A DNA stretch of 64,000 bases from a virus. This document shows, piece by piece, positions 1 through 64,000 of the stretch. The position numbers and the translations under genes were made by a program. The stretch is from positions 186,001 through 250,000 of IMG/VR virus record IMGVR_UViG_3300021338_000003, one strand, 5' to 3'. Positions within the stretch are counted from its first letter, which is position 1; each line of letters begins with the position of its first letter. The notes under the pieces are model-generated. The model did no database searches. It worked only from the letters and a program-made list of their open reading frames with translations, and had not been told where the DNA came from.

Positions 1-201
1 CTCACACTCGGCGAGGGCGTCTTTGCACGCATCCTTCGCCTCGGTTAAAAGTTCAAGACGCGCCTTGGCATCGGCCAACTCAATCATGCACTGTTGGGCG
101 TCGGGGGTTGTGATAGTAACGTAGCCTGCGGAGGCTGCGGTCAAGATAGCGATCACCGCGAAAACGCTGGATATCGCTTTTGTTGAGTTGATTTCGGGCA
201 T
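1..201 (-). CDS. Small membrane protein, i-spanin or holin-like (partial, C-terminus outside window)
   Basis: The reading frame starts with ATG at 201, preceded by GGAGGAAAAT, and runs off the left edge, so only the first 67 residues are visible. Residues 10-32 form one hydrophobic segment (SSVFAVIAILTAASAGYV region), followed by a charged, Ala/Glu/Lys-rich stretch with helical-coil character and two or three cysteines. One N-terminal membrane anchor plus a periplasm-facing coil is the architecture of i-spanins; holin is the alternative. The gene is divergent from the tape-measure-like gene with 37 bp between starts. Assignment to lysis is inference from topology only. Confidence 0.55.
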   Translation of the reverse strand, partial: MPEINSTKAISSVFAVIAILTAASAGYVTITTPDAQQCMIELADAKARLELLTEAKDACKDALAECE

Positions 202-238
202 ATTTTCCTCCGTACAGCTTGAGGTCGGAGGCTACTTC

Positions 239-2845
239 ATGGCCACTGACCGTGGAAACTCGATACAAAGAACGCTTAATAGGATCCTAGGCCGTCGGGT
301 CGAGCTTCTACAAAAGCAAGCTGCTGCCGAAAAGAAGGTGGCTGAATCAGTCGGAGATGTGGCCAACGCCCAGAAGGGTGTCAACGATGCCCTCGCTGAG
401 GGCACGAAGAGTACTGAGAAGGCCATCGATGCCCACAAGAGGTACGCTAGGTCGGCCAAGGACATCGTGCAGTCCCAAGGCCGTATCCGTTCGCTTATGG
501 CCGAGACGAAGGAAATCGTCAAAGATACAGCCAAGACGTATGGCCGGGACATGGTGGCCGGCATATCCGCTGCTGCGCTGGCCAACAAAGCATACCAGGA
601 CTCCGTGACCGCCACATCCAAGTCGACCCGCCAGTGGCTGTCTACTAGCCAACGGATCGATGACATCTCCTTCTCTTTTGATGCCATCACCAAGCGGGCC
701 ATGCAATACCAAAAGGTCCAGATGGGTAATACCCGGGTGGCCTACGAGTTTGGTGCCACGGTCCAGGAGGTGACAAACATCTCGGATAAGTGGATTCAGA
801 CACTCCGTTACAACGAGGTTACGGATGTCTCTCAAAAGAGCCTAGAGAAGCTCACCGAGCAGACTCTCCTCTATTCCCGAGTACTGGGCACTGATGCCAA
901 TCGTCTGCAGGAAGAAGCAGCCCAACGGATGTTCAAATATGGTGAGAGCCACGACGAAGCTCTCACCAATATCGTCCGTGTCCGTCATCAGGTAGTGGCT
1001 CTCAATGACGACCTCCGGGACCTCTTTCCGAACCAAGCAGCCATCTTTGATGACGATTTTCAAAACCGCCTCGATGCTGTAGCCAAGGGAACCAAGGGAT
1101 ATACCCAGGACCTCGGCAACATGTCGGCCGCCCTATCTGTTGCCATCGAGCGCGGACAAAAGATGGGGATGACATACAACCAGTCCATGGATGCGGCCGA
1201 GAAGTTCGCGAACTTCCTGTCCGGGAACAACCTCGACCAACGTACCCAGACTATGGTGGGCCTGGATCTCTTGGAAAAGTTCCAAGAGAATATAGGCCCT
1301 GGCGGTAAGATATCCGAGGACTATCTTGCCCAATTCAATCCACAAATCCAATCCCAATTGCAAATGATTGCTCAGGCCCGCCAACGAGGTCAGGTAGACA
1401 CTATTGTAGCCCGACGCCTACAGTCTACCCTGGCTTCCACTGAACAAGGCATGGGGGCCCAACTGGACCTTCTGCAAAACCTTGCCGGCCGCGGAGGTGA
1501 TGTTGCTCACATCCTACAGCGCATGGGCATGGATGAAATGGAGGCATATACTGTTTCAGATCTCCTGGCTTCTGGTGGTGGTCGTGAAGAATTGATGGGC
1601 GCCATCAGAAGGAGCCGAGGCGCTGCCAGCAATCAAGCTCGAACGGCCGGAGGGGAAGATGCTATGCGTCGAATGTCCCTAGGCCACCAGGGTGCTGTCG
1701 GGACATTGGCCGCCGAGGCTGTTACTGGCCGCAACGTGGGACGCGATGCGGGCCAGTATATGGCCTATTTGGAGGACTCCCGGGTGACCGGAGCCGCTGC
1801 CGGAGGTATTGCCGCTTTTGGCATCGCCGGCCGTCTATATGATGCCTACAAAAAGGGCGGAGTATCGGGGGCCATGGGCGAAATTCCAGGGGCACTATCC
1901 GAGCAGGCTGGTGTGGGCGGCGGAGCGGGTGATACATATGGCGGGGGCAGCGGGGCTGCTGGTGCCATCCCCGCAGACAACGATATGGCCAATGCTGTGG
2001 CTATTGGTGTTGATGCTGTCCTCCAGAAGTACACCACAGAAGGCAACATGCTCCGAGTCAGCGGGGCTGGTGGTGAGGGCCCTGGTGGTCCCCGCAGTAT
2101 GCTTGGAGATCTCTATGGGTCATATGTTGAACGAAAGGGCCAGCAGACAGACATGGCCAAGTCTATCATGCGTCTCCCCGGTGTACGTGGTGTCCTAGGC
2201 AAGATGATCGTTTCGAGCCTGATGGGCGGGGGCGCTACGGCGGCGGCTGGAGGTGGAGCAGCTGCTACCGGTGCTGGCGGTATAGGAGCCGGAACCGTAG
2301 CCGCCGGAGGGGCTGTTGTTGGTGGCGGAGCATTGGCTACGTTGGCTGCCATAGGCGCCGCTGGTACTGCTGTTGCTGGCGCCTTCTCGGCCCCCGCTGC
2401 TGGGTTCTTCGCCGCAGGCTCCCGAATGAATCGAGCCGAAGCCCTGCTTCGAAAGGTCAAGGGTGCTTCAAATCGCAAGGGGCCCCTTGGCGTCGGTATT
2501 GGTAAGGGGCTTGACCCTGGAGCTTGGGCCAAAATTTCCAAGGAGTTGGCCCAAGAGCCCGATTCCGTAGTACAGGGCCTGGTCAAAGACGGCGTCATTG
2601 CTCCAGAACTTGGCCAGGAAGTCCTCATGATGAAGAGGGCCAGTACCATGACCCAATCTGTGGCATCAGCCATACCGCAGGCTTCCAACGCTGCCATGGC
2701 CCAGAACCTCGCAGGTGGAGGAATGGCTTCTGCCGCCCTTGGAGAAGTGGCCAATATCCTTCCGAATGGTGATGTAATACTTCGAATCGTCAATGGGATG
2801 GCAATCCCAGCAGCGTATGACAAGGCTAAATCCGATATGTACTAG
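239..2845 (+). CDS. Tape-measure-like virion protein
   Basis: 868 residues from ATG at 239, chosen because GGAGG sits 8 bp upstream; an in-frame upstream start at 188 lacks a ribosome site. Residues 1-130 are highly helical and charged with coiled-coil character. The middle is helical and Gln-rich. Residues about 600-730 are dominated by Gly and Ala with hydrophobic runs, a composition typical of tail tape measures and of proteins that insert in membranes during DNA ejection. It is followed by small genes and two virion-type paralogues, in line with a structural role. No enzymatic motif is visible. A DNA-ejection or internal virion protein is the alternative. Confidence 0.5.
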   Translation: MATDRGNSIQRTLNRILGRRVELLQKQAAAEKKVAESVGDVANAQKGVNDALAEGTKSTEKAIDAHKRYARSAKDIVQSQGRIRSLMAETKEIVKDTAKTYGRDMVAGISAAALANKAYQDSVTATSKSTRQWLSTSQRIDDISFSFDAITKRAMQYQKVQMGNTRVAYEFGATVQEVTNISDKWIQTLRYNEVTDVSQKSLEKLTEQTLLYSRVLGTDANRLQEEAAQRMFKYGESHDEALTNIVRVRHQVVALNDDLRDLFPNQAAIFDDDFQNRLDAVAKGTKGYTQDLGNMSAALSVAIERGQKMGMTYNQSMDAAEKFANFLSGNNLDQRTQTMVGLDLLEKFQENIGPGGKISEDYLAQFNPQIQSQLQMIAQARQRGQVDTIVARRLQSTLASTEQGMGAQLDLLQNLAGRGGDVAHILQRMGMDEMEAYTVSDLLASGGGREELMGAIRRSRGAASNQARTAGGEDAMRRMSLGHQGAVGTLAAEAVTGRNVGRDAGQYMAYLEDSRVTGAAAGGIAAFGIAGRLYDAYKKGGVSGAMGEIPGALSEQAGVGGGAGDTYGGGSGAAGAIPADNDMANAVAIGVDAVLQKYTTEGNMLRVSGAGGEGPGGPRSMLGDLYGSYVERKGQQTDMAKSIMRLPGVRGVLGKMIVSSLMGGGATAAAGGGAAATGAGGIGAGTVAAGGAVVGGGALATLAAIGAAGTAVAGAFSAPAAGFFAAGSRMNRAEALLRKVKGASNRKGPLGVGIGKGLDPGAWAKISKELAQEPDSVVQGLVKDGVIAPELGQEVLMMKRASTMTQSVASAIPQASNAAMAQNLAGGGMASAALGEVANILPNGDVILRIVNGMAIPAAYDKAKSDMY

Positions 2846-2860
2846 ACCATAGGAGGTCAC

Positions 2861-3337
2861 ATGCGGAAGTGTTATGTTTTTGCCAACCCTGAAGACATCA
2901 CCCAATACATGATGTTGGGTTGTAGAGATAAGTTCCTGACGCCCCTAATCGATGTCAAAAAGGGCCAACTCTTCACCCTAGAAGACTCCGGGGACGGGAA
3001 CCTTGTTGAAGATGGTACGATCATCAACATCGCCCTGGAAGACGCCAAGTGTACTGGCGGAACAGCTGGTATCCAGTGTACCCCCGTCTTCAAGACCATA
3101 GGTGTTCAGATCTTCAAAATCGGGTACATTGAGGGGGATGTGACCAAGGGCATCAACGATGCCGCAGATACTGCTTTCCAGAAGTATTGTCTCGCTCGGG
3201 CCCACAAGGAAGGAACGGTAGTAGTGACCGTAGGTGACGAAACGTGGACCCCCAGGGAAGAAGACCTAGAGGAGTTTGCTCGCCTCTGGAGGAACGCCGA
3301 ATCTATAGTGGTGGAGGGACCTGAAAATGTCCAGTGA
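2861..3337 (+). CDS. Hypothetical protein, probably virion-associated
   Basis: 158 residues; ATG at 2861 follows AGGAGGTCAC. The N-terminal part is beta-rich with several cysteines (positions about 4, 21, 64, 71) and the C-terminus is acidic. No family is recognised. It lies 15 bp behind the tape-measure-like gene and overlaps the next gene by 11 bp, so the three are very likely co-transcribed; a tail or baseplate accessory role is inferred only from this position. Confidence 0.6.
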   Translation: MRKCYVFANPEDITQYMMLGCRDKFLTPLIDVKKGQLFTLEDSGDGNLVEDGTIINIALEDAKCTGGTAGIQCTPVFKTIGVQIFKIGYIEGDVTKGINDAADTAFQKYCLARAHKEGTVVVTVGDETWTPREEDLEEFARLWRNAESIVVEGPENVQ

Positions 3338-3581
3338 GAGGTTTGTATTGGCCATTTCCTCGGGAACCCTGAGGGTCCGCAATGATGAGCGGGTGTCGGT
3401 GTCCCTAACCATTCCCTTGGAGGACGGCAAGAAGAAGATTGTCCATGTGCGGGCCGGTCAGGAAACGGACCTCAGTCGAGTGAAAGGGACCAACATTGCC
3501 CTCATCCGAAAGTGTGCCCCACTCAAAGAGGACTTGATCTCCAATCGAATCTTCATTGTAGACACCTGGACGAAGAGATGA
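3327..3581 (+). CDS. Hypothetical small protein
   Basis: 84 residues, ATG at 3327 inside the end of the preceding gene with GAGGGACCTGAAA upstream. The sequence alternates hydrophobic and polar residues as in a small beta-barrel, with no cysteine motif or membrane segment. Its stop overlaps the start of the HNH gene in an ATGA arrangement, showing translational coupling. Function is unknown. Confidence 0.6.
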   Translation: MSSERFVLAISSGTLRVRNDERVSVSLTIPLEDGKKKIVHVRAGQETDLSRVKGTNIALIRKCAPLKEDLISNRIFIVDTWTKR

Positions 3582-4090
3582 GTCAGAGGGAGGGCTTCGT
3601 ACACTGTGAGGTTTGTGCGAAGCTTACCCCCAAAGCCTTCGCCGACCGCCACCACGTCACACCCCAGGCGGTCGGCAAGCAGGCCGACAACTCGGATGAG
3701 AATCTCATATGGTTATGCTCCGGGTGTCACCAAAACCTCCACTCCCTGGCCCACTTCCTAATGAAAGGAAGGACAACCGAAGCCAAAGACCTCGCAGAAT
3801 CCTGGTATACGAACACTGGTGCTGTTCGCAAGGTTCTCAACTTCGCATCTCATGTGGTTAAAGAGATGATAGCCATGCGGGAAGGCGAACGAGAACTCCC
3901 TGAAGAAGTCAGGATCACAATCACGGTGCCGCGACGAACATATACCCTCTTGAGACTTATGAGCCTGGAGAAGAGGGGTCACAGACAGTTCACACCGTTT
4001 GTGAGAGACCATCTGGCTCAGATAGCTTCGAAGTACGAGGTGGGGTTCAAAGTGTCTCCCACTGAGTTCGAAACAACAGACTTCGATTGA
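3578..4090 (+). CDS. HNH endonuclease domain protein
   Basis: 170 residues from ATG at 3578, overlapping the previous stop (ATGA). Residues 10-55 carry a zinc-bound HNH module: C10xxC13, H25-H26, N42, then C47xxC50-H51xxxH55. The HH and N-H positions match the metal-binding and catalytic residues of HNH nucleases. Residues 60-170 are helical and not recognised; they could give DNA specificity. HNH proteins in phages are either free-standing homing endonucleases or packaging cofactors; this one sits far from terminase and inside a virion operon, which favours the homing type. The role is inferred. Confidence 0.8.
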   Translation: MSQREGFVHCEVCAKLTPKAFADRHHVTPQAVGKQADNSDENLIWLCSGCHQNLHSLAHFLMKGRTTEAKDLAESWYTNTGAVRKVLNFASHVVKEMIAMREGERELPEEVRITITVPRRTYTLLRLMSLEKRGHRQFTPFVRDHLAQIASKYEVGFKVSPTEFETTDFD

Positions 4091-4120
4091 ACCCCACAAG
4101 GGACTACCAGGAGTATTTCC

Positions 4121-4885
4121 ATGTCTGACATTCTCACCATTACCGCGCTGGTCTCTTCGGTGACTATCCGGGGCTTCAGCAGCGATGAGCAGCCGCTGGC
4201 CCAGGGCCTGGCCTCGAAGAGCCTCGGCACCATTCCGTCTCTCGACACCTCGGCCACTGTGTCCGCCAGTGAGGCTGCTGCCTTCGGCGGTCGCTTGGCC
4301 ACCGAGCTGTCGGCCCACATCTCTGGCGGCACCATTCAGGTCACCCTGGGTGGTCAGGTCATGACCGCTGCCGAGATGAACCGTCTCGCTGCTGGTTACC
4401 TGCGTCAGCGCATCGGCTTCAACCTTGCAGGCAAAGTCTCGGCTATCACTGGTACCTGGACCGAGTCTTATGCCGGTTCTGGTGTCTGGGAGGTTGCCCG
4501 TACTGCTGCTGCTGCTGCTCAGTCTGCAGCCATCGACATCCCCACCTCTGTGGCGGGTATGCTCGTTTCCGGTATCGAGTTGACGTACAAGGTCGAGACT
4601 GCTCTGGTGACTGATGTGGATGTGGTCCTCTACAAGGCCACTTCCCCCGAAGATGGCTCGGCCCCTGCTGGTGCCAGCATCTCGGCCAGCCAGACGTATG
4701 ATGCCGGGCATGACACTTCTGCCGAGCGTGGCGCTGTGGCCCAGCATACCATGGAGGTTTTGCTCGCTGCTCCGACCCAGGTGGCCGAGGGTGAGAACCT
4801 AACCCTCGAAGTCGAAGTCGATGGGACCGCTACAGGTGACGTCACCCTCCAAGCGTTTTGCCTGATCGCTGACATTCCTGTCTGA
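4121..4885 (+). CDS. Virion-type protein, paralogue A
   Basis: 254 residues from ATG at 4121. The sequence is rich in Ala, Thr, Val and Ser with beta-strand periodicity, as in tail-tube, decoration or fibre proteins. It is paralogous to the next gene: both open with an (I/V)TITAL(V/L) segment and share a block of the type GGxIxxTxxGxVxTxxxMxRLAAGxL near residues 68-92. Codon usage here is strongly biased to GC-ending codons compared with its neighbours, which suggests a highly expressed product. Exact virion position is unknown. Confidence 0.65.
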   Translation: MSDILTITALVSSVTIRGFSSDEQPLAQGLASKSLGTIPSLDTSATVSASEAAAFGGRLATELSAHISGGTIQVTLGGQVMTAAEMNRLAAGYLRQRIGFNLAGKVSAITGTWTESYAGSGVWEVARTAAAAAQSAAIDIPTSVAGMLVSGIELTYKVETALVTDVDVVLYKATSPEDGSAPAGASISASQTYDAGHDTSAERGAVAQHTMEVLLAAPTQVAEGENLTLEVEVDGTATGDVTLQAFCLIADIPV

Positions 4886-4895
4886 GGGGTATACT

Positions 4896-5687
4896 GTGGA
4901 TTTTGTCACTATCACTGCTCTGCTGACTGTAGTGTCCCTCCCTATTCTGGGAGGATACGGAGGGTCGCAGCCAACGAGCACTAACATCGGTCTCAAAACC
5001 GGGTATAAACGCACTGTGAATGTGCCGATATCAGAGCTTGTACAAGATGGTGGCCGAATTGCTTCCTCGATGGCCTCCCTCATCCGAGGTGGGGCCATCG
5101 AGGCCACCTTCAATGGCGATGTTTTCACATCGTTTCAGATGGAACGTCTGGCAGCTGGTTTCCTCACCAAGAAAGAAACCATACCATTTGGAAACATGAT
5201 CGGAAACCAGACAGCCGGATACTCCGGTGTCTGGGACTTTCTATACGTGATTCTCGCAGGGTCGGGACAGTGGGTTTTGACCACTGCCGATGGTGCTTTT
5301 GGCCAAAATTCCTTGTACATGGATTTTCGGCCAAAAACTGGGTCTATGCTTCGTGAGATCGAGGTATCATACAACATCGACGTCGATGTTGGTTCCGTGT
5401 CTGTATTTGCGTTCTACGCAAATAAGACAGCCTCTGTAGGAGCGTGGGCGTCAAACGAACCCGGGTACAACATCGCTAGTGCTGTCCGAAACAAGACTGC
5501 CAGCTCTCCTTTTACTCTGGTTGCTGACCACAACGGGGCTAACAGTAACAACCTCGGCGCCAACCGAGTACTGGCTGATGACGAGCATTTCACCATATTT
5601 GTGTCCTTCGAGGGTACCAGCCCCACTCTTGATGGTCAAGTACAGGTGACAGGCGTAGAAGTAACATACGAAGAGCCAGTGTTCTAA
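4896..5687 (+). CDS. Virion-type protein, paralogue B
   Basis: 263 residues starting at GTG 4896 after GAGGGGTATACT, 10 bp behind the stop of paralogue A. It shares the opening TITALL segment and the GGAIxATFNGDVF..MxRLAAGFL block with paralogue A and has the same overall length, indicating tandem duplication and divergence. The C-terminal half is beta-rich. No catalytic motif is seen. A strong hairpin follows the gene and ends the operon. Confidence 0.65.
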   Translation: MDFVTITALLTVVSLPILGGYGGSQPTSTNIGLKTGYKRTVNVPISELVQDGGRIASSMASLIRGGAIEATFNGDVFTSFQMERLAAGFLTKKETIPFGNMIGNQTAGYSGVWDFLYVILAGSGQWVLTTADGAFGQNSLYMDFRPKTGSMLREIEVSYNIDVDVGSVSVFAFYANKTASVGAWASNEPGYNIASAVRNKTASSPFTLVADHNGANSNNLGANRVLADDEHFTIFVSFEGTSPTLDGQVQVTGVEVTYEEPVF

Positions 5688-5716
5688 GGGTCCTAGATGA
5701 CCCCAGGCACGATCCC

Positions 5717-5750
5717 TGCGGCCAGCCGGAATTTCAACCGGCTGGCCGCA
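5717..5750 (+). terminator. Stem-loop behind paralogue B, terminator-like
   Basis: A perfect 13-bp inverted repeat (TGCGGCCAGCCGG and its complement) encloses an 8-base loop, 29 bp after the stop codon. There is no uridine run, so it could act as a Rho-independent terminator of poor quality or as an RNA-stability hairpin. Confidence 0.6.
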
Positions 5751-5805
5751 GTTGTAGTCAGACATCGCTTCCACCGATGTCTTCTCCCTAAATGCCTTTC
5801 TTGAG

Positions 5806-5834
5806 TTGCAACACGGTTAGGATCGTGTTACTTT
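5806..5834 (+). promoter_or_regulatory. Candidate promoter of the GTGCCATGT family (weak member)
   Basis: TTGCAA at 5806-5811 is separated by exactly 17 bp from TACTTT at 5829-5834, and the spacer ends in CGTGT as in the other family members at 16.1, 20.7, 33.7, 41.1, 59.4, 60.0 and 61.2 kb. It lies between the hairpin at 5717 and the start at 5900. The -10 element is poor, so confidence is limited. Confidence 0.35.
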
Positions 5835-5899
5835 GGTTATGGCACCCACTCCCCGAGTGCCACAACCCTACCTCCCCCTCTTCCCGAGAGCACTGCAGC

Positions 5900-7225
5900 A
5901 TGCCCACTGCCATCTTTCGTGTGGTGCGGAATTATTTTCCGCACCTGGCCTCCCACCAATATCGTTCAATCCTTCACTCCACATATGGTTTCTGCCTCGG
6001 TCTCCACGACCACAATGCCCTGGCCCGAATTGTCAAAGCCCAGGGATTTGACCACAAGGAGGCATCGGAATTTCGGGAAGTCCTCAAGTACAATTGCTAC
6101 GCCCGTTTCATCTTTTGGCGATCAGTGATTCACTACCTCCGAGGGGGAGACGAAGAAATCGGCAAACGAAGGTTCCAGTTTGACGAGGAGGATGTCAACG
6201 CCTGCCTGTCTCTACTGACTGACGACGAGTTCATCCGGGTTTTGCATAAGGCGAGCTTCGAATCCATTTTCATGCAGGACCAAGAGACAATCGACCGGGT
6301 CATCGCTGAAACGGATGTTACCTGCCACTCAGTGGCTAGCCAGCGACTCAAGTGGATCGAGCGCACTGACCCTTCCTTTGATGGGTATTCCGAGTTGAAG
6401 GAAGAGTCTATTCGGATTGCCTACTATTACTCACATTTCCCGGATTCAGCACGCCTCAAAGCATACATCGTCAGATCCATATACAACAAAGCCGCGTACC
6501 TTCAGTCCGAGATGTCAAAAGACCAACGACAGCGACAGCGCAAACTTCCCGAACTTCGCTGCCCAGACTGCCTGAAAGAATACGTCCACCGGGCCAAGAC
6601 CCTGGATGGGAAGGAGCATGGACAATCGGGGACTTTCTTCTGTCCAGTATGTTTTAAGAAGAAGTCCCTGCTCGTCCCCCTTAAGTGGATTCGTACCGAC
6701 CGCGAATACGAAACCATGGTCATCTCCGCTGATGTCCGCACCGACGATGGGCGCTGCGTCGGTGACTGCCTTTCAGGCAATGAGACCGAATCCTCTATCA
6801 CTCACCATATGGACTACAGGGCGGTTACCAAGAAACTCTCTGAAAAGTCGTCGGAGTTCCTCCGCATCCTATTGGAGGGTGACCTGAAGTTTGATATGTG
6901 GTGTGCTGAGAACCGCAAGAAGGTCCGAGGTATCGAGTCTGAATGCCTTCTCATTTGTGAGTACATCGGGGCCAACCCGGCCAAGGTTAAGGGTGACCTT
7001 GGCGATGCCTATGGTGGCCCACAGGTATTTGTGGTGCGGGCAGATGGGGAACAGGACCTGGTCATGGCCAGTACACGACGGGAGGCGTGTAGATATGTAG
7101 CATCTCATTACCGCTTTGCGAGCGTTAAGGAGATGGAAGACGAACTCGGGACGATCGAGGTACGTCGCTGCCGGGAAGCAGCTTCACTCAAGATGCAGGT
7201 TGGGCAAGTCCTGCCATACGAGTGA
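5900..7225 (+). CDS. Hypothetical protein with zinc ribbon
   Basis: 441 residues from ATG at 5900; GAGAG lies 9 bp upstream and the region before it holds a hairpin and candidate promoter rather than coding sequence. Residues about 1-190 are helical and basic. Near residue 222 a CPDC pair and about 30 residues later a CPVC pair form a four-cysteine zinc ribbon (RCPDCLKEY ... FFCPVCFKKK). The rest is mixed alpha/beta. It is a single-gene unit bounded by hairpins on both sides. A nucleic-acid-binding or transcription role is plausible from the ribbon but is not shown. Confidence 0.6.
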   Translation: MPTAIFRVVRNYFPHLASHQYRSILHSTYGFCLGLHDHNALARIVKAQGFDHKEASEFREVLKYNCYARFIFWRSVIHYLRGGDEEIGKRRFQFDEEDVNACLSLLTDDEFIRVLHKASFESIFMQDQETIDRVIAETDVTCHSVASQRLKWIERTDPSFDGYSELKEESIRIAYYYSHFPDSARLKAYIVRSIYNKAAYLQSEMSKDQRQRQRKLPELRCPDCLKEYVHRAKTLDGKEHGQSGTFFCPVCFKKKSLLVPLKWIRTDREYETMVISADVRTDDGRCVGDCLSGNETESSITHHMDYRAVTKKLSEKSSEFLRILLEGDLKFDMWCAENRKKVRGIESECLLICEYIGANPAKVKGDLGDAYGGPQVFVVRADGEQDLVMASTRREACRYVASHYRFASVKEMEDELGTIEVRRCREAASLKMQVGQVLPYE

Positions 7226-7277
7226 GCCCCATTCGGTGAGTCCCTGGGGAGGGTTCTTACCAAACGAATGAATGGGT

Positions 7278-7313
7278 GGCCCCACCGGAAATTCCGGTGG
7301 GGCCTTTGCTTTT
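7278..7313 (+). terminator. Rho-independent terminator
   Basis: GGCCCCACCGG (7278-7288) pairs perfectly with CCGGTGGGGCC (7294-7304), followed by TTTGCTTTT. It stands 52 bp behind the zinc-ribbon gene. Confidence 0.85.
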
Positions 7314-7345
7314 GGTGATTAAAGGCCCCGTTTGTGAGGGTGCCC

Positions 7346-8155
7346 ATGGACTTACGCGGCCGTTATCTTATACTATCCGGCGGATCTGATGGTAGTCGTA
7401 GACAGGATATCTCCCATCTCATCGCTGCGGGCGGAGCCCACCTCAGCACTGTGACCGAGAGGGACGATCCAGAAGCCCTCAACGGATACCACACCAAGGT
7501 GACTGTCCTGTCCAGCATGGACTGCTTCGTGGGAAATCGAGGCAAGTTTGACTTCAAGGTGACTCTTTGGCGGGATGCCATGAGGGATTGTGCCCGACGC
7601 TGTGAGCTTGCCATGGAACGCGGGGTGTCCATAATAGTGATTGACGATCAACACAGCGAAAAGTGGATGGTCCAACCGTATTTGACTCTTGCTGATCGCT
7701 ACAAGTATGAAGTCATCTCCTTCCGAATGAATGACCAACGAAATTTGGGCCGAGAGAGCATGGTCAAGCACAAAGGCAACCCCATGCCTTTGAAGGAAGA
7801 ATGGAACCTGGTTGATGGGGATGGAGACCATGTCCAAGACCCCGCGGTTATTTCAGCCCTGACTGGATTCGTTATGGAGGATGTCGAGCCTGAAACCTTG
7901 GTAGAGGAAACCTCGTATGATGGAATGACAACGATCGTTATCACGGCCGTTCGTCCAGATTCTACATATCACCCCCAAAGATACGAAGTTGGCCTTAAGA
8001 AGGCTCTCGGTGTGAAGATGACCGAGGCCAAAAACATCCTCGCCGACTTGTGGGGTGAGAATGAGTATGTGAAGTCAGTGCCCATCAAGGATCTTAAGAA
8101 AATCCTCAATACACTAGAATCTCAGGGTTTCAGTGTCGAGGTACGTGATGTCTAA
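7346..8155 (+). CDS. P-loop kinase-like protein with degenerate Walker A
   Basis: 269 residues from ATG 7346 (GAGGGTG upstream; an in-frame GTG at 7334 is less likely). The opening YLILSGGSDGSRRQD sits where a P-loop kinase has its Walker A but lacks GK(S/T). Further on, WRDAMRDCARRCELAMERG and VSIIVIDDQHSEKWMVQPYL match the layout of NEDD4-binding-protein-2/AAA_33-type kinases: a helix, then a hydrophobic strand ending in D-D/D-N, then a helix and a PYL.LA. segment. The C-terminal about 65 residues resemble a small ribosome-like or L7/L12-type alpha/beta fold. Loss of the P-loop lysine suggests a non-catalytic or divergent enzyme. Family assignment is inference from motif order. Confidence 0.5.
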   Translation: MDLRGRYLILSGGSDGSRRQDISHLIAAGGAHLSTVTERDDPEALNGYHTKVTVLSSMDCFVGNRGKFDFKVTLWRDAMRDCARRCELAMERGVSIIVIDDQHSEKWMVQPYLTLADRYKYEVISFRMNDQRNLGRESMVKHKGNPMPLKEEWNLVDGDGDHVQDPAVISALTGFVMEDVEPETLVEETSYDGMTTIVITAVRPDSTYHPQRYEVGLKKALGVKMTEAKNILADLWGENEYVKSVPIKDLKKILNTLESQGFSVEVRDV

Positions 8156-8831
8156 CAAAAAAGGTGGCCACCTTTCCTTGATTGATGGGTTTGCTCCTAA
8201 TGGGGAAACTGAGAGGTCCGGTCGTGCAGCCCTGAAAAAAGCTCGTGCATTGGCTGAAAAAGGCAAGGGGTCCAAAACCCTGGTGAGGGAAGCCGGGATT
8301 AATATAGAAGAGGCCCGAGAGATCGTCCAGGCATACCGGCGTGCTGCAACACGCCGAAGCTCAAAAGAAATCCTCGAAGACATGCTGGTTGGTACCCGGC
8401 AAATGCTACAAAAGGCCCGAGAAGGATTCATGGCAGACCCTTCGGGCAAGGCTGCCTATGCGGTATCAACCATTCTTTCCGAGCAGCGTTCCATCCTTGA
8501 AATGCTCAATAAGGAAAAGAAGCCTGAACAATTGGCCCTATCCATCCTACAGGACGCAGTCCAAATCCTTATCAAGGATATGCTTCGGGACACTGTTGAG
8601 GAGGCTCGGAAGGCTCAAGAGCGATGTGTAGCTGTTTCCTCTTCGACCAAACAAAGAGAAGCTGTCGAAAAAGCATTCGAGGATATGGCTAACGTCCTGG
8701 CCGATGCAACCGATGGTCACTACGAAAACGTAGCAAACCGTATTTGCGAAATTCAGAGCTGCAAGATCGAAGATGTACAGTCTCTTGCGGCCAAGATGGC
8801 CCTAGAAACCAACACCGGAGAAGGGTCATGA
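8148..8831 (+). CDS. Putative terminase small subunit
   Basis: 227 residues from ATG 8148, GAGGTACGTG upstream, overlapping the previous gene by 8 bp. Residues about 45-70 (SKTLVREAGINIEEAREIVQ) read as a helix-turn-helix; the remainder is almost wholly helical and charged, compatible with the oligomerising coil of small terminases. It is two genes ahead of TerL in the same operon, which is where a DNA-recognition subunit is expected. There is no strong family motif, so this rests on position, size and predicted HTH. Confidence 0.45.
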   Translation: MSNKKGGHLSLIDGFAPNGETERSGRAALKKARALAEKGKGSKTLVREAGINIEEAREIVQAYRRAATRRSSKEILEDMLVGTRQMLQKAREGFMADPSGKAAYAVSTILSEQRSILEMLNKEKKPEQLALSILQDAVQILIKDMLRDTVEEARKAQERCVAVSSSTKQREAVEKAFEDMANVLADATDGHYENVANRICEIQSCKIEDVQSLAAKMALETNTGEGS

Positions 8832-9589
8832 ACAGAAGAGTTGAAGTCGAAGTTGAGGGTAAGACTCGCAGGTATATCTTGCACATCCCTGAACAATATC
8901 GAGCGAACCGTACTCTGCCCCTGATCATCGGATTTCATGGGGGAGGGGGGTCTGGAAAAATCTTCTCGAAGAAGTGGGTCAAGGCCCGAGATCGGGGCTT
9001 CCTGATGGCTTTTCCTTCGGCTGACTTGAATGGGGCCCGCAACTGGGTGGTTCCCAGTGATTCGCCGGACCCAGAGGTAGAAGACCGTTATCAGGACATC
9101 AAGTTTGTTCTAGGAATGATAGACGAAATCCGAAAGGAATTCAGTGTAGGGAAGGTGTTTGCCGCCGGATTTTCTTCTGGCGGCAAAATGACATGGGGTC
9201 TGTCCTTCCATGCCACCGAGCACTTTGATGGGTTTGCTATAGCTGGCAGTCTTATCAACAAACGTGCGGTGGCAACTGTCCCAAACAATTCTAAGCCCGT
9301 ATTTTTCACATCTGGTACGTACGACTCACATAATTATGTAATCAAGACCACCTTCAACCAGACTGTCCGCAAAATTATCTCGGATCGGTTCATGCAGAAT
9401 GAGATCCCCGAAAGGACTATCATTCCGAACACTGGCCGTTCAAACAATAGCCCCTCCACTTTTGTGAGAGAGGCTAGATACTCTCGGGCTCTTATTCACC
9501 AGCGGGTTAGGGGCACGCATGAATGGCCTACCGAAAACGAATACAATGCTACTTTGATTTCGTTCAATTTCTTTTCCAGTCTGCTCTGA
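8828..9589 (+). CDS. Alpha/beta-hydrolase, PHB depolymerase / LpqC-type esterase-like
   Basis: 253 residues, ATG at 8828 overlapping the previous stop (ATGA) with GGAGAAGGGTC upstream. Oxyanion strand and loop LPLIIGFHGGGGSG at residues 30-43; nucleophile elbow G114-F-S116-S-G118; putative acid D166 in the TSGTYDS segment; putative base H231 in GTHEW. This order and the wording HGGGGSG / GFSSGGKM match the polyhydroxybutyrate-depolymerase and feruloyl-esterase group of serine hydrolases. No signal peptide is present, so it acts in the cytoplasm, in the virion, or after lysis. Its place between the putative small and the large terminase is unusual. Substrate unknown; a cell-envelope esterase analogous in role to LysB is one possibility. 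Confidence 0.75.
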   Translation: MNRRVEVEVEGKTRRYILHIPEQYRANRTLPLIIGFHGGGGSGKIFSKKWVKARDRGFLMAFPSADLNGARNWVVPSDSPDPEVEDRYQDIKFVLGMIDEIRKEFSVGKVFAAGFSSGGKMTWGLSFHATEHFDGFAIAGSLINKRAVATVPNNSKPVFFTSGTYDSHNYVIKTTFNQTVRKIISDRFMQNEIPERTIIPNTGRSNNSPSTFVREARYSRALIHQRVRGTHEWPTENEYNATLISFNFFSSLL

Positions 9590-9598
9590 GGTATCGAC

Positions 9599-12500
9599 TT
9601 GCTATCTCCCTCAGCCCTCAGTATGTCCGAAGATGATTTCCTTATGCGGATGTTCTACCATGTAGAACCCGAGGACTTGGAGAAGCTCTACCTTTGGGCT
9701 GGAGGAGACACAAGAAAACTTCGAGAGTTCTTGCAGATCGAGCTGTCAAGCAAGGAACTTGCCCGACGTCTGTATGAATCAGGCGTACAACTCATGCCCG
9801 AAGACCTCAAGAGAGCCAGGGTGGAGAGCCAAGAAGCCGTTCATAAGGCTGTAGCCAAATTCAGTTTGGGGGATGACTTTGACCCCGGTGAACTCATGAG
9901 AGAAGCGGCCGAGAAGAAACTCGACCCCTCGGTGTTTGCCGATATGGATTTTCGGGAAATCCCCAAAGCCAAAAACATCATTGACTGGATTACCAATAGG
10001 CAATTCCTCGATGCAGCGCCATTTCCCCGCCAGGTGCAATTCCTGCTGGCTCTATTTGAGGAGTGGTGCTTCTACTGCTCGGACGCCGAATTCGTCAAAG
10101 ATATCCATCTCTCCCCTTATATCGGTGAGGACGGAGAACATCGCCGGGCTTGGACCCTAGATGAAATCCTTGAGCGGGTACAACTCACCGAGCATGGTGT
10201 ATGCCCCAAATGCCACGCTACGTATCACCAGACGCTGGCTGACCCGGATGCACCTCACTGCGCCCCTAATGACTTTGCCCTCTGCTTGGGTCAGCGGTGT
10301 GTGGGCGCCAATACCATCGTCCCCACCAACCAGGGGTTGTCTCCTATATCCCGTTTGGTCCCCCGGAGAGAACCTGATACCTTCTACCCCACCCCTGGAC
10401 TGGAAGTGGCTAGTGGTGAGGGTGGGTCCTTGTCAGCGGAATCCTCCTATTATTCAGGGGTCCGGTCGGCCATCCAAATCGAAGCCGAGTGTGGATTTTC
10501 TCTTGAGGCCAGCTTGATTCATCCCGTCCTTGTATTGAGGGATGACAAACAGGTGTGGGTGAAAGCTTCGGATCTCAATGTAGGGGATGCCCTAGTGGTA
10601 TACCTTGGAGACAATGTCTGGGGAGACAAGGCGGAAATTTCCAACCAGGAAGCCTATGAAATGGGGGCCAAAGTGGCCCGGGACCCTACGTATTGGGGCA
10701 AGAGAGAAGAAACCATTTTCCAACATAGGCCGTCAGTTGTGGAGGCTTTTCTCAGGGGTCTTCAGGTAACCAAGGTCAAGAATACTGCGGATTCCCCTTG
10801 GAGCCGAAACCAAAAGACCACTTCCGAACGCGTCATCTCTACACCCTGGGAGAGTCTGGCCAGGTACGTCCAAGCCGCATACATCAACATGGGTCGATTC
10901 CCCTTCGTGACTCGCAAGGATGGCAAGTTTGTTATCTATGCCGGAGAAACGGCCACTGAAGGAGAGTGGTTCGTACGAGTCACCTCCACTCGATTCATTG
11001 GTGACCGACATCTCTTTGACTTTCACGTCCCAGAGAAGCACCGGTTCGTAGGAAACGGGCTCATCAACCACAACTCGGGTAAATCCCGCGTCGCTGAGTT
11101 CATTTCCTCCTACCAAAATCATCGATTCCAGATGCTGGCCCCCACTCCCCAACGACACTTCGGGGAAGATCGCACCCAGCAATTCACGGCGATGTTCACG
11201 GCCCTAGACCTGGCCCAGTCCGCTGACACCCTCTGGGGCAATTACCACATCCGACTTCAAACCGCCCCCTGGTTCAAGAAGTATCATGAGTGGCTCGATT
11301 ACCATGGCAAAAAGATCGGTGTCGAAATGTATCGCATCAAGGATACATACCATTCCTGGGTACCCACCATTCTACAAGATCGGCTCAAGCCTCCATTCGC
11401 CAAAGCCATGCGTGGTCGTACCGGCTATATGATGGGTATTGATGAGATCGGCATGTTCGCCAAAGCAGAAAACTCGGTACGTGCCAATGCTGAAGAAGTG
11501 TTCACTGCCATGAACAACACTCTGTTCACTTTGCGCGAGGCATCCGATGCTCTGAACCGGAAGGCAATCCACACTCCTACAGCTCTCATGATTTGTGTAT
11601 CCAGTCCTTGGGAGCTTTTGGACAAAATCATGGGTCTCATTCGAGGTGCCAAGGATAACCCCCGTCGTGTGGCCTTCCACTTCCCTACTTGGGAGTGCGT
11701 GGCCCCTGATACCCTGGTTCTGACCCCTGAAGGTCCCCTACCGATTGGGAACATAGCCCAAGAGGAAGGACTTCGGCCAGAATACTCCCGAGTTCATCTT
11801 GGCAGCAAGAATTCCTTTGGCTCGATTTCTCATGCCTTTCGCAGCCCCAAGGAACGATACGTTCGGACCATCACTACCGAAAGTGGCAATAACCTCACCG
11901 CCAGCCTAGACCACCGAATCCTGTCCATTCAAGATGACGGACGTATCGAGTTCACCAAAATGATGGACCTCAACCCAGAAGACACGGTTCTCGTATCCTG
12001 GGAGGGGCTACCCGAGCCGCAGGAAAACAGCCCGGTACCTGGGTCCACCAAGAAGCTCATTCACAGGCTATATGTACGCCTCGGGGCCGAAAGAGACCCC
12101 ATGGCAAACCGGTTGCGGGGTCAGGCCACGGTATACGACATCCGTACTCACTTGGCTCACTTGGAGCGGTCCTACCCTACAGCCTTCCATCGCAACTCGG
12201 CCCAGGTGGAAGAACTCCGAGAGTATTTTGGTCCATACATCTTCACCAAGATCTTCTCCATCACCGAGGGCAAGTCTGTGGTATGTGATATCACGGTACC
12301 TGGAGACCACCAGTATTGGTCCAACGGATTCATCAGCCACAACTGCAATCCCAAGATCTTCCGAGATTCCAAGCAGGTCGTGACCGAGTATGCTGAAGAC
12401 CCGGTCAAAGCTGACCGAGATTGGGCTGCCATCCCGCCCCTGGCTGATAACCCGTTCCACCAGAACACGGCCGCGCTAGACCAAATCCTTGAAGACTGCC

Positions 12501-13510
12501 GGGCCAGAAAGCCCCTGTTCGTTCAGGGCATGAAGACCGGGCAGTCCCGGGCAGGGCAACACTATGTGTACGCTGTCCCCAATCAGCTGCAGTCAGACAG
12601 GTCTATTCCCCGAATGATGACCATTGATGCCGGGGAGGTCAACAACTCTTTCGCCCTGAGCATCTGGTCTGTTGCTCGGGCCAAGTCTCCTGATGTCATG
12701 GGTGCCAGGGAGGAGGACCTTGGGTATGAGGAGGAAGAGGATGAAGATGTTCGTCGCATCCTTGCACTTCGGGATGAATACGAGGAGGAGGAAACCCAAA
12801 GCGAAGGCTCTAAGGGTATGTCCGACTACCTCAACCTTGATGGTATCATCGAGGTCATCCCTTTCAAAGACCAGGCTGGTAACCACCACAAGGTCAATTT
12901 TAAGAAGATGTACGACCTCTGCCTATTGCCCCTGGTGAGAAGCCTCAATGTCAAGCTTCTAGTGGCCGACCGGTGGAACATGGCCTCTATCTTTGATGGT
13001 CTGAGAGACGAGGGGGTTGATTGTCACCACTTCACCCTGAAGTGGAAGGACTTCATCGATTTTAAGCAAAAGCTTTCCTCCCGAGAGGTACAATTGCTTG
13101 GGTTGGAGAAGCCATATGAGTCTATCTTCGACGATTATGAACGGGCCATCTTCAACGCCCCCAACCTCCACCTTGTGGTGCAAACCAAGACCGTGCGACG
13201 CACTGGCCGTCAAGTAGTGAAGCCAAAGGGCGGAACCGACGACCTCTACCGCACCATGGTTCTGGCCCATCGCTTTGCTATGAATGACGACCCCAAGGAC
13301 CAAGCCTGTGACCCGAAGGGCGACCCCTATCTGGAAGTCCTGATGAGATATGGCCCCGGTGTGCATCCCCTGAATGCACACCGACCTGGAATCGGTGTAG
13401 TCCGTTTGCGGTCGAGCGGCCGTCCAATAGTCGGAAATAGCCAGGTCCAAGGTGTAGGTGGATTCCACTCGCGTACGCTTTCGGGACGCGCAAGAAAGAA
13501 GCGGAGATAG
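9599..13510 (+). CDS. terL: Terminase large subunit with two inteins
   Basis: 1303 residues in the precursor, 828 after removal of inteins at residues 234-492 and 700-915. TTG at 9599 is preferred because GAGG lies 7 bp before it, whereas the in-frame ATG at 9623 has no ribosome site. The ATP-powered motor cuts and packages DNA into proheads. The Walker A motif, GQR-SGKS, is restored only when intein 1 is excised; Walker B is MMGIDE with D615-E616; the RNase-H-like nuclease shows D1010 (MTIDAGE), VADRW and a final GGTDDLYRT acidic motif. A zinc-like CPKC...C pair lies just before intein 1. Followed by a zinc-ribbon gene and the portal. Confidence 0.93.
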   Translation: MLSPSALSMSEDDFLMRMFYHVEPEDLEKLYLWAGGDTRKLREFLQIELSSKELARRLYESGVQLMPEDLKRARVESQEAVHKAVAKFSLGDDFDPGELMREAAEKKLDPSVFADMDFREIPKAKNIIDWITNRQFLDAAPFPRQVQFLLALFEEWCFYCSDAEFVKDIHLSPYIGEDGEHRRAWTLDEILERVQLTEHGVCPKCHATYHQTLADPDAPHCAPNDFALCLGQRCVGANTIVPTNQGLSPISRLVPRREPDTFYPTPGLEVASGEGGSLSAESSYYSGVRSAIQIEAECGFSLEASLIHPVLVLRDDKQVWVKASDLNVGDALVVYLGDNVWGDKAEISNQEAYEMGAKVARDPTYWGKREETIFQHRPSVVEAFLRGLQVTKVKNTADSPWSRNQKTTSERVISTPWESLARYVQAAYINMGRFPFVTRKDGKFVIYAGETATEGEWFVRVTSTRFIGDRHLFDFHVPEKHRFVGNGLINHNSGKSRVAEFISSYQNHRFQMLAPTPQRHFGEDRTQQFTAMFTALDLAQSADTLWGNYHIRLQTAPWFKKYHEWLDYHGKKIGVEMYRIKDTYHSWVPTILQDRLKPPFAKAMRGRTGYMMGIDEIGMFAKAENSVRANAEEVFTAMNNTLFTLREASDALNRKAIHTPTALMICVSSPWELLDKIMGLIRGAKDNPRRVAFHFPTWECVAPDTLVLTPEGPLPIGNIAQEEGLRPEYSRVHLGSKNSFGSISHAFRSPKERYVRTITTESGNNLTASLDHRILSIQDDGRIEFTKMMDLNPEDTVLVSWEGLPEPQENSPVPGSTKKLIHRLYVRLGAERDPMANRLRGQATVYDIRTHLAHLERSYPTAFHRNSAQVEELREYFGPYIFTKIFSITEGKSVVCDITVPGDHQYWSNGFISHNCNPKIFRDSKQVVTEYAEDPVKADRDWAAIPPLADNPFHQNTAALDQILEDCRARKPLFVQGMKTGQSRAGQHYVYAVPNQLQSDRSIPRMMTIDAGEVNNSFALSIWSVARAKSPDVMGAREEDLGYEEEEDEDVRRILALRDEYEEEETQSEGSKGMSDYLNLDGIIEVIPFKDQAGNHHKVNFKKMYDLCLLPLVRSLNVKLLVADRWNMASIFDGLRDEGVDCHHFTLKWKDFIDFKQKLSSREVQLLGLEKPYESIFDDYERAIFNAPNLHLVVQTKTVRRTGRQVVKPKGGTDDLYRTMVLAHRFAMNDDPKDQACDPKGDPYLEVLMRYGPGVHPLNAHRPGIGVVRLRSSGRPIVGNSQVQGVGGFHSRTLSGRARKKRR
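10298..11074 (+). other. Intein 1 in TerL, inserted in Walker A
   Basis: 259 residues (234-492 of the precursor). It begins with Cys (CVGANTIVPT) and ends with NGLINHN followed by extein Ser, the standard block A and block G pattern. Block B-like segment is ASLIHPVLV. Two segments, EAYEMGAKVARDP and VEAFLRGLQVTK, look like the decayed halves of a LAGLIDADG homing endonuclease, but the acidic catalytic residues are not retained. Flanking exteins join as GQR/SGKS, so splicing rebuilds the P-loop. Boundaries are read directly from the sequence; splicing activity is inferred from intact Cys1, penultimate His, terminal Asn and Ser+1. Confidence 0.9.
11696..12343 (+). other. Intein 2 in TerL (mini-intein)
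   Basis: 216 residues (700-915). It starts with Cys (CVAPDTLVLTPEG), has the block B-like TASLDHRIL with the TxxH arrangement, block F-like VVCDITVPGDHQY, and ends SNGFISHN followed by extein Cys. There is no room for a homing endonuclease. Exteins join as FPTWE/CNPKIF, a conserved stretch between the ATPase centre and the nuclease domain. Motifs for Cys1, His-Asn and Cys+1 are intact. Confidence 0.9.
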
Positions 13511-13512
13511 AA

Positions 13513-13800
13513 ATGGCCAGGAGAAAAACGGATAGGCTTTCTGCTCTAGAACGAGCCGGCTTTCGGACTGGTGAGGCTCGCAAAAACTCCTATGACCAAC
13601 TTGTAGAGGCATCCCACAAGAATCGGATCGAGGCTTTTGTCTATACTCATCCCTCTGGAACTTCCCGGGAGTCTACCGAGGCTGCCCACAGTTGCCCCCG
13701 TTGCGGTAAGGACATGAATTGGGTTCGCCTGGCCTCCGAAGAGAAGGCTGGATATTGTGTTCCCTGCCGCTACACTCTTCCGGTGCCCCAGGACGACTGA
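13513..13800 (+). CDS. Small zinc-ribbon protein
   Basis: 95 residues, ATG at 13513 after GGAGATAGAA, 2 bp behind TerL. The N-terminus is basic; the C-terminus has CPRCGK and about 20 residues later YCVPC, a four-cysteine zinc ribbon. Its position between terminase and portal suggests a packaging or connector accessory, or a co-transcribed regulator. Stop and portal start overlap by one base (TGATG). Confidence 0.7.
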   Translation: MARRKTDRLSALERAGFRTGEARKNSYDQLVEASHKNRIEAFVYTHPSGTSRESTEAAHSCPRCGKDMNWVRLASEEKAGYCVPCRYTLPVPQDD

Positions 13801-15851
13801 TGTTCAAGACATTCTCGAATGACAAAAGGTCTGTGTTTGGGTCCGGAACCCCTGCACACGCCATCCGCAAGTCCAAGGGGGCAGCAGCTGTCACCGCCGG
13901 CAATATTCGTCGGTCCAAAAACAGTGAAAGGGACTTCATCAACAAGGTGGTTACTGCCCAATCCGACTTCGGGCTGGACCGATACAACCCGGTGCACGAT
14001 GACCTTGAGGAAGGATCGGTTGTTGAGAACTGGGTCCCAAAGGACCTCCCCAGTCTCAATCGGCTGATGCGCCGCATCTATCGTCGAGACGATGTCGGCG
14101 GCCCAATGGTCGACATCTATCAGGAAATGGCATGGTCAGACTACGATCTGACCGGCATGGAAGACGAGGCCATGTACGAGCCATATGCTCAGTCCCTGGC
14201 CAACCTCAACCCTATGGACTGGATGCCTGATATTTCAAATACCGTCTTGGTGGACGGTCGCGGTATCTATGGTCTCCTGTTCGATGAGGCTGAGGGGGTA
14301 TTCACAGGCTCTGTCCCTCATGATTCCTCCTTCTGTCGAATCACCCCTGTCCCTATCTTCGGGCAGGACCCCTTGGTTGACATCCAGGCCAGCCCGGTGT
14401 GGCGCAACTTCGCCACCAGCAACGACCCTCGTATGGCGGAGATGCGAAGCTCCCTGCCCCCGAACATTCTCAAAGTTCTTCGAGACAACACGGGATATAC
14501 CCCCCTTGATCCTCTGAGCACCGTCATTGTACGTCGGCAAGCTTCGGCTCATGACCACCTAGGAACCTCAATATACACCCGCCTCATCAACTTCATTGCC
14601 ATCCAGAAGGCTCTAATTGATACCACTGTCATAGCCCTTCGTCGGCGTGGCGCTGGCCTCCTGCATATCCAAGTTGGCAACGAGGTGTGGGAACCTACTG
14701 ATGACCAGTTGGACGCCATCGCCGCCATGTGGATGGGTGCCGAGGAGGACCCGGGCGGTGGTGTTGTGGTGACTCGCAACGGAATCCAAGCAGACCGAAG
14801 CCAAAGTGCTGTTGGTGACATCTGGAAATTCAGTGACGAATATCCCTTCCTATCCGAGGGGAAGATGCGGTCCTTGGGAATTTCCGATGCCTTTCTATCT
14901 GGGGATGCCACGTACAATAACATGGCCAACGCCCTGTCGGTCTTCATGGAGCGTCTGCGTGGTTTCCGCATGCGCATCACGAACAAGGTGCTAGTGCAGC
15001 GGGTGTTCCACACCCTGGCTCGGGTCCACGGATATATCAAGCCCGAAAAGAACTCCCCGCAGGGTCGCCGTCAAGCCTTCTTGATGCCTCTACGTCAGGC
15101 CCTCGAAGTCCCTGCTGACCGCCTCATTGTGCCTGACATCCATTGGCACAAGAGCCTTCAGCCTCAGGGTGATGAGGAGCTGATCCGTCTCCTTGAAACC
15201 CTGAAGGAGAACGGACTGCCGGTCACCAAGCAGCACTTCGCTGCTGCCGCCGGGTTCAACCTCAACAAAGCCATGGATATGCTTGAGGATGACATCAAGC
15301 AGGAAGAGGAAGTTCGGAAGTGGCGAGCTGAGATTGAAGGTGGTGACGAGGAAGGGATTTTTGGTCGGGTCCGTCTCGTACCCCACACCATCCAGCAAAT
15401 CAAGAAGCCTCGGGAACTCCGTGTTGCAGCCTCGAAGGCCCTGGAGGACCTCGGGTTCTTCCGGAACGGACCCTTCCTGGGACTATCTCTCCAGCGTGCC
15501 CAACGGGCCCTAGACCGGATGCTACCCGACCTGAAGAGGGATGGAGAACGGGCACCCTTGCGGACCATCATGGCCGATGTTGACCTGGAACGAGAGCAAC
15601 GCAATGTTATGCGCTACCTCTTGGTCCGACTAGGCTTCGCACCCTCCTACCAAATGAACGACCAGCGCCTCGAAAGAGTGGCTCGGGCTATTGCACAAGC
15701 GCTCCCGGCCCGTGAAGCCCACCAGGAGATTGAGCTTCTAGTGAAGGTCTGCGGGGGTAAGAAGGAGCATTACGCCGAGCGCGTAACACGTCTCCCTAAC
15801 GGTCCGAGTGGGGCTCATCTCCTCACGGGTTATGTTCCGCCAGGAATGTAA
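13800..15851 (+). CDS. Portal protein
   Basis: 683 residues from ATG 13800. The protein forms the dodecameric DNA entry channel at one capsid vertex. Evidence: location directly downstream of TerL, length in the usual range for myovirus-type portals, and a segment near residue 360 reading SDAFLSGDATYNNMANALSV, which matches the conserved portal element before the long wing and stem helices in gp20-like portals. The C-terminal third is helical and charged. No frameshift is seen. Confidence 0.85.
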   Translation: MFKTFSNDKRSVFGSGTPAHAIRKSKGAAAVTAGNIRRSKNSERDFINKVVTAQSDFGLDRYNPVHDDLEEGSVVENWVPKDLPSLNRLMRRIYRRDDVGGPMVDIYQEMAWSDYDLTGMEDEAMYEPYAQSLANLNPMDWMPDISNTVLVDGRGIYGLLFDEAEGVFTGSVPHDSSFCRITPVPIFGQDPLVDIQASPVWRNFATSNDPRMAEMRSSLPPNILKVLRDNTGYTPLDPLSTVIVRRQASAHDHLGTSIYTRLINFIAIQKALIDTTVIALRRRGAGLLHIQVGNEVWEPTDDQLDAIAAMWMGAEEDPGGGVVVTRNGIQADRSQSAVGDIWKFSDEYPFLSEGKMRSLGISDAFLSGDATYNNMANALSVFMERLRGFRMRITNKVLVQRVFHTLARVHGYIKPEKNSPQGRRQAFLMPLRQALEVPADRLIVPDIHWHKSLQPQGDEELIRLLETLKENGLPVTKQHFAAAAGFNLNKAMDMLEDDIKQEEEVRKWRAEIEGGDEEGIFGRVRLVPHTIQQIKKPRELRVAASKALEDLGFFRNGPFLGLSLQRAQRALDRMLPDLKRDGERAPLRTIMADVDLEREQRNVMRYLLVRLGFAPSYQMNDQRLERVARAIAQALPAREAHQEIELLVKVCGGKKEHYAERVTRLPNGPSGAHLLTGYVPPGM

Positions 15852-15860
15852 CAGGGTAGT

Positions 15861-16085
15861 ATGACCATTGGCCAACATCGCCAAGCCCTGGTGGACTTCA
15901 TGCTCCTCTGGGGCTTTGACGTATCAGAGACCAACATTCGCACCGACTACGATCGCTTCACAGGAAGGTGGGTGATTGTGTTCGAAAGTTTGGGCCAAGC
16001 AACCGAAGGTGACGACGTGGACGATGCTTTCGCCAGTGCAAAAGGTTTGGTCGAGGATCTTATCAGTATGAGGGTTGTTCACTAG
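15861..16085 (+). CDS. Hypothetical small protein
   Basis: 74 residues, ATG at 15861 with AGGGTAGT upstream, 9 bp after the portal stop. Mixed alpha/beta, acidic C-terminal half, no motif recognised. It closes the packaging operon: the next gene has its own promoter starting 3 bp beyond this stop. Confidence 0.6.
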   Translation: MTIGQHRQALVDFMLLWGFDVSETNIRTDYDRFTGRWVIVFESLGQATEGDDVDDAFASAKGLVEDLISMRVVH

Positions 16086-16087
16086 GC

Positions 16088-16116
16088 TTGCGTGTTTTGA
16101 TGTGCCGTGTTATAAT
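16088..16116 (+). promoter_or_regulatory. Promoter of the GTGCCATGT family
   Basis: TTGCGT (16088-16093), 17-bp spacer ending GTGCCGTGT, TATAAT (16111-16116). The extended -10 TG is present. It serves the gene at 16139 and probably the whole cassette to 18248. Confidence 0.85.
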
Positions 16117-16138
16117 ACTTGTACCAAGGGGGCACCAC

Positions 16139-16651
16139 ATGGCCACGAACAAGCACAGCGTCACCCTCGCCAGCGGCACCACCGAGACCCGCAACAGCAA
16201 GACCCGGGTGTACGGAGCCGCGATGCTCGTCACGGTCACAGAGCGCGTCTGGGAGGTCGAGATTGCTCGCTGTGAGAACAACATCACCAGGGCAAATAAG
16301 CAAATCGCCGAGTACCAGGTGGTGATCAACCGCTTCGACCAGGGATGCCCCACCAAGGAAGACACCAAGTGGGGATGGACCCGCGAGACGTGGCAGGGGT
16401 TCATCAATGGGTGTAATAAGCGCATCACTGCGAATGAGGCCATCCTGGCTGCCCTTCATGGCCGGGACGCCGAAAAGGTTCGTGACCTGGGCCTCAACTT
16501 CCCTGATGTAGGAGCCCAGGGCATCTGGTCCTGGCATCGTGACGAGGCCCTAGCCCAGAAGGCCGTGAACACCCATCACAACAGGCACAAGAGCAGCGTT
16601 GCCACCGTGATCAAGCTGGTCGACGGCCACGCCAACCTCCAGGAGAAGTGA
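16139..16651 (+). CDS. Hypothetical protein, first gene of a promoter-led cassette
   Basis: 170 residues from ATG 16139, preceded by AAGGGGGCACC. The protein is helical and polar with about three cysteines and several Trp, with no recognisable domain. Codons end mostly in C or G, more so than in the neighbouring structural genes. A strong promoter and small size suggest an early, host-directed or accessory function, but that is inference. Confidence 0.65.
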   Translation: MATNKHSVTLASGTTETRNSKTRVYGAAMLVTVTERVWEVEIARCENNITRANKQIAEYQVVINRFDQGCPTKEDTKWGWTRETWQGFINGCNKRITANEAILAALHGRDAEKVRDLGLNFPDVGAQGIWSWHRDEALAQKAVNTHHNRHKSSVATVIKLVDGHANLQEK

Positions 16652-16890
16652 TGAGCCGCCAATTTCCCAACAACGTCCATTGGGAGGCTGCCCTGGCCTC
16701 CCCCAATCCCATCATCGACCGAGGGTCGTTCTTCACCTGCGGTGACGCCCTTGTCAACTGGTCGAGCTTCGACGCCCACAAGGCCCAGCGGAAGCTCGAC
16801 CAGGCCGCTCGCCGCCACATCCGACAGCAGGAAGCGGCCAAGGGACCCTCGGTGTCCGAACGTCTGGGCCTGGGGGTGCATCGTGGGTAA
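16651..16890 (+). CDS. Hypothetical small protein
   Basis: 79 residues; ATG at 16651 shares its A with the preceding TGA and has AGGAGAAG upstream. Basic C-terminal half with many Arg, Lys and Gln. No family recognised. Part of the 16.1-18.2 kb cassette by overlap. Confidence 0.6.
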   Translation: MSRQFPNNVHWEAALASPNPIIDRGSFFTCGDALVNWSSFDAHKAQRKLDQAARRHIRQQEAAKGPSVSERLGLGVHRG

Positions 16891-17338
16891 GATCACGACC
16901 ACCCTACCCACCGAGGAGGGGCTGTACCTCTTCTCGGGTCTGCGGCGCGGTTGGCCCGAAGATATGCGAGATGCCCGAAAGTCCCGTTTCCGGGCCGAAA
17001 AAGTCCGCGTCTTCACCAATGGGGCCGGCAAGCTGATGTACGTTGGCCTGGACGTCTTCTACGAGCCCGAGAGTGCTATCGGGGCCTGGATGCGAATCGA
17101 TGAATGCGAGGCCCTGGAGGAGCAGGGGCAGGCCATCGTCGACTACATGACTGCCAAGGAAGCGATGGCCGTCTACATGGAGAAGGAATACCGCCCTCAG
17201 GATTGTACCCGAAACAGGTTCATCGACTTCATGGCCGCCACGTGGCAAAACTTCTACGTCTGGGATGAGGACAGACGTAAGAAGATCGCTGAAATAGCAG
17301 TCCGAGAGGGCTGGGCAAAGGAGGATACTGATGACTGA
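16883..17338 (+). CDS. Hypothetical protein
   Basis: 151 residues starting at GTG 16883, inside the end of the preceding gene, with GGGGGTG 6 bp upstream; no in-frame ATG is near the homologous-looking start of the domain. Mixed alpha/beta, Trp- and Glu-rich. Not recognised. Overlaps the following gene by 8 bp, so coupling is likely. Confidence 0.55.
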   Translation: MGKITTTLPTEEGLYLFSGLRRGWPEDMRDARKSRFRAEKVRVFTNGAGKLMYVGLDVFYEPESAIGAWMRIDECEALEEQGQAIVDYMTAKEAMAVYMEKEYRPQDCTRNRFIDFMAATWQNFYVWDEDRRKKIAEIAVREGWAKEDTDD

Positions 17339-17663
17339 CAAGCAGGACCGGCTGCAGAGACAGAAGGAGCAGAAGGAGAACGTGGAAGCCTTCCGTTTGG
17401 ACCATCCCCAAATGGAGGCATATAAGGATGCCTCTAGTATCCGAGTTTTCATGTTTGACTTGTACCGGGCGGATGGTGTCCATAAGGAGATGATCGGATA
17501 TCCTGTAGCGTATGTCAATGTTTCTACTCAACAGGGGCGATTTCTTCATATTGTTACAAGAAGCAACATCGGAGAATGGCATCGACATACCATCACCATG
17601 CTATCCGGAGATAGCATGTACACCAAGTGTCACCCGGGTAGCCCGCTCATCCGCTTCGACTAG
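17331..17663 (+). CDS. Hypothetical protein
   Basis: 110 residues, ATG at 17331 after AAAGGAGGATACTG. A Lys/Gln/Glu-rich helix (residues 1-30) precedes a beta-rich domain. AT content is higher than in its neighbours, hinting at a separate origin. Function unknown. Confidence 0.6.
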   Translation: MTDKQDRLQRQKEQKENVEAFRLDHPQMEAYKDASSIRVFMFDLYRADGVHKEMIGYPVAYVNVSTQQGRFLHIVTRSNIGEWHRHTITMLSGDSMYTKCHPGSPLIRFD

Positions 17664-17672
17664 AAGGAACCC

Positions 17673-18248
17673 ATGGACCCCAAACAGCTGCTGAAGTGGT
17701 TCGATAGCCAGGAAATCTTCGGAATCATGGAGCACCGCAACCGCTTCATTGATTGGACCAATCGCCTCGACAAACGGGTGCGCAAGGCCATCAATGATGG
17801 CGACCCTCAACCCATCACCCGGGTGTTCATGCTAGGTAAAGAACCACTGGTGCGGGTTACCTGGAGCCTCGCCGCTGGGTGGAACATGGCTCTAGGCCGG
17901 GATGATGTGCTCAAGAGCACTGGAGAACCCACCGTCCGCAAGGCGTCCATCTTGTACCCCGACCTCGACCCAGGTGACCAGGTTGTTGCCGAGGCTATCC
18001 GCGAGGATATTGTGGAGGCAATCACAGCAGTCCTGGACCTTACCACCGACACCGTCATCGTCGAGGCAACCAAGAAGGTTGCTCTCCCTTGGTTCCAGGC
18101 CCGTGACAAGCGCGGTGATGTCATCGTCGGACGGTGGTATCGCAAGGACCTTGGTGGCCACATCGTGGCTTCTGGAGCGTCTAAGCACAAGTACACGATC
18201 GACAGCGATCTCATCAAGCAGGGATTCACTCTGCTTAACCGGGAATAA
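17673..18248 (+). CDS. Hypothetical protein
   Basis: 191 residues, ATG at 17673 after AGAAGGAACCC. Basic N-terminus with helical pattern, then an alpha/beta region. No domain recognised. Last gene of the cassette headed by the promoter at 16088; a short GCCGG/CCGGC hairpin at 18253-18266 follows but has no uridine run. Confidence 0.6.
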   Translation: MDPKQLLKWFDSQEIFGIMEHRNRFIDWTNRLDKRVRKAINDGDPQPITRVFMLGKEPLVRVTWSLAAGWNMALGRDDVLKSTGEPTVRKASILYPDLDPGDQVVAEAIREDIVEAITAVLDLTTDTVIVEATKKVALPWFQARDKRGDVIVGRWYRKDLGGHIVASGASKHKYTIDSDLIKQGFTLLNRE

Positions 18249-18284
18249 CCTCGCCGGAGATCCGGCAAGCATATGGAGAAAGGA

Positions 18285-19562
18285 ATGCGCAAGGTTGCGA
18301 TTGCTGCTACCGTCATGGTAGCGATGATTTTGGGACTGTACATGGGTGTACCCAGCACCGAGGCGGAAGCCACCGGGACAAGCTGTGGTACACCGATTCC
18401 CGTGTCCCCGGGTTCACTGACGCTCGGCCTGTATACCCATGTTGGTGAAACCGGAACCCGTGATGGCTTCGGCACTGTCTGGCAGGCTGACCATGCTGCA
18501 GGAGTCGATTCTCGAAATGAAGTCCGTTGGGTCTTCGACGATCAGACCACATGGCCCGCGGTTGTGAACAACCTGGCGAGCAAGGGCATCAGTACCAACG
18601 GTCACGTGGTCGAAGTCGCCCTATATACCGAACAGGCAACACCAAGCACTACGCTCTCATACTCTGACGTGATCGGTGCTTCGGTGTTCCTGCGGGCATG
18701 GGGCAACTATTATCACCGGTTCTTCGTACCGAACGGCACCGGTGGCTTCGTAGAGGATACTAGCCTTCAGGACGAAGTGCAGGCAGGATACGGCTACTCC
18801 TCGTTGTGGGCGATCGGTGACCTCTCCACCGACTCCACCAAGCGGGACCTCACCATGTACAAGATGGAGTCCAGCAATCTGCAACGGTGGGACTGGGTGC
18901 AGACGACAGACGACCTCGATTTTGACATCGGGCGCTTGATCGTCACCCATGGCAATGCGAGTTCGGTTGTGGAGATCGTGACTCCCGGCACTACCGATGG
19001 TCCTGGTGGACCCATCGTTCCGGGCGGTACCGGAACCACCAACCAGTGCACCTCGAAGCCTGCGTGCGTGGACCTGGAGAATACGGCACCTGACTGCAAC
19101 ATCGTTCAGGTTGAGTGCGGTCCGACCGGGAAGACCTACTGGGAAGCCTGCGACTGGTTCGACCTACAAGACAACAACCACATCAACTACGTGGCTGCCG
19201 ATCAGCAGCTGATGTACGACCTGCGCGACCACCTGGTTTCCGACCCGGCGACCGTTCACTACGTTGTTGGTTACTACGGGCTCGGCGCGTTCAACGGAGG
19301 GGCTACCACTGCCCAGCGTGTGGCCGCATACAACCATGCCATCAACGCCGCACGTGTGGTGATGGAGGGCAACCCTAATGACATCGTCATTACGCCGGCC
19401 GGTCGAACCGCCTATGTTGCCTACATCAATACAATGCTCGGTGAGTCGTCTGCCTATGATGTGGTACTCAACCAGGTGAAGGGCAAGATCGATGCGTTGG
19501 AAGGTGATACCCGGGCCGTCTTCTGTACGGATGTCTTCGGCGCCTCCGACTGCAACCTCTGA
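18285..19562 (+). CDS. Secreted or virion-surface protein with signal peptide
   Basis: 425 residues. ATG at 18285 is preferred over the in-frame ATG at 18273 because GGAG lies 6 bp before it. A clear Sec signal peptide opens the protein: MRK, then a hydrophobic core AIAATVMVAMILGLYMGV, then a Pro-Ser-Thr-Glu-Ala region with a likely cleavage near the AEA site. Two halves are joined by a Gly/Pro/Thr linker near residues 235-255; the second half has several cysteines, fitting disulphides outside the cytoplasm. Not recognised as an enzyme. An exported protein between portal and head genes is unusual; superinfection exclusion or surface modification are possibilities only. Confidence 0.65.
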   Translation: MRKVAIAATVMVAMILGLYMGVPSTEAEATGTSCGTPIPVSPGSLTLGLYTHVGETGTRDGFGTVWQADHAAGVDSRNEVRWVFDDQTTWPAVVNNLASKGISTNGHVVEVALYTEQATPSTTLSYSDVIGASVFLRAWGNYYHRFFVPNGTGGFVEDTSLQDEVQAGYGYSSLWAIGDLSTDSTKRDLTMYKMESSNLQRWDWVQTTDDLDFDIGRLIVTHGNASSVVEIVTPGTTDGPGGPIVPGGTGTTNQCTSKPACVDLENTAPDCNIVQVECGPTGKTYWEACDWFDLQDNNHINYVAADQQLMYDLRDHLVSDPATVHYVVGYYGLGAFNGGATTAQRVAAYNHAINAARVVMEGNPNDIVITPAGRTAYVAYINTMLGESSAYDVVLNQVKGKIDALEGDTRAVFCTDVFGASDCNL

Positions 19563-19570
19563 TATCTCGT

Positions 19571-19600
19571 GACCCCATCAACAACGCTGTTGATGGGGTC
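19571..19600 (+). terminator. Stem-loop behind the secreted-protein gene
   Basis: A perfect 13-bp stem GACCCCATCAACA / TGTTGATGGGGTC with a 4-base loop begins 8 bp after the stop. No uridine run follows. Likely transcription terminator or RNA 3' end stabiliser. Confidence 0.65.
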
Positions 19601-19649
19601 ACCTGTATCCCCACACCAAACAGGTTTGATATAGAACATAGGTGAACCG

Positions 19650-19880
19650 GTGAAACCCAGAAACGTGGTCCGTCAAGTGGTGCTTACTGCTCTTACCTCC
19701 AGAGAAGAGAAATTGGTACCTAAGGCCGAGACGTTTCTTATGGACTGGGTATCTGATGGATGGGGCCCTCTACCTCCTGAAATCCAGGCCATCGATGACA
19801 AGGGTGCAGAACCACTAACCGATGCTGAAAAGAAGGTTCTCGTAGACTGGTTCTACAAGAACGCCCCGGGGAATTACTGA
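19650..19880 (+). CDS. Hypothetical small protein
   Basis: 76 residues from GTG 19650, with AGGTGA 5 bp upstream. Helical and acidic, no motif recognised. Its TGA overlaps the ATG of the pyrophosphatase-like gene by one base, implying coupling. Confidence 0.55.
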   Translation: MKPRNVVRQVVLTALTSREEKLVPKAETFLMDWVSDGWGPLPPEIQAIDDKGAEPLTDAEKKVLVDWFYKNAPGNY

Positions 19881-20719
19881 TGAACCCTCTTGAAAAGATT
19901 CTGACCGCCTATACCATCGAAGAGCCCCGGGATCGTCCCGAGGAACCCGAATACCCCTTCGAAGCCCAAATCGAGTATCAGGGGCTGGCCCTAGACATCG
20001 AGAATCTTAAGGGGAGCACTCGATCTGGCGTCGACGAAAATGGTAACAAGTGGGAATCGACCATGTATGCTCACTACGGTGAGCTTCGCGGTCAAAATGC
20101 TCCTGACGGTGATTACCTTGATGTTTTTGTAGGCCCCGAAGATGACGCCCAATGGGTATTCGTGGTCCACCAGGTGCACCCGGGCGGGCACGAGAAGGCA
20201 GGCCAATTCGACGAAGACAAGGTGATGCTGGGGTTCTCTTCTGCGGACGATGCCATCTCCTGCTACCTCAAGCACTATGACCGCCCTGACTACTTCGGTG
20301 GAGTGACCATGGTATCAATGCCTGAGTTCAAGGCGTGGGTCAGCCATCCAGACTCTGATAGTAAGCCCGTCCAACCACCCGCCCAATGGAAAACCGACTA
20401 TCTTCGTCCGAGGAAGAAAGACATGAACATTGAAGCCATGTCCAACCCACTGACCCGGACGAAGGAAATCATCCGGACCCTGGAAGAGAAACTTCGGGCC
20501 GCCCAGAAGAAGCTGAAGAAGGCAAGGGCAAATCACAAGAAGGCCACGACCATCACGCAAAAGGTGCGGTACAACACGGCCGTGAAGTGGCACCAGAAGA
20601 CCGTCAAAAGCTTGAAGCAGGAAATCCGCGAGGAAAAGCAAGTCCTCCGAGATGACACCAAGCTTTTGAAGAAGGAGAAGAAGGCGTCTCTTGAAACGGT
20701 GATCGCCAAGTTCTCATAG
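19880..20719 (+). CDS. Inorganic-pyrophosphatase-like (InPase) domain protein with basic coiled tail
   Basis: 279 residues from ATG 19880. Residues 34-153 match the InPase domain known from polyvalent phage proteins: LDIENLKGSTRSG, then W-xxxMYAHYGEL, DGDYLDVFVGP, VFVVHQ, FDEDKVMLGF and a closing FKAWV. The repeated Asp/Glu residues fit metal binding. Residues 185-270 are a very Lys-rich coiled coil, and the last ten residues, SLETVIAKFS, resemble the SIKEVIAKY tag of neighbouring proteins. Polyvalent proteins of this type are often injected with the DNA, so packaging in the head is plausible. Catalysis is inferred. Confidence 0.65.
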   Translation: MNPLEKILTAYTIEEPRDRPEEPEYPFEAQIEYQGLALDIENLKGSTRSGVDENGNKWESTMYAHYGELRGQNAPDGDYLDVFVGPEDDAQWVFVVHQVHPGGHEKAGQFDEDKVMLGFSSADDAISCYLKHYDRPDYFGGVTMVSMPEFKAWVSHPDSDSKPVQPPAQWKTDYLRPRKKDMNIEAMSNPLTRTKEIIRTLEEKLRAAQKKLKKARANHKKATTITQKVRYNTAVKWHQKTVKSLKQEIREEKQVLRDDTKLLKKEKKASLETVIAKFS

Positions 20720-20720
20720 G

Positions 20721-20749
20721 TTGACATATCTGTTGTGCCATGTTATAAT
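20721..20749 (+). promoter_or_regulatory. Promoter of the GTGCCATGT family (best -35)
   Basis: TTGACA (20721-20726) matches the sigma70 -35 consensus exactly; 17-bp spacer ends GTGCCATGT; TATAAT at 20744-20749. It heads the tagged gene at 20770 and may feed the genes up to the prohead protease. Confidence 0.9.
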
Positions 20750-20769
20750 GCTAGGATGGGAGAGATGAA

Positions 20770-21702
20770 ATGAGCATCAAGAAGGTCATCGAGAAGTACG
20801 AAACCACCGCTTCTATGAGCCGCCAGGACTTCAACCAAGCCGTTCAGAAGGTTTGGGGAGGAGAAACCCCGGAGGGGTTGGTTGTCATCAGTCCCACTGA
20901 GTTTGCGTCCCACAGGGGGCTGTCATCTGACGCAAAGTCGATGATTCGAAAAGAACCGAAGGTGCCGGATACCAGACACCGCGGTCGGACGGAGTGGCTT
21001 CCATCTCAGTATATCCAGAACTGGGATTGGAACAATGGTGGTCTCTCCATCAGTTGGAACTGGGAGCAGAGGAAGGTCATCCTTCCCGAGGGGTGGGAGG
21101 ACGACCGCAAGTTCATTCGATCTGTCAATGACTTCTATACCGCAGTGAAGGAGCAACTCCGGGTCACCGAGGAGGGGTGGATTGTCTACTCCTCTCGGGG
21201 CATCGTAGGGAGTGTGTCCCGACAATTTGGGGTTTCTATGAACCGTGCCGAGGCCGTCTTTGAAAAGAACAAGGATGAAGCTCTCCGGCAGACGGAAATC
21301 ATGAGGATTCGACTGCCCATCGCCAGTCCTGTGAATGGGAAGGTCCTCATGATTCGCGACGAGCAAAGCGTAGTCGACTTCCTGGGGACCAAGCTCAAAA
21401 AGTCTCCTGACTTGTACGTGTACGTCGAAGGATATGCCGAGGCCCCCCAAGACCCGGATGAGGAAGTCGATTCCTACAGCGCGTTTGATGGGTGGTCTCA
21501 GAAGGACCTCATCCTCGAACACATTGCCGACATTGATGCATTCGAAGCTGACCGCGACGGGCATTCGGTCATGGCCCTGTGCGGTCCCTTCAAGAGCGCG
21601 GCTGCAAAAAGAGCCTTCATGAAGAAGATTGGCCTCAGCTCAAGGCAAGAGAAGAAGAACCGCGAAACCGCCAAGGCATACGGAACCTTCCAGTCCTACT
21701 AG
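20770..21702 (+). CDS. Tagged protein (MSIKKVIEKYETTAS), candidate packaged protein
   Basis: 310 residues from ATG 20770 after GGGAGAGATGAA. Residues 1-15 are a copy of the short tag shared by several proteins in this window, with Ala-Ser at 14-15. The rest contains two alpha/beta regions and no catalytic motif I recognise; the last 40 residues are Lys-rich. It stands directly behind a strong promoter and upstream of the prohead protease. Packaging into the head with removal of the tag is an inference from comparison with T4 internal proteins. Confidence 0.65.
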   Translation: MSIKKVIEKYETTASMSRQDFNQAVQKVWGGETPEGLVVISPTEFASHRGLSSDAKSMIRKEPKVPDTRHRGRTEWLPSQYIQNWDWNNGGLSISWNWEQRKVILPEGWEDDRKFIRSVNDFYTAVKEQLRVTEEGWIVYSSRGIVGSVSRQFGVSMNRAEAVFEKNKDEALRQTEIMRIRLPIASPVNGKVLMIRDEQSVVDFLGTKLKKSPDLYVYVEGYAEAPQDPDEEVDSYSAFDGWSQKDLILEHIADIDAFEADRDGHSVMALCGPFKSAAAKRAFMKKIGLSSRQEKKNRETAKAYGTFQSY

Positions 21703-21734
21703 TCCGAAGACCCCGCGCCAAGGATAGAACCAAA

Positions 21735-22181
21735 ATGAACCAGCCTCGGGCCAGGACCATGGCCCAGCAAATTACAGGTTGCTCGGTTGTTTTGACCGAC
21801 AATCCTGACGGGTGGTATCAACACCCGGGATTCATCGAGATACCTCGTGGAAAGGGTCGCAAGGAGGCCCTCATCCATGAAGTGTGTCATTGGGTTGTAG
21901 CCAACGACCTTGAGAGAAAGGAAGAAAACCTGGGCATGCCCAAAGACCCCCAGGTTGACCAGTTGAGCCTCTCGAAGGTTATGCGCGAACTTCGAGAACA
22001 ACAGGCTTGCTTTCTTCAAAAAATCCTCTATGCCATGGATGGTAGAGAGGTCCCCCGCAACCCATCATGTCGTTTTCGGCTCATGGTCCCGCTGGGTGTC
22101 GACCACTCGAAGTGGGTGTTTGACCGAGCCCGAGAGATCGGATGGGAGAAATTGTACGTCTTGGTATCAAGGCCCTGGTAG
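21735..22181 (+). CDS. HExxH putative zinc metallopeptidase-like protein
   Basis: 148 residues from ATG 21735, with AGGA 10 bp upstream. H48-E49-V-C-H52 in the context LIHEVCHWV is a zinc-peptidase signature (HExxH), preceded by a strand FIEIPRG as in small metallopeptidase folds; a following helix with Glu residues could supply the third ligand. The C-terminal part is not recognised. It is flanked by two tagged proteins, so a role in the same process is possible. Activity is inferred from the motif alone. Confidence 0.5.
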   Translation: MNQPRARTMAQQITGCSVVLTDNPDGWYQHPGFIEIPRGKGRKEALIHEVCHWVVANDLERKEENLGMPKDPQVDQLSLSKVMRELREQQACFLQKILYAMDGREVPRNPSCRFRLMVPLGVDHSKWVFDRAREIGWEKLYVLVSRPW

Positions 22182-22189
22182 GAGAAACA

Positions 22190-22591
22190 ATGAGCATCAA
22201 AGAAGTAATTGCAAAGTACAAAGTCACTGCCTCGGGCCATGATCAAGAGATGATTAGCCATAGTCATGACTGGGTCAAATATGTTGACACAGAGGGGTGG
22301 GATCGACTATGGGATGACAGTCTCAGACACGTCGCTCCCGAGGGCTACCTCAGGCATATTGAAGATGATGACTTGCAGTACCACATCATCATCTGGCTTG
22401 ATGAAAGACTCTATGACTTCTTGAAGGAGAAGGGCATGGAGATAGACGGAAGAAAGTGGGATGAGGACCTCTCGCAAGCTAGACAAAAGATGATAGAGGT
22501 TGCTTGCAGAAAGTCCGACATACTTGAAGGACGTATCAGGCCAGAAGAAATAGAGAAGGTTATCAAGAGCATACCCGATTACATCACCTGA
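22190..22591 (+). CDS. Tagged protein (MSIKEVIAKYKVTAS)
   Basis: 133 residues; ATG at 22190 after GGAGAAACA, 8 bp behind the previous stop. Residues 1-15 are the reference copy of the tag, Ala-Ser at 14-15. The remaining 118 residues are acidic and helical and do not resemble the other tagged proteins, which is what makes the shared N-terminus notable. Immediately upstream of the prohead protease. Function unknown. Confidence 0.65.
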   Translation: MSIKEVIAKYKVTASGHDQEMISHSHDWVKYVDTEGWDRLWDDSLRHVAPEGYLRHIEDDDLQYHIIIWLDERLYDFLKEKGMEIDGRKWDEDLSQARQKMIEVACRKSDILEGRIRPEEIEKVIKSIPDYIT

Positions 22592-22613
22592 GGTTCCTGG
22601 GCGCTAGGTGGAA

Positions 22614-22623
22614 GATATCAAAT
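22614..22623 (+). promoter_or_regulatory. GATATCAAAT motif, copy 1
   Basis: GATATCAAAT, 13 bp before the protease start at 22637. The same 10-mer occurs at 24439, at 26702 (opposite strand) and at 26739, all in spacers of the head block. Role unknown; a late-promoter or operator element is possible. Confidence 0.35.
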
Positions 22624-22636
22624 GAGGTATCTTCCT

Positions 22637-23503
22637 ATGTCCAAGATGATCACAGGACTGGCAGAAATCGACCCCTACAACCCTCTTGTGGTGTTGGAGG
22701 GGTCGAAGATTATCGAGGAAGTGCGCGAGTCTATCGTGGGGTCGGGCTCCGATCGGAGACTTGAGCGTACCGCGGTTGTGGCTTCTACCACCGAGGGTGG
22801 GTCCATCAAGCGGCGCCCCATGGATGTGTCCTGGCTGGCTGGCGCCAGTGAGGCATACAATATATCAGCCGATGTCCGGGACTACATCTTCGTTAATGTT
22901 CCGATCGTCACGGCCGATTTCCCTAACCGAAACATGGACTGCTTCACGTATGAGGAGCTGACTACTTTCAGCCCAGTTCTGGGTCGCTTCGTCTACGGGT
23001 CTTTCAAAGCCAAGCCGATGCACCTCAACCACAAGAACAAGAACCCCCTAGAGGCCAAGGGGGTCCACTTCGATGCCACACTCCGGAAGTACAAAGTATG
23101 GCCTGGGAAGCAAGGGTATCAGAGCAACAACACCCAGCCTCGCGAACTCTGGAAGGTTCGGGTCATGTTGGGAGCTTGTCGCCAGAAAGACCCCAAGGTT
23201 GCCCAGAGCATCCTTGACAAAAAGCGCACCGGGTATTCTATGGGTGCCTGGATCGACCACGCCTTCTGCTCGGTCTGCCACAATGACAACATGCGCCAGA
23301 AGTGCACCCACCGCCAGCGGGGCAAGGGTTCCATTTCCGCTGACGGCCGCTTGGTATATGACTGCGTGGCTGGTGTCAACTTCTTCGAAACCTCGGTCCT
23401 CGATGAAGAGCCGGCAGACCCTGATGCCTGGGCTCCCGATGGTGTTTGGGCCCCACACCTGCAGCCCAACATCTGGGCATCCTCCTTGGAGGCTGTGCTG
23501 TGA
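22637..23503 (+). CDS. Prohead protease (T4 gp21-like family)
   Basis: 288 residues from ATG 22637 (GAGG 9 bp upstream); an in-frame ATG at 22622 overlaps the GATATCAAAT motif and is less likely. The segment KPMHLNHKNKNPLEAKGV (H129, H132) matches the conserved His block of capsid assembly proteases, and GYSMGAW (S201) is the probable serine nucleophile block. A zinc knuckle follows, C211xxC214...C223xH225, as in relatives of large myoviruses. The enzyme trims scaffold, capsid and internal proteins during maturation. Its neighbours upstream carry the short tag, so it is the likely processing enzyme. Confidence 0.75.
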   Translation: MSKMITGLAEIDPYNPLVVLEGSKIIEEVRESIVGSGSDRRLERTAVVASTTEGGSIKRRPMDVSWLAGASEAYNISADVRDYIFVNVPIVTADFPNRNMDCFTYEELTTFSPVLGRFVYGSFKAKPMHLNHKNKNPLEAKGVHFDATLRKYKVWPGKQGYQSNNTQPRELWKVRVMLGACRQKDPKVAQSILDKKRTGYSMGAWIDHAFCSVCHNDNMRQKCTHRQRGKGSISADGRLVYDCVAGVNFFETSVLDEEPADPDAWAPDGVWAPHLQPNIWASSLEAVL

Positions 23504-23787
23504 GCGACTATATATACCTTGAAGTCACCGTTCTGGTCAGGCACCCCGAGAAGTTCGAGGGATTCAACTTCGAAAATGCAGCAAAGGACCTGGGCCTTTC
23601 ACCTGACCGGCGAGGAAACACCCTCCCTATTCGCACTGACCCTAGAATGGCCAGTGTTCACTTCTGGGGTCGATTCCCTATGGGGCCCGGGCTGCAGGAC
23701 TCCATTCAGAGGCGTGCCGAGTCCGCACTCAGTCCCCTGGGCGTGCGTCGAGTTATCATCAGAGCACCTACGCCGAGGTTCATGTGA
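23500..23787 (+). CDS. Hypothetical small protein
   Basis: 95 residues starting at GTG 23500 with GGAGG 7 bp upstream, overlapping the protease stop (GTGA). Mixed alpha/beta, basic C-terminus. Not recognised. Stop overlaps the next GTG, so it is coupled on both sides inside the head block. Confidence 0.6.
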   Translation: MSDYIYLEVTVLVRHPEKFEGFNFENAAKDLGLSPDRRGNTLPIRTDPRMASVHFWGRFPMGPGLQDSIQRRAESALSPLGVRRVIIRAPTPRFM

Positions 23788-24371
23788 CTATCCGCCATAT
23801 CATCCGGGAGCAAATGGAAATCGAGGCTGCTGTCCCCGCCTGGCTGGCGTCCATGGGTGGAGCCGCAGTTGCCGTCGGTCTTCGTTTTGCCTTGAAGAAG
23901 GTGCTCCAGTCTGCGATGAAGGCCATGGCCAAGCAAGCAGCCAAGAAGGCTGCCCAGCAGGGCGCGAAGAAAATCACCCAGAAGGGTGCCCAGAAGGTAT
24001 TGATGAATCCGAAGGTTATCAAGCCGGCCATGCGGAGAAAGATTGCTCAGAAGGGTATATCCGATTCCGAGATTGATGAGGTCATCAAAAACATGGACTC
24101 GTCAGTGGGCGAGAAAGCCCAGAAACTCGTGTTCTCCTATCTGGTTGAGAAGGGTACAGCCAACAAGACCCTAACCGAACAGGATGTGGCAGACCTCAAG
24201 GCCGGAAAGGCTCCGAAGGGTACCACTTCTCCTACCGCCAGTGGGAAGAAGGGAAAGAACGGCGAAAAGCCCCCGAAGGGCTACGAAAAAGTCAAGAGTA
24301 GCAAGAAAAATGCATATCGTCGCAAAAAGGACGATGGCACGTACGACTACTGGTACCCCTCCAAGAAGTGA
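23784..24371 (+). CDS. Basic head-associated protein with EAAVPAWL motif
   Basis: 195 residues from GTG 23784 (GTGA overlap). It opens with a tag-like MTIRHIIREQ helix followed by IEAAVPAWL at residues 13-21, a hydrophobic Ala-rich helix, then long Lys/Ala-rich stretches and a very basic tail ending in tyrosines. The HIIREQMEIEAAVPAWL block recurs at residues 84-99 of the protein encoded at 35267-36124. Composition suits a DNA-binding internal head protein. Cleavage in the E-A-A site is inferred from the shared motif and the adjacent protease. Confidence 0.55.
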   Translation: MTIRHIIREQMEIEAAVPAWLASMGGAAVAVGLRFALKKVLQSAMKAMAKQAAKKAAQQGAKKITQKGAQKVLMNPKVIKPAMRRKIAQKGISDSEIDEVIKNMDSSVGEKAQKLVFSYLVEKGTANKTLTEQDVADLKAGKAPKGTTSPTASGKKGKNGEKPPKGYEKVKSSKKNAYRRKKDDGTYDYWYPSKK

Positions 24372-24379
24372 TATGGGCG

Positions 24380-24395
24380 CACTTGCATGCAAGTG
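24380..24395. promoter_or_regulatory. 16-bp perfect palindrome, possible operator
   Basis: CACTTGCATGCAAGTG reads identically on both strands. It is in the 176-bp spacer ahead of the scaffold gene, 8 bp after the preceding stop. Confidence 0.4.
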
Positions 24396-24438
24396 GGAAT
24401 CCTATTTCTGGAGATGACATATCGTTAATTCGATATTG

Positions 24439-24448
24439 GATATCAAAT
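24439..24448 (+). promoter_or_regulatory. GATATCAAAT motif, copy 2
   Basis: Exact GATATCAAAT, 99 bp before the GTG of the scaffold gene and inside the same spacer as the 16-bp palindrome. The rest of this spacer shows no coding sequence. Confidence 0.35.
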
Positions 24449-24547
24449 CCGTCTCGAAGTGCCACTGCTTCTACCCAAAGTGGACCATGCACCCTACCTC
24501 TTGAATTTTGAATCCACCGCATGGAAAATACCTCAAAGGAGTATACC

Positions 24548-26689
24548 GTGCCGAATGACCTCCGCAAGATTCGCGCAAAGCAGCAGCAGATGGACGCTAT
24601 CACTGCTTCCATGGATGAGGGCAACACTGACGAGATGCCCACGAACGAAGATGGGAATGGTGCCGAAGCTGGTAGTGATACCGTTGACCTCGATTCTCTT
24701 GACCTCTCTGCCTACATGGACGAGTCCAATGTAACCGCCGCCCCTATTGTCACCGCCGCAGACGACTGCGATGAGGACGAGGACGAGGATGAGGATGATG
24801 AGGACGAGGATGATGAGGACGATGGCAAGGCTACCGCTGGTTTCCAGAAGGGTGACAGCAAGTCTGATGACTCCGATGACTCTGATGATTCCGACGACTC
24901 TGATGATTCCAACGACTCTGACGACTCTGATGATTCCGACGACTCTGATGAGAAGGGCAAGGCCGAGGCCATGACTTCCGAGGCCCGTTGGTTCGAGGAC
25001 CACGTTGCCGCTGCCCTGATCGACGCCGGCCTCAACGACCTCGAAATCGACACCCGAGAGGCAGCTGCCACTTCCCTGTCGAACCGTGCTCACATCGAGG
25101 GTTCTGCCTTCATCCAGGCCATGTCCGATGATGATTTCAGTCGGATGCAGAAGGATATGGTTCCCCTCTACCAAGAGACTCTTCGTATCACCAAGAAGAT
25201 CCGCGAGGCCCAGGCCGAGGCTATGAAGGTTCAGGAAAACCTTCGCGCCAACAAGAAGGTCGAGGCTGCTGCTGACATGGGCCGCGAAATTCGTGACGCT
25301 ATGTTCCAGGATATCGAAGACTCGAACCTCGACTATCATGCCCCCCAGTGGCTTCAGACCCTCGTGGCTGGCTTCTTGGGCAGCGATTCCAAGGAGACTC
25401 AGATGGATACCCCGACCGTTGAGGAGCGTGCGGCTGCTGCGGCGCCGGAGACAGCCCCCACGAAGCCCAAGAAGCCCAAGAAGCCCGCTGCTCACAAGCC
25501 TCGGACGGCCAGTGTGAAGCCTAGCCCTCGGAAGACCAGCCCCATTCAGGCTGCTTTCGAGGCCACGGCTACAGCTGTTGCTGAGATGGTCAAGATTGGC
25601 GATCTCCCCGGCGCTGCTCGCCTCGTCTGCTTTGAGGACTCTGAGGATGCCCGTCAGGCCGTTCAGGTCATGGCTGGTCTCGTGAAGTCTGGCCAGCATT
25701 CCCGGGCTGCCCATATGGTCAACGACCTTCGCACGGCTGTTCTTACGGCTCCCAAGCAGGAGGGTGGTGAGGCCCAAGGTGAGGTCACCGCTGGTGTTGA
25801 AGCTGCTCAACCGATGCATGCTGTCCTTCTGGCCCAGCCCAAGGACTTCGGTGAGGTCAGCGAGGATGAGGTGTCCGTCATCCTCCACGCCGAGGCTTCC
25901 GAGGATCCCTACTACACTGTCATCGTGCAGGGTATGCCGGTGGGTGAGATTCACCTTGCCGACCAGGGTGACCCCGATGAGTATCGTGCGACCTTCGCCG
26001 ATGTCAATGTCTACGGTCGTGGTATCCGTCACGCCGTAGCCAACTTCGGTGTCGAGGATGCCCTGAGCAACTTCGAGGCTCGCTATTTCGTCACCGCCTT
26101 CGATAGCCACGCCGAGATGGGTCGCATCAAGGATGAGGCTGCTGCTCTGGCTGCCGAGGCTATCAACGCCAAGGTTGCCGAGGCTACTGCGGAGATCGTG
26201 GACTTCATGATCCTCGCCCACGAGGGTATCCGTCGCAACGCCTACACCGTCGACGATCCACTGAAGTTCTCCCTGTACGAGACCCTCAAGAGCGCCGGTG
26301 TACGTGAGGCCAACATCCCCAATTTGGTAGAGCAGGCCATCAACATGCCCCTAGCCGTCGATGGCAGCAACGAGCGTACCGCTGCTATGTCGATGTACCT
26401 GGAGATCCTCGCTGAGAAGGCCAAGGAGTTCCAGAATATGGACCCGGCTGCTCTGGAGCACATCACCAAGACCATCATCAACGCCCCTGTCCGTAGCCGT
26501 TCGGCCTCGGTTGAGGCGGTGGCCATGCCCCAGACTCTCCGCGAGCGTCTTGCCAGCAACAACCAGCCGGTCATCAATGTGGGAGATCCGATCACCCCGG
26601 ACCCCCACCCCTCCACTTCGAATAGCACTGCCGAGGATCTTCGCCGTGCTCTCGATCTGAGTCACGGATATCGGAACCGTCGGTCCTGA
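24548..26689 (+). CDS. Acidic prohead scaffold / core protein
   Basis: 713 residues. GTG at 24548 is chosen because AAAGGAG lies 6 bp before it; the in-frame ATG at 24521 has none. An Asp/Glu tract (residues about 74-94) and a Ser-Asp-Asp repeat (about 106-135) make the N-terminal third extremely acidic; the middle is helical with Lys/Pro linkers, and the C-terminal half is an Ala/Glu-rich fold. Early residues include DAITAS, like the end of the tag. Large acidic, helical proteins between prohead protease and capsid genes are scaffolds degraded during maturation. Could alternatively remain as an internal head protein. Confidence 0.65.
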   Translation: MPNDLRKIRAKQQQMDAITASMDEGNTDEMPTNEDGNGAEAGSDTVDLDSLDLSAYMDESNVTAAPIVTAADDCDEDEDEDEDDEDEDDEDDGKATAGFQKGDSKSDDSDDSDDSDDSDDSNDSDDSDDSDDSDEKGKAEAMTSEARWFEDHVAAALIDAGLNDLEIDTREAAATSLSNRAHIEGSAFIQAMSDDDFSRMQKDMVPLYQETLRITKKIREAQAEAMKVQENLRANKKVEAAADMGREIRDAMFQDIEDSNLDYHAPQWLQTLVAGFLGSDSKETQMDTPTVEERAAAAAPETAPTKPKKPKKPAAHKPRTASVKPSPRKTSPIQAAFEATATAVAEMVKIGDLPGAARLVCFEDSEDARQAVQVMAGLVKSGQHSRAAHMVNDLRTAVLTAPKQEGGEAQGEVTAGVEAAQPMHAVLLAQPKDFGEVSEDEVSVILHAEASEDPYYTVIVQGMPVGEIHLADQGDPDEYRATFADVNVYGRGIRHAVANFGVEDALSNFEARYFVTAFDSHAEMGRIKDEAAALAAEAINAKVAEATAEIVDFMILAHEGIRRNAYTVDDPLKFSLYETLKSAGVREANIPNLVEQAINMPLAVDGSNERTAAMSMYLEILAEKAKEFQNMDPAALEHITKTIINAPVRSRSASVEAVAMPQTLRERLASNNQPVINVGDPITPDPHPSTSNSTAEDLRRALDLSHGYRNRRS
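24769..24951 (+). repeat. Low-complexity acidic repeat tract
   Basis: Two adjoining tracts: GAGGAYGA-type triplets coding Asp/Glu (24769-24830) and a 9-base unit coding Ser-Asp-Asp (24862-24951) with about ten imperfect copies. Synonymous T/C changes between copies show it is kept for the amino acids and not freshly expanded. Confidence 0.85.
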
Positions 26690-26695
26690 TGCTTC

Positions 26696-26714
26696 GGGGA
26701 TATTTGATATCCCC
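26696..26714. promoter_or_regulatory. Hairpin GGGGATAT-TTG-ATATCCCC containing the GATATCAAAT motif (copy 3)
   Basis: A perfect 8-bp inverted repeat with a 3-base loop, 7 bp after the scaffold stop. On the minus strand it contains GATATCAAAT (26702-26711). It may be a terminator without a uridine run, or an operator linked to the other copies. Confidence 0.45.
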
Positions 26715-26738
26715 ATCACCTCTTCAATCACCTCAATA

Positions 26739-26748
26739 GATATCAAAT
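26739..26748 (+). promoter_or_regulatory. GATATCAAAT motif, copy 4
   Basis: Exact GATATCAAAT, 39 bp upstream of the ATG at 26788 and 28 bp beyond copy 3. Confidence 0.35.
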
Positions 26749-26787
26749 AGGGTGGAAATCCCATCCGCCAAACAAGGGAAAATCACA

Positions 26788-27528
26788 ATGGCAATCGACC
26801 TCAAGAAGACCGACTCCGATCTCGATATCGAAGTCCCTCTGGGCCTCGGCCAGTCCTTCACCGAGGAAGGCCAGCTCGTCATTGGTACGCTGGCCTCCGG
26901 TGAGGAAGTGGCGAATGTTGGGACCGCAGCGGCCAGCCTGAAGCTTCTCGGCTTCGCCAAGCTGGACACCGTGTCCCCGGCTTCGACTCGGACCTTCAGC
27001 ACCACGGGTACCATCCCGAGTGCTGCAGCCTATACCATCAGCATCGGTCACACCCTCGTGACCAGCGACATCAATGCTGATGGTGATGTCCGGGTGCAGC
27101 GTGTTGATACGGGTGCCTACCTCACTCTCGCTTCTGGTGCTCCGGCGTCCGGTGAGTTTCAGCTTTCCGACGCAGCCAACGGTGTCCTGACCTTCAACTC
27201 GGCTCAGGCTGGGCTGCAGGTCCGCATCTGGGCCCGGGTGACCATGAGTGCCCGTGAGCGTGATGGTCTGTACCAGCAGCGCCACATCAACAGCAACGCT
27301 CAGGGAGACCTGGAGCGCGTTGGTGTGATCTCGGGTACCGGCGTCATCTACACCGACCAGTACGACATGTCCGTCACGGATTGGACGTCTGGCGATCTCC
27401 GCACCGGTGCGGGTGGCGTGATCACCGTTGGTGGTGGTGGCACTGTCCTGGACGGCTCGGTTTCCGTCATCCACGTTCCGAGCCTCGACGAGCCTATGCT
27501 CGGCCTGCGGTTCACCCTCGGCCGCTGA
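26788..27528 (+). CDS. Head-decoration or minor capsid-type protein
   Basis: 246 residues from ATG 26788 with AAGGGAAAATCAC upstream; an in-frame GTG at 26752 overlaps the regulatory region. Gly/Thr/Val-rich and strongly beta, with GC-ending codon bias like the major capsid gene, implying high expression. Lies between scaffold and capsid genes. No family motif recognised; decoration protein, vertex protein or tail tube are alternatives. Confidence 0.55.
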   Translation: MAIDLKKTDSDLDIEVPLGLGQSFTEEGQLVIGTLASGEEVANVGTAAASLKLLGFAKLDTVSPASTRTFSTTGTIPSAAAYTISIGHTLVTSDINADGDVRVQRVDTGAYLTLASGAPASGEFQLSDAANGVLTFNSAQAGLQVRIWARVTMSARERDGLYQQRHINSNAQGDLERVGVISGTGVIYTDQYDMSVTDWTSGDLRTGAGGVITVGGGGTVLDGSVSVIHVPSLDEPMLGLRFTLGR

Positions 27529-27541
27529 GGCTAGACCTTCG

Positions 27542-28054
27542 ATGCGCTACCTGAATGACATTCTAGCCAAGATAATCTTGGTTCGTGATTCCCTTCGGGA
27601 GAAGGGTCAGCAGAAGCATGCTGCTGACCTGGACGCTCACGCGGGCGCACTATACTTCCTCGGGGCTGGAGACAGCTCCGAAATTACCTCTCATGCACCT
27701 GATACCTCTGATTCCGAGCGGGTGGCTCGACTGTCTGGCCAAGAAAAGGCCAGACTGCGCCGCCTCAAAAAGAGAAGGGCCAACAAGCGTCCTGCGCGTA
27801 AGCGCTATGTCTGTTGCACCCCTCTCGAAAAGCGTCGTACCCGTCGTGGGACGGCGTGGGCTAGCGTCTGTCACTATGTAGTCACGAGTGGAAAGCGTCG
27901 TGGTCAAATGGCCGCTTCCTCTATCATGGTCTCCTACGGAAATCAAAAACCGAAGGCAATCATCGTCAAAGAGAGTGGTCGTGATCGTCGAATGAGCTTC
28001 TGTCGAAGTGGTCAACTAGAGCGGGCAAAAGCCAAGTTCGCAAAGAAAGCCTGA
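27542..28054 (+). CDS. Basic hypothetical protein of the head block
   Basis: 170 residues from ATG 27542; GAGG lies 11 bp upstream. Residues 80-110 are Arg/Lys-rich (KARLRRLKKRRANKR) followed by paired cysteines, suggesting nucleic-acid binding. Residues 1-60 are helical. Position between two structural genes suggests an internal or DNA-interacting head component. Not recognised. Confidence 0.55.
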   Translation: MRYLNDILAKIILVRDSLREKGQQKHAADLDAHAGALYFLGAGDSSEITSHAPDTSDSERVARLSGQEKARLRRLKKRRANKRPARKRYVCCTPLEKRRTRRGTAWASVCHYVVTSGKRRGQMAASSIMVSYGNQKPKAIIVKESGRDRRMSFCRSGQLERAKAKFAKKA

Positions 28055-28078
28055 CATCAGGAACAGAGGAAAATCAAA

Positions 28079-29260
28079 ATGGCAAACCCCTACGGAAAGT
28101 TTTCGGGTGCTACCACCCAGATGGTGCTTGCGGGCACTGATGCTCCGGTTGTGAGTGAAGCTCGCAACTTCGGTCGCACTGTCACTGGCTCCGTCCAGCA
28201 GTCCGGCTCCGGCCTTGCGCCCACCTCCCGTGGCCTAGCCCACGGTGGCGGTGAGCGTCTGTTCGGCGCCAATGGCGAGATCAATGCCTCCAGCAAGCGC
28301 GAGCTGATGGAGAAGATCGGCCTCCTGCTTGACCAAGCCCAGCATGGTGGCTTCGAGCGCCAGATGACCCCCGAGTACAGCCGTGTGGCCCAGGCCCGTG
28401 CTGTTGCTCTCGCCGAAGCCCAGGCCAACCCCGACGGTCCCGGCATGCGGATCATCGCCGAGGCGACCGGCAACGAGGTCTTCGAGACTCTCGGCCGTGA
28501 TGGTCTCGTGCGTCAGTTCCTCCTGATCAACGACCTCAATGGTAGTGACGACGTCAACCGCGTCAAGGTCCGGAAGAAGGACGTGTCCGCGGTCATCTCA
28601 ACCACGAACATCAACACCACCAAGCAGATGGTTCGCCAGATGTGGGTGTACCCGGGCGAGTACTACGTCAAGTCCTTCGTCTCCATTGAGGAGAAGGAGC
28701 TGTCGCAGAACGGTGCCGAGATGCTCGACGAGAAGTTCACGGACATGCTTGAGCAGCACATGGTCCAAGAGGACCGGCACATGAAGAGCCACTTCGATGA
28801 CCAGGTGGGTATCGTCAACCCCGGGCTGACCTTCAACAAGTTCACCCCGCTCATCTTCACCCAGGCTCGCGTGGCTGTCGAGGAGCAGGGCAACCCCTGT
28901 GTCCGCGCTGCCCTCTCCTGGGACCTCTGGGTCGACATTCTCGCTGAGCCGGAGTTCGCCAACTACTTTGACCCGGTCCACAAGCACGCTGCCATCCTCG
29001 ATGGCAAGCTCGGCGCCATCCAGAACGTCCAGCTCTACACCGACGGCTTCCGGTACGATACCCTGCAGGTGCTCGGCACCCGTGAGGTCTACTTCACCGG
29101 TCCGGCGGCTACGGTCGGTGTCCTGGGTCAGCGGAGCCCGATCCAGACGAAGGAGACGGATCGCTACAACCTCGGCCAGGCCGAGCGTGGATGGTTCTCC
29201 TTCCAGATCCAGTCCATGACCACGTTCCCCCGTGCCGTGAGCCGCGCTCGCGGTATCTGA
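28079..29260 (+). CDS. Major capsid protein
   Basis: 393 residues from ATG 28079 after AGAGGAAAATCAAA. Evidence is the position after protease and scaffold, the strongest GC-ending codon bias of the window, a fitting length, and an HK97-type layout: a helical N-arm, an E-loop-like region with VRKKDVSAVIS, a long helix ELSQNGAEMLDEKFTDMLEQ and a beta-rich C-terminal half. Residues 15-19 (MVLAG) could be a maturation cleavage site akin to the VxAS of the tags. A strong terminator follows directly. No sequence search was possible, so the family is inferred. Confidence 0.75.
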   Translation: MANPYGKFSGATTQMVLAGTDAPVVSEARNFGRTVTGSVQQSGSGLAPTSRGLAHGGGERLFGANGEINASSKRELMEKIGLLLDQAQHGGFERQMTPEYSRVAQARAVALAEAQANPDGPGMRIIAEATGNEVFETLGRDGLVRQFLLINDLNGSDDVNRVKVRKKDVSAVISTTNINTTKQMVRQMWVYPGEYYVKSFVSIEEKELSQNGAEMLDEKFTDMLEQHMVQEDRHMKSHFDDQVGIVNPGLTFNKFTPLIFTQARVAVEEQGNPCVRAALSWDLWVDILAEPEFANYFDPVHKHAAILDGKLGAIQNVQLYTDGFRYDTLQVLGTREVYFTGPAATVGVLGQRSPIQTKETDRYNLGQAERGWFSFQIQSMTTFPRAVSRARGI

Positions 29261-29265
29261 ATCGT

Positions 29266-29297
29266 GGGTGCCCCCCTATGGGGGCACCTTTTCTTTT
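29266..29297 (+). terminator. Strong Rho-independent terminator after the major capsid gene
   Basis: GGTGCCCC pairs with GGGGCACC across a short loop, followed by TTTTCTTTT, beginning 6 bp after the capsid stop. Confidence 0.9.
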
Positions 29298-29331
29298 CGG
29301 GCCGGGTTGTCCCTTTTGGCGGCCCGGCCCG
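29298..29331 (+). terminator. Second hairpin in tandem with the capsid terminator
   Basis: CGGGCCGGG (29298-29306) and CCCGGCCCG (29323-29331) form a perfect 9-bp stem enclosing 16 bases. With the first hairpin it gives a double stop or an RNA-end stabiliser for abundant capsid mRNA. Confidence 0.55.
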
Positions 29332-29353
29332 AATCGTATCAGGGGGTTAGGAA

Positions 29354-29743
29354 ATGGAAATCTCAGCCGAGTGCTACTATTACCCCCAGATGCATGCCGT
29401 CGAGTGTACGGTTCGTATATACGACGCCGATACATTGGTTCTACCCCAGGACGTCACTTCTCTTGCCGTCTCTCTTGTTCAGGGTCAAGACGTCCTGGGG
29501 TCTACTTCTGACCTCGACCGCTTCTATGCCAATGAGGATTTCGCCTTTCGAGTCATCTTTTCCCGCCCGACTGCGAACATCCAAACACTCACTATTTCGG
29601 TGACCGCAGAACTCTACAACGGTGATACCAGCACCGCTGAGTTCACCATAGCAGAGGCAGCTGCCTCTGGGTCTAACGATGACTTCGAGGTCAACCCCCT
29701 GCGCAACCAACCCGACAACCGCCCCACTAGGCAGGACACCTGA
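29354..29743 (+). CDS. Hypothetical virion-type protein
   Basis: 129 residues from ATG 29354 with GGTTAGGA upstream. Beta-rich core with an acidic, disordered C-terminal tail. First gene after the capsid terminators; stop overlaps the next start by one base. A head-completion or neck role is possible from position only. Confidence 0.55.
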   Translation: MEISAECYYYPQMHAVECTVRIYDADTLVLPQDVTSLAVSLVQGQDVLGSTSDLDRFYANEDFAFRVIFSRPTANIQTLTISVTAELYNGDTSTAEFTIAEAAASGSNDDFEVNPLRNQPDNRPTRQDT

Positions 29744-30738
29744 TGCCCCAGAACCCCACCGGACTGGCCTGGTTGGTGCAGAATGTCCTACCCCGGACGT
29801 TCCAAGGTATCCTCGGTAGATGGATGCTCAAGAAACTCTTCGATGCCCTCCGAGACCGGAAGGTACTACCCCGAAGCATCGACCAATGGCTCAAGAAGCC
29901 CGTCAAGGACCTGAACCAGGTGACGGCCGAATGGGACCCCCTAGAGGCACTTCGACTGGTGCCCGAACTTGGTCATGGCACCGTTGAAGCATCTTCTGGG
30001 GACCTGATTCAGGAATCGGTCCGGACCCTCATTCTCGCCACTGTTGGCAGCCCCAAACCAGGCAAATACCCCAAGGGTATCTCCACCAAGGGAAAGGAGG
30101 TCTGGGATGACATTGTCGAGGATTTTGAGAAGGAAATCAAGGACCTGGGTGAGGGTGACCAGGCCCGTGAATGGGCTGCTGCTATCCTTCTCTATCAGCG
30201 TCGGGCCAAAAAGGCCCGAATCCGCCCATTCGGGAAAGGAACCAAAAGACTCTCCCCACACTCCGGAGATGAGGGTCTGGTCAAGAGAAGAGTTCAGAAG
30301 AGGCTGTCCAATTCCTACAAACGAGGGTTTGCCAAACTCAATGCAGCTCTGGATGCCCTCCCGGGTCGCAAATCTGTACTCCGAGCCATGCAACCCTGGT
30401 CTGGCAAGAATGGGTACTGGTTTGCGGTCTGCTACCGTGTCTCGGTTAAGGACCTGGGCCGTGAGGAGAAGAAGGGGCTAGAAACCCTCCTCAAATCCAA
30501 CTTTCGATTTCGCGATGGAAACAACGGAAGTCTTGTTCACGATGATGCCCGAATGAAGCACATTGTACGCCTTCGCAAGTCCCGACGAGAGTGGCGTCTG
30601 TGCCTAGAGTTCTACATGACGAATCGTGAGGCTGAGTTGATGACCGGAGAGAAGCATAGGGATGATATCCTTGAGAAGCTCCGTAAGGTCACCAGGATCC
30701 TCAAAAAGGAACAAAGAATTCCGAGGAGTATGACATGA
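29743..30738 (+). CDS. Hypothetical basic protein
   Basis: 331 residues from ATG 29743 (TGATG overlap; GGCAGGACACC upstream). Helical N-terminal 100 residues, a basic middle with many Lys/Arg, and an alpha/beta C-terminal region. No motif recognised. Coupled to the genes on both sides, so probably a connector or tail-completion protein. Confidence 0.55.
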   Translation: MPQNPTGLAWLVQNVLPRTFQGILGRWMLKKLFDALRDRKVLPRSIDQWLKKPVKDLNQVTAEWDPLEALRLVPELGHGTVEASSGDLIQESVRTLILATVGSPKPGKYPKGISTKGKEVWDDIVEDFEKEIKDLGEGDQAREWAAAILLYQRRAKKARIRPFGKGTKRLSPHSGDEGLVKRRVQKRLSNSYKRGFAKLNAALDALPGRKSVLRAMQPWSGKNGYWFAVCYRVSVKDLGREEKKGLETLLKSNFRFRDGNNGSLVHDDARMKHIVRLRKSRREWRLCLEFYMTNREAELMTGEKHRDDILEKLRKVTRILKKEQRIPRSMT

Positions 30739-30962
30739 ACAACATCCGCCGTATGGTCTCCCGGAAGGTCATGGCATCTGCCGAGAGCGTATATCTGGAC
30801 CGGATTCGAAATTCCGGGTTCTTGGCCGACTTTGTCAAGGAGATGAAGGGCACTTCCCAAGAAGCCCGGAATTTCGAGGACCAGTTGAATTCCATGACCC
30901 TAGACACCCTCAAGGAAATGTTTCCCGAGAGCGAGCTTGCGGAATATGAGGGGGCACGATGA
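30735..30962 (+). CDS. Small protein with tag-like N-terminus
   Basis: 75 residues from ATG 30735 (ATGA overlap, CCGAGGAGT upstream). The first 15 residues, MNNIRRMVSRKVMAS, align in length and at Val12, Ala14 and Ser15 with the MSIKEVIAKYKVTAS tag although the helix part differs. The remainder is acidic and helical. May be a small packaged or processed protein. Confidence 0.55.
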   Translation: MNNIRRMVSRKVMASAESVYLDRIRNSGFLADFVKEMKGTSQEARNFEDQLNSMTLDTLKEMFPESELAEYEGAR

Positions 30963-31387
30963 GCACTGCCTATGGTGTGAACCAACGACACCCTGCCACT
31001 GTGGGCCCGGCTGCCACGGTCGATGTGGACATCGAAAACATCCAATCGATGTGGAACATCTCCGGGGCAGCTATTACGGTCATAAATACCCATCCGACGG
31101 TAGACCTCTCCTACACCATCGAGCGGACTCTAGACCTTGGTGCCGGTGTAGACCCTGCGAACGACGGTGTATTCGTGACTGATCTTGGGTCGGGCACTAT
31201 CTCCGCCGACAATGGCCAATTGGTCTTCGAACCAAAAATGACCCTCCAAGCTCTTTCTTCTACTCCACGCATTGTGCATAGGATCTCCCTGTCTCATGCA
31301 GACGGTGCCGAATCTGTGGTGGCCCAGTTCATCATTTCCGGCGTGGCATACGTCAATAACCAAACCGACTTTCTAGCCTTTGGGTGA
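30959..31387 (+). CDS. Virion-type beta-rich protein
   Basis: 142 residues from ATG 30959 (ATGA overlap). Composition (Thr, Val, Ile, Ser, Asn) and strand periodicity resemble decoration, fibre or tail-tube domains. No catalytic residues. Not recognised as a family. Confidence 0.55.
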   Translation: MSTAYGVNQRHPATVGPAATVDVDIENIQSMWNISGAAITVINTHPTVDLSYTIERTLDLGAGVDPANDGVFVTDLGSGTISADNGQLVFEPKMTLQALSSTPRIVHRISLSHADGAESVVAQFIISGVAYVNNQTDFLAFG

Positions 31388-31391
31388 TCCA

Positions 31392-33209
31392 ATGAGCAGC
31401 CATCTCGAATCGGCCATGCTGGCCTACTCCCGCCTCCACCGGTCCCTGTACAACGAGTGTCGACTGCCCTCCGAAAGACTCGCCCTTCAACGGTTTGACT
31501 CTCTGTACCGGAGGGCCATTGATCATGAGGATTCTCCTCATGTGAAGGCGGCTGCTGAGGAACTCGATGAGAGTCTTGCCGCCTGGGTTGAGAAGGCCGA
31601 AGATGAGATGTCCGTTCACGGAGCCCTACAGGACATCATCTCCTTCAATCGGACCGTTGCAGGCAGAAACAAGGCCCGAGGGTCGGAGGCGTCCAAGCGG
31701 GTCGCCATTGCGGCCGAAGCGGCCGGTGTCGAGGCCATGCCCCTAAGCCTCGATGATTTCTGCGAAGCAACCATGGAGGAAATTCTCGTCCATGGCCAAT
31801 TCGAATGCCCCCTGGGCGGTGACTACATCAAGCCCCGAGCCACTCTGGACGCTATTCGCCATATGGTGGACGTCCCCGATTGGTGGTTCCAGTCCCAAGT
31901 TCGGTCCTCCATGCTGACCCGTGGTATTGTGTCCTCTGTCACTGCTACTGATTGGATGAGGATGCGGACTACCATGGCCAAAAACATAGAGGTCAAGCTT
32001 CTCAAAGGCATTCTTCCAACATCCTGCGAAACATCGATCACTATTGGTCGGCCCGAGAATGTGTACCGCGGAGACCTGAGCACTTCGGTTCTCGTCAATG
32101 TCACAACGGCCAATGGAGAGTCCCAGGCCGACCTCATTCTTGAACCCAATTGTCCACCGGTCATTCGGTGGCGGTTCAGCTTCAATGAGTCCTCTTTCAA
32201 GCGTCTGATGGGTGTGTTCTGTTCATGGAAGACCCCCGAGATTGAGGACGAGTCGGAAATGATGCACACCCTAGCCAACGCAGTGAATGACGACCTTCTG
32301 GAATCCGCTGATAATCTCTCTGATGCGTTCCAATTCGGCACCGTCCACCCTAGCGCATTCATCGACGAGGAGGGGTGCTTCATCCTCCATATGAAGGTGT
32401 GCCGAACCCGGAATATCGAAGCACCCCTAGACCCTATTCGTCGTGCCGAGTTCCTCCTCGAACTCCACCAGGAAGATGAAGCTGCGTTTGGATCCAAAAA
32501 ATCCATGTCCGACGCTGCACAAAGTGTCGGAGATCAACTCGGATTCGATCTCCTCAAGGTATCCACGTACAACACCCAGTCCCGGACCGTGTACCAATTT
32601 TGTGCCGATTTCTGGTGGTGTTTCGCCGACGTTAAGAATCACCCCGAGAACCTCAATGCAGCCGTCTGCTTGGACATCCTTACCGAGACCATTCTCTCCC
32701 TAGGGGATGACAACATCACCGAGGACCACAACCTCAAGAATCCCACCGGTGAGAGCGTTCTGGATGAGCAAGACCAGGTGATGAAGCTCATCGACGACAT
32801 CACCTCGTTCATTCAGTCACCTGGCCTGGCTCCTCGAACTAAGACCAACTGGGGTCTTGTCCTAAACCACCTCAAGGAAGGCAAAAAGGTCAACCACAAG
32901 ACGCTGTTCGATACCCTTCCGAACCGTCTCGAAGTGGCCCGGAAGCAGTCCAATGGTCTTCCTCGGATTAATGCCGGGCGCCTATCCCAGCTCATCATGT
33001 CTTCTGGGTTGAAAAATCTTGGTGTGGACTCCGAAGACTTCGAGATGGTGGTTGAGCAGGACTGGAAGTGCGGGCGCCCGAGCACCCGTTTGGCGGCTAT
33101 CCTGGGATCCGACACATCAGATAGGGTGAACATCGACTACGCCGGTCCTGATGGAAAGGTGTGGGCTCGGGGCAATGGTTACAACATTGACGTGATCATC
33201 TCGGCCTGA
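31392..33209 (+). CDS. Hypothetical 605-residue protein
   Basis: ATG 31392, 4 bp behind the previous stop with a weak GGTGA site; the in-frame GTG at 31380 is an alternative. Helical N-terminal 130 residues with the Ala/Glu pattern of a coiled coil, then a mixed alpha/beta body containing scattered cysteines and a short beta module near residues 190-260. No motif recognised. Size and position among structural genes suggest a baseplate or head component. Confidence 0.55.
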   Translation: MSSHLESAMLAYSRLHRSLYNECRLPSERLALQRFDSLYRRAIDHEDSPHVKAAAEELDESLAAWVEKAEDEMSVHGALQDIISFNRTVAGRNKARGSEASKRVAIAAEAAGVEAMPLSLDDFCEATMEEILVHGQFECPLGGDYIKPRATLDAIRHMVDVPDWWFQSQVRSSMLTRGIVSSVTATDWMRMRTTMAKNIEVKLLKGILPTSCETSITIGRPENVYRGDLSTSVLVNVTTANGESQADLILEPNCPPVIRWRFSFNESSFKRLMGVFCSWKTPEIEDESEMMHTLANAVNDDLLESADNLSDAFQFGTVHPSAFIDEEGCFILHMKVCRTRNIEAPLDPIRRAEFLLELHQEDEAAFGSKKSMSDAAQSVGDQLGFDLLKVSTYNTQSRTVYQFCADFWWCFADVKNHPENLNAAVCLDILTETILSLGDDNITEDHNLKNPTGESVLDEQDQVMKLIDDITSFIQSPGLAPRTKTNWGLVLNHLKEGKKVNHKTLFDTLPNRLEVARKQSNGLPRINAGRLSQLIMSSGLKNLGVDSEDFEMVVEQDWKCGRPSTRLAAILGSDTSDRVNIDYAGPDGKVWARGNGYNIDVIISA

Positions 33210-33236
33210 TACACTCTTGGACTGGAGAAAAACAAA

Positions 33237-33677
33237 ATGGGCAAAATGAACGTGTCCAAAATCAGTGAAGTAACGGCAAAATACGAAGTCCTTGCAAGCC
33301 GTCAAGGAATGCATAATGACTTTTTGGAGCGCGCCTACAATATACTAGACGACGCAGGAATTGACAGATCGTCCGTCAAGACTGGAACTCACGGAAGAGA
33401 CTGGTATTGGGTGAGCTTCGAACTTCCGAAGGGGGACTTGTGGTACGAGTGGAGACCCGGTATCGTCTCTCCAGAGACCCAGTCCGGGGAGTCTATCACA
33501 CTTCGACGGAGGCACAGACATAGCAGGCACCCGTCATCCCCCTCTTCCTTTGGGGACGCCCTGGTGAATGTATACAACCCTGCAGAATCCTCCTTCGGGG
33601 ATGTCTGGCTCTCCGACCAAGATATCAGAAATGCCCATTCCGATATCTTGGACGTAATCGAAGGAAAGTACCTCTGA
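33237..33677 (+). CDS. Tagged protein (VSKISEVTAKYEVLAS)
   Basis: 146 residues from ATG 33237 after GGAGAAAAACAAA. Residues 6-21 are a variant of the shared tag, ending Leu-Ala-Ser. The mature part is alpha/beta with a Ser/Arg/His-rich loop near residue 95 (RRRHRHSRHPSSPSS) and a small acidic C-terminal helix. It is the last gene before the promoter at 33679. Function unknown. Confidence 0.65.
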   Translation: MGKMNVSKISEVTAKYEVLASRQGMHNDFLERAYNILDDAGIDRSSVKTGTHGRDWYWVSFELPKGDLWYEWRPGIVSPETQSGESITLRRRHRHSRHPSSPSSFGDALVNVYNPAESSFGDVWLSDQDIRNAHSDILDVIEGKYL

Positions 33678-33678
33678 C

Positions 33679-33707
33679 TTGCACTCCATCGGGTGCCATG
33701 TTAAAAT
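33679..33707 (+). promoter_or_regulatory. Promoter of the GTGCCATGT family
   Basis: TTGCAC (33679-33684), 17-bp spacer ending GTGCCATGT, TAAAAT (33702-33707), then a leader with AGGAGG before the ATG at 33729. Confidence 0.85.
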
Positions 33708-33728
33708 ACGTACATAGGAGGACATCCG

Positions 33729-34592
33729 ATGGGATACGAACAGGCACTTTCGACCAAGAAGCTGGCCACCCACTGCATCCTGTGTGGTCAGCCGCTCCGG
33801 GACCCCATCTCGGTTGAGACTGGTGTTGGTCCGATTTGTCGTGCCAAGAACGGCTACAATGAGGCTGGCAACCCCGAGACCCGTGTCCAGTGTAGCAAGC
33901 TCATCCATGCTGCTGCTCAGCCGGGCTTGACTGCCACCGAGGTCTACGACTACGCCGACCAGATCGAGGCCCTCGGGTTCCCTGATGTGGCCGCCAAAAT
34001 CCGGGAACGGTTCCATCGGGCCTACGAATACGAGCAGCGGGGAACCCTCCCAATCAAGATGAAGAGGGAGAATTACCGCCAGTGGACCGACGCCATCTGG
34101 ATGCACATCCCCTACGATGCCGAAACAACCAAGAAGTTCAACCAAGCCTTGAAGGACCGCATTTGGTCCAGTTATCGGACGGGCACGAAGGATGACACTG
34201 GAACTTTCTGGTGGATCGTCGACCCGAAGCGGGCTGACGCCGTCGACGCTCTCCTCCGGGAGTTCTATACCGGTCGTATGTGCCACTCCTCGTTCGGAGA
34301 CTTCATCATCGGCGAGGAACTCGGAGGTGGTGATACCGAGAAGGCCCCTCAGGAGGAAGCCCCTCCAGTCCCTGGTCCCCCTGCAGCGACGCCCGGAGCC
34401 TCTACCCCCTCGTTTGGAGGTAGTGGCGGAAAGGGAGGCAGCGGCGGCGAGTGGACCCCCATCCCCGGCCCGAGCGGATCCAAGACGTCGACCCCCGATG
34501 ACCCCATCACCCCCTCGCGCAGCCCCCGTGAGGTGGCCGCGGAGCGTGGGCGTGCCCGGGCCGAAGAACTTTTGAAATCTCTGGGATTGTGA
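33729..34592 (+). CDS. DUF6011-like Cys-rich protein with disordered tail
   Basis: 287 residues from ATG 33729. Residues 16-38 hold CILCGQPLRDPISVETGVGP followed by IC, the CxxCGxPLxDPxSxxxGxGPxC pattern of the DUF6011 zinc module common in phage and actinobacterial proteins. A central alpha/beta region (about residues 95-190) follows. Residues 200-270 are Pro/Gly/Ser-rich and disordered, ending in a basic helix. First gene of a promoter-led cassette. Probable zinc binding; biochemical role unknown. Confidence 0.6.
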   Translation: MGYEQALSTKKLATHCILCGQPLRDPISVETGVGPICRAKNGYNEAGNPETRVQCSKLIHAAAQPGLTATEVYDYADQIEALGFPDVAAKIRERFHRAYEYEQRGTLPIKMKRENYRQWTDAIWMHIPYDAETTKKFNQALKDRIWSSYRTGTKDDTGTFWWIVDPKRADAVDALLREFYTGRMCHSSFGDFIIGEELGGGDTEKAPQEEAPPVPGPPAATPGASTPSFGGSGGKGGSGGEWTPIPGPSGSKTSTPDDPITPSRSPREVAAERGRARAEELLKSLGL

Positions 34593-35191
34593 TGGACCCT
34601 CGGCTACTACCCTTCGACACCTGGTACAAAGCCAGGTTGCGCTCCGACGCCCCCAAGGATGTGGCCGACATTTTCCGAGGCCACACCAGGCCCTTCGTAT
34701 ATCTGCTCCGCACCCCAAGCAACATTCCAGTGCCCCGCTTCAAATTGGGCCGATTTGTTGCCTGGAGCGGGGCAGATCGTACCCATGGTCACCTGACCGC
34801 GGAAAAGATTAGGGACTCCTTCGAAATCCTTCAGGTCCATGACGACCAGGAAAACCTCAATGAACGGACCAAGAGATTGTTCCGCAGGAAAAAGCAAATG
34901 AGCAAGATGGACGAAGTTGTTGCGAAGTACGAGAACGAGGTCACAGCCTCCCAGAATGGCCAATTCTACAACGATGAGGGGGAGGAACTTGACGCAGAAG
35001 AAGTTGAGAGTCATGTCGAAGCCACTCTCAAGGAGTTGGAGAAGCTCAAGAAGCAGACAGAAGACTTCCAACGTAAGCTCAAGGCCGGCAGTCTGAAAAC
35101 GGAGGATGGGTTTATGTCGTTCATGTCCGTGATCATCCATGGGTATGACCAAACGGGACCTGTGGGCATCAGCTTCGAGTCCAACGATTAG
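34592..35191 (+). CDS. Two-part protein with internal tag copy
   Basis: 199 residues from ATG 34592 (TGATG overlap). Residues 1-100 form a small domain with no recognised family. At residue 103 the sequence MSKMDEVVAKYENEVTAS restarts as a copy of the shared tag, with AGGA 8 bp before that ATG (34898). Either two proteins are made from one frame, or an untagged gene has fused to a tagged one. The second part is an acidic coiled coil with a short globular end. Function unknown. Confidence 0.55.
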   Translation: MDPRLLPFDTWYKARLRSDAPKDVADIFRGHTRPFVYLLRTPSNIPVPRFKLGRFVAWSGADRTHGHLTAEKIRDSFEILQVHDDQENLNERTKRLFRRKKQMSKMDEVVAKYENEVTASQNGQFYNDEGEELDAEEVESHVEATLKELEKLKKQTEDFQRKLKAGSLKTEDGFMSFMSVIIHGYDQTGPVGISFESND

Positions 35192-35213
35192 CCGTCCTTC
35201 CTAGAGACGGTTG

Positions 35214-35242
35214 AGCCCCGGTAGGATAATCCCTCCGGGGCT
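35214..35242 (+). terminator. Terminator between convergent operons
   Basis: AGCCCCGG (35214-35221) and CCGGGGCT (35235-35242) form an 8-bp stem, followed by TATTTGTATT. It separates the plus-strand cassette from the minus-strand block ending at 35267. Confidence 0.75.
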
Positions 35243-35266
35243 TATTTGTATTCAGTCAAGATTGAA

Positions 35267-36124
35267 TCAGCTGGACATCTTCCAGCCTTCGTCATCCTCC
35301 AATTCGGACATAGCCTTCTCCCAATCCGATGGGTGAACCTTCAGGGCCCGCATGGTCTGGTTCATTTCATTGGATACCTGACGAGTGTTGGTAATGGCCC
35401 GTCCAGCCAGGGACAAACGTTCGGTAACCTTGATTACATCCTTGAGGATGTCGGTCTTCGAACGACTGTAGAGGTAGGGAATGAGACGGCCGATGGCCAC
35501 CGACATCACGACAGCAGTGGCTGCCATACCCACGTCTTTGATGAGCCCTACCTTGAGGTACTTGAGAACTCCACGGGCCAGGCTATCTACGACACGACCA
35601 GCACGGTCCTTGCGCTTCTGAAGAAGGGTGTTGTTGACCGAGGCAGCTGTCTTGAAGAAGACTTCCAAGTCACGCTCGGAAGCAGACGTTCCCAGGGCTC
35701 CCAGGAGCTGGGATATAGCCTCGACATTTCCAGCCATTTCATCTTTCCAGAAGGTTACCATGGTGCGGAGGTACAAGGTCAGAACACGCATCAGGACGGT
35801 CACTGCGAGGTAGGCCCCTGCCTGCCCCAGCCATGCCGGGATGGCGGCCTCGACCTGCTTGCGCTCAATGAGATGGGACAGTCGAGTGGCAGCCGTGGCC
35901 TTGGTCTTACCGTCGGCACCAGGCTCGTCCTTGGAATTCCACTCATCATCGACCTCTTCGAAGAAGTCCTTCTTCTCGCTGTCAGACAGGTCCGAAATCT
36001 CATCGATTCCATGCTCCTTCATCTGACCCTTCATATAATTCTGCCAGTCCTTCTCATGCTCGGTCGTGGCAGGATTTCCATCCTTAGCCACCCGGTAGCG
36101 ATCGACGACATCTTTGATCGACAT
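35267..36124 (-). CDS. Tagged protein with EAAIPAWL motif and membrane-like helices
   Basis: 285 residues. Start at 36124 (MSIKDVVDRY) has AGGAG 5 bp upstream; the adjacent ATG at 36127 gives an extra Met. Residues 1-12 match the tag. Residues 20-80 are acidic; residues 84-99 (HLIERKQVEAAIPAWL) repeat the block that opens the 23784 protein, and are followed by hydrophobic helices at about 101-122 and 200-220. This looks like a propeptide plus a mature protein beginning near Ala94. Internal head or membrane-inserted ejection protein are both possible. Confidence 0.6.
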   Translation of the reverse strand: MSIKDVVDRYRVAKDGNPATTEHEKDWQNYMKGQMKEHGIDEISDLSDSEKKDFFEEVDDEWNSKDEPGADGKTKATAATRLSHLIERKQVEAAIPAWLGQAGAYLAVTVLMRVLTLYLRTMVTFWKDEMAGNVEAISQLLGALGTSASERDLEVFFKTAASVNNTLLQKRKDRAGRVVDSLARGVLKYLKVGLIKDVGMAATAVVMSVAIGRLIPYLYSRSKTDILKDVIKVTERLSLAGRAITNTRQVSNEMNQTMRALKVHPSDWEKAMSELEDDEGWKMSS

Positions 36125-36618
36125 CATGTCTCCTGGTATTTGCGGATGACTTCGCGAAGACATGCCACCCGGGCGAATGTTGTTTCGACTATATCCACCA
36201 AGGCGTCTTTTCCTTGGTCAGACACGAAATCCACTACCGATCCGTACCCGGACTGGGCACGAACAGTCAGCACCATGCGCCCCACGTCCTGGGACGTCAC
36301 ATCCGGACCACGCCAAACAGCATGGACCAAAAGCGAATCCAGGTCCATCAATGGGACCCGGAGCTGGCCGAGGGCCTGCTTCGTGGCCCTCCACTTGTAG
36401 TGGTTGGTTACCTGGGGCGGAGCGGGGTTCATGTCCGCCAAAGCCCGGTCGAAGGGGAGCGCAGCCTCAGAAGTCAAAGCCGCCTCTTGGACCCGCATGT
36501 CCACTAGTCCACGAGCAAACTCCGGGAGTTCACTGTAGGCCAGATACGAGTCCGCCAATGAGGAGGCGAAAACCACCTGCATCATTGGCGAAAGAAAGGG
36601 TCTCACGGCCAACCCCAC
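36124..36618 (-). CDS. Hypothetical protein
   Basis: 164 residues from GTG 36618; GTG at 36606 (GGGG 6 bp upstream) is an equally good start, so the N-terminus is uncertain. Helical, Ala/Val/Leu-rich, without motif. Stop overlaps the start of the tagged gene. Its position in a minus-strand block of structural-looking genes is the only hint. Confidence 0.5.
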   Translation of the reverse strand: MGLAVRPFLSPMMQVVFASSLADSYLAYSELPEFARGLVDMRVQEAALTSEAALPFDRALADMNPAPPQVTNHYKWRATKQALGQLRVPLMDLDSLLVHAVWRGPDVTSQDVGRMVLTVRAQSGYGSVVDFVSDQGKDALVDIVETTFARVACLREVIRKYQET

Positions 36619-36639
36619 TAGGCTGCCGCGGATGACTGT

Positions 36640-37623
36640 TCAGTCAACCACGAGCTTGTCGACGTCCACCTGCCACTCATACCCAATACCATTGTGCATG
36701 GCAAGGATCATCTCGTTGGGACCAGTAGTGAGCACCTTCCCAGAGGCAATCCGAAGAGTATCGGCCCAGGCCAGAGCCGAAGCACCATCCATGGCACCAG
36801 CCACAACCAGGAAGGCCACCAGTTCATCACGACCGCCCGTGACGGACTGACGGGAGGTGAGCTGCTCGGCATACCCAGCATCACCGAACGCCTCGGCGTA
36901 GTACTGACGGAGCTTTCCAAGAGTGTTCTGGTCCAGTTCGGTGGACGCTACCATCTCGGCAACCTGATTGACGTGGATACGGCTGTTCTCTTCACGACCG
37001 GTGATGCGAACGGCTATCATGCCGTGAGCGTCAGCCTCAGACTGCACGCTGCCGACCTTCTCCTCACCATATTCGTTGAAGAAGATGACCTGGGCACCAA
37101 CAACAGGCAAAGGACGACCCTGATCGAGAGAAGCAAGGCTCACAGCCCGCTTGCCAACCCGGCTCATCGAGGACTGAAGCTTACGCTCAGCGAGGATGGA
37201 CTCCAGGTCCTCCTCAGCCACCCGGTACAGGACAGGGGTGCCACCGTTGTCGGCGACCTCCCATACATCACTGGAACGGGCCTCGATGAAGCGAGACGGA
37301 CCGTTCGGAATCATCCGCTCGCGATCGTCGATGGGACGAGTCACCGTGGCTTGAGTCACGTTGAGACTGACGGCTTCGGACCCAGCATGGATTTTGAGGG
37401 TGCCCATGTGGGGACGAATCCGACCCTTGAAGGACATCGTAATGAAATCCGAGATGTCCTCGGAGGAGGGGTTGCCCACCCCCTTGTCGAAAGCAACCAG
37501 AACAGTTGCTAGGTCCGAACCCGCCATGCGAGTATCGATGAGGGACAGGTCAGCACGATGACCCACATCAGTAGCAATGCGGGAGGCGACCCGAGAAGCA
37601 ATGCGATCAACTGCGTTGGGCAT
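36640..37623 (-). CDS. Hypothetical protein, possibly virion-associated
   Basis: 327 residues; ATG 37623 is chosen for GGAG 6 bp upstream, not the earlier in-frame ATGs. It begins MPNAVDRIASRVASRIA, an amphipathic helix with Ala-Ser pairs somewhat like the tags. The body is mixed alpha/beta with a barrel-like segment near residues 160-200. No catalytic motif. Could be a packaged protein by its N-terminus, but the match is weak. Confidence 0.5.
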   Translation of the reverse strand: MPNAVDRIASRVASRIATDVGHRADLSLIDTRMAGSDLATVLVAFDKGVGNPSSEDISDFITMSFKGRIRPHMGTLKIHAGSEAVSLNVTQATVTRPIDDRERMIPNGPSRFIEARSSDVWEVADNGGTPVLYRVAEEDLESILAERKLQSSMSRVGKRAVSLASLDQGRPLPVVGAQVIFFNEYGEEKVGSVQSEADAHGMIAVRITGREENSRIHVNQVAEMVASTELDQNTLGKLRQYYAEAFGDAGYAEQLTSRQSVTGGRDELVAFLVVAGAMDGASALAWADTLRIASGKVLTTGPNEMILAMHNGIGYEWQVDVDKLVVD

Positions 37624-37672
37624 TTCGTTCTCCATGTGGAAGATATGGCTTGGGTGATTGATGGCCTTGGGC

Positions 37673-38422
37673 CTATTTCCCAAGTGCTCGGGTCAAAACT
37701 GTTGCCGAGAAACCCAGCGCTTCTGAAGCGGAATGTATATCGTCAAAGTTATCATGGGCCCACGTCGCCAACTTCGCGGCGGGCACACCATACTTCGCTT
37801 CGAGGACCGACTGGGCTGGGTCACGCACCGAATAGCACTCGGGAGAACATATCCGAATGCAGTCCTCCTCGTAGAATGCCTCGCCATCGAATGAACGTTC
37901 ACACTCAGCACATACTTGGGTGTTTTTGAAGAACACAAACTCAGGTCGCAACTCACTCCGAGATTGAGCCACACCGATGGCAGACCCTCGCATCTTACCC
38001 AGGGATACCTTGGTGATAGACCGCACCTCTTGGGATGTGATGCCCAAGAGATCACCAACAGCCTTGTCCTTCATGGGCTCGTTGTTTGATTCAACCAGCA
38101 CACAGTTGTGAGAAGCTGTCTTGAAATTGTATCGACAGTTGGTATTCTCACAAGAAGACAGTACCTCCATTTTGAGAACAGGACAGGCGAACCCTGTCTC
38201 CTTCAGTTCAACTCCCTGTCTCGTCTCCAATACCTGGGCTACATTGTCCATCTCCAATAGACGAAGGCCCTGCCGCAACTTCCGACGAGATATGACATCA
38301 AGGTCCCCATAATCAGAGACCAGGCGTTCTAGGCCCAAAACACTCAACTTCGGGGACAACCCACGGGATTTCAATACATCCTTCAAAAGGACGTTCACAG
38401 CGGGAAAGTTTTTCAGGTCCAT
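37673..38422 (-). CDS. Zinc-finger / HTH protein, transcription-factor-like
   Basis: 249 residues from ATG 38422 (GGAG 6 bp upstream). Two cysteine clusters are seen: ACPVLK...SSCENTNC near residues 78-97, and CAECERSF...CIRICSPEC near 175-195, each able to bind zinc. Between them KAVGDLLGITSQEVRSITK reads as a helix-turn-helix like a sigma region 4. The C-terminal 40 residues contain a second HTH-like pattern. A phage regulator of transcription is likely but not proven. Confidence 0.55.
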   Translation of the reverse strand: MDLKNFPAVNVLLKDVLKSRGLSPKLSVLGLERLVSDYGDLDVISRRKLRQGLRLLEMDNVAQVLETRQGVELKETGFACPVLKMEVLSSCENTNCRYNFKTASHNCVLVESNNEPMKDKAVGDLLGITSQEVRSITKVSLGKMRGSAIGVAQSRSELRPEFVFFKNTQVCAECERSFDGEAFYEEDCIRICSPECYSVRDPAQSVLEAKYGVPAAKLATWAHDNFDDIHSASEALGFSATVLTRALGK

Positions 38423-38451
38423 GATACGCTCCAACACGGACTGGATTTACC

Positions 38452-38958
38452 TCAGAGAATCCCTTCCCGCTTAAGGATCCGGTACACCCCGAGAGTCATA
38501 GAATCCATCACGTGGTCACATGGGTCATATCTTTTGAGTCTAGGCCGCCAAGTGGCATGCCTATCTCCTGCCTTCTTGATAAGGCCCCTGGGGAATTTTT
38601 CGGAGTGATGTTTGTTGTACGCATTCTTGTGATCAGCAGCCTGGATGATGACCACGTTGATACCCCGACGTCGAGCTTCGGATGCAAACATCCCAATGAG
38701 AAGGTTCACACACTCACTGACCGATCCGCCTCCCTTGCCTCGACGGGCCTGGTAGCGCTCCATGACCAACTCGTCACCCTCGGACATCTCAAGGTCATCA
38801 AAAAGCCTCGCAATGCGCTTGTAGAGGTCTTCGGTTATGTACCCATGAGGAGTATTGGGGGTAGGAAAGTGACCAGTCTTCCCTAGCTTGCGACCTCTCC
38901 ACAGACTGAACCAGGTGTTGTTCTTCCCCGGGTCTATTGATAGTGTCTTAATGACCAT
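38452..38958 (-). CDS. RuvC-like Holliday junction resolvase
   Basis: 168 residues from ATG 38958 with AAGGA 7 bp upstream. The RNase-H-fold acidic residues are in the right order: D9 in LSIDPGKNN, E67 in ELVMERYQ, and D148/D152 in CDHVMDSMTLG, with the Lys/His-rich block QAADHKNAYNKHH before them. It resolves branched DNA before packaging. It is the first gene of the minus-strand block and divergent from the gene at 39004, 45 bp away. Confidence 0.8.
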   Translation of the reverse strand: MVIKTLSIDPGKNNTWFSLWRGRKLGKTGHFPTPNTPHGYITEDLYKRIARLFDDLEMSEGDELVMERYQARRGKGGGSVSECVNLLIGMFASEARRRGINVVIIQAADHKNAYNKHHSEKFPRGLIKKAGDRHATWRPRLKRYDPCDHVMDSMTLGVYRILKREGIL

Positions 38959-39003
38959 GGGGCGGTCCTTTTCCTGTAGGTCTCATACGCAAGGTGGGAC
39001 GCC

Positions 39004-40062
39004 ATGACCAAATTCGGCGGTCGCAATGATGGCGACCTAACAAACCTAGAACGTGCTACTGAGACGGCCGACAATACGTTGGCTCATTCTATCTTCCGAC
39101 CCGGAATGCGGTATGGCGGAAGAGATGAGACCAACCAACATCAGGTGGTCACACGAATTGACCACCTGGAAGACCGAGTGGTTGAGCATATCAGAGAGAA
39201 CCTCATCCCGAGGGTACAGGAACATTCCCGGATTTCTATCGACACGGACCCGGTCAAGTTCCTGTACTACCAAAAGCTCCAATTTGGTAGGCTCTGTTCT
39301 TGTTTCGACCGGGTCAATGGAGCGGCCGACAAGCAATGTCCCATCTGCTACGGACGGGCCTATGTTGGCGGATATCACAAGTATGGGACCAACCACCACG
39401 TAGTAGACATGACGGCCCCCAACCTCACCTTGGTGAACGTAGCCCCTGACTTCGGGTCCGGACAGCGCCCTGTTCCTCTGACCCTTCTAGATACAGCGGT
39501 CAAGGGATATATTGAACTCACCGTACCTTTGGGCGCTAATAGGGGTGTTCTGGACGCCATGCGGATGAAGGGCAAGGCCCAGAATGGGTCCAGTATCACA
39601 CCACTGGTCAAGCTGAAAGGACAGGCTGACTCTGAATTTGTGATAGTCACCAAGAGTGTTGTCGAGACCAAGCTTCGCGATGCCTTCGGACGCCCCAACT
39701 CCCTGGTGTTCAGATTCGTGATGGACCGCATCAACCCCGATGCGGAGCTTCCGGAGTTCCTGTTCTTCTACCTCAGATACACGACCCTGGATGACATCAA
39801 GGTAACTCTCGACATCCCCAAGAGGGAGAAGAGCATCGAATTCCAAGAATATGGACTGTTGGATGTGGTCGATACCATTGAGGCGGTAGCCTCACGAAAA
39901 CTCCCAAACATCACTTCGGAAGACATGTTCATACGAGTACTGGATGGGGAAAGGTTCAAGGTCATCCAAACCTCCCAATGGGAACCAGAGAACCAGCTGG
40001 TGGAGACCGCCATCCGGGCTCGCCACATCAACAAAGAAGAACACCTCTATCGAGTTCTGTGA
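39004..40062 (+). CDS. Tail/baseplate-type protein with zinc knuckle
   Basis: 352 residues from ATG 39004, AAGGTGGGACGCC upstream. Near residues 98-122 it has CSC...QCPICYGRAYVGGY, a CxC/CPxCxG zinc knuckle with a following GGY, seen in phage connector or baseplate proteins. The rest is beta-rich. It heads a plus-strand run of structural genes. Exact virion position is inferred. Confidence 0.6.
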   Translation: MTKFGGRNDGDLTNLERATETADNTLAHSIFRPGMRYGGRDETNQHQVVTRIDHLEDRVVEHIRENLIPRVQEHSRISIDTDPVKFLYYQKLQFGRLCSCFDRVNGAADKQCPICYGRAYVGGYHKYGTNHHVVDMTAPNLTLVNVAPDFGSGQRPVPLTLLDTAVKGYIELTVPLGANRGVLDAMRMKGKAQNGSSITPLVKLKGQADSEFVIVTKSVVETKLRDAFGRPNSLVFRFVMDRINPDAELPEFLFFYLRYTTLDDIKVTLDIPKREKSIEFQEYGLLDVVDTIEAVASRKLPNITSEDMFIRVLDGERFKVIQTSQWEPENQLVETAIRARHINKEEHLYRVL

Positions 40063-40071
40063 GGACCAAAA

Positions 40072-40821
40072 ATGGCTCTTTCTGATACCTTCCTCAAGCT
40101 GGAGATTGACACCTCCTATGCTGGGTTCTCCGACCTCACTTCGGAAGCCCTCAATTCCCTAGTCTTGCACGTTGGGCCTGGGCACATTGCCTTCCAGCCC
40201 TTCCAGAATGCCGAATACCAGCAGAATCTGACTTCAACCTTGGGCCACGCCGGCCGGGTCAGTGCAGACCCTATCTCCTTGGTGATCGGTGCCAAAGCCC
40301 CGTACTTCATGCCTCTGAACCAATGGGGGCTGATGAACCTGAGCCAGGTACAGGAGCTTTCCCAACTCATCAAGAAGGGGGTGGTTACCGCTACCCTTCA
40401 TAACCGGGGCGAAACCGTCGGCGGGTCGGGTCTGGAATGGCGGGTTGGATTCAACGTCGATGACCAGGAAATTCGTTCCTACAGCGTTCAACCTCGCAGC
40501 GTATGGGAGGCGGTAACGGCCTCCCAGTCAGTCCCTGCTGCCGGGGCTGACAATTTCATATACATCCCGGGAACGCCTAGGGTATACCCTATCATCGAGT
40601 GCCAGGAAGCCACAACTGTTGACTATGATATCCAGGTATATGCTTTCAATCCTATCTCCAACGCTGTGGCTCTCATCGCCGAATTCCTCAACCGGAAGGG
40701 CACGTTTGTAGAGCGCCTAAACGATGTGGAGTATTCCCAGTATATCATTCCCATCGTGTCCCGTGTTGGCGGTGTTGTAAACATCGATGTCAATGTCGGA
40801 CTTCAAATCGAGCGTGCGTGA
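40072..40821 (+). CDS. Virion structural-type protein
   Basis: 249 residues from ATG 40072, 9 bp behind the previous gene. Beta-rich, with low Lys and even codon use as in tail proteins. No motif recognised. Coupled to the next gene by a one-base overlap. Confidence 0.55.
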   Translation: MALSDTFLKLEIDTSYAGFSDLTSEALNSLVLHVGPGHIAFQPFQNAEYQQNLTSTLGHAGRVSADPISLVIGAKAPYFMPLNQWGLMNLSQVQELSQLIKKGVVTATLHNRGETVGGSGLEWRVGFNVDDQEIRSYSVQPRSVWEAVTASQSVPAAGADNFIYIPGTPRVYPIIECQEATTVDYDIQVYAFNPISNAVALIAEFLNRKGTFVERLNDVEYSQYIIPIVSRVGGVVNIDVNVGLQIERA

Positions 40822-41126
40822 TGACCGAGCTTGAGATCTTCAACGAGGCTCTATTTGTTGATAGTCACCAGGACGCCGTTCGAGAGACTCAAAAGTGGAC
40901 CCTCGAACGGCTTCTTCAGTGGCCGGATGACCTCCGCCCGGGCATCGCCCAGCTGCTCATCGACAAGGTCCGAGCCTGGGGCGTAGAGCCTCCGGCTATC
41001 TGGGAAGAGGCCATCCTAAACCCAAGCCTAATCAACGACCTTCATGATGACAGGTCTGAGAGTGAAATGGACGAATGGGAAGACCCAAGGCCGACCCATG
41101 ACGCCGAGGAAGATATCCTGGCATAG
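40821..41126 (+). CDS. Hypothetical acidic protein
   Basis: 101 residues from ATG 40821 (TGATG). Very acidic helical protein with an Asp/Glu-rich tail. No family recognised; a chaperone-like or connector accessory role would fit but is speculative. Confidence 0.55.
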   Translation: MTELEIFNEALFVDSHQDAVRETQKWTLERLLQWPDDLRPGIAQLLIDKVRAWGVEPPAIWEEAILNPSLINDLHDDRSESEMDEWEDPRPTHDAEEDILA

Positions 41127-41147
41127 TCCGTTCTCTCGTGTTACAAT
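41119..41147 (+). promoter_or_regulatory. Candidate promoter ahead of the helicase
   Basis: TACAAT (41142-41147) is preceded by CTCGTGT and followed by GGTATA, the flanks of the GTGCCATGT promoter family. The -35 position (TGGCAT at 41119, 17-bp spacer) is weak. Confidence 0.45.
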
Positions 41148-41170
41148 GGTATATGTGAGGTATACTTCAA

Positions 41171-44100
41171 ATGTCCGACAGCATTGAAGAGACCCCGGCA
41201 GCGAGCGAGAAGCTCGCGGGCCGGGAAAGCCGTATAGAAAAGCCGTCGACCATCGAAGCGATGCCCAAGACACAGCATCGTTTCCAGCTGCCCGGTTTTT
41301 TCACTCTCCCGGATGGGTCCGTCTACTACATCGAGAATGAGGTCGACCGACTGGAGGAATACCAGGCCGACGTTGACCAATTGCACGAGAACGAGCGGCT
41401 ATTTGAAGAAACCGGGGTTTTTCCTGGTTCTTACAAAAATCCCGGAGACATCCCGGAATATGAACGCTACGTCAAATGGGATACCGCTTTTAAGAAGGTG
41501 GAAAAGGAACTCATCCTTCGGAAAAGTCAACTCCCTCTAGGTAGCGCTGACCGTACTATCATCGATGCCGAATTGGACGCTTTCAGGGCGGCCATGAGAG
41601 CCAAGGAGCCCAAAGTCCGGTTTCGGCCCCGTCCCCGTGCGCCGCACACGGTATTTCGAGAGAAATGGTCAGTTGGTGACCTTCTCGCTATCAACCTCTC
41701 GGATCGCACCATCATGCGGACCATGGAGAAGGTGGACCGCATCAAGACTGAGGACATTACCGGCCTTGCTCCTCTATCAGATGAGGGCAAGGCCAAGATT
41801 ATGCTTGAGCCGTCGGTCTATATACCTCTCGATGTCTGCGGGTATACCAACACACTCCGACGGTCTGTGAAATTTCTCATTGATAACCCCGAGGGTCCCG
41901 AAGAGGCTCGAAACAGGGTCAAAGAAATCTTCTCTTCCTTCATCGCAGGATATGAGAGATTTGTCGACGCTATCTCTGTTCCAGCATATTACGAGTCTAT
42001 CAAAGACAAATCGTTGTATGACTTTGAAAAATCGTTCCGGACCCACTGGGACAATGTATTCGGAAGGTATGAAAGCGACCACCCCAGAATCAATAACATG
42101 GTAGAATGGGGTTTTACTAGTAGAGACGAAACTGCTGAAACCCATTGGCCAACGATCATCAAAACTGTCCAAGAAGGTCTAGACCTCTACCGTACATATC
42201 TCCCCCTATTCGTTGATGAGTTCTATACTTGGGTTCAGAAGCATGGCCTGCCCTGTCGGGCCCATGGGACTGAGATTGAAGGGTCCTGGGCAGCGGCTTT
42301 TGTTCAGTCCAGCCAGTTCCTCAGTCGTGCCAACGCTATGCATCACAACTCTTTCGAGGTACAGCGACGAAACCAGAGAAATGCCGAAAGGGCTGGACTT
42401 CAAGAGCCTATCTTGAAGGTTGCCATACGTCGAAACATGTATGGCAATTGGAAGAACTCGGTGCACATTGAGGAGATTGCGGACAAGATTGACGGCCCCG
42501 AGGTCGTTAACCGCGTGGCTGATGAGCGGCTTGCCTTCCAAACCGCTACCATTGACCAGATGCCCGAGGTTCCCCACCTCTCGAAGGATATCAAACTCTT
42601 CCCACACCAGGCGAAGACTGGTGCTCAACTAGACCAGAAGAACCGTGCTTTTGTGTCGGCCGTGATGGGTGCTGGTAAGACCAGTATGTTCTACTCGGAC
42701 GCAATGATTGCCATCAAGAACGGCAAGGCAAAACGTCCTGCTGTTGTAATGCCCACCAATACTGTGGAACAACAGGTTGATGAGCTGAAGCACAAGTTCG
42801 GCGATTACGTCAACATCATCGGTCTCACCAATCAGTCCTTTCGGAAGATGGGCAAGGGTGATGAGCGATTTGAGACTCTTAAGAAGCTCATCATTGAGGC
42901 TCCACCCAACACCATCGTGCTGGTGGCCTATGAGTGGCTGTCTCTGGAGCCCGAATCCTACGATACTGGCAAGACCCGGAAGAACAAGACTCCGATGATG
43001 GCCAAGCGATATACCCGCGGCACCTTCCTCACTGACGAGTGTGGTGTGGACATGGTCATCCTCGATGAATGTCACCGCATCAAGAACATCGATACTGCCC
43101 GGGCCAAGGCCACCATGGCTTTGTCCAGTGCCCCAGTCAAGCGGGTTGGGTCAGGTACCCTCTTTCCGAACACCCCTGATGATGTGGTCGGGCCGGCATC
43201 CTTTCTGGACCCCACCCTCTTCGGGTCTCACGAGGAATTCTGCAAGAGGTATAGCCTGGAAACCGTCCGTAGCAAGGTGGTGAGCTTCACCCCCGAGATG
43301 CTCAAGGAAGTCCGCAACGACCTCCTCGAATATGGTATGGTGAACATCCGTCGGACCGCTTGGATGCACATGATGCCCGACCGGACCGAGACCATCCACA
43401 CCACCCGTCTGAGCCCTCAGCTCCAGAAGCTCTACGAGGCTCTGTATAATGCCACCATTTCCAAGATCGAGGGTGACCCCGTCCTCTCCAAGTATTGGAA
43501 GGAGTTCGCTGAAGACGTCGGTGCCGAGGACCTCGACATCGACGAGAACGGATTCCTGCTGACCATCCTCGGTCGCATTGACCAATTCGTCTCTGCCCCC
43601 GACTCCAAAATGGGCGGCAACATTCAGGACCTCATTGATGAGGCGCAGAACGCAGAGACCGCCGAGGAGAAGAAAGCAGCCAAGGAAAAGCTCGATGGTA
43701 TGGGTGCCACCCTACTTCGAATCCGTGGTGCCATCGAGAACATGCCCGAGATGGACCGGGCCTCCCCCAAGGTGCGTAAGGCAGCTGAAATAATCGACAA
43801 GCACTTTGCCGACCCTTCCAATGTCCTCAAGACCGAAGATGGTCGGGAGTTCGAGGGTAAGGTTATTGTCTTCGTCTCCAATGTCGACACCGCGAAGCAC
43901 TTCCAGAAGTATCTCCCGATGCTTGCTAGCTCCGTGACCGAAGCCGAGATCGGTTTCTTCAAGGCTGACAGCAAGGGTCGCCGCGCTCTGGCCGAGTTCA
44001 AGGACCCTTTCAGTAACATGAAGGTTCTATGTGCTGTAGACGCTGGACTCCGTGAGGGACACAACCTTCAGGTGGCCAACCGGGTCATCCGTGGGTCTCT

Positions 44101-46393
44101 CCTCTGGACGCCCGGCGCCATGGAACAGACGTACGCCCGGGTATATCGCCCTGGAACTCTGGCCAACGAGGTCTTCATCGATATCATTGTCACGGAGAAC
44201 ACATTGGAGGTGGCCAAGTTCGGTCGTCTCCTCTCCAAGTATGATGCCATCCAACGCGTCAACTCCGAGTTTGAGGATGATTCCACCGAGGAACTCCCTC
44301 CGATCTCGATGAATATCAAGAACATCGAGACGTACACCAGCATGAGCATGTTGGACGAGTACATGGACCGGTACAACAAGGCGGCCGAATTCGACCTCGC
44401 CGAGTCCAAGAGACTCCAGGCTGAGTACGGGTCCGAGTTCATCGACCGGGCCGGTGGTCGTCTGCCTGGTGCTGATCTCATTACTGGGCTGCTTCCCTAT
44501 TATGATGAGGAGGACGCATATCGTCCGGTCAAGGTTCGGGTGATGGACCGCCAACTGGTGATATCCGACCCCGACAGCTTCGAGTGGCTCAACAAGCGAG
44601 TCTGCAAGAAGCTTGGCTTGAAGGAGGCCACCTCCAGCGGTCAGGTTGTGTACACCGGGAATCGACCCCTCGACATGGACGCCTGGGTAGAGACCGCCGA
44701 GACATTTGGCCTCGATGTTGCCCTGATTGAGGAATCCGGGTCCACCGCGGTCAAGATCAAGAAGGACGAAGTCACCAAGTCTTCGAAGCCGAAGAAGACC
44801 AAGGTGAAGATGAAGAGCCGCAAGAAGACGGGTCCGCTCAAGCTCCTGTGCGTCGGACCCGTGGGCAGTGGCATCCTGGCCATGTATGCCAAGAAGCAAC
44901 AAAAGGGTGATGGGTCGGAAACGTACCAGTATGTGATCGTCCATCATACTGATGGTGAGGTCGGGTCGGCCGCCCGTGGCGACCGCATTCACACCTTCCA
45001 CGCTCGGGGTAGGGGGTCTGGCCTTGCCAAGCTCACTGGTATCCAGTGGGATCATGTGCACAAGACCCTCTACGATGGGTTCGGTGAGGTCACCTGGTAC
45101 GCCCCTGGAGACGTCCCGGAGGTCCCTGATGTGGCTCCAGTGGTCGAAACCACCGTAGCACCTCTTCCGGCCAACGTCGTGCGCTCCTTGCGCTTCCTGC
45201 AGTATGATGGGGTCAAGTACCTCACCATTGACTCAGACGACGACCGCGCTCCTGACCTCCGGCCCCTCGGATTTGTGTGGTACAACGCGTTCTTCCAGCG
45301 TCCGTTCCAGACCATGAAGGATGCCCGGGTCATCATCGACCACCTGCAGCGAGTTGGTTTGGATATCGACGAGGATGATTTCTCGGACCACGCCCGGGAC
45401 GCCATCTGGAAGCGCAAGGTTCCGCAACGCAAGCTCCTCCGCGAACAGCTGCAGGAGATGCGCAAGCGGCGCCGGTCCCTCAAGAAGGGCAAGGTGTCCA
45501 TTCACTACGTCCAATACAAGGGTATGCATCACCTCGCTGTCAACGCTCTAGAACACCAGGACGATATCCGCAAAGTACGGGCTGTAGGCCGGTTTGGTCA
45601 GGTGACCTCCGGTTTCTGGATGCCCGTTCCTGGGAAGGCCGAAGTCCAGAAGGTGGTTCGCCAGCTGGAGAGCGCCGGTGTTAAGGTCGTCTATTGGGAG
45701 GAGTTCAAGACCCTCTGCTATGAGTGGTTCGGGTACAAGCCCACCGTCGACCTTTCGGTGCCCGAAGATGTCAAGGAGAAGCTCGAACTCCCCCGTGAGG
45801 ACCCGAGCCCTGCGCCATCTTCCCCCGAGGTCATCAAGGACACTCTCAAGAAGATCCGCAAGAAGCCTGCGAAGGGCCTATCTGATAAGAAGCTTGACAT
45901 CCTACGCCACACCTCGGGGTCGGATATCATCGGGTATGGCGGAGACACCCCCTTCAATATCGCGGTCATCCAGTCCCTCCTGAACAAGGGGTACATGGTC
46001 GGAACCCAGGAACGGGAACTCAAGCGGTACGTTGATGTCCAGCTCACCGAAAAGGGCAGGGAGGCTATCGGAGTGGATGATGAGACTCCGCCTGCTCCAA
46101 CCCCCGAGCCTACGTCGACACCTAAGGACGTCAAGGATGTATCCACCACTCCTCTGGATTGGAAGATGGTGGCCGACGAGCTTGACGACCCCTTTGAGCC
46201 CCGAGCCTTGTGGCGGTCGGTGGCCTCCGGTCGTCAGGTTTCTCTTGTCCTATTGGAGGACGACGAGACCTGGGAAGTCAAGCTGATGAGGCGGCATCCG
46301 GAAACCGGCAAGCGTCAGAGCAAAATCTTCCAGTTCACTGAAAAGGACTTGGCCCTCAGCAAGGTCCAGTCTCTCATCGGAGCCAGGTCATGA
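41171..46393 (+). CDS. Giant SNF2-like SF2 helicase with repeated C-terminal domains
   Basis: 1740 residues from ATG 41171. Motor motifs: FPHQAKTG, Walker A MGAGKT (K503), DECH at 632-635, SGT motif III, and QTYARVYRPG at 986-995 (motif VI). The 480-residue N-terminal extension is helical and unassigned. Past the motor, three units of about 70 residues (near 1117-1190, 1337-1403, 1441-1512) share a pattern of a hydrophobic strand pair, a conserved aromatic turn and a helix ending in a Leu-rich segment before Gly-(V/L)-(D/K)-V; a winged-helix-like domain follows (1569-1636). Size and place among tail genes recall virion-borne DarB-type antirestriction helicases. That role is inference. Confidence 0.8.
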   Translation: MSDSIEETPAASEKLAGRESRIEKPSTIEAMPKTQHRFQLPGFFTLPDGSVYYIENEVDRLEEYQADVDQLHENERLFEETGVFPGSYKNPGDIPEYERYVKWDTAFKKVEKELILRKSQLPLGSADRTIIDAELDAFRAAMRAKEPKVRFRPRPRAPHTVFREKWSVGDLLAINLSDRTIMRTMEKVDRIKTEDITGLAPLSDEGKAKIMLEPSVYIPLDVCGYTNTLRRSVKFLIDNPEGPEEARNRVKEIFSSFIAGYERFVDAISVPAYYESIKDKSLYDFEKSFRTHWDNVFGRYESDHPRINNMVEWGFTSRDETAETHWPTIIKTVQEGLDLYRTYLPLFVDEFYTWVQKHGLPCRAHGTEIEGSWAAAFVQSSQFLSRANAMHHNSFEVQRRNQRNAERAGLQEPILKVAIRRNMYGNWKNSVHIEEIADKIDGPEVVNRVADERLAFQTATIDQMPEVPHLSKDIKLFPHQAKTGAQLDQKNRAFVSAVMGAGKTSMFYSDAMIAIKNGKAKRPAVVMPTNTVEQQVDELKHKFGDYVNIIGLTNQSFRKMGKGDERFETLKKLIIEAPPNTIVLVAYEWLSLEPESYDTGKTRKNKTPMMAKRYTRGTFLTDECGVDMVILDECHRIKNIDTARAKATMALSSAPVKRVGSGTLFPNTPDDVVGPASFLDPTLFGSHEEFCKRYSLETVRSKVVSFTPEMLKEVRNDLLEYGMVNIRRTAWMHMMPDRTETIHTTRLSPQLQKLYEALYNATISKIEGDPVLSKYWKEFAEDVGAEDLDIDENGFLLTILGRIDQFVSAPDSKMGGNIQDLIDEAQNAETAEEKKAAKEKLDGMGATLLRIRGAIENMPEMDRASPKVRKAAEIIDKHFADPSNVLKTEDGREFEGKVIVFVSNVDTAKHFQKYLPMLASSVTEAEIGFFKADSKGRRALAEFKDPFSNMKVLCAVDAGLREGHNLQVANRVIRGSLLWTPGAMEQTYARVYRPGTLANEVFIDIIVTENTLEVAKFGRLLSKYDAIQRVNSEFEDDSTEELPPISMNIKNIETYTSMSMLDEYMDRYNKAAEFDLAESKRLQAEYGSEFIDRAGGRLPGADLITGLLPYYDEEDAYRPVKVRVMDRQLVISDPDSFEWLNKRVCKKLGLKEATSSGQVVYTGNRPLDMDAWVETAETFGLDVALIEESGSTAVKIKKDEVTKSSKPKKTKVKMKSRKKTGPLKLLCVGPVGSGILAMYAKKQQKGDGSETYQYVIVHHTDGEVGSAARGDRIHTFHARGRGSGLAKLTGIQWDHVHKTLYDGFGEVTWYAPGDVPEVPDVAPVVETTVAPLPANVVRSLRFLQYDGVKYLTIDSDDDRAPDLRPLGFVWYNAFFQRPFQTMKDARVIIDHLQRVGLDIDEDDFSDHARDAIWKRKVPQRKLLREQLQEMRKRRRSLKKGKVSIHYVQYKGMHHLAVNALEHQDDIRKVRAVGRFGQVTSGFWMPVPGKAEVQKVVRQLESAGVKVVYWEEFKTLCYEWFGYKPTVDLSVPEDVKEKLELPREDPSPAPSSPEVIKDTLKKIRKKPAKGLSDKKLDILRHTSGSDIIGYGGDTPFNIAVIQSLLNKGYMVGTQERELKRYVDVQLTEKGREAIGVDDETPPAPTPEPTSTPKDVKDVSTTPLDWKMVADELDDPFEPRALWRSVASGRQVSLVLLEDDETWEVKLMRRHPETGKRQSKIFQFTEKDLALSKVQSLIGARS

Positions 46394-46935
46394 GCATCAA
46401 GGAGAAGGGCACTCGAAAGCCAGGCCAGAGGCTATGGTTTGAATACCACTGTTTCGAAAGTCATGATTCCGGTGATGCAGAATTGTGGTATCGATCACAC
46501 CAAAAGGTGACAGTCATTGAGCCGCTGCCATTCGGAAAGTTGGATGATGAGGCATCAGTAGAGGACCGAGGAGGCAGAGTGTACTTGGTCCGCTTCGCTG
46601 ATGGTTTCGAAGGCCATGTGACTTGGGATGAACTTCTAGATAGTCCAACCGAGTTCGAACGACCTGACCCTCCTCCTCCAAGTTCAAAGGTCAGAAGGGC
46701 CATAGCCCAGCACGCCATTGAGGCTTCGAAACTCCGGATGATGCGTCAGCTGGCCGAGAAGGACCTCGAAATGACGGATTCCGAAATCTGCGAAATCATG
46801 TTTGGTGGGGATTCCAAGCAATGTGCAGAGTTCCTAGACATGGACCGGGAAGGACAACTTTCATGGCTCATGACCAACTTGTATGTTGGCATGAGCGAAG
46901 AGACTCTTCAAGAATTCATTTCCAAAGGGCGGTAG
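46390..46935 (+). CDS. Hypothetical protein
   Basis: 181 residues from ATG 46390 (ATGA overlap with the helicase). Begins MSIKE like the tags but then diverges, so I do not count it as tagged. An N-terminal SH3-like beta region with VYLVRFADGFEGHVTWDEL, then a helical C-terminal half. Coupled to the helicase, so it may be a partner. Function unknown. Confidence 0.55.
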   Translation: MSIKEKGTRKPGQRLWFEYHCFESHDSGDAELWYRSHQKVTVIEPLPFGKLDDEASVEDRGGRVYLVRFADGFEGHVTWDELLDSPTEFERPDPPPPSSKVRRAIAQHAIEASKLRMMRQLAEKDLEMTDSEICEIMFGGDSKQCAEFLDMDREGQLSWLMTNLYVGMSEETLQEFISKGR

Positions 46936-46938
46936 ACC

Positions 46939-47325
46939 ATGAGCATCAAAGAAGTCATCGCAAAATACAGCATCCAAGCTAGTGCGTCAGAATGGAGTAT
47001 TGGTATATATGATACCAATGGAAACCCCAGCAAGAAGTTCAAATCACTTCCTGATAACCCCTCCCAAGAAGACGTCGCTAGAGCGTCCGAAGGTAGTGGT
47101 GGCAGGGACTACATAAGTGTCTTCAAGTCAGGAAGAGACTGGGCTGTGATGGCAGGGACTTATGGTCCCAGAGATATCGCGTTCTATGTTGTGGCATTGA
47201 AGGGCAAGCACAACAGCATCGCCTCTGACATCGAGAATGCTGTGCATACCCTAGAGGACTTCGACCCCTACGACTACACCGAGGAAGAAGTCGTAACGGC
47301 AATCATGAGACACTTCAAATTGTGA
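46939..47325 (+). CDS. Tagged protein (MSIKEVIAKYSIQAS)
   Basis: 128 residues from ATG 46939; AAAGGGCGGTAGACC upstream. The first ten residues equal those of the 22190 protein exactly, and Ala-Ser stands at residues 14-15. The mature part is a small alpha/beta domain with an acidic C-terminal helix, unrelated to the other tagged proteins. It follows the giant helicase directly, which supports the notion that helicase-associated products are packaged. Function unknown. Confidence 0.65.
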   Translation: MSIKEVIAKYSIQASASEWSIGIYDTNGNPSKKFKSLPDNPSQEDVARASEGSGGRDYISVFKSGRDWAVMAGTYGPRDIAFYVVALKGKHNSIASDIENAVHTLEDFDPYDYTEEEVVTAIMRHFKL

Positions 47326-47351
47326 ACGTTGTGGAATGACCTGCCTACAGG

Positions 47352-47376
47352 GGCCAGTTTCGAATTGAGACTGGCC
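47352..47376 (+). terminator. Hairpin between operons
   Basis: GGCCAGT and ACTGGCC pair across an 11-base loop (one further mismatch-tolerant extension), 26 bp after the tagged gene. Weak uridine content follows, so terminator quality is moderate. Confidence 0.45.
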
Positions 47377-47398
47377 TCATCTGTATACCGGAGCAACC

Positions 47399-48664
47399 AT
47401 GCCCCAATCTCAGTCAACCCCCTATACCGCAGAAGTCGCCTATCGGGGCGTTCGAAAGACGTTCGAATTCGGGTTCTATGCCGATGATGCCCAGACGATC
47501 CCCATTATCCCATTCAACACGGCCGAATATCCGAAGGTCCAACTGGTGGCCCCTGATGGCCAGGTGTTCCTAACCCGCGGCCCACCTTCTGTTCGTAGCA
47601 CTGGGGTACCCGGTAAGTGGGCCTTTGACTTTGATGTTCCTCCTGATTCCCTGGTTACGGCCATCAACCAGGCATGGGAATTTGCGGCCATCGTTGCTGA
47701 CTCCAATGGCATCGAAAAGACGTACCGGACCACCTTCATCATCAAGGACCCGAACGTCGTTAAGGCCGGCAATCAAAGCCGGATGTACCCGGTGGTCTCG
47801 GGTAATGACCTTCAGGTCATATTCCACTCTCCGGTCGACCTCTACTCCGTCTCACTTCGAGTCTTCCGGTCCGGAAGTGAAACCGACATCATCGTGGACT
47901 CCACCTCTGTCGGGTCCGGTGACGGGGACATCAAGAAGGTCGTGTCCGAAGGTGTCTATGTCTACTACTACGACATTCCGGCAGAAACCACGGCCAACAT
48001 TTCCCTAGGCGACCTGGATGAGGGCATCTGGCAAATTCACTGGAAGGCCCAGGAAAGCCAGATATCCCCTAAGGACCTCGTATATCAAATAGCCCAGGTA
48101 TTCTCCAGCAACATCCTCGAATATACGCCCCATGTGCGGTACATCGTGGACAAACTCGAAAAGAGGTATACCACTCGCCAGGGGTACGATGAATCCGATA
48201 TTCTTGGTGCTCTGGATATGGGACTTCAGCTGGTTAACACCACCTTCCCGGCCACCCAGTATGTGCTCACACCCGGAACGGGTACAAGCCCTACCATCTT
48301 TGCTGGTGGGACCGGGGTGGTACCAGACCAATTCAAGCCCTATGTAATCCTTGGGGCGGCATGGTGGCTATATATGGGCCAACTGGGCCTTGCGGTTGAC
48401 CTCCAGTTCTCGTTCTCTGGTCAGCGGACTACTCTGGACCAGGATCAGACCGGAGGTATCGAGAGCCTACTGGACAAATATCGGTCTGCCCTCGAAGAGC
48501 AACTCGGAAAGGTCAAAACCGATTTCCTACGGCAGAACCGCCGGGTGGGAACCCTGGCAGTCCGGCCCCGGTCTTACCGTGTTTCGCAGACCACGGTGTT
48601 CAAGATCAATTCAACCTTGGGGTCCAATTACATCGGGTTCCTAAACGGCATCGGACTCATCTGA
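47399..48664 (+). CDS. Tail/baseplate or neck-type virion protein
   Basis: 421 residues from ATG 47399 (CCGGAGCAACC). Two beta-sandwich-like halves with Ig-type patterning precede a helical C-terminal region (from about residue 270) ending in a hydrophobic strand. No enzyme motif. Length and composition suit a neck or baseplate protein. Stop overlaps the next start. Confidence 0.55.
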   Translation: MPQSQSTPYTAEVAYRGVRKTFEFGFYADDAQTIPIIPFNTAEYPKVQLVAPDGQVFLTRGPPSVRSTGVPGKWAFDFDVPPDSLVTAINQAWEFAAIVADSNGIEKTYRTTFIIKDPNVVKAGNQSRMYPVVSGNDLQVIFHSPVDLYSVSLRVFRSGSETDIIVDSTSVGSGDGDIKKVVSEGVYVYYYDIPAETTANISLGDLDEGIWQIHWKAQESQISPKDLVYQIAQVFSSNILEYTPHVRYIVDKLEKRYTTRQGYDESDILGALDMGLQLVNTTFPATQYVLTPGTGTSPTIFAGGTGVVPDQFKPYVILGAAWWLYMGQLGLAVDLQFSFSGQRTTLDQDQTGGIESLLDKYRSALEEQLGKVKTDFLRQNRRVGTLAVRPRSYRVSQTTVFKINSTLGSNYIGFLNGIGLI

Positions 48665-49386
48665 TGAATAGAATACGCCAAGCTGTTGTCGACGCCGAGG
48701 ACCTTCGCTGGCTTCGAGATGCAGAAGAAGAATTCGACGAAATTGATTCAGAATACCAAGCCACCAAGAAGTCCCTAGAAAACATCGTCTCCAAAAGATA
48801 TGGAGGGGATTTCGACCTTCTTATCGATAGCGCCTTCGTTGAATCCGGTAAGGGGGACAAGGAAGCACGACTTCTGGTCGAAGAAGAAGATCGCCTTAGG
48901 AGACACCGTCAATCTGCTTGGAGCAGACGGTGGGACCTTCGGGTTAAGTTGGGCTTTGACCCAAGGACTGGCAAGCCGCGCCAGAAGGAACGCAGCAGAG
49001 CACCAAACTTGCCCGGAGCCGGGTTCTACCCTGACCTTCTTCACGACGACCCCACGGATGTGCACGGGTGGCCCCGAGGTCAAGAAGCCATAGAAGTAGA
49101 GACATATACTTCGAATGTTTGGCACCACACCAGTGAGGATGGTACCTTTCACGTCATCCAGTACTTCAAGGGATACGAGCCTGTATCTGGCATGACCCTT
49201 CGATCCAAAAGGGCCTACAGAGGCCAACAGACTGCCACCATTGACCGGGTGTTCACCCTGCCCGAACACCAACGACAGGGATACGCCCGAGAAATTATGG
49301 ATTATGCCCGATCCCACTTCCGTCGAGTCAAACACTCAAAGGACCTCACCGATATGGGCCGCCTATGGAAGAGAGGAGTCGGGTAA
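48664..49386 (+). CDS. GNAT-like acetyltransferase domain protein
   Basis: 240 residues from ATG 48664 (TGATG). Residues 1-100 are helical and charged. Residues 140-235 read as a GNAT core: FHVIQYFKGYEP beta strands, then TATIDRVFTLPEHQRQGYA with the RQGYA pyrophosphate loop for acetyl-CoA, followed by helix REIMDYARSHF. The usual R/QxxGxG/A is present in the shortened form. Its 3' end overlaps the end of the minus-strand gene by 24 bp. Substrate unknown; divergent catalytic status. Confidence 0.55.
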   Translation: MNRIRQAVVDAEDLRWLRDAEEEFDEIDSEYQATKKSLENIVSKRYGGDFDLLIDSAFVESGKGDKEARLLVEEEDRLRRHRQSAWSRRWDLRVKLGFDPRTGKPRQKERSRAPNLPGAGFYPDLLHDDPTDVHGWPRGQEAIEVETYTSNVWHHTSEDGTFHVIQYFKGYEPVSGMTLRSKRAYRGQQTATIDRVFTLPEHQRQGYAREIMDYARSHFRRVKHSKDLTDMGRLWKRGVG

Positions 49387-50376
49387 CTCTGGGTCCCGGT
49401 TGTCAATCTCCTTCTTGTACCAGGCAACCACCGAGGCCCGGAAGGACACCGGGCACTTGGAAATGTGATGCCCCACATGGTCATATATCTGTTGCCAAGT
49501 ATATCCATCCACGTGCATGGCCCATGCTCGCCGAAAATAAGGATACTTCTTCCTCTGGTCGGCTTCCCACCTAGCCTTAGCTGGGTCTAACCCTAGCCGT
49601 CTCCATGCCTGGCGTAGAGAGTGATGCTGAAGGTTGACTTCGGCCGCCAGGTCTTCGGTTCGCTCGTTGTTCATATACCGACGGTCGAAAAGCTCGCGAA
49701 TCTTATTGGGGGATATTGGTTCATGGATGAAGTTGTCCCCCTCAACCCAGAATTTCTCCAATGTAGTGTACGTGGTTCCGTGCTCTTTGGCTACTTTCTT
49801 TGAGTACTCGCGCAGGGTCAAACCACTGAGGTCCCGAGTGAAGGTTTTGTTAGCCACGTCTCTAGCATAGTCGAGACGAGCCTGGCGGGGTTTGAACCCA
49901 AGGTCGTACCATCGCTTCTTGAGAGTGGTGAGGTGGCATCCCAACTCACCGGCCACGACAGGCAACTGGATGGCAACGTTCTTCACATACCGATGGAAAG
50001 CAGCAGTGTAGTCTTCCACATCCTGTTCGGACATGCCGGGGGGATTGGGGTTTTTAAGACCCATACGGCGCCAGAGGTGACGGAGCCAGTATTCGGACCG
50101 ACCCACAGATTTGGCAAGGTTGGCCACAGACATCTCTCGACGGAGGTGCCGTTTCCAGAGTTCCTGCCCAACCTTGTTGTAAGAGCGATTACGGTCCCCA
50201 GTAAGGTCCCATCCGAGATCCCGAAACCTTTTGCTGAGATAGGCATCAGAAAATCCCAATTCCTTTCCGAGCTTAACAAGACTGATGCCATTCACCGCCT
50301 TGTCATACAGTATCTTGGCTTGCTCTTCGGAAATATTCTCTGTATACTTTCCATCCTTTCCTCGGACTTTTGGCAT
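49363..50376 (-). CDS. Protein with six tandem helix-turn-helix units
   Basis: 337 residues from ATG 50376 (GGGGG 5 bp upstream). Six segments at about 31-55, 82-107, 136-161, 187-211, 239-263 and 292-323 follow one pattern: a helix with Leu/Val, a short Gly or polar turn, and a second helix closed by W/F-R-x-L/M-G. Between them are linkers of about 25 residues. This is a repeated DNA-binding array with no nuclease residues. It lies antisense within the tail operon, suggesting late insertion. Function unknown; long-site DNA recognition is likely. Confidence 0.6.
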   Translation of the reverse strand: MPKVRGKDGKYTENISEEQAKILYDKAVNGISLVKLGKELGFSDAYLSKRFRDLGWDLTGDRNRSYNKVGQELWKRHLRREMSVANLAKSVGRSEYWLRHLWRRMGLKNPNPPGMSEQDVEDYTAAFHRYVKNVAIQLPVVAGELGCHLTTLKKRWYDLGFKPRQARLDYARDVANKTFTRDLSGLTLREYSKKVAKEHGTTYTTLEKFWVEGDNFIHEPISPNKIRELFDRRYMNNERTEDLAAEVNLQHHSLRQAWRRLGLDPAKARWEADQRKKYPYFRRAWAMHVDGYTWQQIYDHVGHHISKCPVSFRASVVAWYKKEIDNRDPELPDSSLP

Positions 50377-50439
50377 ACAAACCCCCAAAAGAGGGTGTTT
50401 ACCTCATTAGTTGCGGCACACCTAACAAGAGGTGAGCAA

Positions 50440-51126
50440 ATGCGTACTATCATCCCCGGAAAGTCCACCGAAGGCAGCGACAGCAACGAGCAGCTCGTGC
50501 GTCGACTTTTGAACGCCAAGAAGCCTGTGTACCTGAAGAATTCCATTCCTCAGAATGTGCATATGATTTCCTATCCTCGTGAGGACGGAGAGAGCGACAC
50601 TATCAACTTCCCGGACACGTACCTTCCCATCAAGATCACCGATGTCATCTCCACCGAGAATCTCATGAAGTCTCGGGACTTCTGGGCCTACATTCGTAGT
50701 GGCATTCTGGTTCCCGTTCGTCCGAAGGTGGCCAAGCAGCTGCTGAATGACGTTGATGCCGCGGATGAAATCGACCGCCTGCAGTCTCGACAGGGCCAGA
50801 ACACCAAGGCCAAGGGTCTGGATCGGTTCAATTCCAAGCCCTCCGGCAAGATCGAAATCGACTTCACTCGTCCCGATGATGATGGCGAGGAGGATGCTGA
50901 GTCTACTCTCAATCGCCGCGTTCAGCACATCATGGCCACGATTCAGGCCGGACAGAACAAGTCAGTACGGAGTGGTCTAGCTGAGCTGAAGAGCATGGCC
51001 AGTGACCTGAGCCGTGAGGACTTCGGGTACCTGGTGGGCCACGGTACTGTCGTCGACCAGGAATCCGGTAAGGTGAATTCCCGCATCACCGACTGGGCCA
51101 TGAAGCAGCTCAGCGTTACTCCCTGA
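50440..51126 (+). CDS. Hypothetical virion-type protein
   Basis: 228 residues from ATG 50440 after AAGAGGTGAGCAA. Mixed composition with an acidic stretch (DDDGEEDAES) near residue 150 and helical ends. No motif recognised. Divergent from the six-HTH gene, 63 bp apart. Probably a tail assembly or baseplate factor by context. Confidence 0.5.
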   Translation: MRTIIPGKSTEGSDSNEQLVRRLLNAKKPVYLKNSIPQNVHMISYPREDGESDTINFPDTYLPIKITDVISTENLMKSRDFWAYIRSGILVPVRPKVAKQLLNDVDAADEIDRLQSRQGQNTKAKGLDRFNSKPSGKIEIDFTRPDDDGEEDAESTLNRRVQHIMATIQAGQNKSVRSGLAELKSMASDLSREDFGYLVGHGTVVDQESGKVNSRITDWAMKQLSVTP

Positions 51127-51162
51127 GTATTCACGGGGCAGGCTTTTTGTAGGAGGTGAATC

Positions 51163-51924
51163 TTGGCTGAAGTGTTGCCTATCACCGTGGAAAGCCTGTC
51201 CCAGGAGGCAGCCGATGAACAATTCGGTTCCTCTCCCGGTGGGATTCTTGATGACGAAGTAATTGCTGCCCTCAACGAGCGGCTGCCGGACGTGCAGGAA
51301 GAAAGGGAGGAGAGCCTCGGAAATGCCGAGTCTTCCGGTTCCTCTTTCTATAGCCGGCAGCCGTTCATCTTCACCCGAGTCGGTGAACAAGAAGCAGGAA
51401 TCTTCGTGTATGCGGCCCTGAATCCCACCGAAATTTCCTACACCATACCCACCCGAGAAGCACTAGAGAAATGTGGGGGTGGTGAGGTTAAGCACACTGC
51501 CCAGGCCAGTCTCGAAAGAGCCGAGAGTCTCGGCAAGTTTATTGATGAGATCGAGATTCGGTATACCCTCACTACTGGCAACGCTCTGCCCCTTCGATTC
51601 ACAGACGGTGGCTTGGGTATCCCGGATGGTCTCGACACCTTCTATGCCTTGATGGCTCTCCTCCTTGAGAGCGAACGAGTATTGGAGGATGGTCGTTCCA
51701 ACGATCTCATCATCAGCCAAAATTCGGTTACGTTTCCGATGATTACGGTTGAGGGCAAGCTCAAGCCCGAGGGGGTATCATTTGTCCAATCAGCGGATGA
51801 CCCCAACAAGATCTCCGGAATTTCTTTTTCGGTGTCAGTCCACAAGACTGTACCCCGTCTAACCTCGGTCGAGGCTCTCCGTGCCGCCTGGGAGAATTCG
51901 GCCGATAGAATCGGATCCTCCTGA
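51163..51924 (+). CDS. Putative baseplate or tail-hub protein
   Basis: 253 residues from TTG 51163, supported by AGGAGGTGAATC. After an acidic N-terminus the core (residues 60-235) is beta-rich with the layout FIFTRVGEQ, NPTEISYTIPT, EIRYTLTTG, FPMITVEGKL, which resembles tail-hub and baseplate proteins that begin with an F-x-F/P motif. Coupled to the lysin downstream by a one-base overlap, typical of a hub with a tail lysozyme. Confidence 0.5.
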   Translation: MAEVLPITVESLSQEAADEQFGSSPGGILDDEVIAALNERLPDVQEEREESLGNAESSGSSFYSRQPFIFTRVGEQEAGIFVYAALNPTEISYTIPTREALEKCGGGEVKHTAQASLERAESLGKFIDEIEIRYTLTTGNALPLRFTDGGLGIPDGLDTFYALMALLLESERVLEDGRSNDLIISQNSVTFPMITVEGKLKPEGVSFVQSADDPNKISGISFSVSVHKTVPRLTSVEALRAAWENSADRIGSS

Positions 51925-52829
51925 TGTGCTCTTGGATACGCAACCTTCTGGTCCAACCCCAGGACGACCCAACCACTGACTCCGTACCTCCAATCCCGCA
52001 GGCTCCGCAGGCCCTGCCTGACCCTCCCCCTAGTGCAACCCCCAATCCTGCTCCTTCTAGAGGACTGGAGATATCCGAGACAGCTGTAGATGGTACCAAA
52101 CCTCCTACTGAGGAAGAGACCATGCATCCGGTTCCAGAAGAGAAAAAGAAAGTCATAGACCAGGTCCTCAGTGTATTTGAGACCGGAAGCTCCGAGCCCT
52201 CCTACTCGAAGGTGGTGTTCCTCGATGACGGGGCTGGTATCACATACGGAAAGCATCAAAGCACCGATGGTGGCGGAGCCCTGGACCAAATAGTCATGAA
52301 ATATATAGACTATGGTGGAAAATATGCTGACGAGCTTCGACAGTACCTTCCTCTTCTAGCCGATGATGAAACCACCAAGGCTAACCCTGACGATCTCCCC
52401 AAATCGGTTAAGGAATTGATGAACCTTCTTCAGGCTGCGGGTGAGGACCCACTGATGCAAGCCGCCCAAGACAAAGTGTTCGACGAACATTATTGGGACC
52501 CAGCCATCAGCCAAGCATGGGATATGGGACTAACCCTCCCCCTATCTTGGCTAGTATGTTATGACAGTACAATCCACTCTGGATCCAACGGCATCGCCCG
52601 TATCAGAAAACGGTTCGCTGCCTTACCTCCGTCACGTGGTGGGGATGAGAAGAGATGGACCAAGGCTTATCTCGAAGCCAGGCGAGCTTGGTTGGCCAGT
52701 CATCCCAATCCGGTTGTTCAGAATACTGTGTACCGCATCGATTCCATGCTTCAGCTCATTGAGGATGATAACTGGATGCTCGACGTTCCTTTCATCCTCC
52801 TCAAGCCGAAGCGGATGATCAATGGGTGA
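51924..52829 (+). CDS. Chitosanase-like (GH46-type) cell-wall hydrolase / lysin
   Basis: 301 residues from ATG 51924 (TGATG). Residues 14-60 are a Pro-rich linker after a short MCSW start that could be a poor lipoprotein or anchor signal. The catalytic part begins near residue 72: VIDQVLSVFETGSS (E86, proposed general acid), FLDDGAGITYGKHQSTDGGG (D101/D102, T107) and later acidic helices, the pattern of GH46-like chitosanases used by phages as peptidoglycan hydrolases. It may be the endolysin or a tail-associated lysozyme, given the upstream hub-type gene. Bond cleaved is unknown. Confidence 0.7.
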   Translation: MCSWIRNLLVQPQDDPTTDSVPPIPQAPQALPDPPPSATPNPAPSRGLEISETAVDGTKPPTEEETMHPVPEEKKKVIDQVLSVFETGSSEPSYSKVVFLDDGAGITYGKHQSTDGGGALDQIVMKYIDYGGKYADELRQYLPLLADDETTKANPDDLPKSVKELMNLLQAAGEDPLMQAAQDKVFDEHYWDPAISQAWDMGLTLPLSWLVCYDSTIHSGSNGIARIRKRFAALPPSRGGDEKRWTKAYLEARRAWLASHPNPVVQNTVYRIDSMLQLIEDDNWMLDVPFILLKPKRMING

Positions 52830-53340
52830 CGACTACACCATGCGTGATGTGAGAACTTTTGCACAGCTTGCCCATGGCGACCAGCTGTATGCTGAAAGGT
52901 TTCCTTTTGTGATGCACCTGGACCAGGTCTTCTGGACTCTTAAGAAATTCGGGTGCGAGGATACCTTGATCCACAGGGCTGCTTTTCTGCACGATGTAGT
53001 CGAGGATACCCACGTTCAACTGGACGAGGTCCATGACTCTTTCGGCACCGATATGGCCAGGCTGGTCCATGGCGTGACTATGCCCGAAGAGATGAGCCGT
53101 CTTGAAGCAGTATCCGTTGTTGCCGACCATATGAAATTTGACAGCCAAATACAGACCCTCAAACTGGCTGACCGCATTTCAAACGTCCAACTAGCTGTAT
53201 GGGAAGGCAACAAGAGAATCATGCGGTTCTACGCCCGGGAACACCACATCTTCAAACGAGCCCACACCGCCGGGCAAAGTATGGACCACATGTGGTCATT
53301 TCTAGATGACATGCTGAAGCCTTGGACCAAAAAGGACTAA
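52822..53340 (+). CDS. MESH1-like HD hydrolase
   Basis: 172 residues from ATG 52822, overlapping the lysin. HD-domain residues in order: H32 (FVMHL), H57-D58 (FLHDVVEDT with E61-D62) and D117 (TLKLADRISNV), plus FGTDMARLVHGVT. This is the arrangement of SpoT/MESH1 small alarmone hydrolases that remove pyrophosphate from (p)ppGpp or dephosphorylate NADPH. It ends four bases over the minus-strand gene stop. A phage enzyme that lowers ppGpp during infection is a plausible role, not shown. Confidence 0.75.
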   Translation: MGDDYTMRDVRTFAQLAHGDQLYAERFPFVMHLDQVFWTLKKFGCEDTLIHRAAFLHDVVEDTHVQLDEVHDSFGTDMARLVHGVTMPEEMSRLEAVSVVADHMKFDSQIQTLKLADRISNVQLAVWEGNKRIMRFYAREHHIFKRAHTAGQSMDHMWSFLDDMLKPWTKKD

Positions 53341-53552
53341 TCCTTTAGGCCATCCCATGCCTCCGGTCGGATGGCCTTCTGCCCTTTTGTTCTGCGGTCC
53401 ATTTGCTCTCTGTACCAGCATCGGCCCTGGGGACAACAGCACTTCTTGTTGTCAGGACCAATGTAGTGACCCTTGCACATCTTGTTTGACAGAAATACAC
53501 TGTCATCCAAGTATGATGATTGGTCAAGTCGTATAACGGAATCGTCACTCAT
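53337..53552 (-). CDS. Hypothetical Cys-rich small protein
   Basis: 71 residues from ATG 53552, overlapping the stop of the upstream gene (ATGA). Five cysteines lie within residues 25-46 (MCKGHY...KCCCPQGRC), so it may bind metal. Stop overlaps that of the convergent HD hydrolase. Function unknown. Confidence 0.5.
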   Translation of the reverse strand: MSDDSVIRLDQSSYLDDSVFLSNKMCKGHYIGPDNKKCCCPQGRCWYREQMDRRTKGQKAIRPEAWDGLKD

Positions 53553-53998
53553 GATGTAACCATCCAACGCAATGTTGCCCAGTTGATAGTGAGGTGCATA
53601 GTATTGTCCACGATAATGAGCAGCCACACGCCAAGCCAATCGGGGGCATCAGGAGCGGTGGAACGCTGTTCATACGTAACCCCCACCACATGACGTTTCC
53701 ATCCTATACCGCCGGACTTCTCAAAGCCGCGGGTACGCATAATGGCCGCCGTGAACCATCCTTCCTTTCCGGTGCCCCAAAAATCAATCCAGTAGGAGGC
53801 CAGGCGCCAACGATCGATGATGAAATGAGTTCCAATGATGATGAACCACTGATATACATTGGAAACCAACAGCAAAAATGGAAGACCATAGAGCAGCACG
53901 TGTAGTAGAGCCGCCCAACTGTTCGAGGTCTTGCTGTTTGCCATCCAGTGGTTTTGGAGAATGTAATCTCCAATGAGATGGGCAAGAAGTTGTTCCAT
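53549..53998 (-). CDS. DUF3307-like membrane protein
   Basis: 149 residues from ATG 53998 after AAGGAGAAATAAG. The opening LLAHLIGDYILQNHWMA matches the HLxGDFxLQxxWMA signature of DUF3307 proteins, followed by hydrophobic helices near 30-50, 60-75 and 125-140. A multi-pass membrane protein is likely. In phages such proteins occur near lysis or replication genes; here it is in the primase operon. Function unknown. Confidence 0.7.
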   Translation of the reverse strand: MEQLLAHLIGDYILQNHWMANSKTSNSWAALLHVLLYGLPFLLLVSNVYQWFIIIGTHFIIDRWRLASYWIDFWGTGKEGWFTAAIMRTRGFEKSGGIGWKRHVVGVTYEQRSTAPDAPDWLGVWLLIIVDNTMHLTINWATLRWMVTS

Positions 53999-53999
53999 C

Positions 54000-54323
54000 T
54001 TATTTCTCCTTAGGGCAGGATAGATGCCCGCCTATCTTGGCTATAGATACACCACCACAGCGACCGTTGAACAGATGGTCGGTCACTTTCTTGTTGGTGG
54101 CTTCTGTATCCAACTCAGACAGCAATTCCCCAGTCTCCACATACCGCCAGGTCCAAACGCTATCTGAATCCCGCTGAATTGGAATGCCATCTAAGTACGC
54201 CCGGTCAAAGTCAGTTGGGTCAACCTTGAAAGTGCGTATCCACCTCCGGAGGACCCACACGAGAGGCTGCAAAGCACTGGCTGTTACCATCAAAACCCCA
54301 ACGAACAGACAGAGATCCATCAT
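54000..54323 (-). CDS. Hypothetical membrane-anchored protein
   Basis: 107 residues from ATG 54323 (or the adjacent ATG at 54320), overlapping the primase stop, with GAAGG upstream. Residues 5-27 are a single hydrophobic helix; the remainder is polar with two cysteines. The anchor orientation suggests a cytoplasmic or periplasmic domain of 80 residues. No family recognised. Confidence 0.55.
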   Translation of the reverse strand: MMDLCLFVGVLMVTASALQPLVWVLRRWIRTFKVDPTDFDRAYLDGIPIQRDSDSVWTWRYVETGELLSELDTEATNKKVTDHLFNGRCGGVSIAKIGGHLSCPKEK

Positions 54324-55285
54324 GCCACCTTCAACTTTTTGATTTTGACTGGCTTAGCCCCAAAACTTGCACACTTGGCCCGGAGCTTCTTGACCCAAGA
54401 GATAGGAGCGTCACCTGGGTCCTTTTTGGCCGGGGCAGCAAACTCAATGAGGTCAATTTGGCCCTCAAGCTCAGACTTGGCCGCATCCCACAGGGCCTCC
54501 CCACCGTGGTCCCCATCCCCAGCGACGATTATATGCCTAAGCCCAGACCGCATAAGTAGGGAATCAGTCTTGGCAGCTGACCATGTCTCGGCTCCCATGA
54601 CCGCCACGGCTGGAATTCCGTACCGCAAAAGACGGAGGGCATCAAAGGGACCCTCGGTGATGACCAAAACTGGTCCCTTTGAGATGCGATCCAGCATGAA
54701 CCACATTGTATCGGTGGGAAGGTCCTTGGACGTCAGCCACTTTGGGTCTCCATCCTTTTCTACCGTACGGGCAGTGTACCCCACCATCTCGTTTTCATGA
54801 GTAATGATGAACATAGCCCGCCGACCGCCCCTGCGATCACGCATCCTACGGGCACCAATCCGAGTCATGAAGGACTCTGGTAGTCCACGCCACGGCCCCT
54901 TCCACGGGGAAGTGTTTCGCGGGATCGTGAATTCCTCGACGTCAGCAAAATTCACGTTATCCATGGACTGAAACCGACGCTTGATATAGGACCGGCCATC
55001 AATCCCAGGTCCATCAGACTTCAGTTTGGGAAGGCCCACCTTGACCGCGTAGTCATTAAAATCAGATTCATGGTTGCACCTGTGGCACTTGATCTTGCGA
55101 CCACCCCGATGAATCCACAAAGACTTGGAAGTGCTATTGTGAAACGGACAGCGAACGTAGAAGAAACTTCCTTCCTTTTTGACTCGGTAGTCGATACCGA
55201 AAGTGTCGAGGAGGGACCGAATCTTGATGCCGGTTTCGTAGTCAGAACCTCGATGGCCCTCGGCGTGGCTGCGGTCAGTAGCCAT
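54320..55285 (-). CDS. DNA primase, zinc finger plus TOPRIM
   Basis: 321 residues from ATG 55285. A CHC2-like zinc module (C46, H49, C67, C70) is followed by a TOPRIM domain: E211 in LVITEGPFDALRLL, then D257/D259 in VAGDGDHGG. This is the DnaG/gp4-primase order; it is shorter than DnaG and has no helicase-binding or helicase domain. It synthesises RNA primers for lagging-strand replication. The start codon overlaps that of the divergent nuclease gene at CATG 55283-55286. GGAG lies 10 bp upstream. Confidence 0.85.
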   Translation of the reverse strand: MATDRSHAEGHRGSDYETGIKIRSLLDTFGIDYRVKKEGSFFYVRCPFHNSTSKSLWIHRGGRKIKCHRCNHESDFNDYAVKVGLPKLKSDGPGIDGRSYIKRRFQSMDNVNFADVEEFTIPRNTSPWKGPWRGLPESFMTRIGARRMRDRRGGRRAMFIITHENEMVGYTARTVEKDGDPKWLTSKDLPTDTMWFMLDRISKGPVLVITEGPFDALRLLRYGIPAVAVMGAETWSAAKTDSLLMRSGLRHIIVAGDGDHGGEALWDAAKSELEGQIDLIEFAAPAKKDPGDAPISWVKKLRAKCASFGAKPVKIKKLKVA

Positions 55286-56297
55286 GCTTAAGTCGCTCCG
55301 TAGTCGTATCTTTTCTCTGTTCGAGCCTGTAATCGACCAGAAGGTATCGCTTGAAGTTCCTCATAGGGCTGAAATCCGAGCCTCCTCTCTACCATTCTGC
55401 TACAGGGATATTGCCCTTACCGCTTGGGCCAAAAAAGGGAACCGGTGCCCCACCAAGGAATGGTCCCTCGGGGCCACTCTTTACACAGACATCGGAACCG
55501 CGGTTCACGCCTCTATCCAAAGGTATCTGGGCGGGGCTGGGTTCCTCTGGGGGTCATGGAAGTGCAATCACTGCGGGAAAGTCTACCTGAACCAGACCTC
55601 TCCTGGTGTCTGCTGCGAAGACCTGGTCGAGTACGTTGAATATTCCCTGGTTCATCCCAACCCCGAAATTGGAGAATTCGGGCACTGCGATGGTATCATC
55701 GTCCTCCCTCATAAGATGGGGTGGTTCGAATTGGAAATCAAGACGACTGGTCAGTCATTGGCTGCCAAGAGGAAGGAGCAGGGCCCGGCCGAGGAGCATC
55801 AACAGCAGGTGGGTATATACCACGAGATGTTTGATGCTGGATACGCTCGGGTCAGGGAGCGAGGACGCCCGGAACCTGGAGAGAGGCATGGACCTATCCT
55901 CATCGATGAGAAAGCCAAGATGCCACCAGGCCCTCACCTCAAGGTGGTTCTAGTCATCTACGTCCTTCGCGACAAACCCAAACCCCGCTACTGGATTCCT
56001 CTAGTCCGTCGCCCGCGACTGGGTGGTCTAGCCGATATCGAAAAGAATGTGCCCCGGGTCAAAAAGGCAATCCGAATTGGCACTTTGCCCCCTGGCACAT
56101 GCAAAAAATACGACGATGCCAAGAACCCCTACAACTTCCGAGAGGTCTGTCCCTGGGCCAGAGAGGTCTGCTTCAACAAGACCGAGAGTCCCAAGTCGGC
56201 AGGTCGCCGAGTGTTCTTGTGGTCCAAGACCCCCCACAAAACAAAGAGAAAGGTAGACTTGAGCAAATCCTTCATCAAGAGGAAGAGTGATCGATAG
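55284..56297 (+). CDS. Cas4/RecB-like PD-(D/E)XK nuclease
   Basis: 337 residues from ATG 55284; no other start codon is available downstream and no good ribosome site precedes it. Residues: R32-ASSLPFC (C38), H75, D136 in GHCDGIIVL, E151-x-K153 in WFELEIKTT, and QQQVGIY. C38 with C273, C289 and C296 fits the four-cysteine iron-sulphur cluster of Cas4/AddB-type nucleases. A second knuckle (C94, C97, C110, C111) is inserted. Likely a 5'-3' exonuclease or recombination nuclease working with primase and SbcD. Not associated with any CRISPR array here. Confidence 0.8.
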   Translation: MLKSLRSRIFSLFEPVIDQKVSLEVPHRAEIRASSLPFCYRDIALTAWAKKGNRCPTKEWSLGATLYTDIGTAVHASIQRYLGGAGFLWGSWKCNHCGKVYLNQTSPGVCCEDLVEYVEYSLVHPNPEIGEFGHCDGIIVLPHKMGWFELEIKTTGQSLAAKRKEQGPAEEHQQQVGIYHEMFDAGYARVRERGRPEPGERHGPILIDEKAKMPPGPHLKVVLVIYVLRDKPKPRYWIPLVRRPRLGGLADIEKNVPRVKKAIRIGTLPPGTCKKYDDAKNPYNFREVCPWAREVCFNKTESPKSAGRRVFLWSKTPHKTKRKVDLSKSFIKRKSDR

Positions 56298-56448
56298 ATG
56301 AAGGACTGACGGCCCAGGGACGCTGCCCTAGCCGCAACCGCTAATAGGTACCGAAAGCGACCCTCGGATGCGGAGAAACGACTAAACTTCGGGTCTGGAT
56401 CGCTCTTTCAGCACATCCCTTGAATCAACAGAGAGTGGAGACTTTCCC
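56298..56448 (+). ncRNA. Structured leader of the ribonucleotide reductase gene, candidate nrdJ-motif RNA
   Basis: The 151-bp spacer is GC-rich and non-coding. Helices I can draw: AGGG 56316-56319 with CCCU 56326-56329; CCGCA 56332-56336 with UGCGG 56369-56373; inside it CGCU 56339-56342 with AGCG 56356-56359; and ACCC 56360-56363 with GGGU 56391-56394, which would be a pseudoknot. A conserved nrdJ RNA motif is known upstream of this gene class; I see no B12-box. The match to that motif is unchecked. Confidence 0.45.
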
Positions 56449-58650
56449 ATGAACCACGCACCTTCGTCTGACGCCGGAATCGAAGAGGTTCAACCGATTT
56501 CAGTGGAAGAGCACAAGGTTCAATTTCCAAACGCCCTGTCTCAATTCGTCTTCACTCGAACTTACCCTCGCTGGAGAGAGGAAGACCAGCGCCGTGAGAC
56601 TTTCGAGGAATCGGTTGAGCGCTATGTGACGTTCATCAAGGAAGAAAGGCCCAAAGTTCCCGCCGAGGTTCTGACCGAAATCAAGAACGCCTTGTTGTCC
56701 ATGGAAGTGGCCCCGTCAATGCGCGCCTTCTGGAGTGCCGGACCGGCCGCCAAACGTGACAACACAATGTTCTACAATTGTTCTTTCATTCCCTTGGATT
56801 GCTTGCCCAGCTTTGGTGAGCTTCTATATGTTCTGATGATGGGCACTGGGGTTGGATACTCGGTTGAATCCAAATTCGTCAACAACCTCCCTACTGTGGC
56901 GAAGCCTATAGACGTTCCCCCTGAGTATATGGTGATACCAGATACCACCAAGGGATGGATGGATGCTCTCACCAAGGGTATGACTGCCTGGTACCAGGGC
57001 AGAGACATAACCTTCGACTTTTCGAAGATTCGCGAGGCTGGTGCCCGTCTCAAGACCAAGGGTGGTCGTGCCTCCGGTCCCCAACCACTCAAGAATCTCC
57101 TCAATTTCACCAAGAAGGTCATTCAGGGTGCCATCGGCCGGAAGCTCTTCACCGTCGAGTGCAACGATATTGCCTGCATGGTTGGCGAAATTGTTGTGGC
57201 ATCCGGTGTTCGCCGTTCTGCTCTTATCTCCTTCTCTGATCCGACCGACAACAAAATGCGGGATGCCAAGAAGTTCCCCATCTGCCAGGAATGCGGATTC
57301 GGATATGCCACGCATCTCTCCCAGGTCACTAATGAGATAGGCGTGGTTGTCACAGACCACGAGAAGGCCCACCTCATGGAGGAGCATGGAATGACCGAGG
57401 CCGAGTATCTGGAGAAACATCCGGATGCCTACCTTGGGTTTGGGATGCACCGGTTCCTAGCCAACAATTCAGCATTCTGGTCCGAAAAGCCGAGCCGGGA
57501 TATCTTCGATACTGAGTGGAAGGCCCTTCGTGATTCTGGGTCCGGCGAGCGTGGATTCTACTTCTTGCCCCCGGCCAAGGTAGCAGAGCGCGGTACCGCC
57601 GATATGAGGTCCAACCCATGTGGTGAAATTCTCCTCCGCTACGCCATGGCTACGAACCCCTGGACGGGTGAAGGCGGTGGTGGTCAATTCTGCAACCTCA
57701 GCGCGGCCATCATGCGCCCATGGGACACCGTCGACACCATGGCCAAGAAGGTATACATCGCCACCTGGATTGGGGCCATCCAGTCTACCTTCATTGATTT
57801 CCCACACCTTCGCCCGGCCTGGAGAAAGCACTGCGAAGAGGACCGCCTGCTTGGCGTGGATATCACTGGCCATTGCGATAACCCGGCTCTATCCACCGAC
57901 GAATTCGCCATGAAGGCCCTCAACACAATTGCCAACTCCACCGCCAGTATAGCCTCGGGTATCCTGGGAATCAACGAACCGAAGAGTGTTACCTGTGGAA
58001 AGCCCTCAGGTAACAGCAGCCAGTTGTTCGACTGCGCCTCTGGGTTCCATACCCGCTACGCTCCCTATTACATCCGACGCGTTCGGGTGTCGGCTACCGA
58101 CCCCCTGTTCCAGCTGATCCGGGACTCTGGTGTCCCCGTCCATAAGGACAACAAGTATCAGTCCTGGAACGACGCCGATTGCCCAACCTGGGTTGCTGAG
58201 TTCCCGGTCAAATCCCCGGAAGGTGCCATGACCCGGGACGACGAAGGAGCGATCGGTCAGCTCAACCGATACCTCCAGGTGATGAGAACCTGGATATCTA
58301 CCCGAGGGCACAACCAGTCTGCTACCGTCTACGTCCGTGACCATGAGTGGGATGAGGTTGGTGACTGGTTGTTCGAGAATTGGAACCACGTCACGGGTCT
58401 ATCCTTCCTACCCTATGATGGCGGAAAGTACAGTCTGGCTCCTTACGAGGCTATCACCAAAGAGCAGTACGAAGCCCTGGTCAAGGACTTCCCAGATGTG
58501 GACTACAACCTCCTCCAATTCTATGAGAAGGAAGACATGGGGCAAGGCAGTCAAGAGCTTGCCTGTGTCGGCGGGAGCTGCGAGGTCGATTGGTCAATCG
58601 GTGACGAACCTCCTCCCCTGGACGATATAGACGCTCTCGAAAGCAAGTAA
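56449..58650 (+). CDS. nrdJ: Adenosylcobalamin-dependent class II ribonucleotide reductase
   Basis: 733 residues from ATG 56449 (GGAG 8 bp upstream). Reduces ribonucleoside triphosphates to deoxy forms using B12. Key residues: C111 in YNCSF, the thiyl-radical cysteine C391 in SNPCGEI with E393, C415 in FCNLS, and C-terminal redox pair C706/C711 in CVGGSC. The GTGVGYSVE and SMRAFWSAGP segments are typical of the monomeric Lactobacillus-type RTPR. A cysteine pair C-Q-E-C occurs in the middle near residue 282. No separate subunit is needed. Preceded by a structured leader and closed by a strong hairpin. Confidence 0.93.
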   Translation: MNHAPSSDAGIEEVQPISVEEHKVQFPNALSQFVFTRTYPRWREEDQRRETFEESVERYVTFIKEERPKVPAEVLTEIKNALLSMEVAPSMRAFWSAGPAAKRDNTMFYNCSFIPLDCLPSFGELLYVLMMGTGVGYSVESKFVNNLPTVAKPIDVPPEYMVIPDTTKGWMDALTKGMTAWYQGRDITFDFSKIREAGARLKTKGGRASGPQPLKNLLNFTKKVIQGAIGRKLFTVECNDIACMVGEIVVASGVRRSALISFSDPTDNKMRDAKKFPICQECGFGYATHLSQVTNEIGVVVTDHEKAHLMEEHGMTEAEYLEKHPDAYLGFGMHRFLANNSAFWSEKPSRDIFDTEWKALRDSGSGERGFYFLPPAKVAERGTADMRSNPCGEILLRYAMATNPWTGEGGGGQFCNLSAAIMRPWDTVDTMAKKVYIATWIGAIQSTFIDFPHLRPAWRKHCEEDRLLGVDITGHCDNPALSTDEFAMKALNTIANSTASIASGILGINEPKSVTCGKPSGNSSQLFDCASGFHTRYAPYYIRRVRVSATDPLFQLIRDSGVPVHKDNKYQSWNDADCPTWVAEFPVKSPEGAMTRDDEGAIGQLNRYLQVMRTWISTRGHNQSATVYVRDHEWDEVGDWLFENWNHVTGLSFLPYDGGKYSLAPYEAITKEQYEALVKDFPDVDYNLLQFYEKEDMGQGSQELACVGGSCEVDWSIGDEPPPLDDIDALESK

Positions 58651-58663
58651 TAACATCTTCCTG

Positions 58664-58705
58664 TGAGCCCCGCTGCCTTTTTCCGGTCTCAGGCAGCGGG
58701 GCTCA
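58664..58705. terminator. Long hairpin between nrdJ and the minus-strand gene
   Basis: A perfect 15-bp stem TGAGCCCCGCTGCCT / AGGCAGCGGGGCTCA with 12-base loop, 14 bp after nrdJ. It can serve convergent transcripts on both strands; the loop contains TTTTT. Confidence 0.85.
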
Positions 58706-58780
58706 TCTATACTCGGGTGGGAGGACACTCTCCATATAATCCAGTTGCTCCTTGGTAAGACCAAGAAGGCAAACTTTCAT
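58703..58780 (-). CDS. Possible 25-residue peptide
   Basis: ATG 58780 to TGA 58703 encodes a 25-residue peptide beginning MKVCLLGL and ending PPEYR. The ribosome site is weak and its end lies in the terminator stem, so it may be chance. The surrounding 58706-58814 spacer shows nothing else. Confidence 0.2.
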   Translation of the reverse strand: MKVCLLGLTKEQLDYMESVLPPEYR

Positions 58781-58814
58781 AGGCCCGCAGGGTGCTTCCC
58801 GAATACTGGGGGTA

Positions 58815-59390
58815 TCAGAGAGTGCCTGATACCGCCTTCAAGAAGTGAACATGGGCCTTGATGACCTTCCGAGCAGCGACGACCGCAAGCCTCTCACTAT
58901 CATAGATAGAGCGGCAAGAAGTCCGTTTCCAGTTATCGAGGGTCTGGTCTGTAATCCCATCGGACAGAAGCCAGGGCCATTCAGTCAAATTCTGCCCGGA
59001 GAGAGGAACCAGAGAAAGGCCATAATTCCAACCCTCTTGGACCTGGGCAACAAGGTCACCCTTCCATGTCCCATCCCAATACCAGCCGTCGCCCTTCATG
59101 TCGCGACGAAGACCAGCTTGTTCGGCCAGCGATGTGACCGACATGGGGGAGTATTCTGAATCAGCCTTGTTCTTGGACAACTTTCCGTTGACCTTTCGGC
59201 GGAAACGCCCCACTACTTCCATATCAGAGCCCTGAACCTCGGTGATCTCCCACCACTGAAGCACAGGAAACGTGAGAGACATCCCTTCTAGGGCGTCGAA
59301 AGCGTCCTCGAATTCATCCCAGATGCCTCGAACCTCCTCGTGGTCCTCCATATCCGAGTACAAACGACTGACCATGAACACTGACTTCAC
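58815..59390 (-). CDS. Hypothetical protein
   Basis: 191 residues from GTG 59390 with the perfect site AAGGAGGTGAAAC. Mixed alpha/beta, Trp-rich (nine or more Trp). No domain recognised. It has its own minus-strand promoter of the GTGCCATGT family and is divergent from the gene at 59498. Confidence 0.6.
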   Translation of the reverse strand: MKSVFMVSRLYSDMEDHEEVRGIWDEFEDAFDALEGMSLTFPVLQWWEITEVQGSDMEVVGRFRRKVNGKLSKNKADSEYSPMSVTSLAEQAGLRRDMKGDGWYWDGTWKGDLVAQVQEGWNYGLSLVPLSGQNLTEWPWLLSDGITDQTLDNWKRTSCRSIYDSERLAVVAARKVIKAHVHFLKAVSGTL

Positions 59391-59407
59391 GTTTCACCTC
59401 CTTCCCG

Positions 59408-59436
59408 ATTGTAGCACGGCATAGAGGATCGCGCAA
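59408..59436 (-). promoter_or_regulatory. Promoter of the GTGCCATGT family, minus strand
   Basis: On the minus strand: TTGCGC (59436-59431), 17-bp spacer ending ATGCCGTGC, TACAAT (59413-59408). It drives the gene starting at 59390. Confidence 0.75.
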
Positions 59437-59445
59437 GGATCGCAC

Positions 59446-59474
59446 TTGCCACCTTTAACGTGCCATGTTATAAT
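59446..59474 (+). promoter_or_regulatory. Promoter of the GTGCCATGT family
   Basis: TTGCCA (59446-59451), 17-bp spacer ending GTGCCATGT, TATAAT (59469-59474); then ATAGGAGG and ATG at 59498. It is back to back with the minus-strand promoter at 59408-59436, 9 bp apart. Confidence 0.88.
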
Positions 59475-59497
59475 ACTGGTATAGGAGGCAATCCAAA

Positions 59498-59989
59498 ATG
59501 TACAACACCGTCATCACCAAGCCCGTCGTCAACCTCGTCGATGACGTCACCAGGGAGCGGGCCGTCGAGGCCATCAAGGACGTCGAGCAGACCGCCCAGG
59601 GTGTGGCCGAGCTGGAGCGGATCGGGTGGGATGGGGATATGGACATGATGCGACGGGCGGTAGTCGACATGCAGCACAAGGCGGCCAAGGCCCGTTTCAG
59701 CGTGGTCGAGGCCACCTACAACCACTGGCTGGCCAACAAGTCCGAGAAGTGGCACATCGAGGTCGCCGAGACCGTCGCCGCCATGACCGGCGACTGCAGC
59801 GTGTGGAACAAGCACGGATACGTCCGCCTCTACGCCAAGGGCAAGAGCCTCGGGGACGTCATGTGCATCCTCGGGAGCTTCGGACGGCGGAGTCTCACCC
59901 TGGCGGCCAAGGGACACAACTGGGGTCCCCATCGCCGCTTGATGAACTGGTTGCGGTGGACGGCGTTCTGTGCCGAAATGGGGGTCTAG
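59498..59989 (+). CDS. Hypothetical protein, early-type
   Basis: 163 residues from ATG 59498. Helical first 80 residues with Asp/Glu and Val, then a basic Trp/His-rich C-terminal half. Strong GC-ending codon bias, like the gene at 16139 that has the same promoter type. No domain recognised. Confidence 0.6.
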   Translation: MYNTVITKPVVNLVDDVTRERAVEAIKDVEQTAQGVAELERIGWDGDMDMMRRAVVDMQHKAAKARFSVVEATYNHWLANKSEKWHIEVAETVAAMTGDCSVWNKHGYVRLYAKGKSLGDVMCILGSFGRRSLTLAAKGHNWGPHRRLMNWLRWTAFCAEMGV

Positions 59990-59999
59990 GATCGCGGTA

Positions 60000-60028
60000 T
60001 TGCGGACTCCCTTGTGCCATGTTATAAT
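60000..60028 (+). promoter_or_regulatory. Promoter of the GTGCCATGT family
   Basis: TTGCGG (60000-60005), 17-bp spacer ending GTGCCATGT, TATAAT (60023-60028), then GGTTATACAAGGAGG before the ATG at 60048. Confidence 0.9.
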
Positions 60029-60047
60029 GGTTATACAAGGAGGCAAC

Positions 60048-60488
60048 ATGAAGACTATGAACCGCGATGGCTGGCCCCTCTGGGAGTTGACGTACAGCGT
60101 GGATGGGGCTGAGGACATCACTCGCTTCTTCCGGCCCACGGGCGATGACGCAGCAGAGTTCGCCGCCGAACACGTGGCCGAGCTGGCCACCTATGCTGGC
60201 GATGTCGTCAGGATCGTCAGCCTCCGCCAGGCCGACAAGGAGGGCACCGTCGAAGTGTGGTTCGACGGTTACAGCCATCGCCGGACCATGAAGATGAAGT
60301 CCCCCACCGGCCGGACCCTCACCTTGGACTGTCACGGCCGGTGGGGCGAAATGTCTGAATCTATGACAGAGTTCGTCATGTGGTTCAACACTCTGAACTC
60401 CGACCAGTATAAGTGGCGCACCTGGTCTAAGAAAGTCATCCCTTACACTCTGATGGCCGAGTTCAAGAAGCTCGTCGAGTCCAAGTGA
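60048..60488 (+). CDS. Hypothetical protein, early-type
   Basis: 146 residues from ATG 60048 with AAGGAGGCAAC. Alpha/beta with many Trp, Phe and Glu; no motif recognised. First gene of a three-gene cassette (to 61156). Confidence 0.6.
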   Translation: MKTMNRDGWPLWELTYSVDGAEDITRFFRPTGDDAAEFAAEHVAELATYAGDVVRIVSLRQADKEGTVEVWFDGYSHRRTMKMKSPTGRTLTLDCHGRWGEMSESMTEFVMWFNTLNSDQYKWRTWSKKVIPYTLMAEFKKLVESK

Positions 60489-60518
60489 CTTGAGAAACAC
60501 CCAATCTGAGGAGGACCA

Positions 60519-60740
60519 ATGGTCTTTGGTTACGTGATTTGGCATCCAGAGGCAAAGATGCTCATCGTCGAGGACTTGCCATCTGGCGGCTACCCTTGTA
60601 CTTCAAGCACGCTGGTGACCAACAGTGACGTGCGTCTCGTTTGCCGTTCCACAAAGGAAAAAGCGGAGGAATACGCCGAGACACTCCCCAGTCACATGGG
60701 CGATGGTTGGGTCGCCAAAGCTGTTGGACTCATCGAATAG
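60519..60740 (+). CDS. Hypothetical small protein
   Basis: 73 residues from ATG 60519 with TGAGGAGGACCA. A short beta-alpha-beta layout with two cysteines. Not recognised. Confidence 0.6.
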   Translation: MVFGYVIWHPEAKMLIVEDLPSGGYPCTSSTLVTNSDVRLVCRSTKEKAEEYAETLPSHMGDGWVAKAVGLIE

Positions 60741-60763
60741 CACCCGCACCCAAAGGAGAGAGT

Positions 60764-61156
60764 ATGTTCGATTCGATCAAGAAGATCAAGGACAAGAAGT
60801 CCAGGAAGATGCTGGAATACCTTTCGTACGGGTTCGAAGGGGAAGGAGAACGTCTGTTCGACTTCCTGGTTCACCTGGCCCACGTCGTTGGGGAGGGCGG
60901 AAACATCACCAGCCATGGCTACACCACCACGGTTCAACCCAGCCATGGGGAGTGGGAAGCAACCCTCGTTGTGGTTGGGAGGCAGGACGGGAAGTTCTCT
61001 GCAGTCCTGATTTGGGCAACCATCTGTGGAAAGGCAGAGGTGGTCCTCGATGGGATGTTTGGTCCTGACCGAGGGTCATCCCTGGCTGACGCCGTCATCA
61101 AGGCGGTGCGGGACCACACCACCAAGATCGGCTGGCATACGCCGGTGGACTTCTAG
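60764..61156 (+). CDS. Hypothetical protein
   Basis: 130 residues from ATG 60764 with AAAGGAGAGAGT. A Lys-rich helix (residues 4-16) precedes a beta-rich body. Not recognised; last gene of its cassette. Confidence 0.6.
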   Translation: MFDSIKKIKDKKSRKMLEYLSYGFEGEGERLFDFLVHLAHVVGEGGNITSHGYTTTVQPSHGEWEATLVVVGRQDGKFSAVLIWATICGKAEVVLDGMFGPDRGSSLADAVIKAVRDHTTKIGWHTPVDF

Positions 61157-61169
61157 ACGATCCTCATAC

Positions 61170-61198
61170 TTGCGCCTCCTTGCATGCCATGTTATAAT
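61170..61198 (+). promoter_or_regulatory. Promoter of the GTGCCATGT family
   Basis: TTGCGC (61170-61175), 17-bp spacer ending ATGCCATGT, TATAAT (61193-61198), then GGGTATACAAGGAGG before the ATG at 61219. Confidence 0.9.
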
Positions 61199-61218
61199 GG
61201 GTATACAAGGAGGTAGCA

Positions 61219-61551
61219 ATGATCGACAGCATTCCCGGATACGACAAGTGGAAGACCAGTGGCCCGCCCGAGAACCCCATGGTCGATATCCTGAAGGTTT
61301 ACGTAGAGTTCGACCCGACCGACGACCTCCACCCCTTCACAATGCACCTCACCCACGAGCAGGTTCGGGTTCTGAACGAATATGAGGAAGAGGTGGTGTC
61401 GTCCAAGGAACACTCGGAGCCCCTCCCGAGCTTCCCCAACGACCCTGCGGAGGCTCTGTCTGACCTCCGCGAGGTAGTGGACGGCATGAGCCACTGTTGG
61501 CTGGAGTACGACGAATACGACTCCGTAAATTTCACCTGGGGGCTGGCATGA
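61219..61551 (+). CDS. Hypothetical acidic protein
   Basis: 110 residues from ATG 61219 with AAGGAGGTAGC. Strongly acidic, helical middle. Stop overlaps the next ATG (ATGA), so it is coupled to the receiver-like protein. Acidic small early proteins sometimes mimic DNA, but nothing here proves that. Confidence 0.6.
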   Translation: MIDSIPGYDKWKTSGPPENPMVDILKVYVEFDPTDDLHPFTMHLTHEQVRVLNEYEEEVVSSKEHSEPLPSFPNDPAEALSDLREVVDGMSHCWLEYDEYDSVNFTWGLA

Positions 61552-61919
61552 AGGTCGTTCTGTGGCTGGATGATATGAGGGACCCCAAGTCCTACGCCTA
61601 CAAGGACCTGCTGGACACCTTCTGTCCAGGTCGCGAAAAGGTGGTCTGGGCAAAGGATGCGTTTGCCTTCAAGGAGGAGTACCTTCAGGTATTCGAAGAC
61701 CCCGACTCCCAGTTGGTTGGGGTCTTCTTTGACAACGACCTTGGGACCCCCGGAGGGGCGGACGGCCGCCATGTGTTCACCTGGATGGAACGGCACGTTC
61801 GAGAGAACAACATCCCCGAGTTTGAGTTGTACGCCCAGACCTCGAACCCCGCTGCCAAACGCGAGTTGAACGGTGGGTTCGCGTCCTTGCGGAGGTTCTG
61901 GGCAGGCATGGAGGACTAG
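61548..61919 (+). CDS. Receiver-like protein, cyclic-phosphate-processing (cREC) type
   Basis: 123 residues from ATG 61548. WLDDMRDP at residues 6-13 (paired Asp) and VGVFFDNDLG with the following DGRHVFTWM match the layout of the cREC receiver-fold domain (V.LDD.R.P ... SLDHDLG ... tG..v..wl) thought to act on cyclic phosphates or RNA ends. The second Asp of the DxD is in place. Possible role in RNA repair or signalling during early infection is inference. Confidence 0.6.
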   Translation: MKVVLWLDDMRDPKSYAYKDLLDTFCPGREKVVWAKDAFAFKEEYLQVFEDPDSQLVGVFFDNDLGTPGGADGRHVFTWMERHVRENNIPEFELYAQTSNPAAKRELNGGFASLRRFWAGMED

Positions 61920-61962
61920 GATTCCTAAACAGATTCAGGACATAGCCAGGAGGGCTAGAAAA

Positions 61963-62301
61963 ATGAGCAAGATGAATGGCTTTGGGGTAGCATTTGAGTC
62001 CGAAGGCGACTTCTACGGTATGGAGGGGGCCATCCAGGAGATGCAAAGTGCCACTTGCGGTGCTATCTTCGATGGGCGCGGGGAACTCATAGTCGTTACA
62101 AACGACGAGCGATGCAGCCTAGAAGACTTCATCTCGGAATACGGCAGGATGTATGGCGAGAGCTATGCCCCCAGCAAAAAAGAAGTGGTGAAGACACATA
62201 ACGTGACCGGAGACGTCACTGCCACGAGCAAGATGGATGAAATTGTGGCGAAGTACAAGAACGAAATCACGGCGGCGGGGGACATTCGTTTGAAGGACTA
62301 G
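61963..62301 (+). CDS. Protein with C-terminal tag copy
   Basis: 112 residues from ATG 61963 with AGGAGG 9 bp upstream. Residues 1-80 form a small alpha/beta domain. Residues 88-107 are TSKMDEIVAKYKNEITAAGD, nearly the same as the internal tag at residue 103 of the 34592 protein, but here at the C-terminus, five residues before the stop. This shows the element works, or is tolerated, at either end. Function unknown. Converges with the SbcD-like gene at overlapping stops. Confidence 0.65.
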   Translation: MSKMNGFGVAFESEGDFYGMEGAIQEMQSATCGAIFDGRGELIVVTNDERCSLEDFISEYGRMYGESYAPSKKEVVKTHNVTGDVTATSKMDEIVAKYKNEITAAGDIRLKD

Positions 62302-63323
62302 ACCAGCCCTCGGGCAATATCAACGGCTCGGTTGGCCTTCTCTTCATCGAATCCGACCCTCTCCTGCAGCCACCTTCCGAGGCCAGTGAGAGGGTCATTT
62401 GTCTCAATCTTCTGTACCTCAGCCTTCGGCATCTTTCGGGGCGTGCTCCGCACGAGGTCACCTCGCCAGGACCTCATGGCCTCGATGTTGGAGGTCTTCA
62501 AGTGCACCCAAGAATCCGTCTCGACCTGCTCCAGGTCCTTCGGGTCGTCAGTCTCCAGGGCTACAAGCTTCTTGACCTTAGGATGATTGTTCTTAATGAG
62601 CTTCGGCCTGGTAGGGTGGTCGAGGTCCACCAGCAGGACTCCCTTGTTCGGAAGCTCCGAGAACTTGTGCTGGGCTGGAGACCCCGGATACCAGGCGTTC
62701 TTGAGGCCAGACAGGGGCTGACGCTTGTGAATATCCCCCATGGCCCAGTATGTCACCCGGTCATTCTTCTTGATGCGGACACCCTTCCGAGCCTTCCACC
62801 CCGAGTCATCAGTAACCCCAGCCACCATCTCATGACCGACAACCACGACGGGGTTATCACCCTCCACTTTGCGAATCAGACGATCGACCATCCGGCCATA
62901 CCCGGTATCATCCTCGGTGCAAGGTACCAGAACGAACGTGCATCGGGGCATGTGGAGGATGCGGGGCTTGGTCTCCGTGAAGAAGACATGCGGCAACCTC
63001 TTGTCCCTTTGGAGGATGGCAAGGTTGTGGAGGTTGGTATACCCGGATTCCAGTTCGTCGTGATTCCCCGGAATGATGACAATCGGGCGCTCGTCATACT
63101 TGAGCAGAGCCTCAAGGAAAATGTCCCTCACCTTGGGGTGGGGGTCCTTGTGGTCATATATGTCACCAGCAATCACTACATAATCGACATTCTTCTTCCG
63201 GGCCGTAGTGAAGATGAACTCCAGTATACCCTTGTACCGGTCAAGCTTCCACTGAAAGGGGACATCCAATCGGCGAAGTGCTCCCAGGTGAATATCTGCA
63301 GTGTGAAGCAATCGAACGCCCAT
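62298..63323 (-). CDS. SbcD/Mre11-like metallophosphoesterase nuclease
   Basis: 341 residues from ATG 63323 (AAGG 4 bp upstream; overlap ATGA with the upstream gene). All five phosphodiesterase motifs are present: D10xH12 (HTADIHLG), D54 (AGDIYDH), N87-H88-D89 (PGNHDE), H164 (VGHEMV) and D197xH199 (MGDIHK). The C-terminal 100 residues resemble a capping domain. Acts with an SbcC-type ATPase on DNA ends in recombination-dependent replication; no SbcC is seen in this window. Confidence 0.88.
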   Translation of the reverse strand: MGVRLLHTADIHLGALRRLDVPFQWKLDRYKGILEFIFTTARKKNVDYVVIAGDIYDHKDPHPKVRDIFLEALLKYDERPIVIIPGNHDELESGYTNLHNLAILQRDKRLPHVFFTETKPRILHMPRCTFVLVPCTEDDTGYGRMVDRLIRKVEGDNPVVVVGHEMVAGVTDDSGWKARKGVRIKKNDRVTYWAMGDIHKRQPLSGLKNAWYPGSPAQHKFSELPNKGVLLVDLDHPTRPKLIKNNHPKVKKLVALETDDPKDLEQVETDSWVHLKTSNIEAMRSWRGDLVRSTPRKMPKAEVQKIETNDPLTGLGRWLQERVGFDEEKANRAVDIARGLV

Positions 63324-63622
63324 CAGACCTTCCTCTTTTTCTTTCGCCGCCATATCTGATATTCACGGGCGGTCATTTCTGGAACAGGACGAATTGCTTC
63401 TGGCTCGGCCATGCACTGATTTTTGTGCCTCTCTGGAGGGACATAGACAGTATGGGTACCAAGGCACTCCTCTCCCTCGTGCATGTGAATGTCAAACACG
63501 TTGTCGAGGTCCGGAGTGGGAGACGCTCCAAGTTCTTTCTCCCTCTTACCCTCCTCGACTGCTCTGGCCTCAGGAAAGGTCTTCACCATCTTGTTACAGT
63601 GCGGGCACAGGTGTCTAGCCAC
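63323..63622 (-). CDS. Small zinc-knuckle protein
   Basis: 99 residues from GTG 63622, preferred because GGAGG lies 6 bp before it; the ATG at 63628 is directly next to that site. CPHC near residue 5 (HLCPHCNK), a His/Glu/Cys region near 55-75 and a very basic C-terminus (WRRKKKRKV). Probably zinc binding and nucleic-acid binding. Overlaps its neighbours on both sides. Confidence 0.5.
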   Translation of the reverse strand: MARHLCPHCNKMVKTFPEARAVEEGKREKELGASPTPDLDNVFDIHMHEGEECLGTHTVYVPPERHKNQCMAEPEAIRPVPEMTAREYQIWRRKKKRKV

Positions 63623-63998
63623 GGTCATCCTCCGACAATCCTTTCGACCGGTCCCGACCCACATCCTCTTGAGACTTCCTAGTAGGAAGGGCAACAACTC
63701 CATCCTTATTAGAGGAGCCTCGAATTACAGACAGCACTGGCTCCAAGTGATGCGCCTGGGCTAGAACACGCGTCCCCTGTTCCAAGTCACTATACTCCGT
63801 GACGTCCATACCCAAAGCTTCAGCCACCATAGTTAGTGTACTCCCGGATTCCCGACGGGCTGACACCAGGGCCTCAATATGTAGAGTGTTGCGCCCCCGC
63901 ACCTTGACCGTTGGAAACACTCCCCGAGCTTCGAAGAAGTTAATTCGGTCAATCCAGATGCCCAAGCGAGTGGCTTGACCTCTGGGAACCGTAACCAT
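63615..63998 (-). CDS. XRE-type HTH DNA-binding protein
   Basis: 127 residues from ATG 63998, whose codon overlaps a TGA of a possible upstream gene beyond the window. Residues 42-73 read LHIEALVSARRESGSTLTMVAEALG followed by VTEYSDLEQG, a Cro/C1-type helix-turn-helix. The N-terminal 35 residues resemble a MerR-like or small wing segment (IDRINFFEARGVFPTVKVRGRNT). It is first in the SbcD operon and may regulate it. The gene could extend past the window edge if a different start is used. Confidence 0.6.
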   Translation of the reverse strand: MVTVPRGQATRLGIWIDRINFFEARGVFPTVKVRGRNTLHIEALVSARRESGSTLTMVAEALGMDVTEYSDLEQGTRVLAQAHHLEPVLSVIRGSSNKDGVVALPTRKSQEDVGRDRSKGLSEDDRG

Positions 63999-64000
63999 CA

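Follow-up and report, generated by a model that had tools for sequence, protein, structure and literature searches.

About ten otherwise unrelated proteins of a giant phage with a 250.8-kb genome share a short peptide, carried at the N-terminus by six of them, at the C-terminus by three and internally by one. Judging from its surroundings and from the site that follows it, this peptide is most probably a cleavable capsid-targeting sequence, guiding unrelated cargo into the growing head. The window analysed is a stretch of 64,000 nucleotides, bases 186001-250000 of the 250,817-base virus record, and one member of the set is encoded beyond it. Genes were called with the analysis's own script, so that individual starts are provisional. 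Neither DNA comparison nor scans with single proteins found a close relative of this phage.

The shared peptide and its carriers

The copies of the tag, and peptides resembling it, are the following (window coordinates; the arrow marks the predicted cleavage site).

20687..20719, plus strand: C-terminal tag-like SLETVIAKFS-stop of an InPase-domain protein, gene 19880-20719
20770..20814, plus strand: N-terminal tag MSIKKVIEKYETTA↓S, start of a 310-aa orphan, gene 20770-21702 (MSIKKVIEKYETTAS)
22190..22234, plus strand: N-terminal tag MSIKEVIAKYKVTA↓S of a 133-aa orphan, gene 22190-22591 (MSIKEVIAKYKVTAS)
30735..30779, plus strand: N-terminal peptide MNNIRRMVSRKVMA↓S of a 75-aa protein, with the site spacing kept and a different helix
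33237..33299, plus strand: tag MGKMNVSKISEVTAKYEVLA↓S, beginning 7 residues into a 146-aa orphan, gene 33237-33677 (MGKMNVSKISEVTAKYEVLAS)
34898..34951, plus strand: internal tag MSKMDEVVAKYENEVTA↓S, at residue 103 of the product of gene 34592-35191 (MSKMDEVVAKYENEVTAS)
36095..36124, minus strand: N-terminal tag MSIKDVVDRY, gene 35267-36127 (MSIKDVVDRYRVAKD)
36124..36162, minus strand: C-terminal tag-like peptide CLREVIRKYQET-stop, gene 36124-36585
46939..46983, plus strand: N-terminal tag MSIKEVIAKYSIQA↓S of a 128-aa orphan, gene 46939-47325 (MSIKEVIAKYSIQAS)
62224..62301, plus strand: C-terminal tag TSKMDEIVAKYKNEITAAGDIRLKD-stop, gene 61963-62301 (SKMDEIVAKYKNEITAAGDIRLKD-stop)
Outside the window, gene 154048 of the record: N-terminal tag MNKMDEVIAKYTTNDEVTAS

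A first-pass annotation of this DNA had reported at least seven tagged proteins. Each of the peptides it listed is present, including the SLETVIAKFS end of the InPase-domain protein, and the C-terminal peptide at 36124..36162 and gene 154048 of the record can be added to them. The consensus that it proposed, MSIKEVIAKYxxxAS, is too narrow, given the C-terminal and internal copies and the SKMDEV variants. It was right that the bodies behind the tag are unrelated: BLASTP similarity among the tagged proteins is almost confined to the tag, the main exception being a short segment common to the genes at 23784 and 35267 (minus strand).

Some copies deserve a separate comment. The ATG at 34898 is preceded by an AGGA-type ribosome-binding-like stretch, so the internal copy may mark a second start of gene 34592-35191. 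The C-terminal tag of gene 61963-62301 has DVTA↓T ahead of its helix and EITA↓A behind it. The peptide at 30735 is a possible candidate for a second class of tag. For the protein encoded at 20770, no confident Pfam or PHROG family was found and the AlphaFold2 model (pLDDT 37) was not usable, while the product of gene 19880-20719 has a clear Pfam InPase match (4.1e-39).

The sharing of the tag is confirmed by its excess over chance. When 8-mers were counted as resembling IKEVIAKY at a BLOSUM62 score of at least 22, six were observed at N-termini (0.06 expected) and three at C-termini (0.10 expected); the maximum in 2000 shuffled proteomes was 2 at either end, and none of the 2000 reached the observed counts. 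Furthermore, the codons of the tag vary synonymously (GTA/GTC, ATT/ATC, AAG/AAA), also between the closest copies, which indicates that conservation acts at the peptide level. In a test for amphipathic helices only some of the copies stand out, and amphipathicity is therefore not claimed.

Head genes around the tags

The tags surround the genes of a tailed-phage head module, which are as follows.

9623..13510, plus strand: large terminase subunit (phrog_17415, 7.1e-136)
13800..15851, plus strand: portal protein (phrog_16240, 2.2e-100)
22637..23503, plus strand: prohead (head maturation) protease (phrog_18299, 3.6e-44; aligned with relatives)
24548..26689, plus strand: large acidic scaffold-like protein, in the same position as the scaffold-like gene (annotated 'ATPase') of relatives
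28079..29260, plus strand: major capsid protein (phrog_2522, 7.1e-35), with a predicted 70-residue propeptide ending in GEINA↓SS

The tagged gene 22190-22591 lies directly 5' of the protease gene. An alignment of five proteases displays conserved His and Ser motifs, by which, together with its profile match, the product of 22637-23503 qualifies as a head maturation protease of the gp21/assemblin-like type. The best matches of the capsid protein and of the protease are found in giant phages including Lu11, HRDY3, NCTB, Motura, Alexandra and PaBG, with about 30% identity.

A putative cleavage site behind the tag

In 7 of 8 copies the helix is followed, within 12 residues, by a [ILVMFT]xA[SAT] site, whereas 5% of such stretches elsewhere in the proteome contain one (binomial P 6e-9, a value that is only a guide since the copies may share ancestry). 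This association is not circular because the search word contained no site motif. Among the N-terminal copies, only the one at 36124 (minus strand) has no Ala-Ser site (xA↓S) behind the tag, and two of the three C-terminal copies have no good site between tag and body. Genome-wide, the excess of xAS at N-termini is weak (2.3 vs 1.45 per thousand) and the claim thus rests on the tag set.

A comparable site is found in the capsid protein. When some 85 related capsid proteins are aligned, nearly all of them show a G[ED][ILFVM]NA↓S-type motif where a variable N-terminus meets the conserved body. Ala occupies P1 in nearly every sequence and Ser is frequent, if not constant, at P1'; the exceptions are GR11A, which has NV↓A, and two fragments that end short of the motif. 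Since [ILFVM]-N-Ala↓Ser marks the border of the capsid propeptide and a similar site follows the tags, it is probably the site of the prohead protease. Cleavage at this motif would remove 70 residues from the capsid protein of this phage. In the case of PaBG, whose capsid protein is reported to be processed (PMC7412058), the loss would amount to 41 residues, or about 11% of the mass, against a published gel estimate of about 20%; predicted and gel-estimated processing would thus concur in direction, and in size only roughly. The solved capsid protein of a relative, gp27 of phage G (6wkk), was considered as a test of the cut and set aside because it aligns only behind the site region.

Similar sites occur in two other head proteins: in the protease, TAVVA↓S immediately precedes the conserved domain and the C-terminus has IWA↓SSLEAVL, and the scaffold-like protein has AITA↓S near its N-terminus. 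An excess of sites was absent from the scaffold-like protein of this phage and significant only in some relatives.

Tags in related phages

The first-pass annotation had considered that a peptide common elsewhere would speak against its reading. This is not what was found in viral contigs: scanned for the tag pattern, they include no other virus with the exact tag at a protein start. The matches were all internal or unrelated, which argues against wide occurrence of a tag with this sequence. Tags of relatives were sought as N-terminal peptides common to body-unrelated proteins within one genome, the null being pairs of internal segments (0-14 per genome). About 14 proteins of Motura have the tag MxIQAxxRLxA, 13 of them in one cluster and the others apart from it, and most of their genes lie in the block 132975-145187, beside head genes. 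In the same way, about ten tagged proteins were found in Lu11 (MKIQLAVA) and about ten in HRDY3 (MEMxLALA). All three tags end in Ala. Those of Lu11 and HRDY3 end in L-A-V/L-A, so that P3 is Ala instead of a hydrophobic residue and the fit to the capsid site is limited to P1. Lu11 gp068 and HRDY3 226324 are tagged orthologues encoded between the protease and scaffold genes. On a 200-kb contig whose protease is a distant member of this protease family, several neighbouring genes have M[KNS]R[IKS]EQ[IL]xKLA. The same N-terminal clustering found no large tag cluster in PaBG, NCTB, GR11A or Aura. No description of these tags was found in the literature searched, whose coverage is incomplete.

The comparison of six orthologue pairs of tagged proteins between Lu11 and HRDY3 points to a concerted change of the tag. 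Non-orthologous proteins of one genome have a tag identity of 0.72, against 0.48 between orthologues, while the six residues behind the tag behave in the reverse way (0.17 within a genome vs 0.61 between orthologues). Position 2 is K/R in all six Lu11 tags and E/N in all six HRDY3 tags. A label-swap test gave 2 of 64, the smallest value possible. Such a change would be predicted if the tags of a genome were all read by a single common partner. The one tag of each phage, borne by a large and shifting cargo set, would then change jointly as its receptor changes. It can be proposed, as a tentative generalisation, that head import in this giant-phage group uses a fast-changing, genome-private address, tag and receptor forming a phage-specific code that may be read at either end of the cargo. 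The concerted change suggests such a code and also offers a route to the receptor.

Virion proteins and possible cargo

The link to the virion comes from PaBG, whose gp83 begins with MLIKINLLEAVA↓AKA, a build resembling that of the tags. This peptide is also found on a small neighbouring reading frame, and the gp83 gene is located just upstream of the scaffold-like gene. The list of 14 proteins from PaBG particles (PMC7412058, Table 1) includes gp83, which was matched to it by position and mass; the masses of gp83, gp80 and gp81 fit this table if monoisotopic values are listed.

Concerning the cargo itself, InPase domains have been proposed to be virion-packaged (PMC5512222). YHGT proteins are found among the tagged proteins of Lu11 and Motura, and their resemblance to ADP-ribosyltransferases stays below Pfam cut-offs (for example, Lu11 gp211 matches ART-PolyVal with an E of 1.6e-4, below the cut-off), and ADP-ribosyltransferase profiles gave weak matches only in the genome of this phage. 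T4 Alt is a head-packaged, ejected ADP-ribosyltransferase (PMC9026906) and is the known parallel to these weakly matching proteins.

Proposed function and alternative explanations

Sequence comparison shows the anatomy of the tags and how they behave across relatives; from this we infer that the scaffold is bound and that the cargo is packaged, cut free and ejected, and also what its roles might be. The helix I/M-x-E-V-I-A-K-Y would bind to the prohead core, where the scaffold is its most likely partner, and thereby bring unrelated cargo into the growing head. At maturation, the prohead protease would cut behind the Ala of [V/I/L/T]-x-A↓S/A and release the cargo, which would stay in the head and probably be ejected with the DNA. 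The C-terminal copies would act from the opposite end. The first-pass annotation had suggested head targeting and cleavage near VxA↓S, a reading that is well supported, by inference, by the head-operon surroundings, the capsid border site and the tags of relatives; the copy at 36124, which has no such site, does not fit the cleavage part.

The core KEVIAKY could bind many partners, and two tagged genes, at 46939 and at 154048 (record numbering), are not close to the head operon. The peptide could be a docking signal for another hub, such as RNA polymerase, the membrane, the replication compartment or the tail, with a coincidental Ala-Ser. This is unlikely, considering that 7 of 8 copies have a site behind the helix that matches the capsid border site, that the tags of Motura, Lu11 and HRDY3 end in Ala and that the head operon includes a pair of tagged orthologues. 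Head targeting might also occur without cleavage, by permanent cargo-loading tags like those of encapsulins, as several copies have no site between tag and body; that most N-terminal copies have one at a nearly fixed distance, and that a similar site marks the capsid propeptide border, makes this improbable.

It is very unlikely that the shared ends are functionless leftovers of recombination or gene duplication. The existence of two subfamilies (MSIKEV and SKMDEV) and of two identical 10-residue starts does hint at copying, and the tag is private to this phage. However, the closest copies diverge synonymously and not in amino acids; together with the presence of tags at both termini, the unrelated bodies and the concerted change between Lu11 and HRDY3, this argues for selection on the peptide.

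If capsid targeting with cleavage is the true reading, proteins of giant phages that are packaged in the head and probably injected, most of them unannotated orphans, could be listed from sequence alone. This reading also predicts a prohead-protease specificity for Ala↓Ser, in contrast to T4, phiKZ and SPN3US, whose sites have Glu.

Comparison with known systems

Phage P1 has internal head proteins as well, DarA and other Dar proteins, and DarA loses its N-terminus to the prohead protease (PMC12810830). The propeptide of DarA is longer than the tags, about 70-90 residues, and that account, as far as it goes, does not describe a shared tag. The proteases of the giant phages SPN3US (gp245) and phiKZ (gp175) remove N-terminal propeptides of head proteins after a short motif (PMC10052503). 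This motif differs from the present site, being A-x-E, the propeptides are mostly long, and a short tag on many proteins is not described in what this source covers.

Prohead proteases and the herpesvirus assemblin are homologous. The assemblin sites of pseudorabies virus are given as VQA-S and YLQA-T (PMC4498786), a chemistry near that of IQA↓S and VTA↓S here, although this is a resemblance only and membership is not claimed. Moreover, the substrates of assemblin are the enzyme itself and the scaffold instead of tagged cargo, and the scaffold-like protein of this phage has no excess of sites of this (V/L/I)-x-A↓S/T type.

In T4, the capsid targeting sequence of IPI-III and Alt, of which about 10 residues suffice, is cleaved by gp21, and Alt is also processed at its C-terminus. 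The internal cargo of T-even phages is diverse and only this sequence is conserved (PMC3012670; PMC9026906). As in T4, a short terminal peptide is common here to otherwise unrelated proteins. The site behind it is a putative prohead-protease site, which agrees in sequence with that deduced from capsid proteins. However, the peptide is another one, has C-terminal and internal copies as well, and varies between related phages. The L/I-x-E motif of gp21 is also absent, the sites being [hydrophobic]-x-A↓S/A with Ala at P1, and for this reason the tag is kept apart from the T4-type sequence in spite of a presumably T4-like mode of action.

Other N-terminal peptides

Besides the IKEVIAKY tag, the studied genome contains a further class of N-terminal peptides (MNKIRQHVIRA, MNKVKKAILRA, MNRIRQTIVEAA and MNTLRNVVLVA) that possibly represents another tag. 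Its carriers, some of which resemble paralogues, lie in the same genome half:

record 147572, 148507, 156738, 174502 and 175960, second-class N-terminal peptides
window 30735, second-class N-terminal peptide

On L129, a 199,871-base contig from another phage, several adjoining genes (4779-11969, minus strand) all open with M[KNS]R[IKS]EQ[IL]xKL[AT], which is a different sort of common N-terminal tag in a different phage. This contig also encodes a distant member of the prohead protease family of the studied phage.

Other proteins of the studied phage and comparison with Motura

Two further genes of the window are:

41171-46393, plus strand, 1740-aa protein with DNA-helicase matches
56503-58650, plus strand, ribonucleotide reductase (phrog_367, 2.4e-133)

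By analogy, the 1740-aa protein may be packaged in the head as well, since a 1528-aa SNF2 helicase is encoded near the protease gene in the giant phage Motura and a 221-kDa helicase was reported in PaBG virions.

Two YHGT proteins (record 35114-36286 and 152774-153994) have similar N-termini and are possible ADP-ribosyltransferases, the former matching the PARP profile below the cut-off (E 3e-4). A segment made of EAA[VI]PAWL followed by hydrophobic stretches is common to the proteins 23784-24371 (plus strand), where it lies at the start, and 35267-36127 (minus strand), where it is internal (BLASTP E 4e-4).

Motura gp172 (NC_049849, 137455-138582, minus strand) holds the Motura-type tag MMEIFASTRLQATA within the annotated protein, which indicates either an internal start or an internal tag. 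It resembles the 34592 gene of the studied phage, whose tag copy is internal too.
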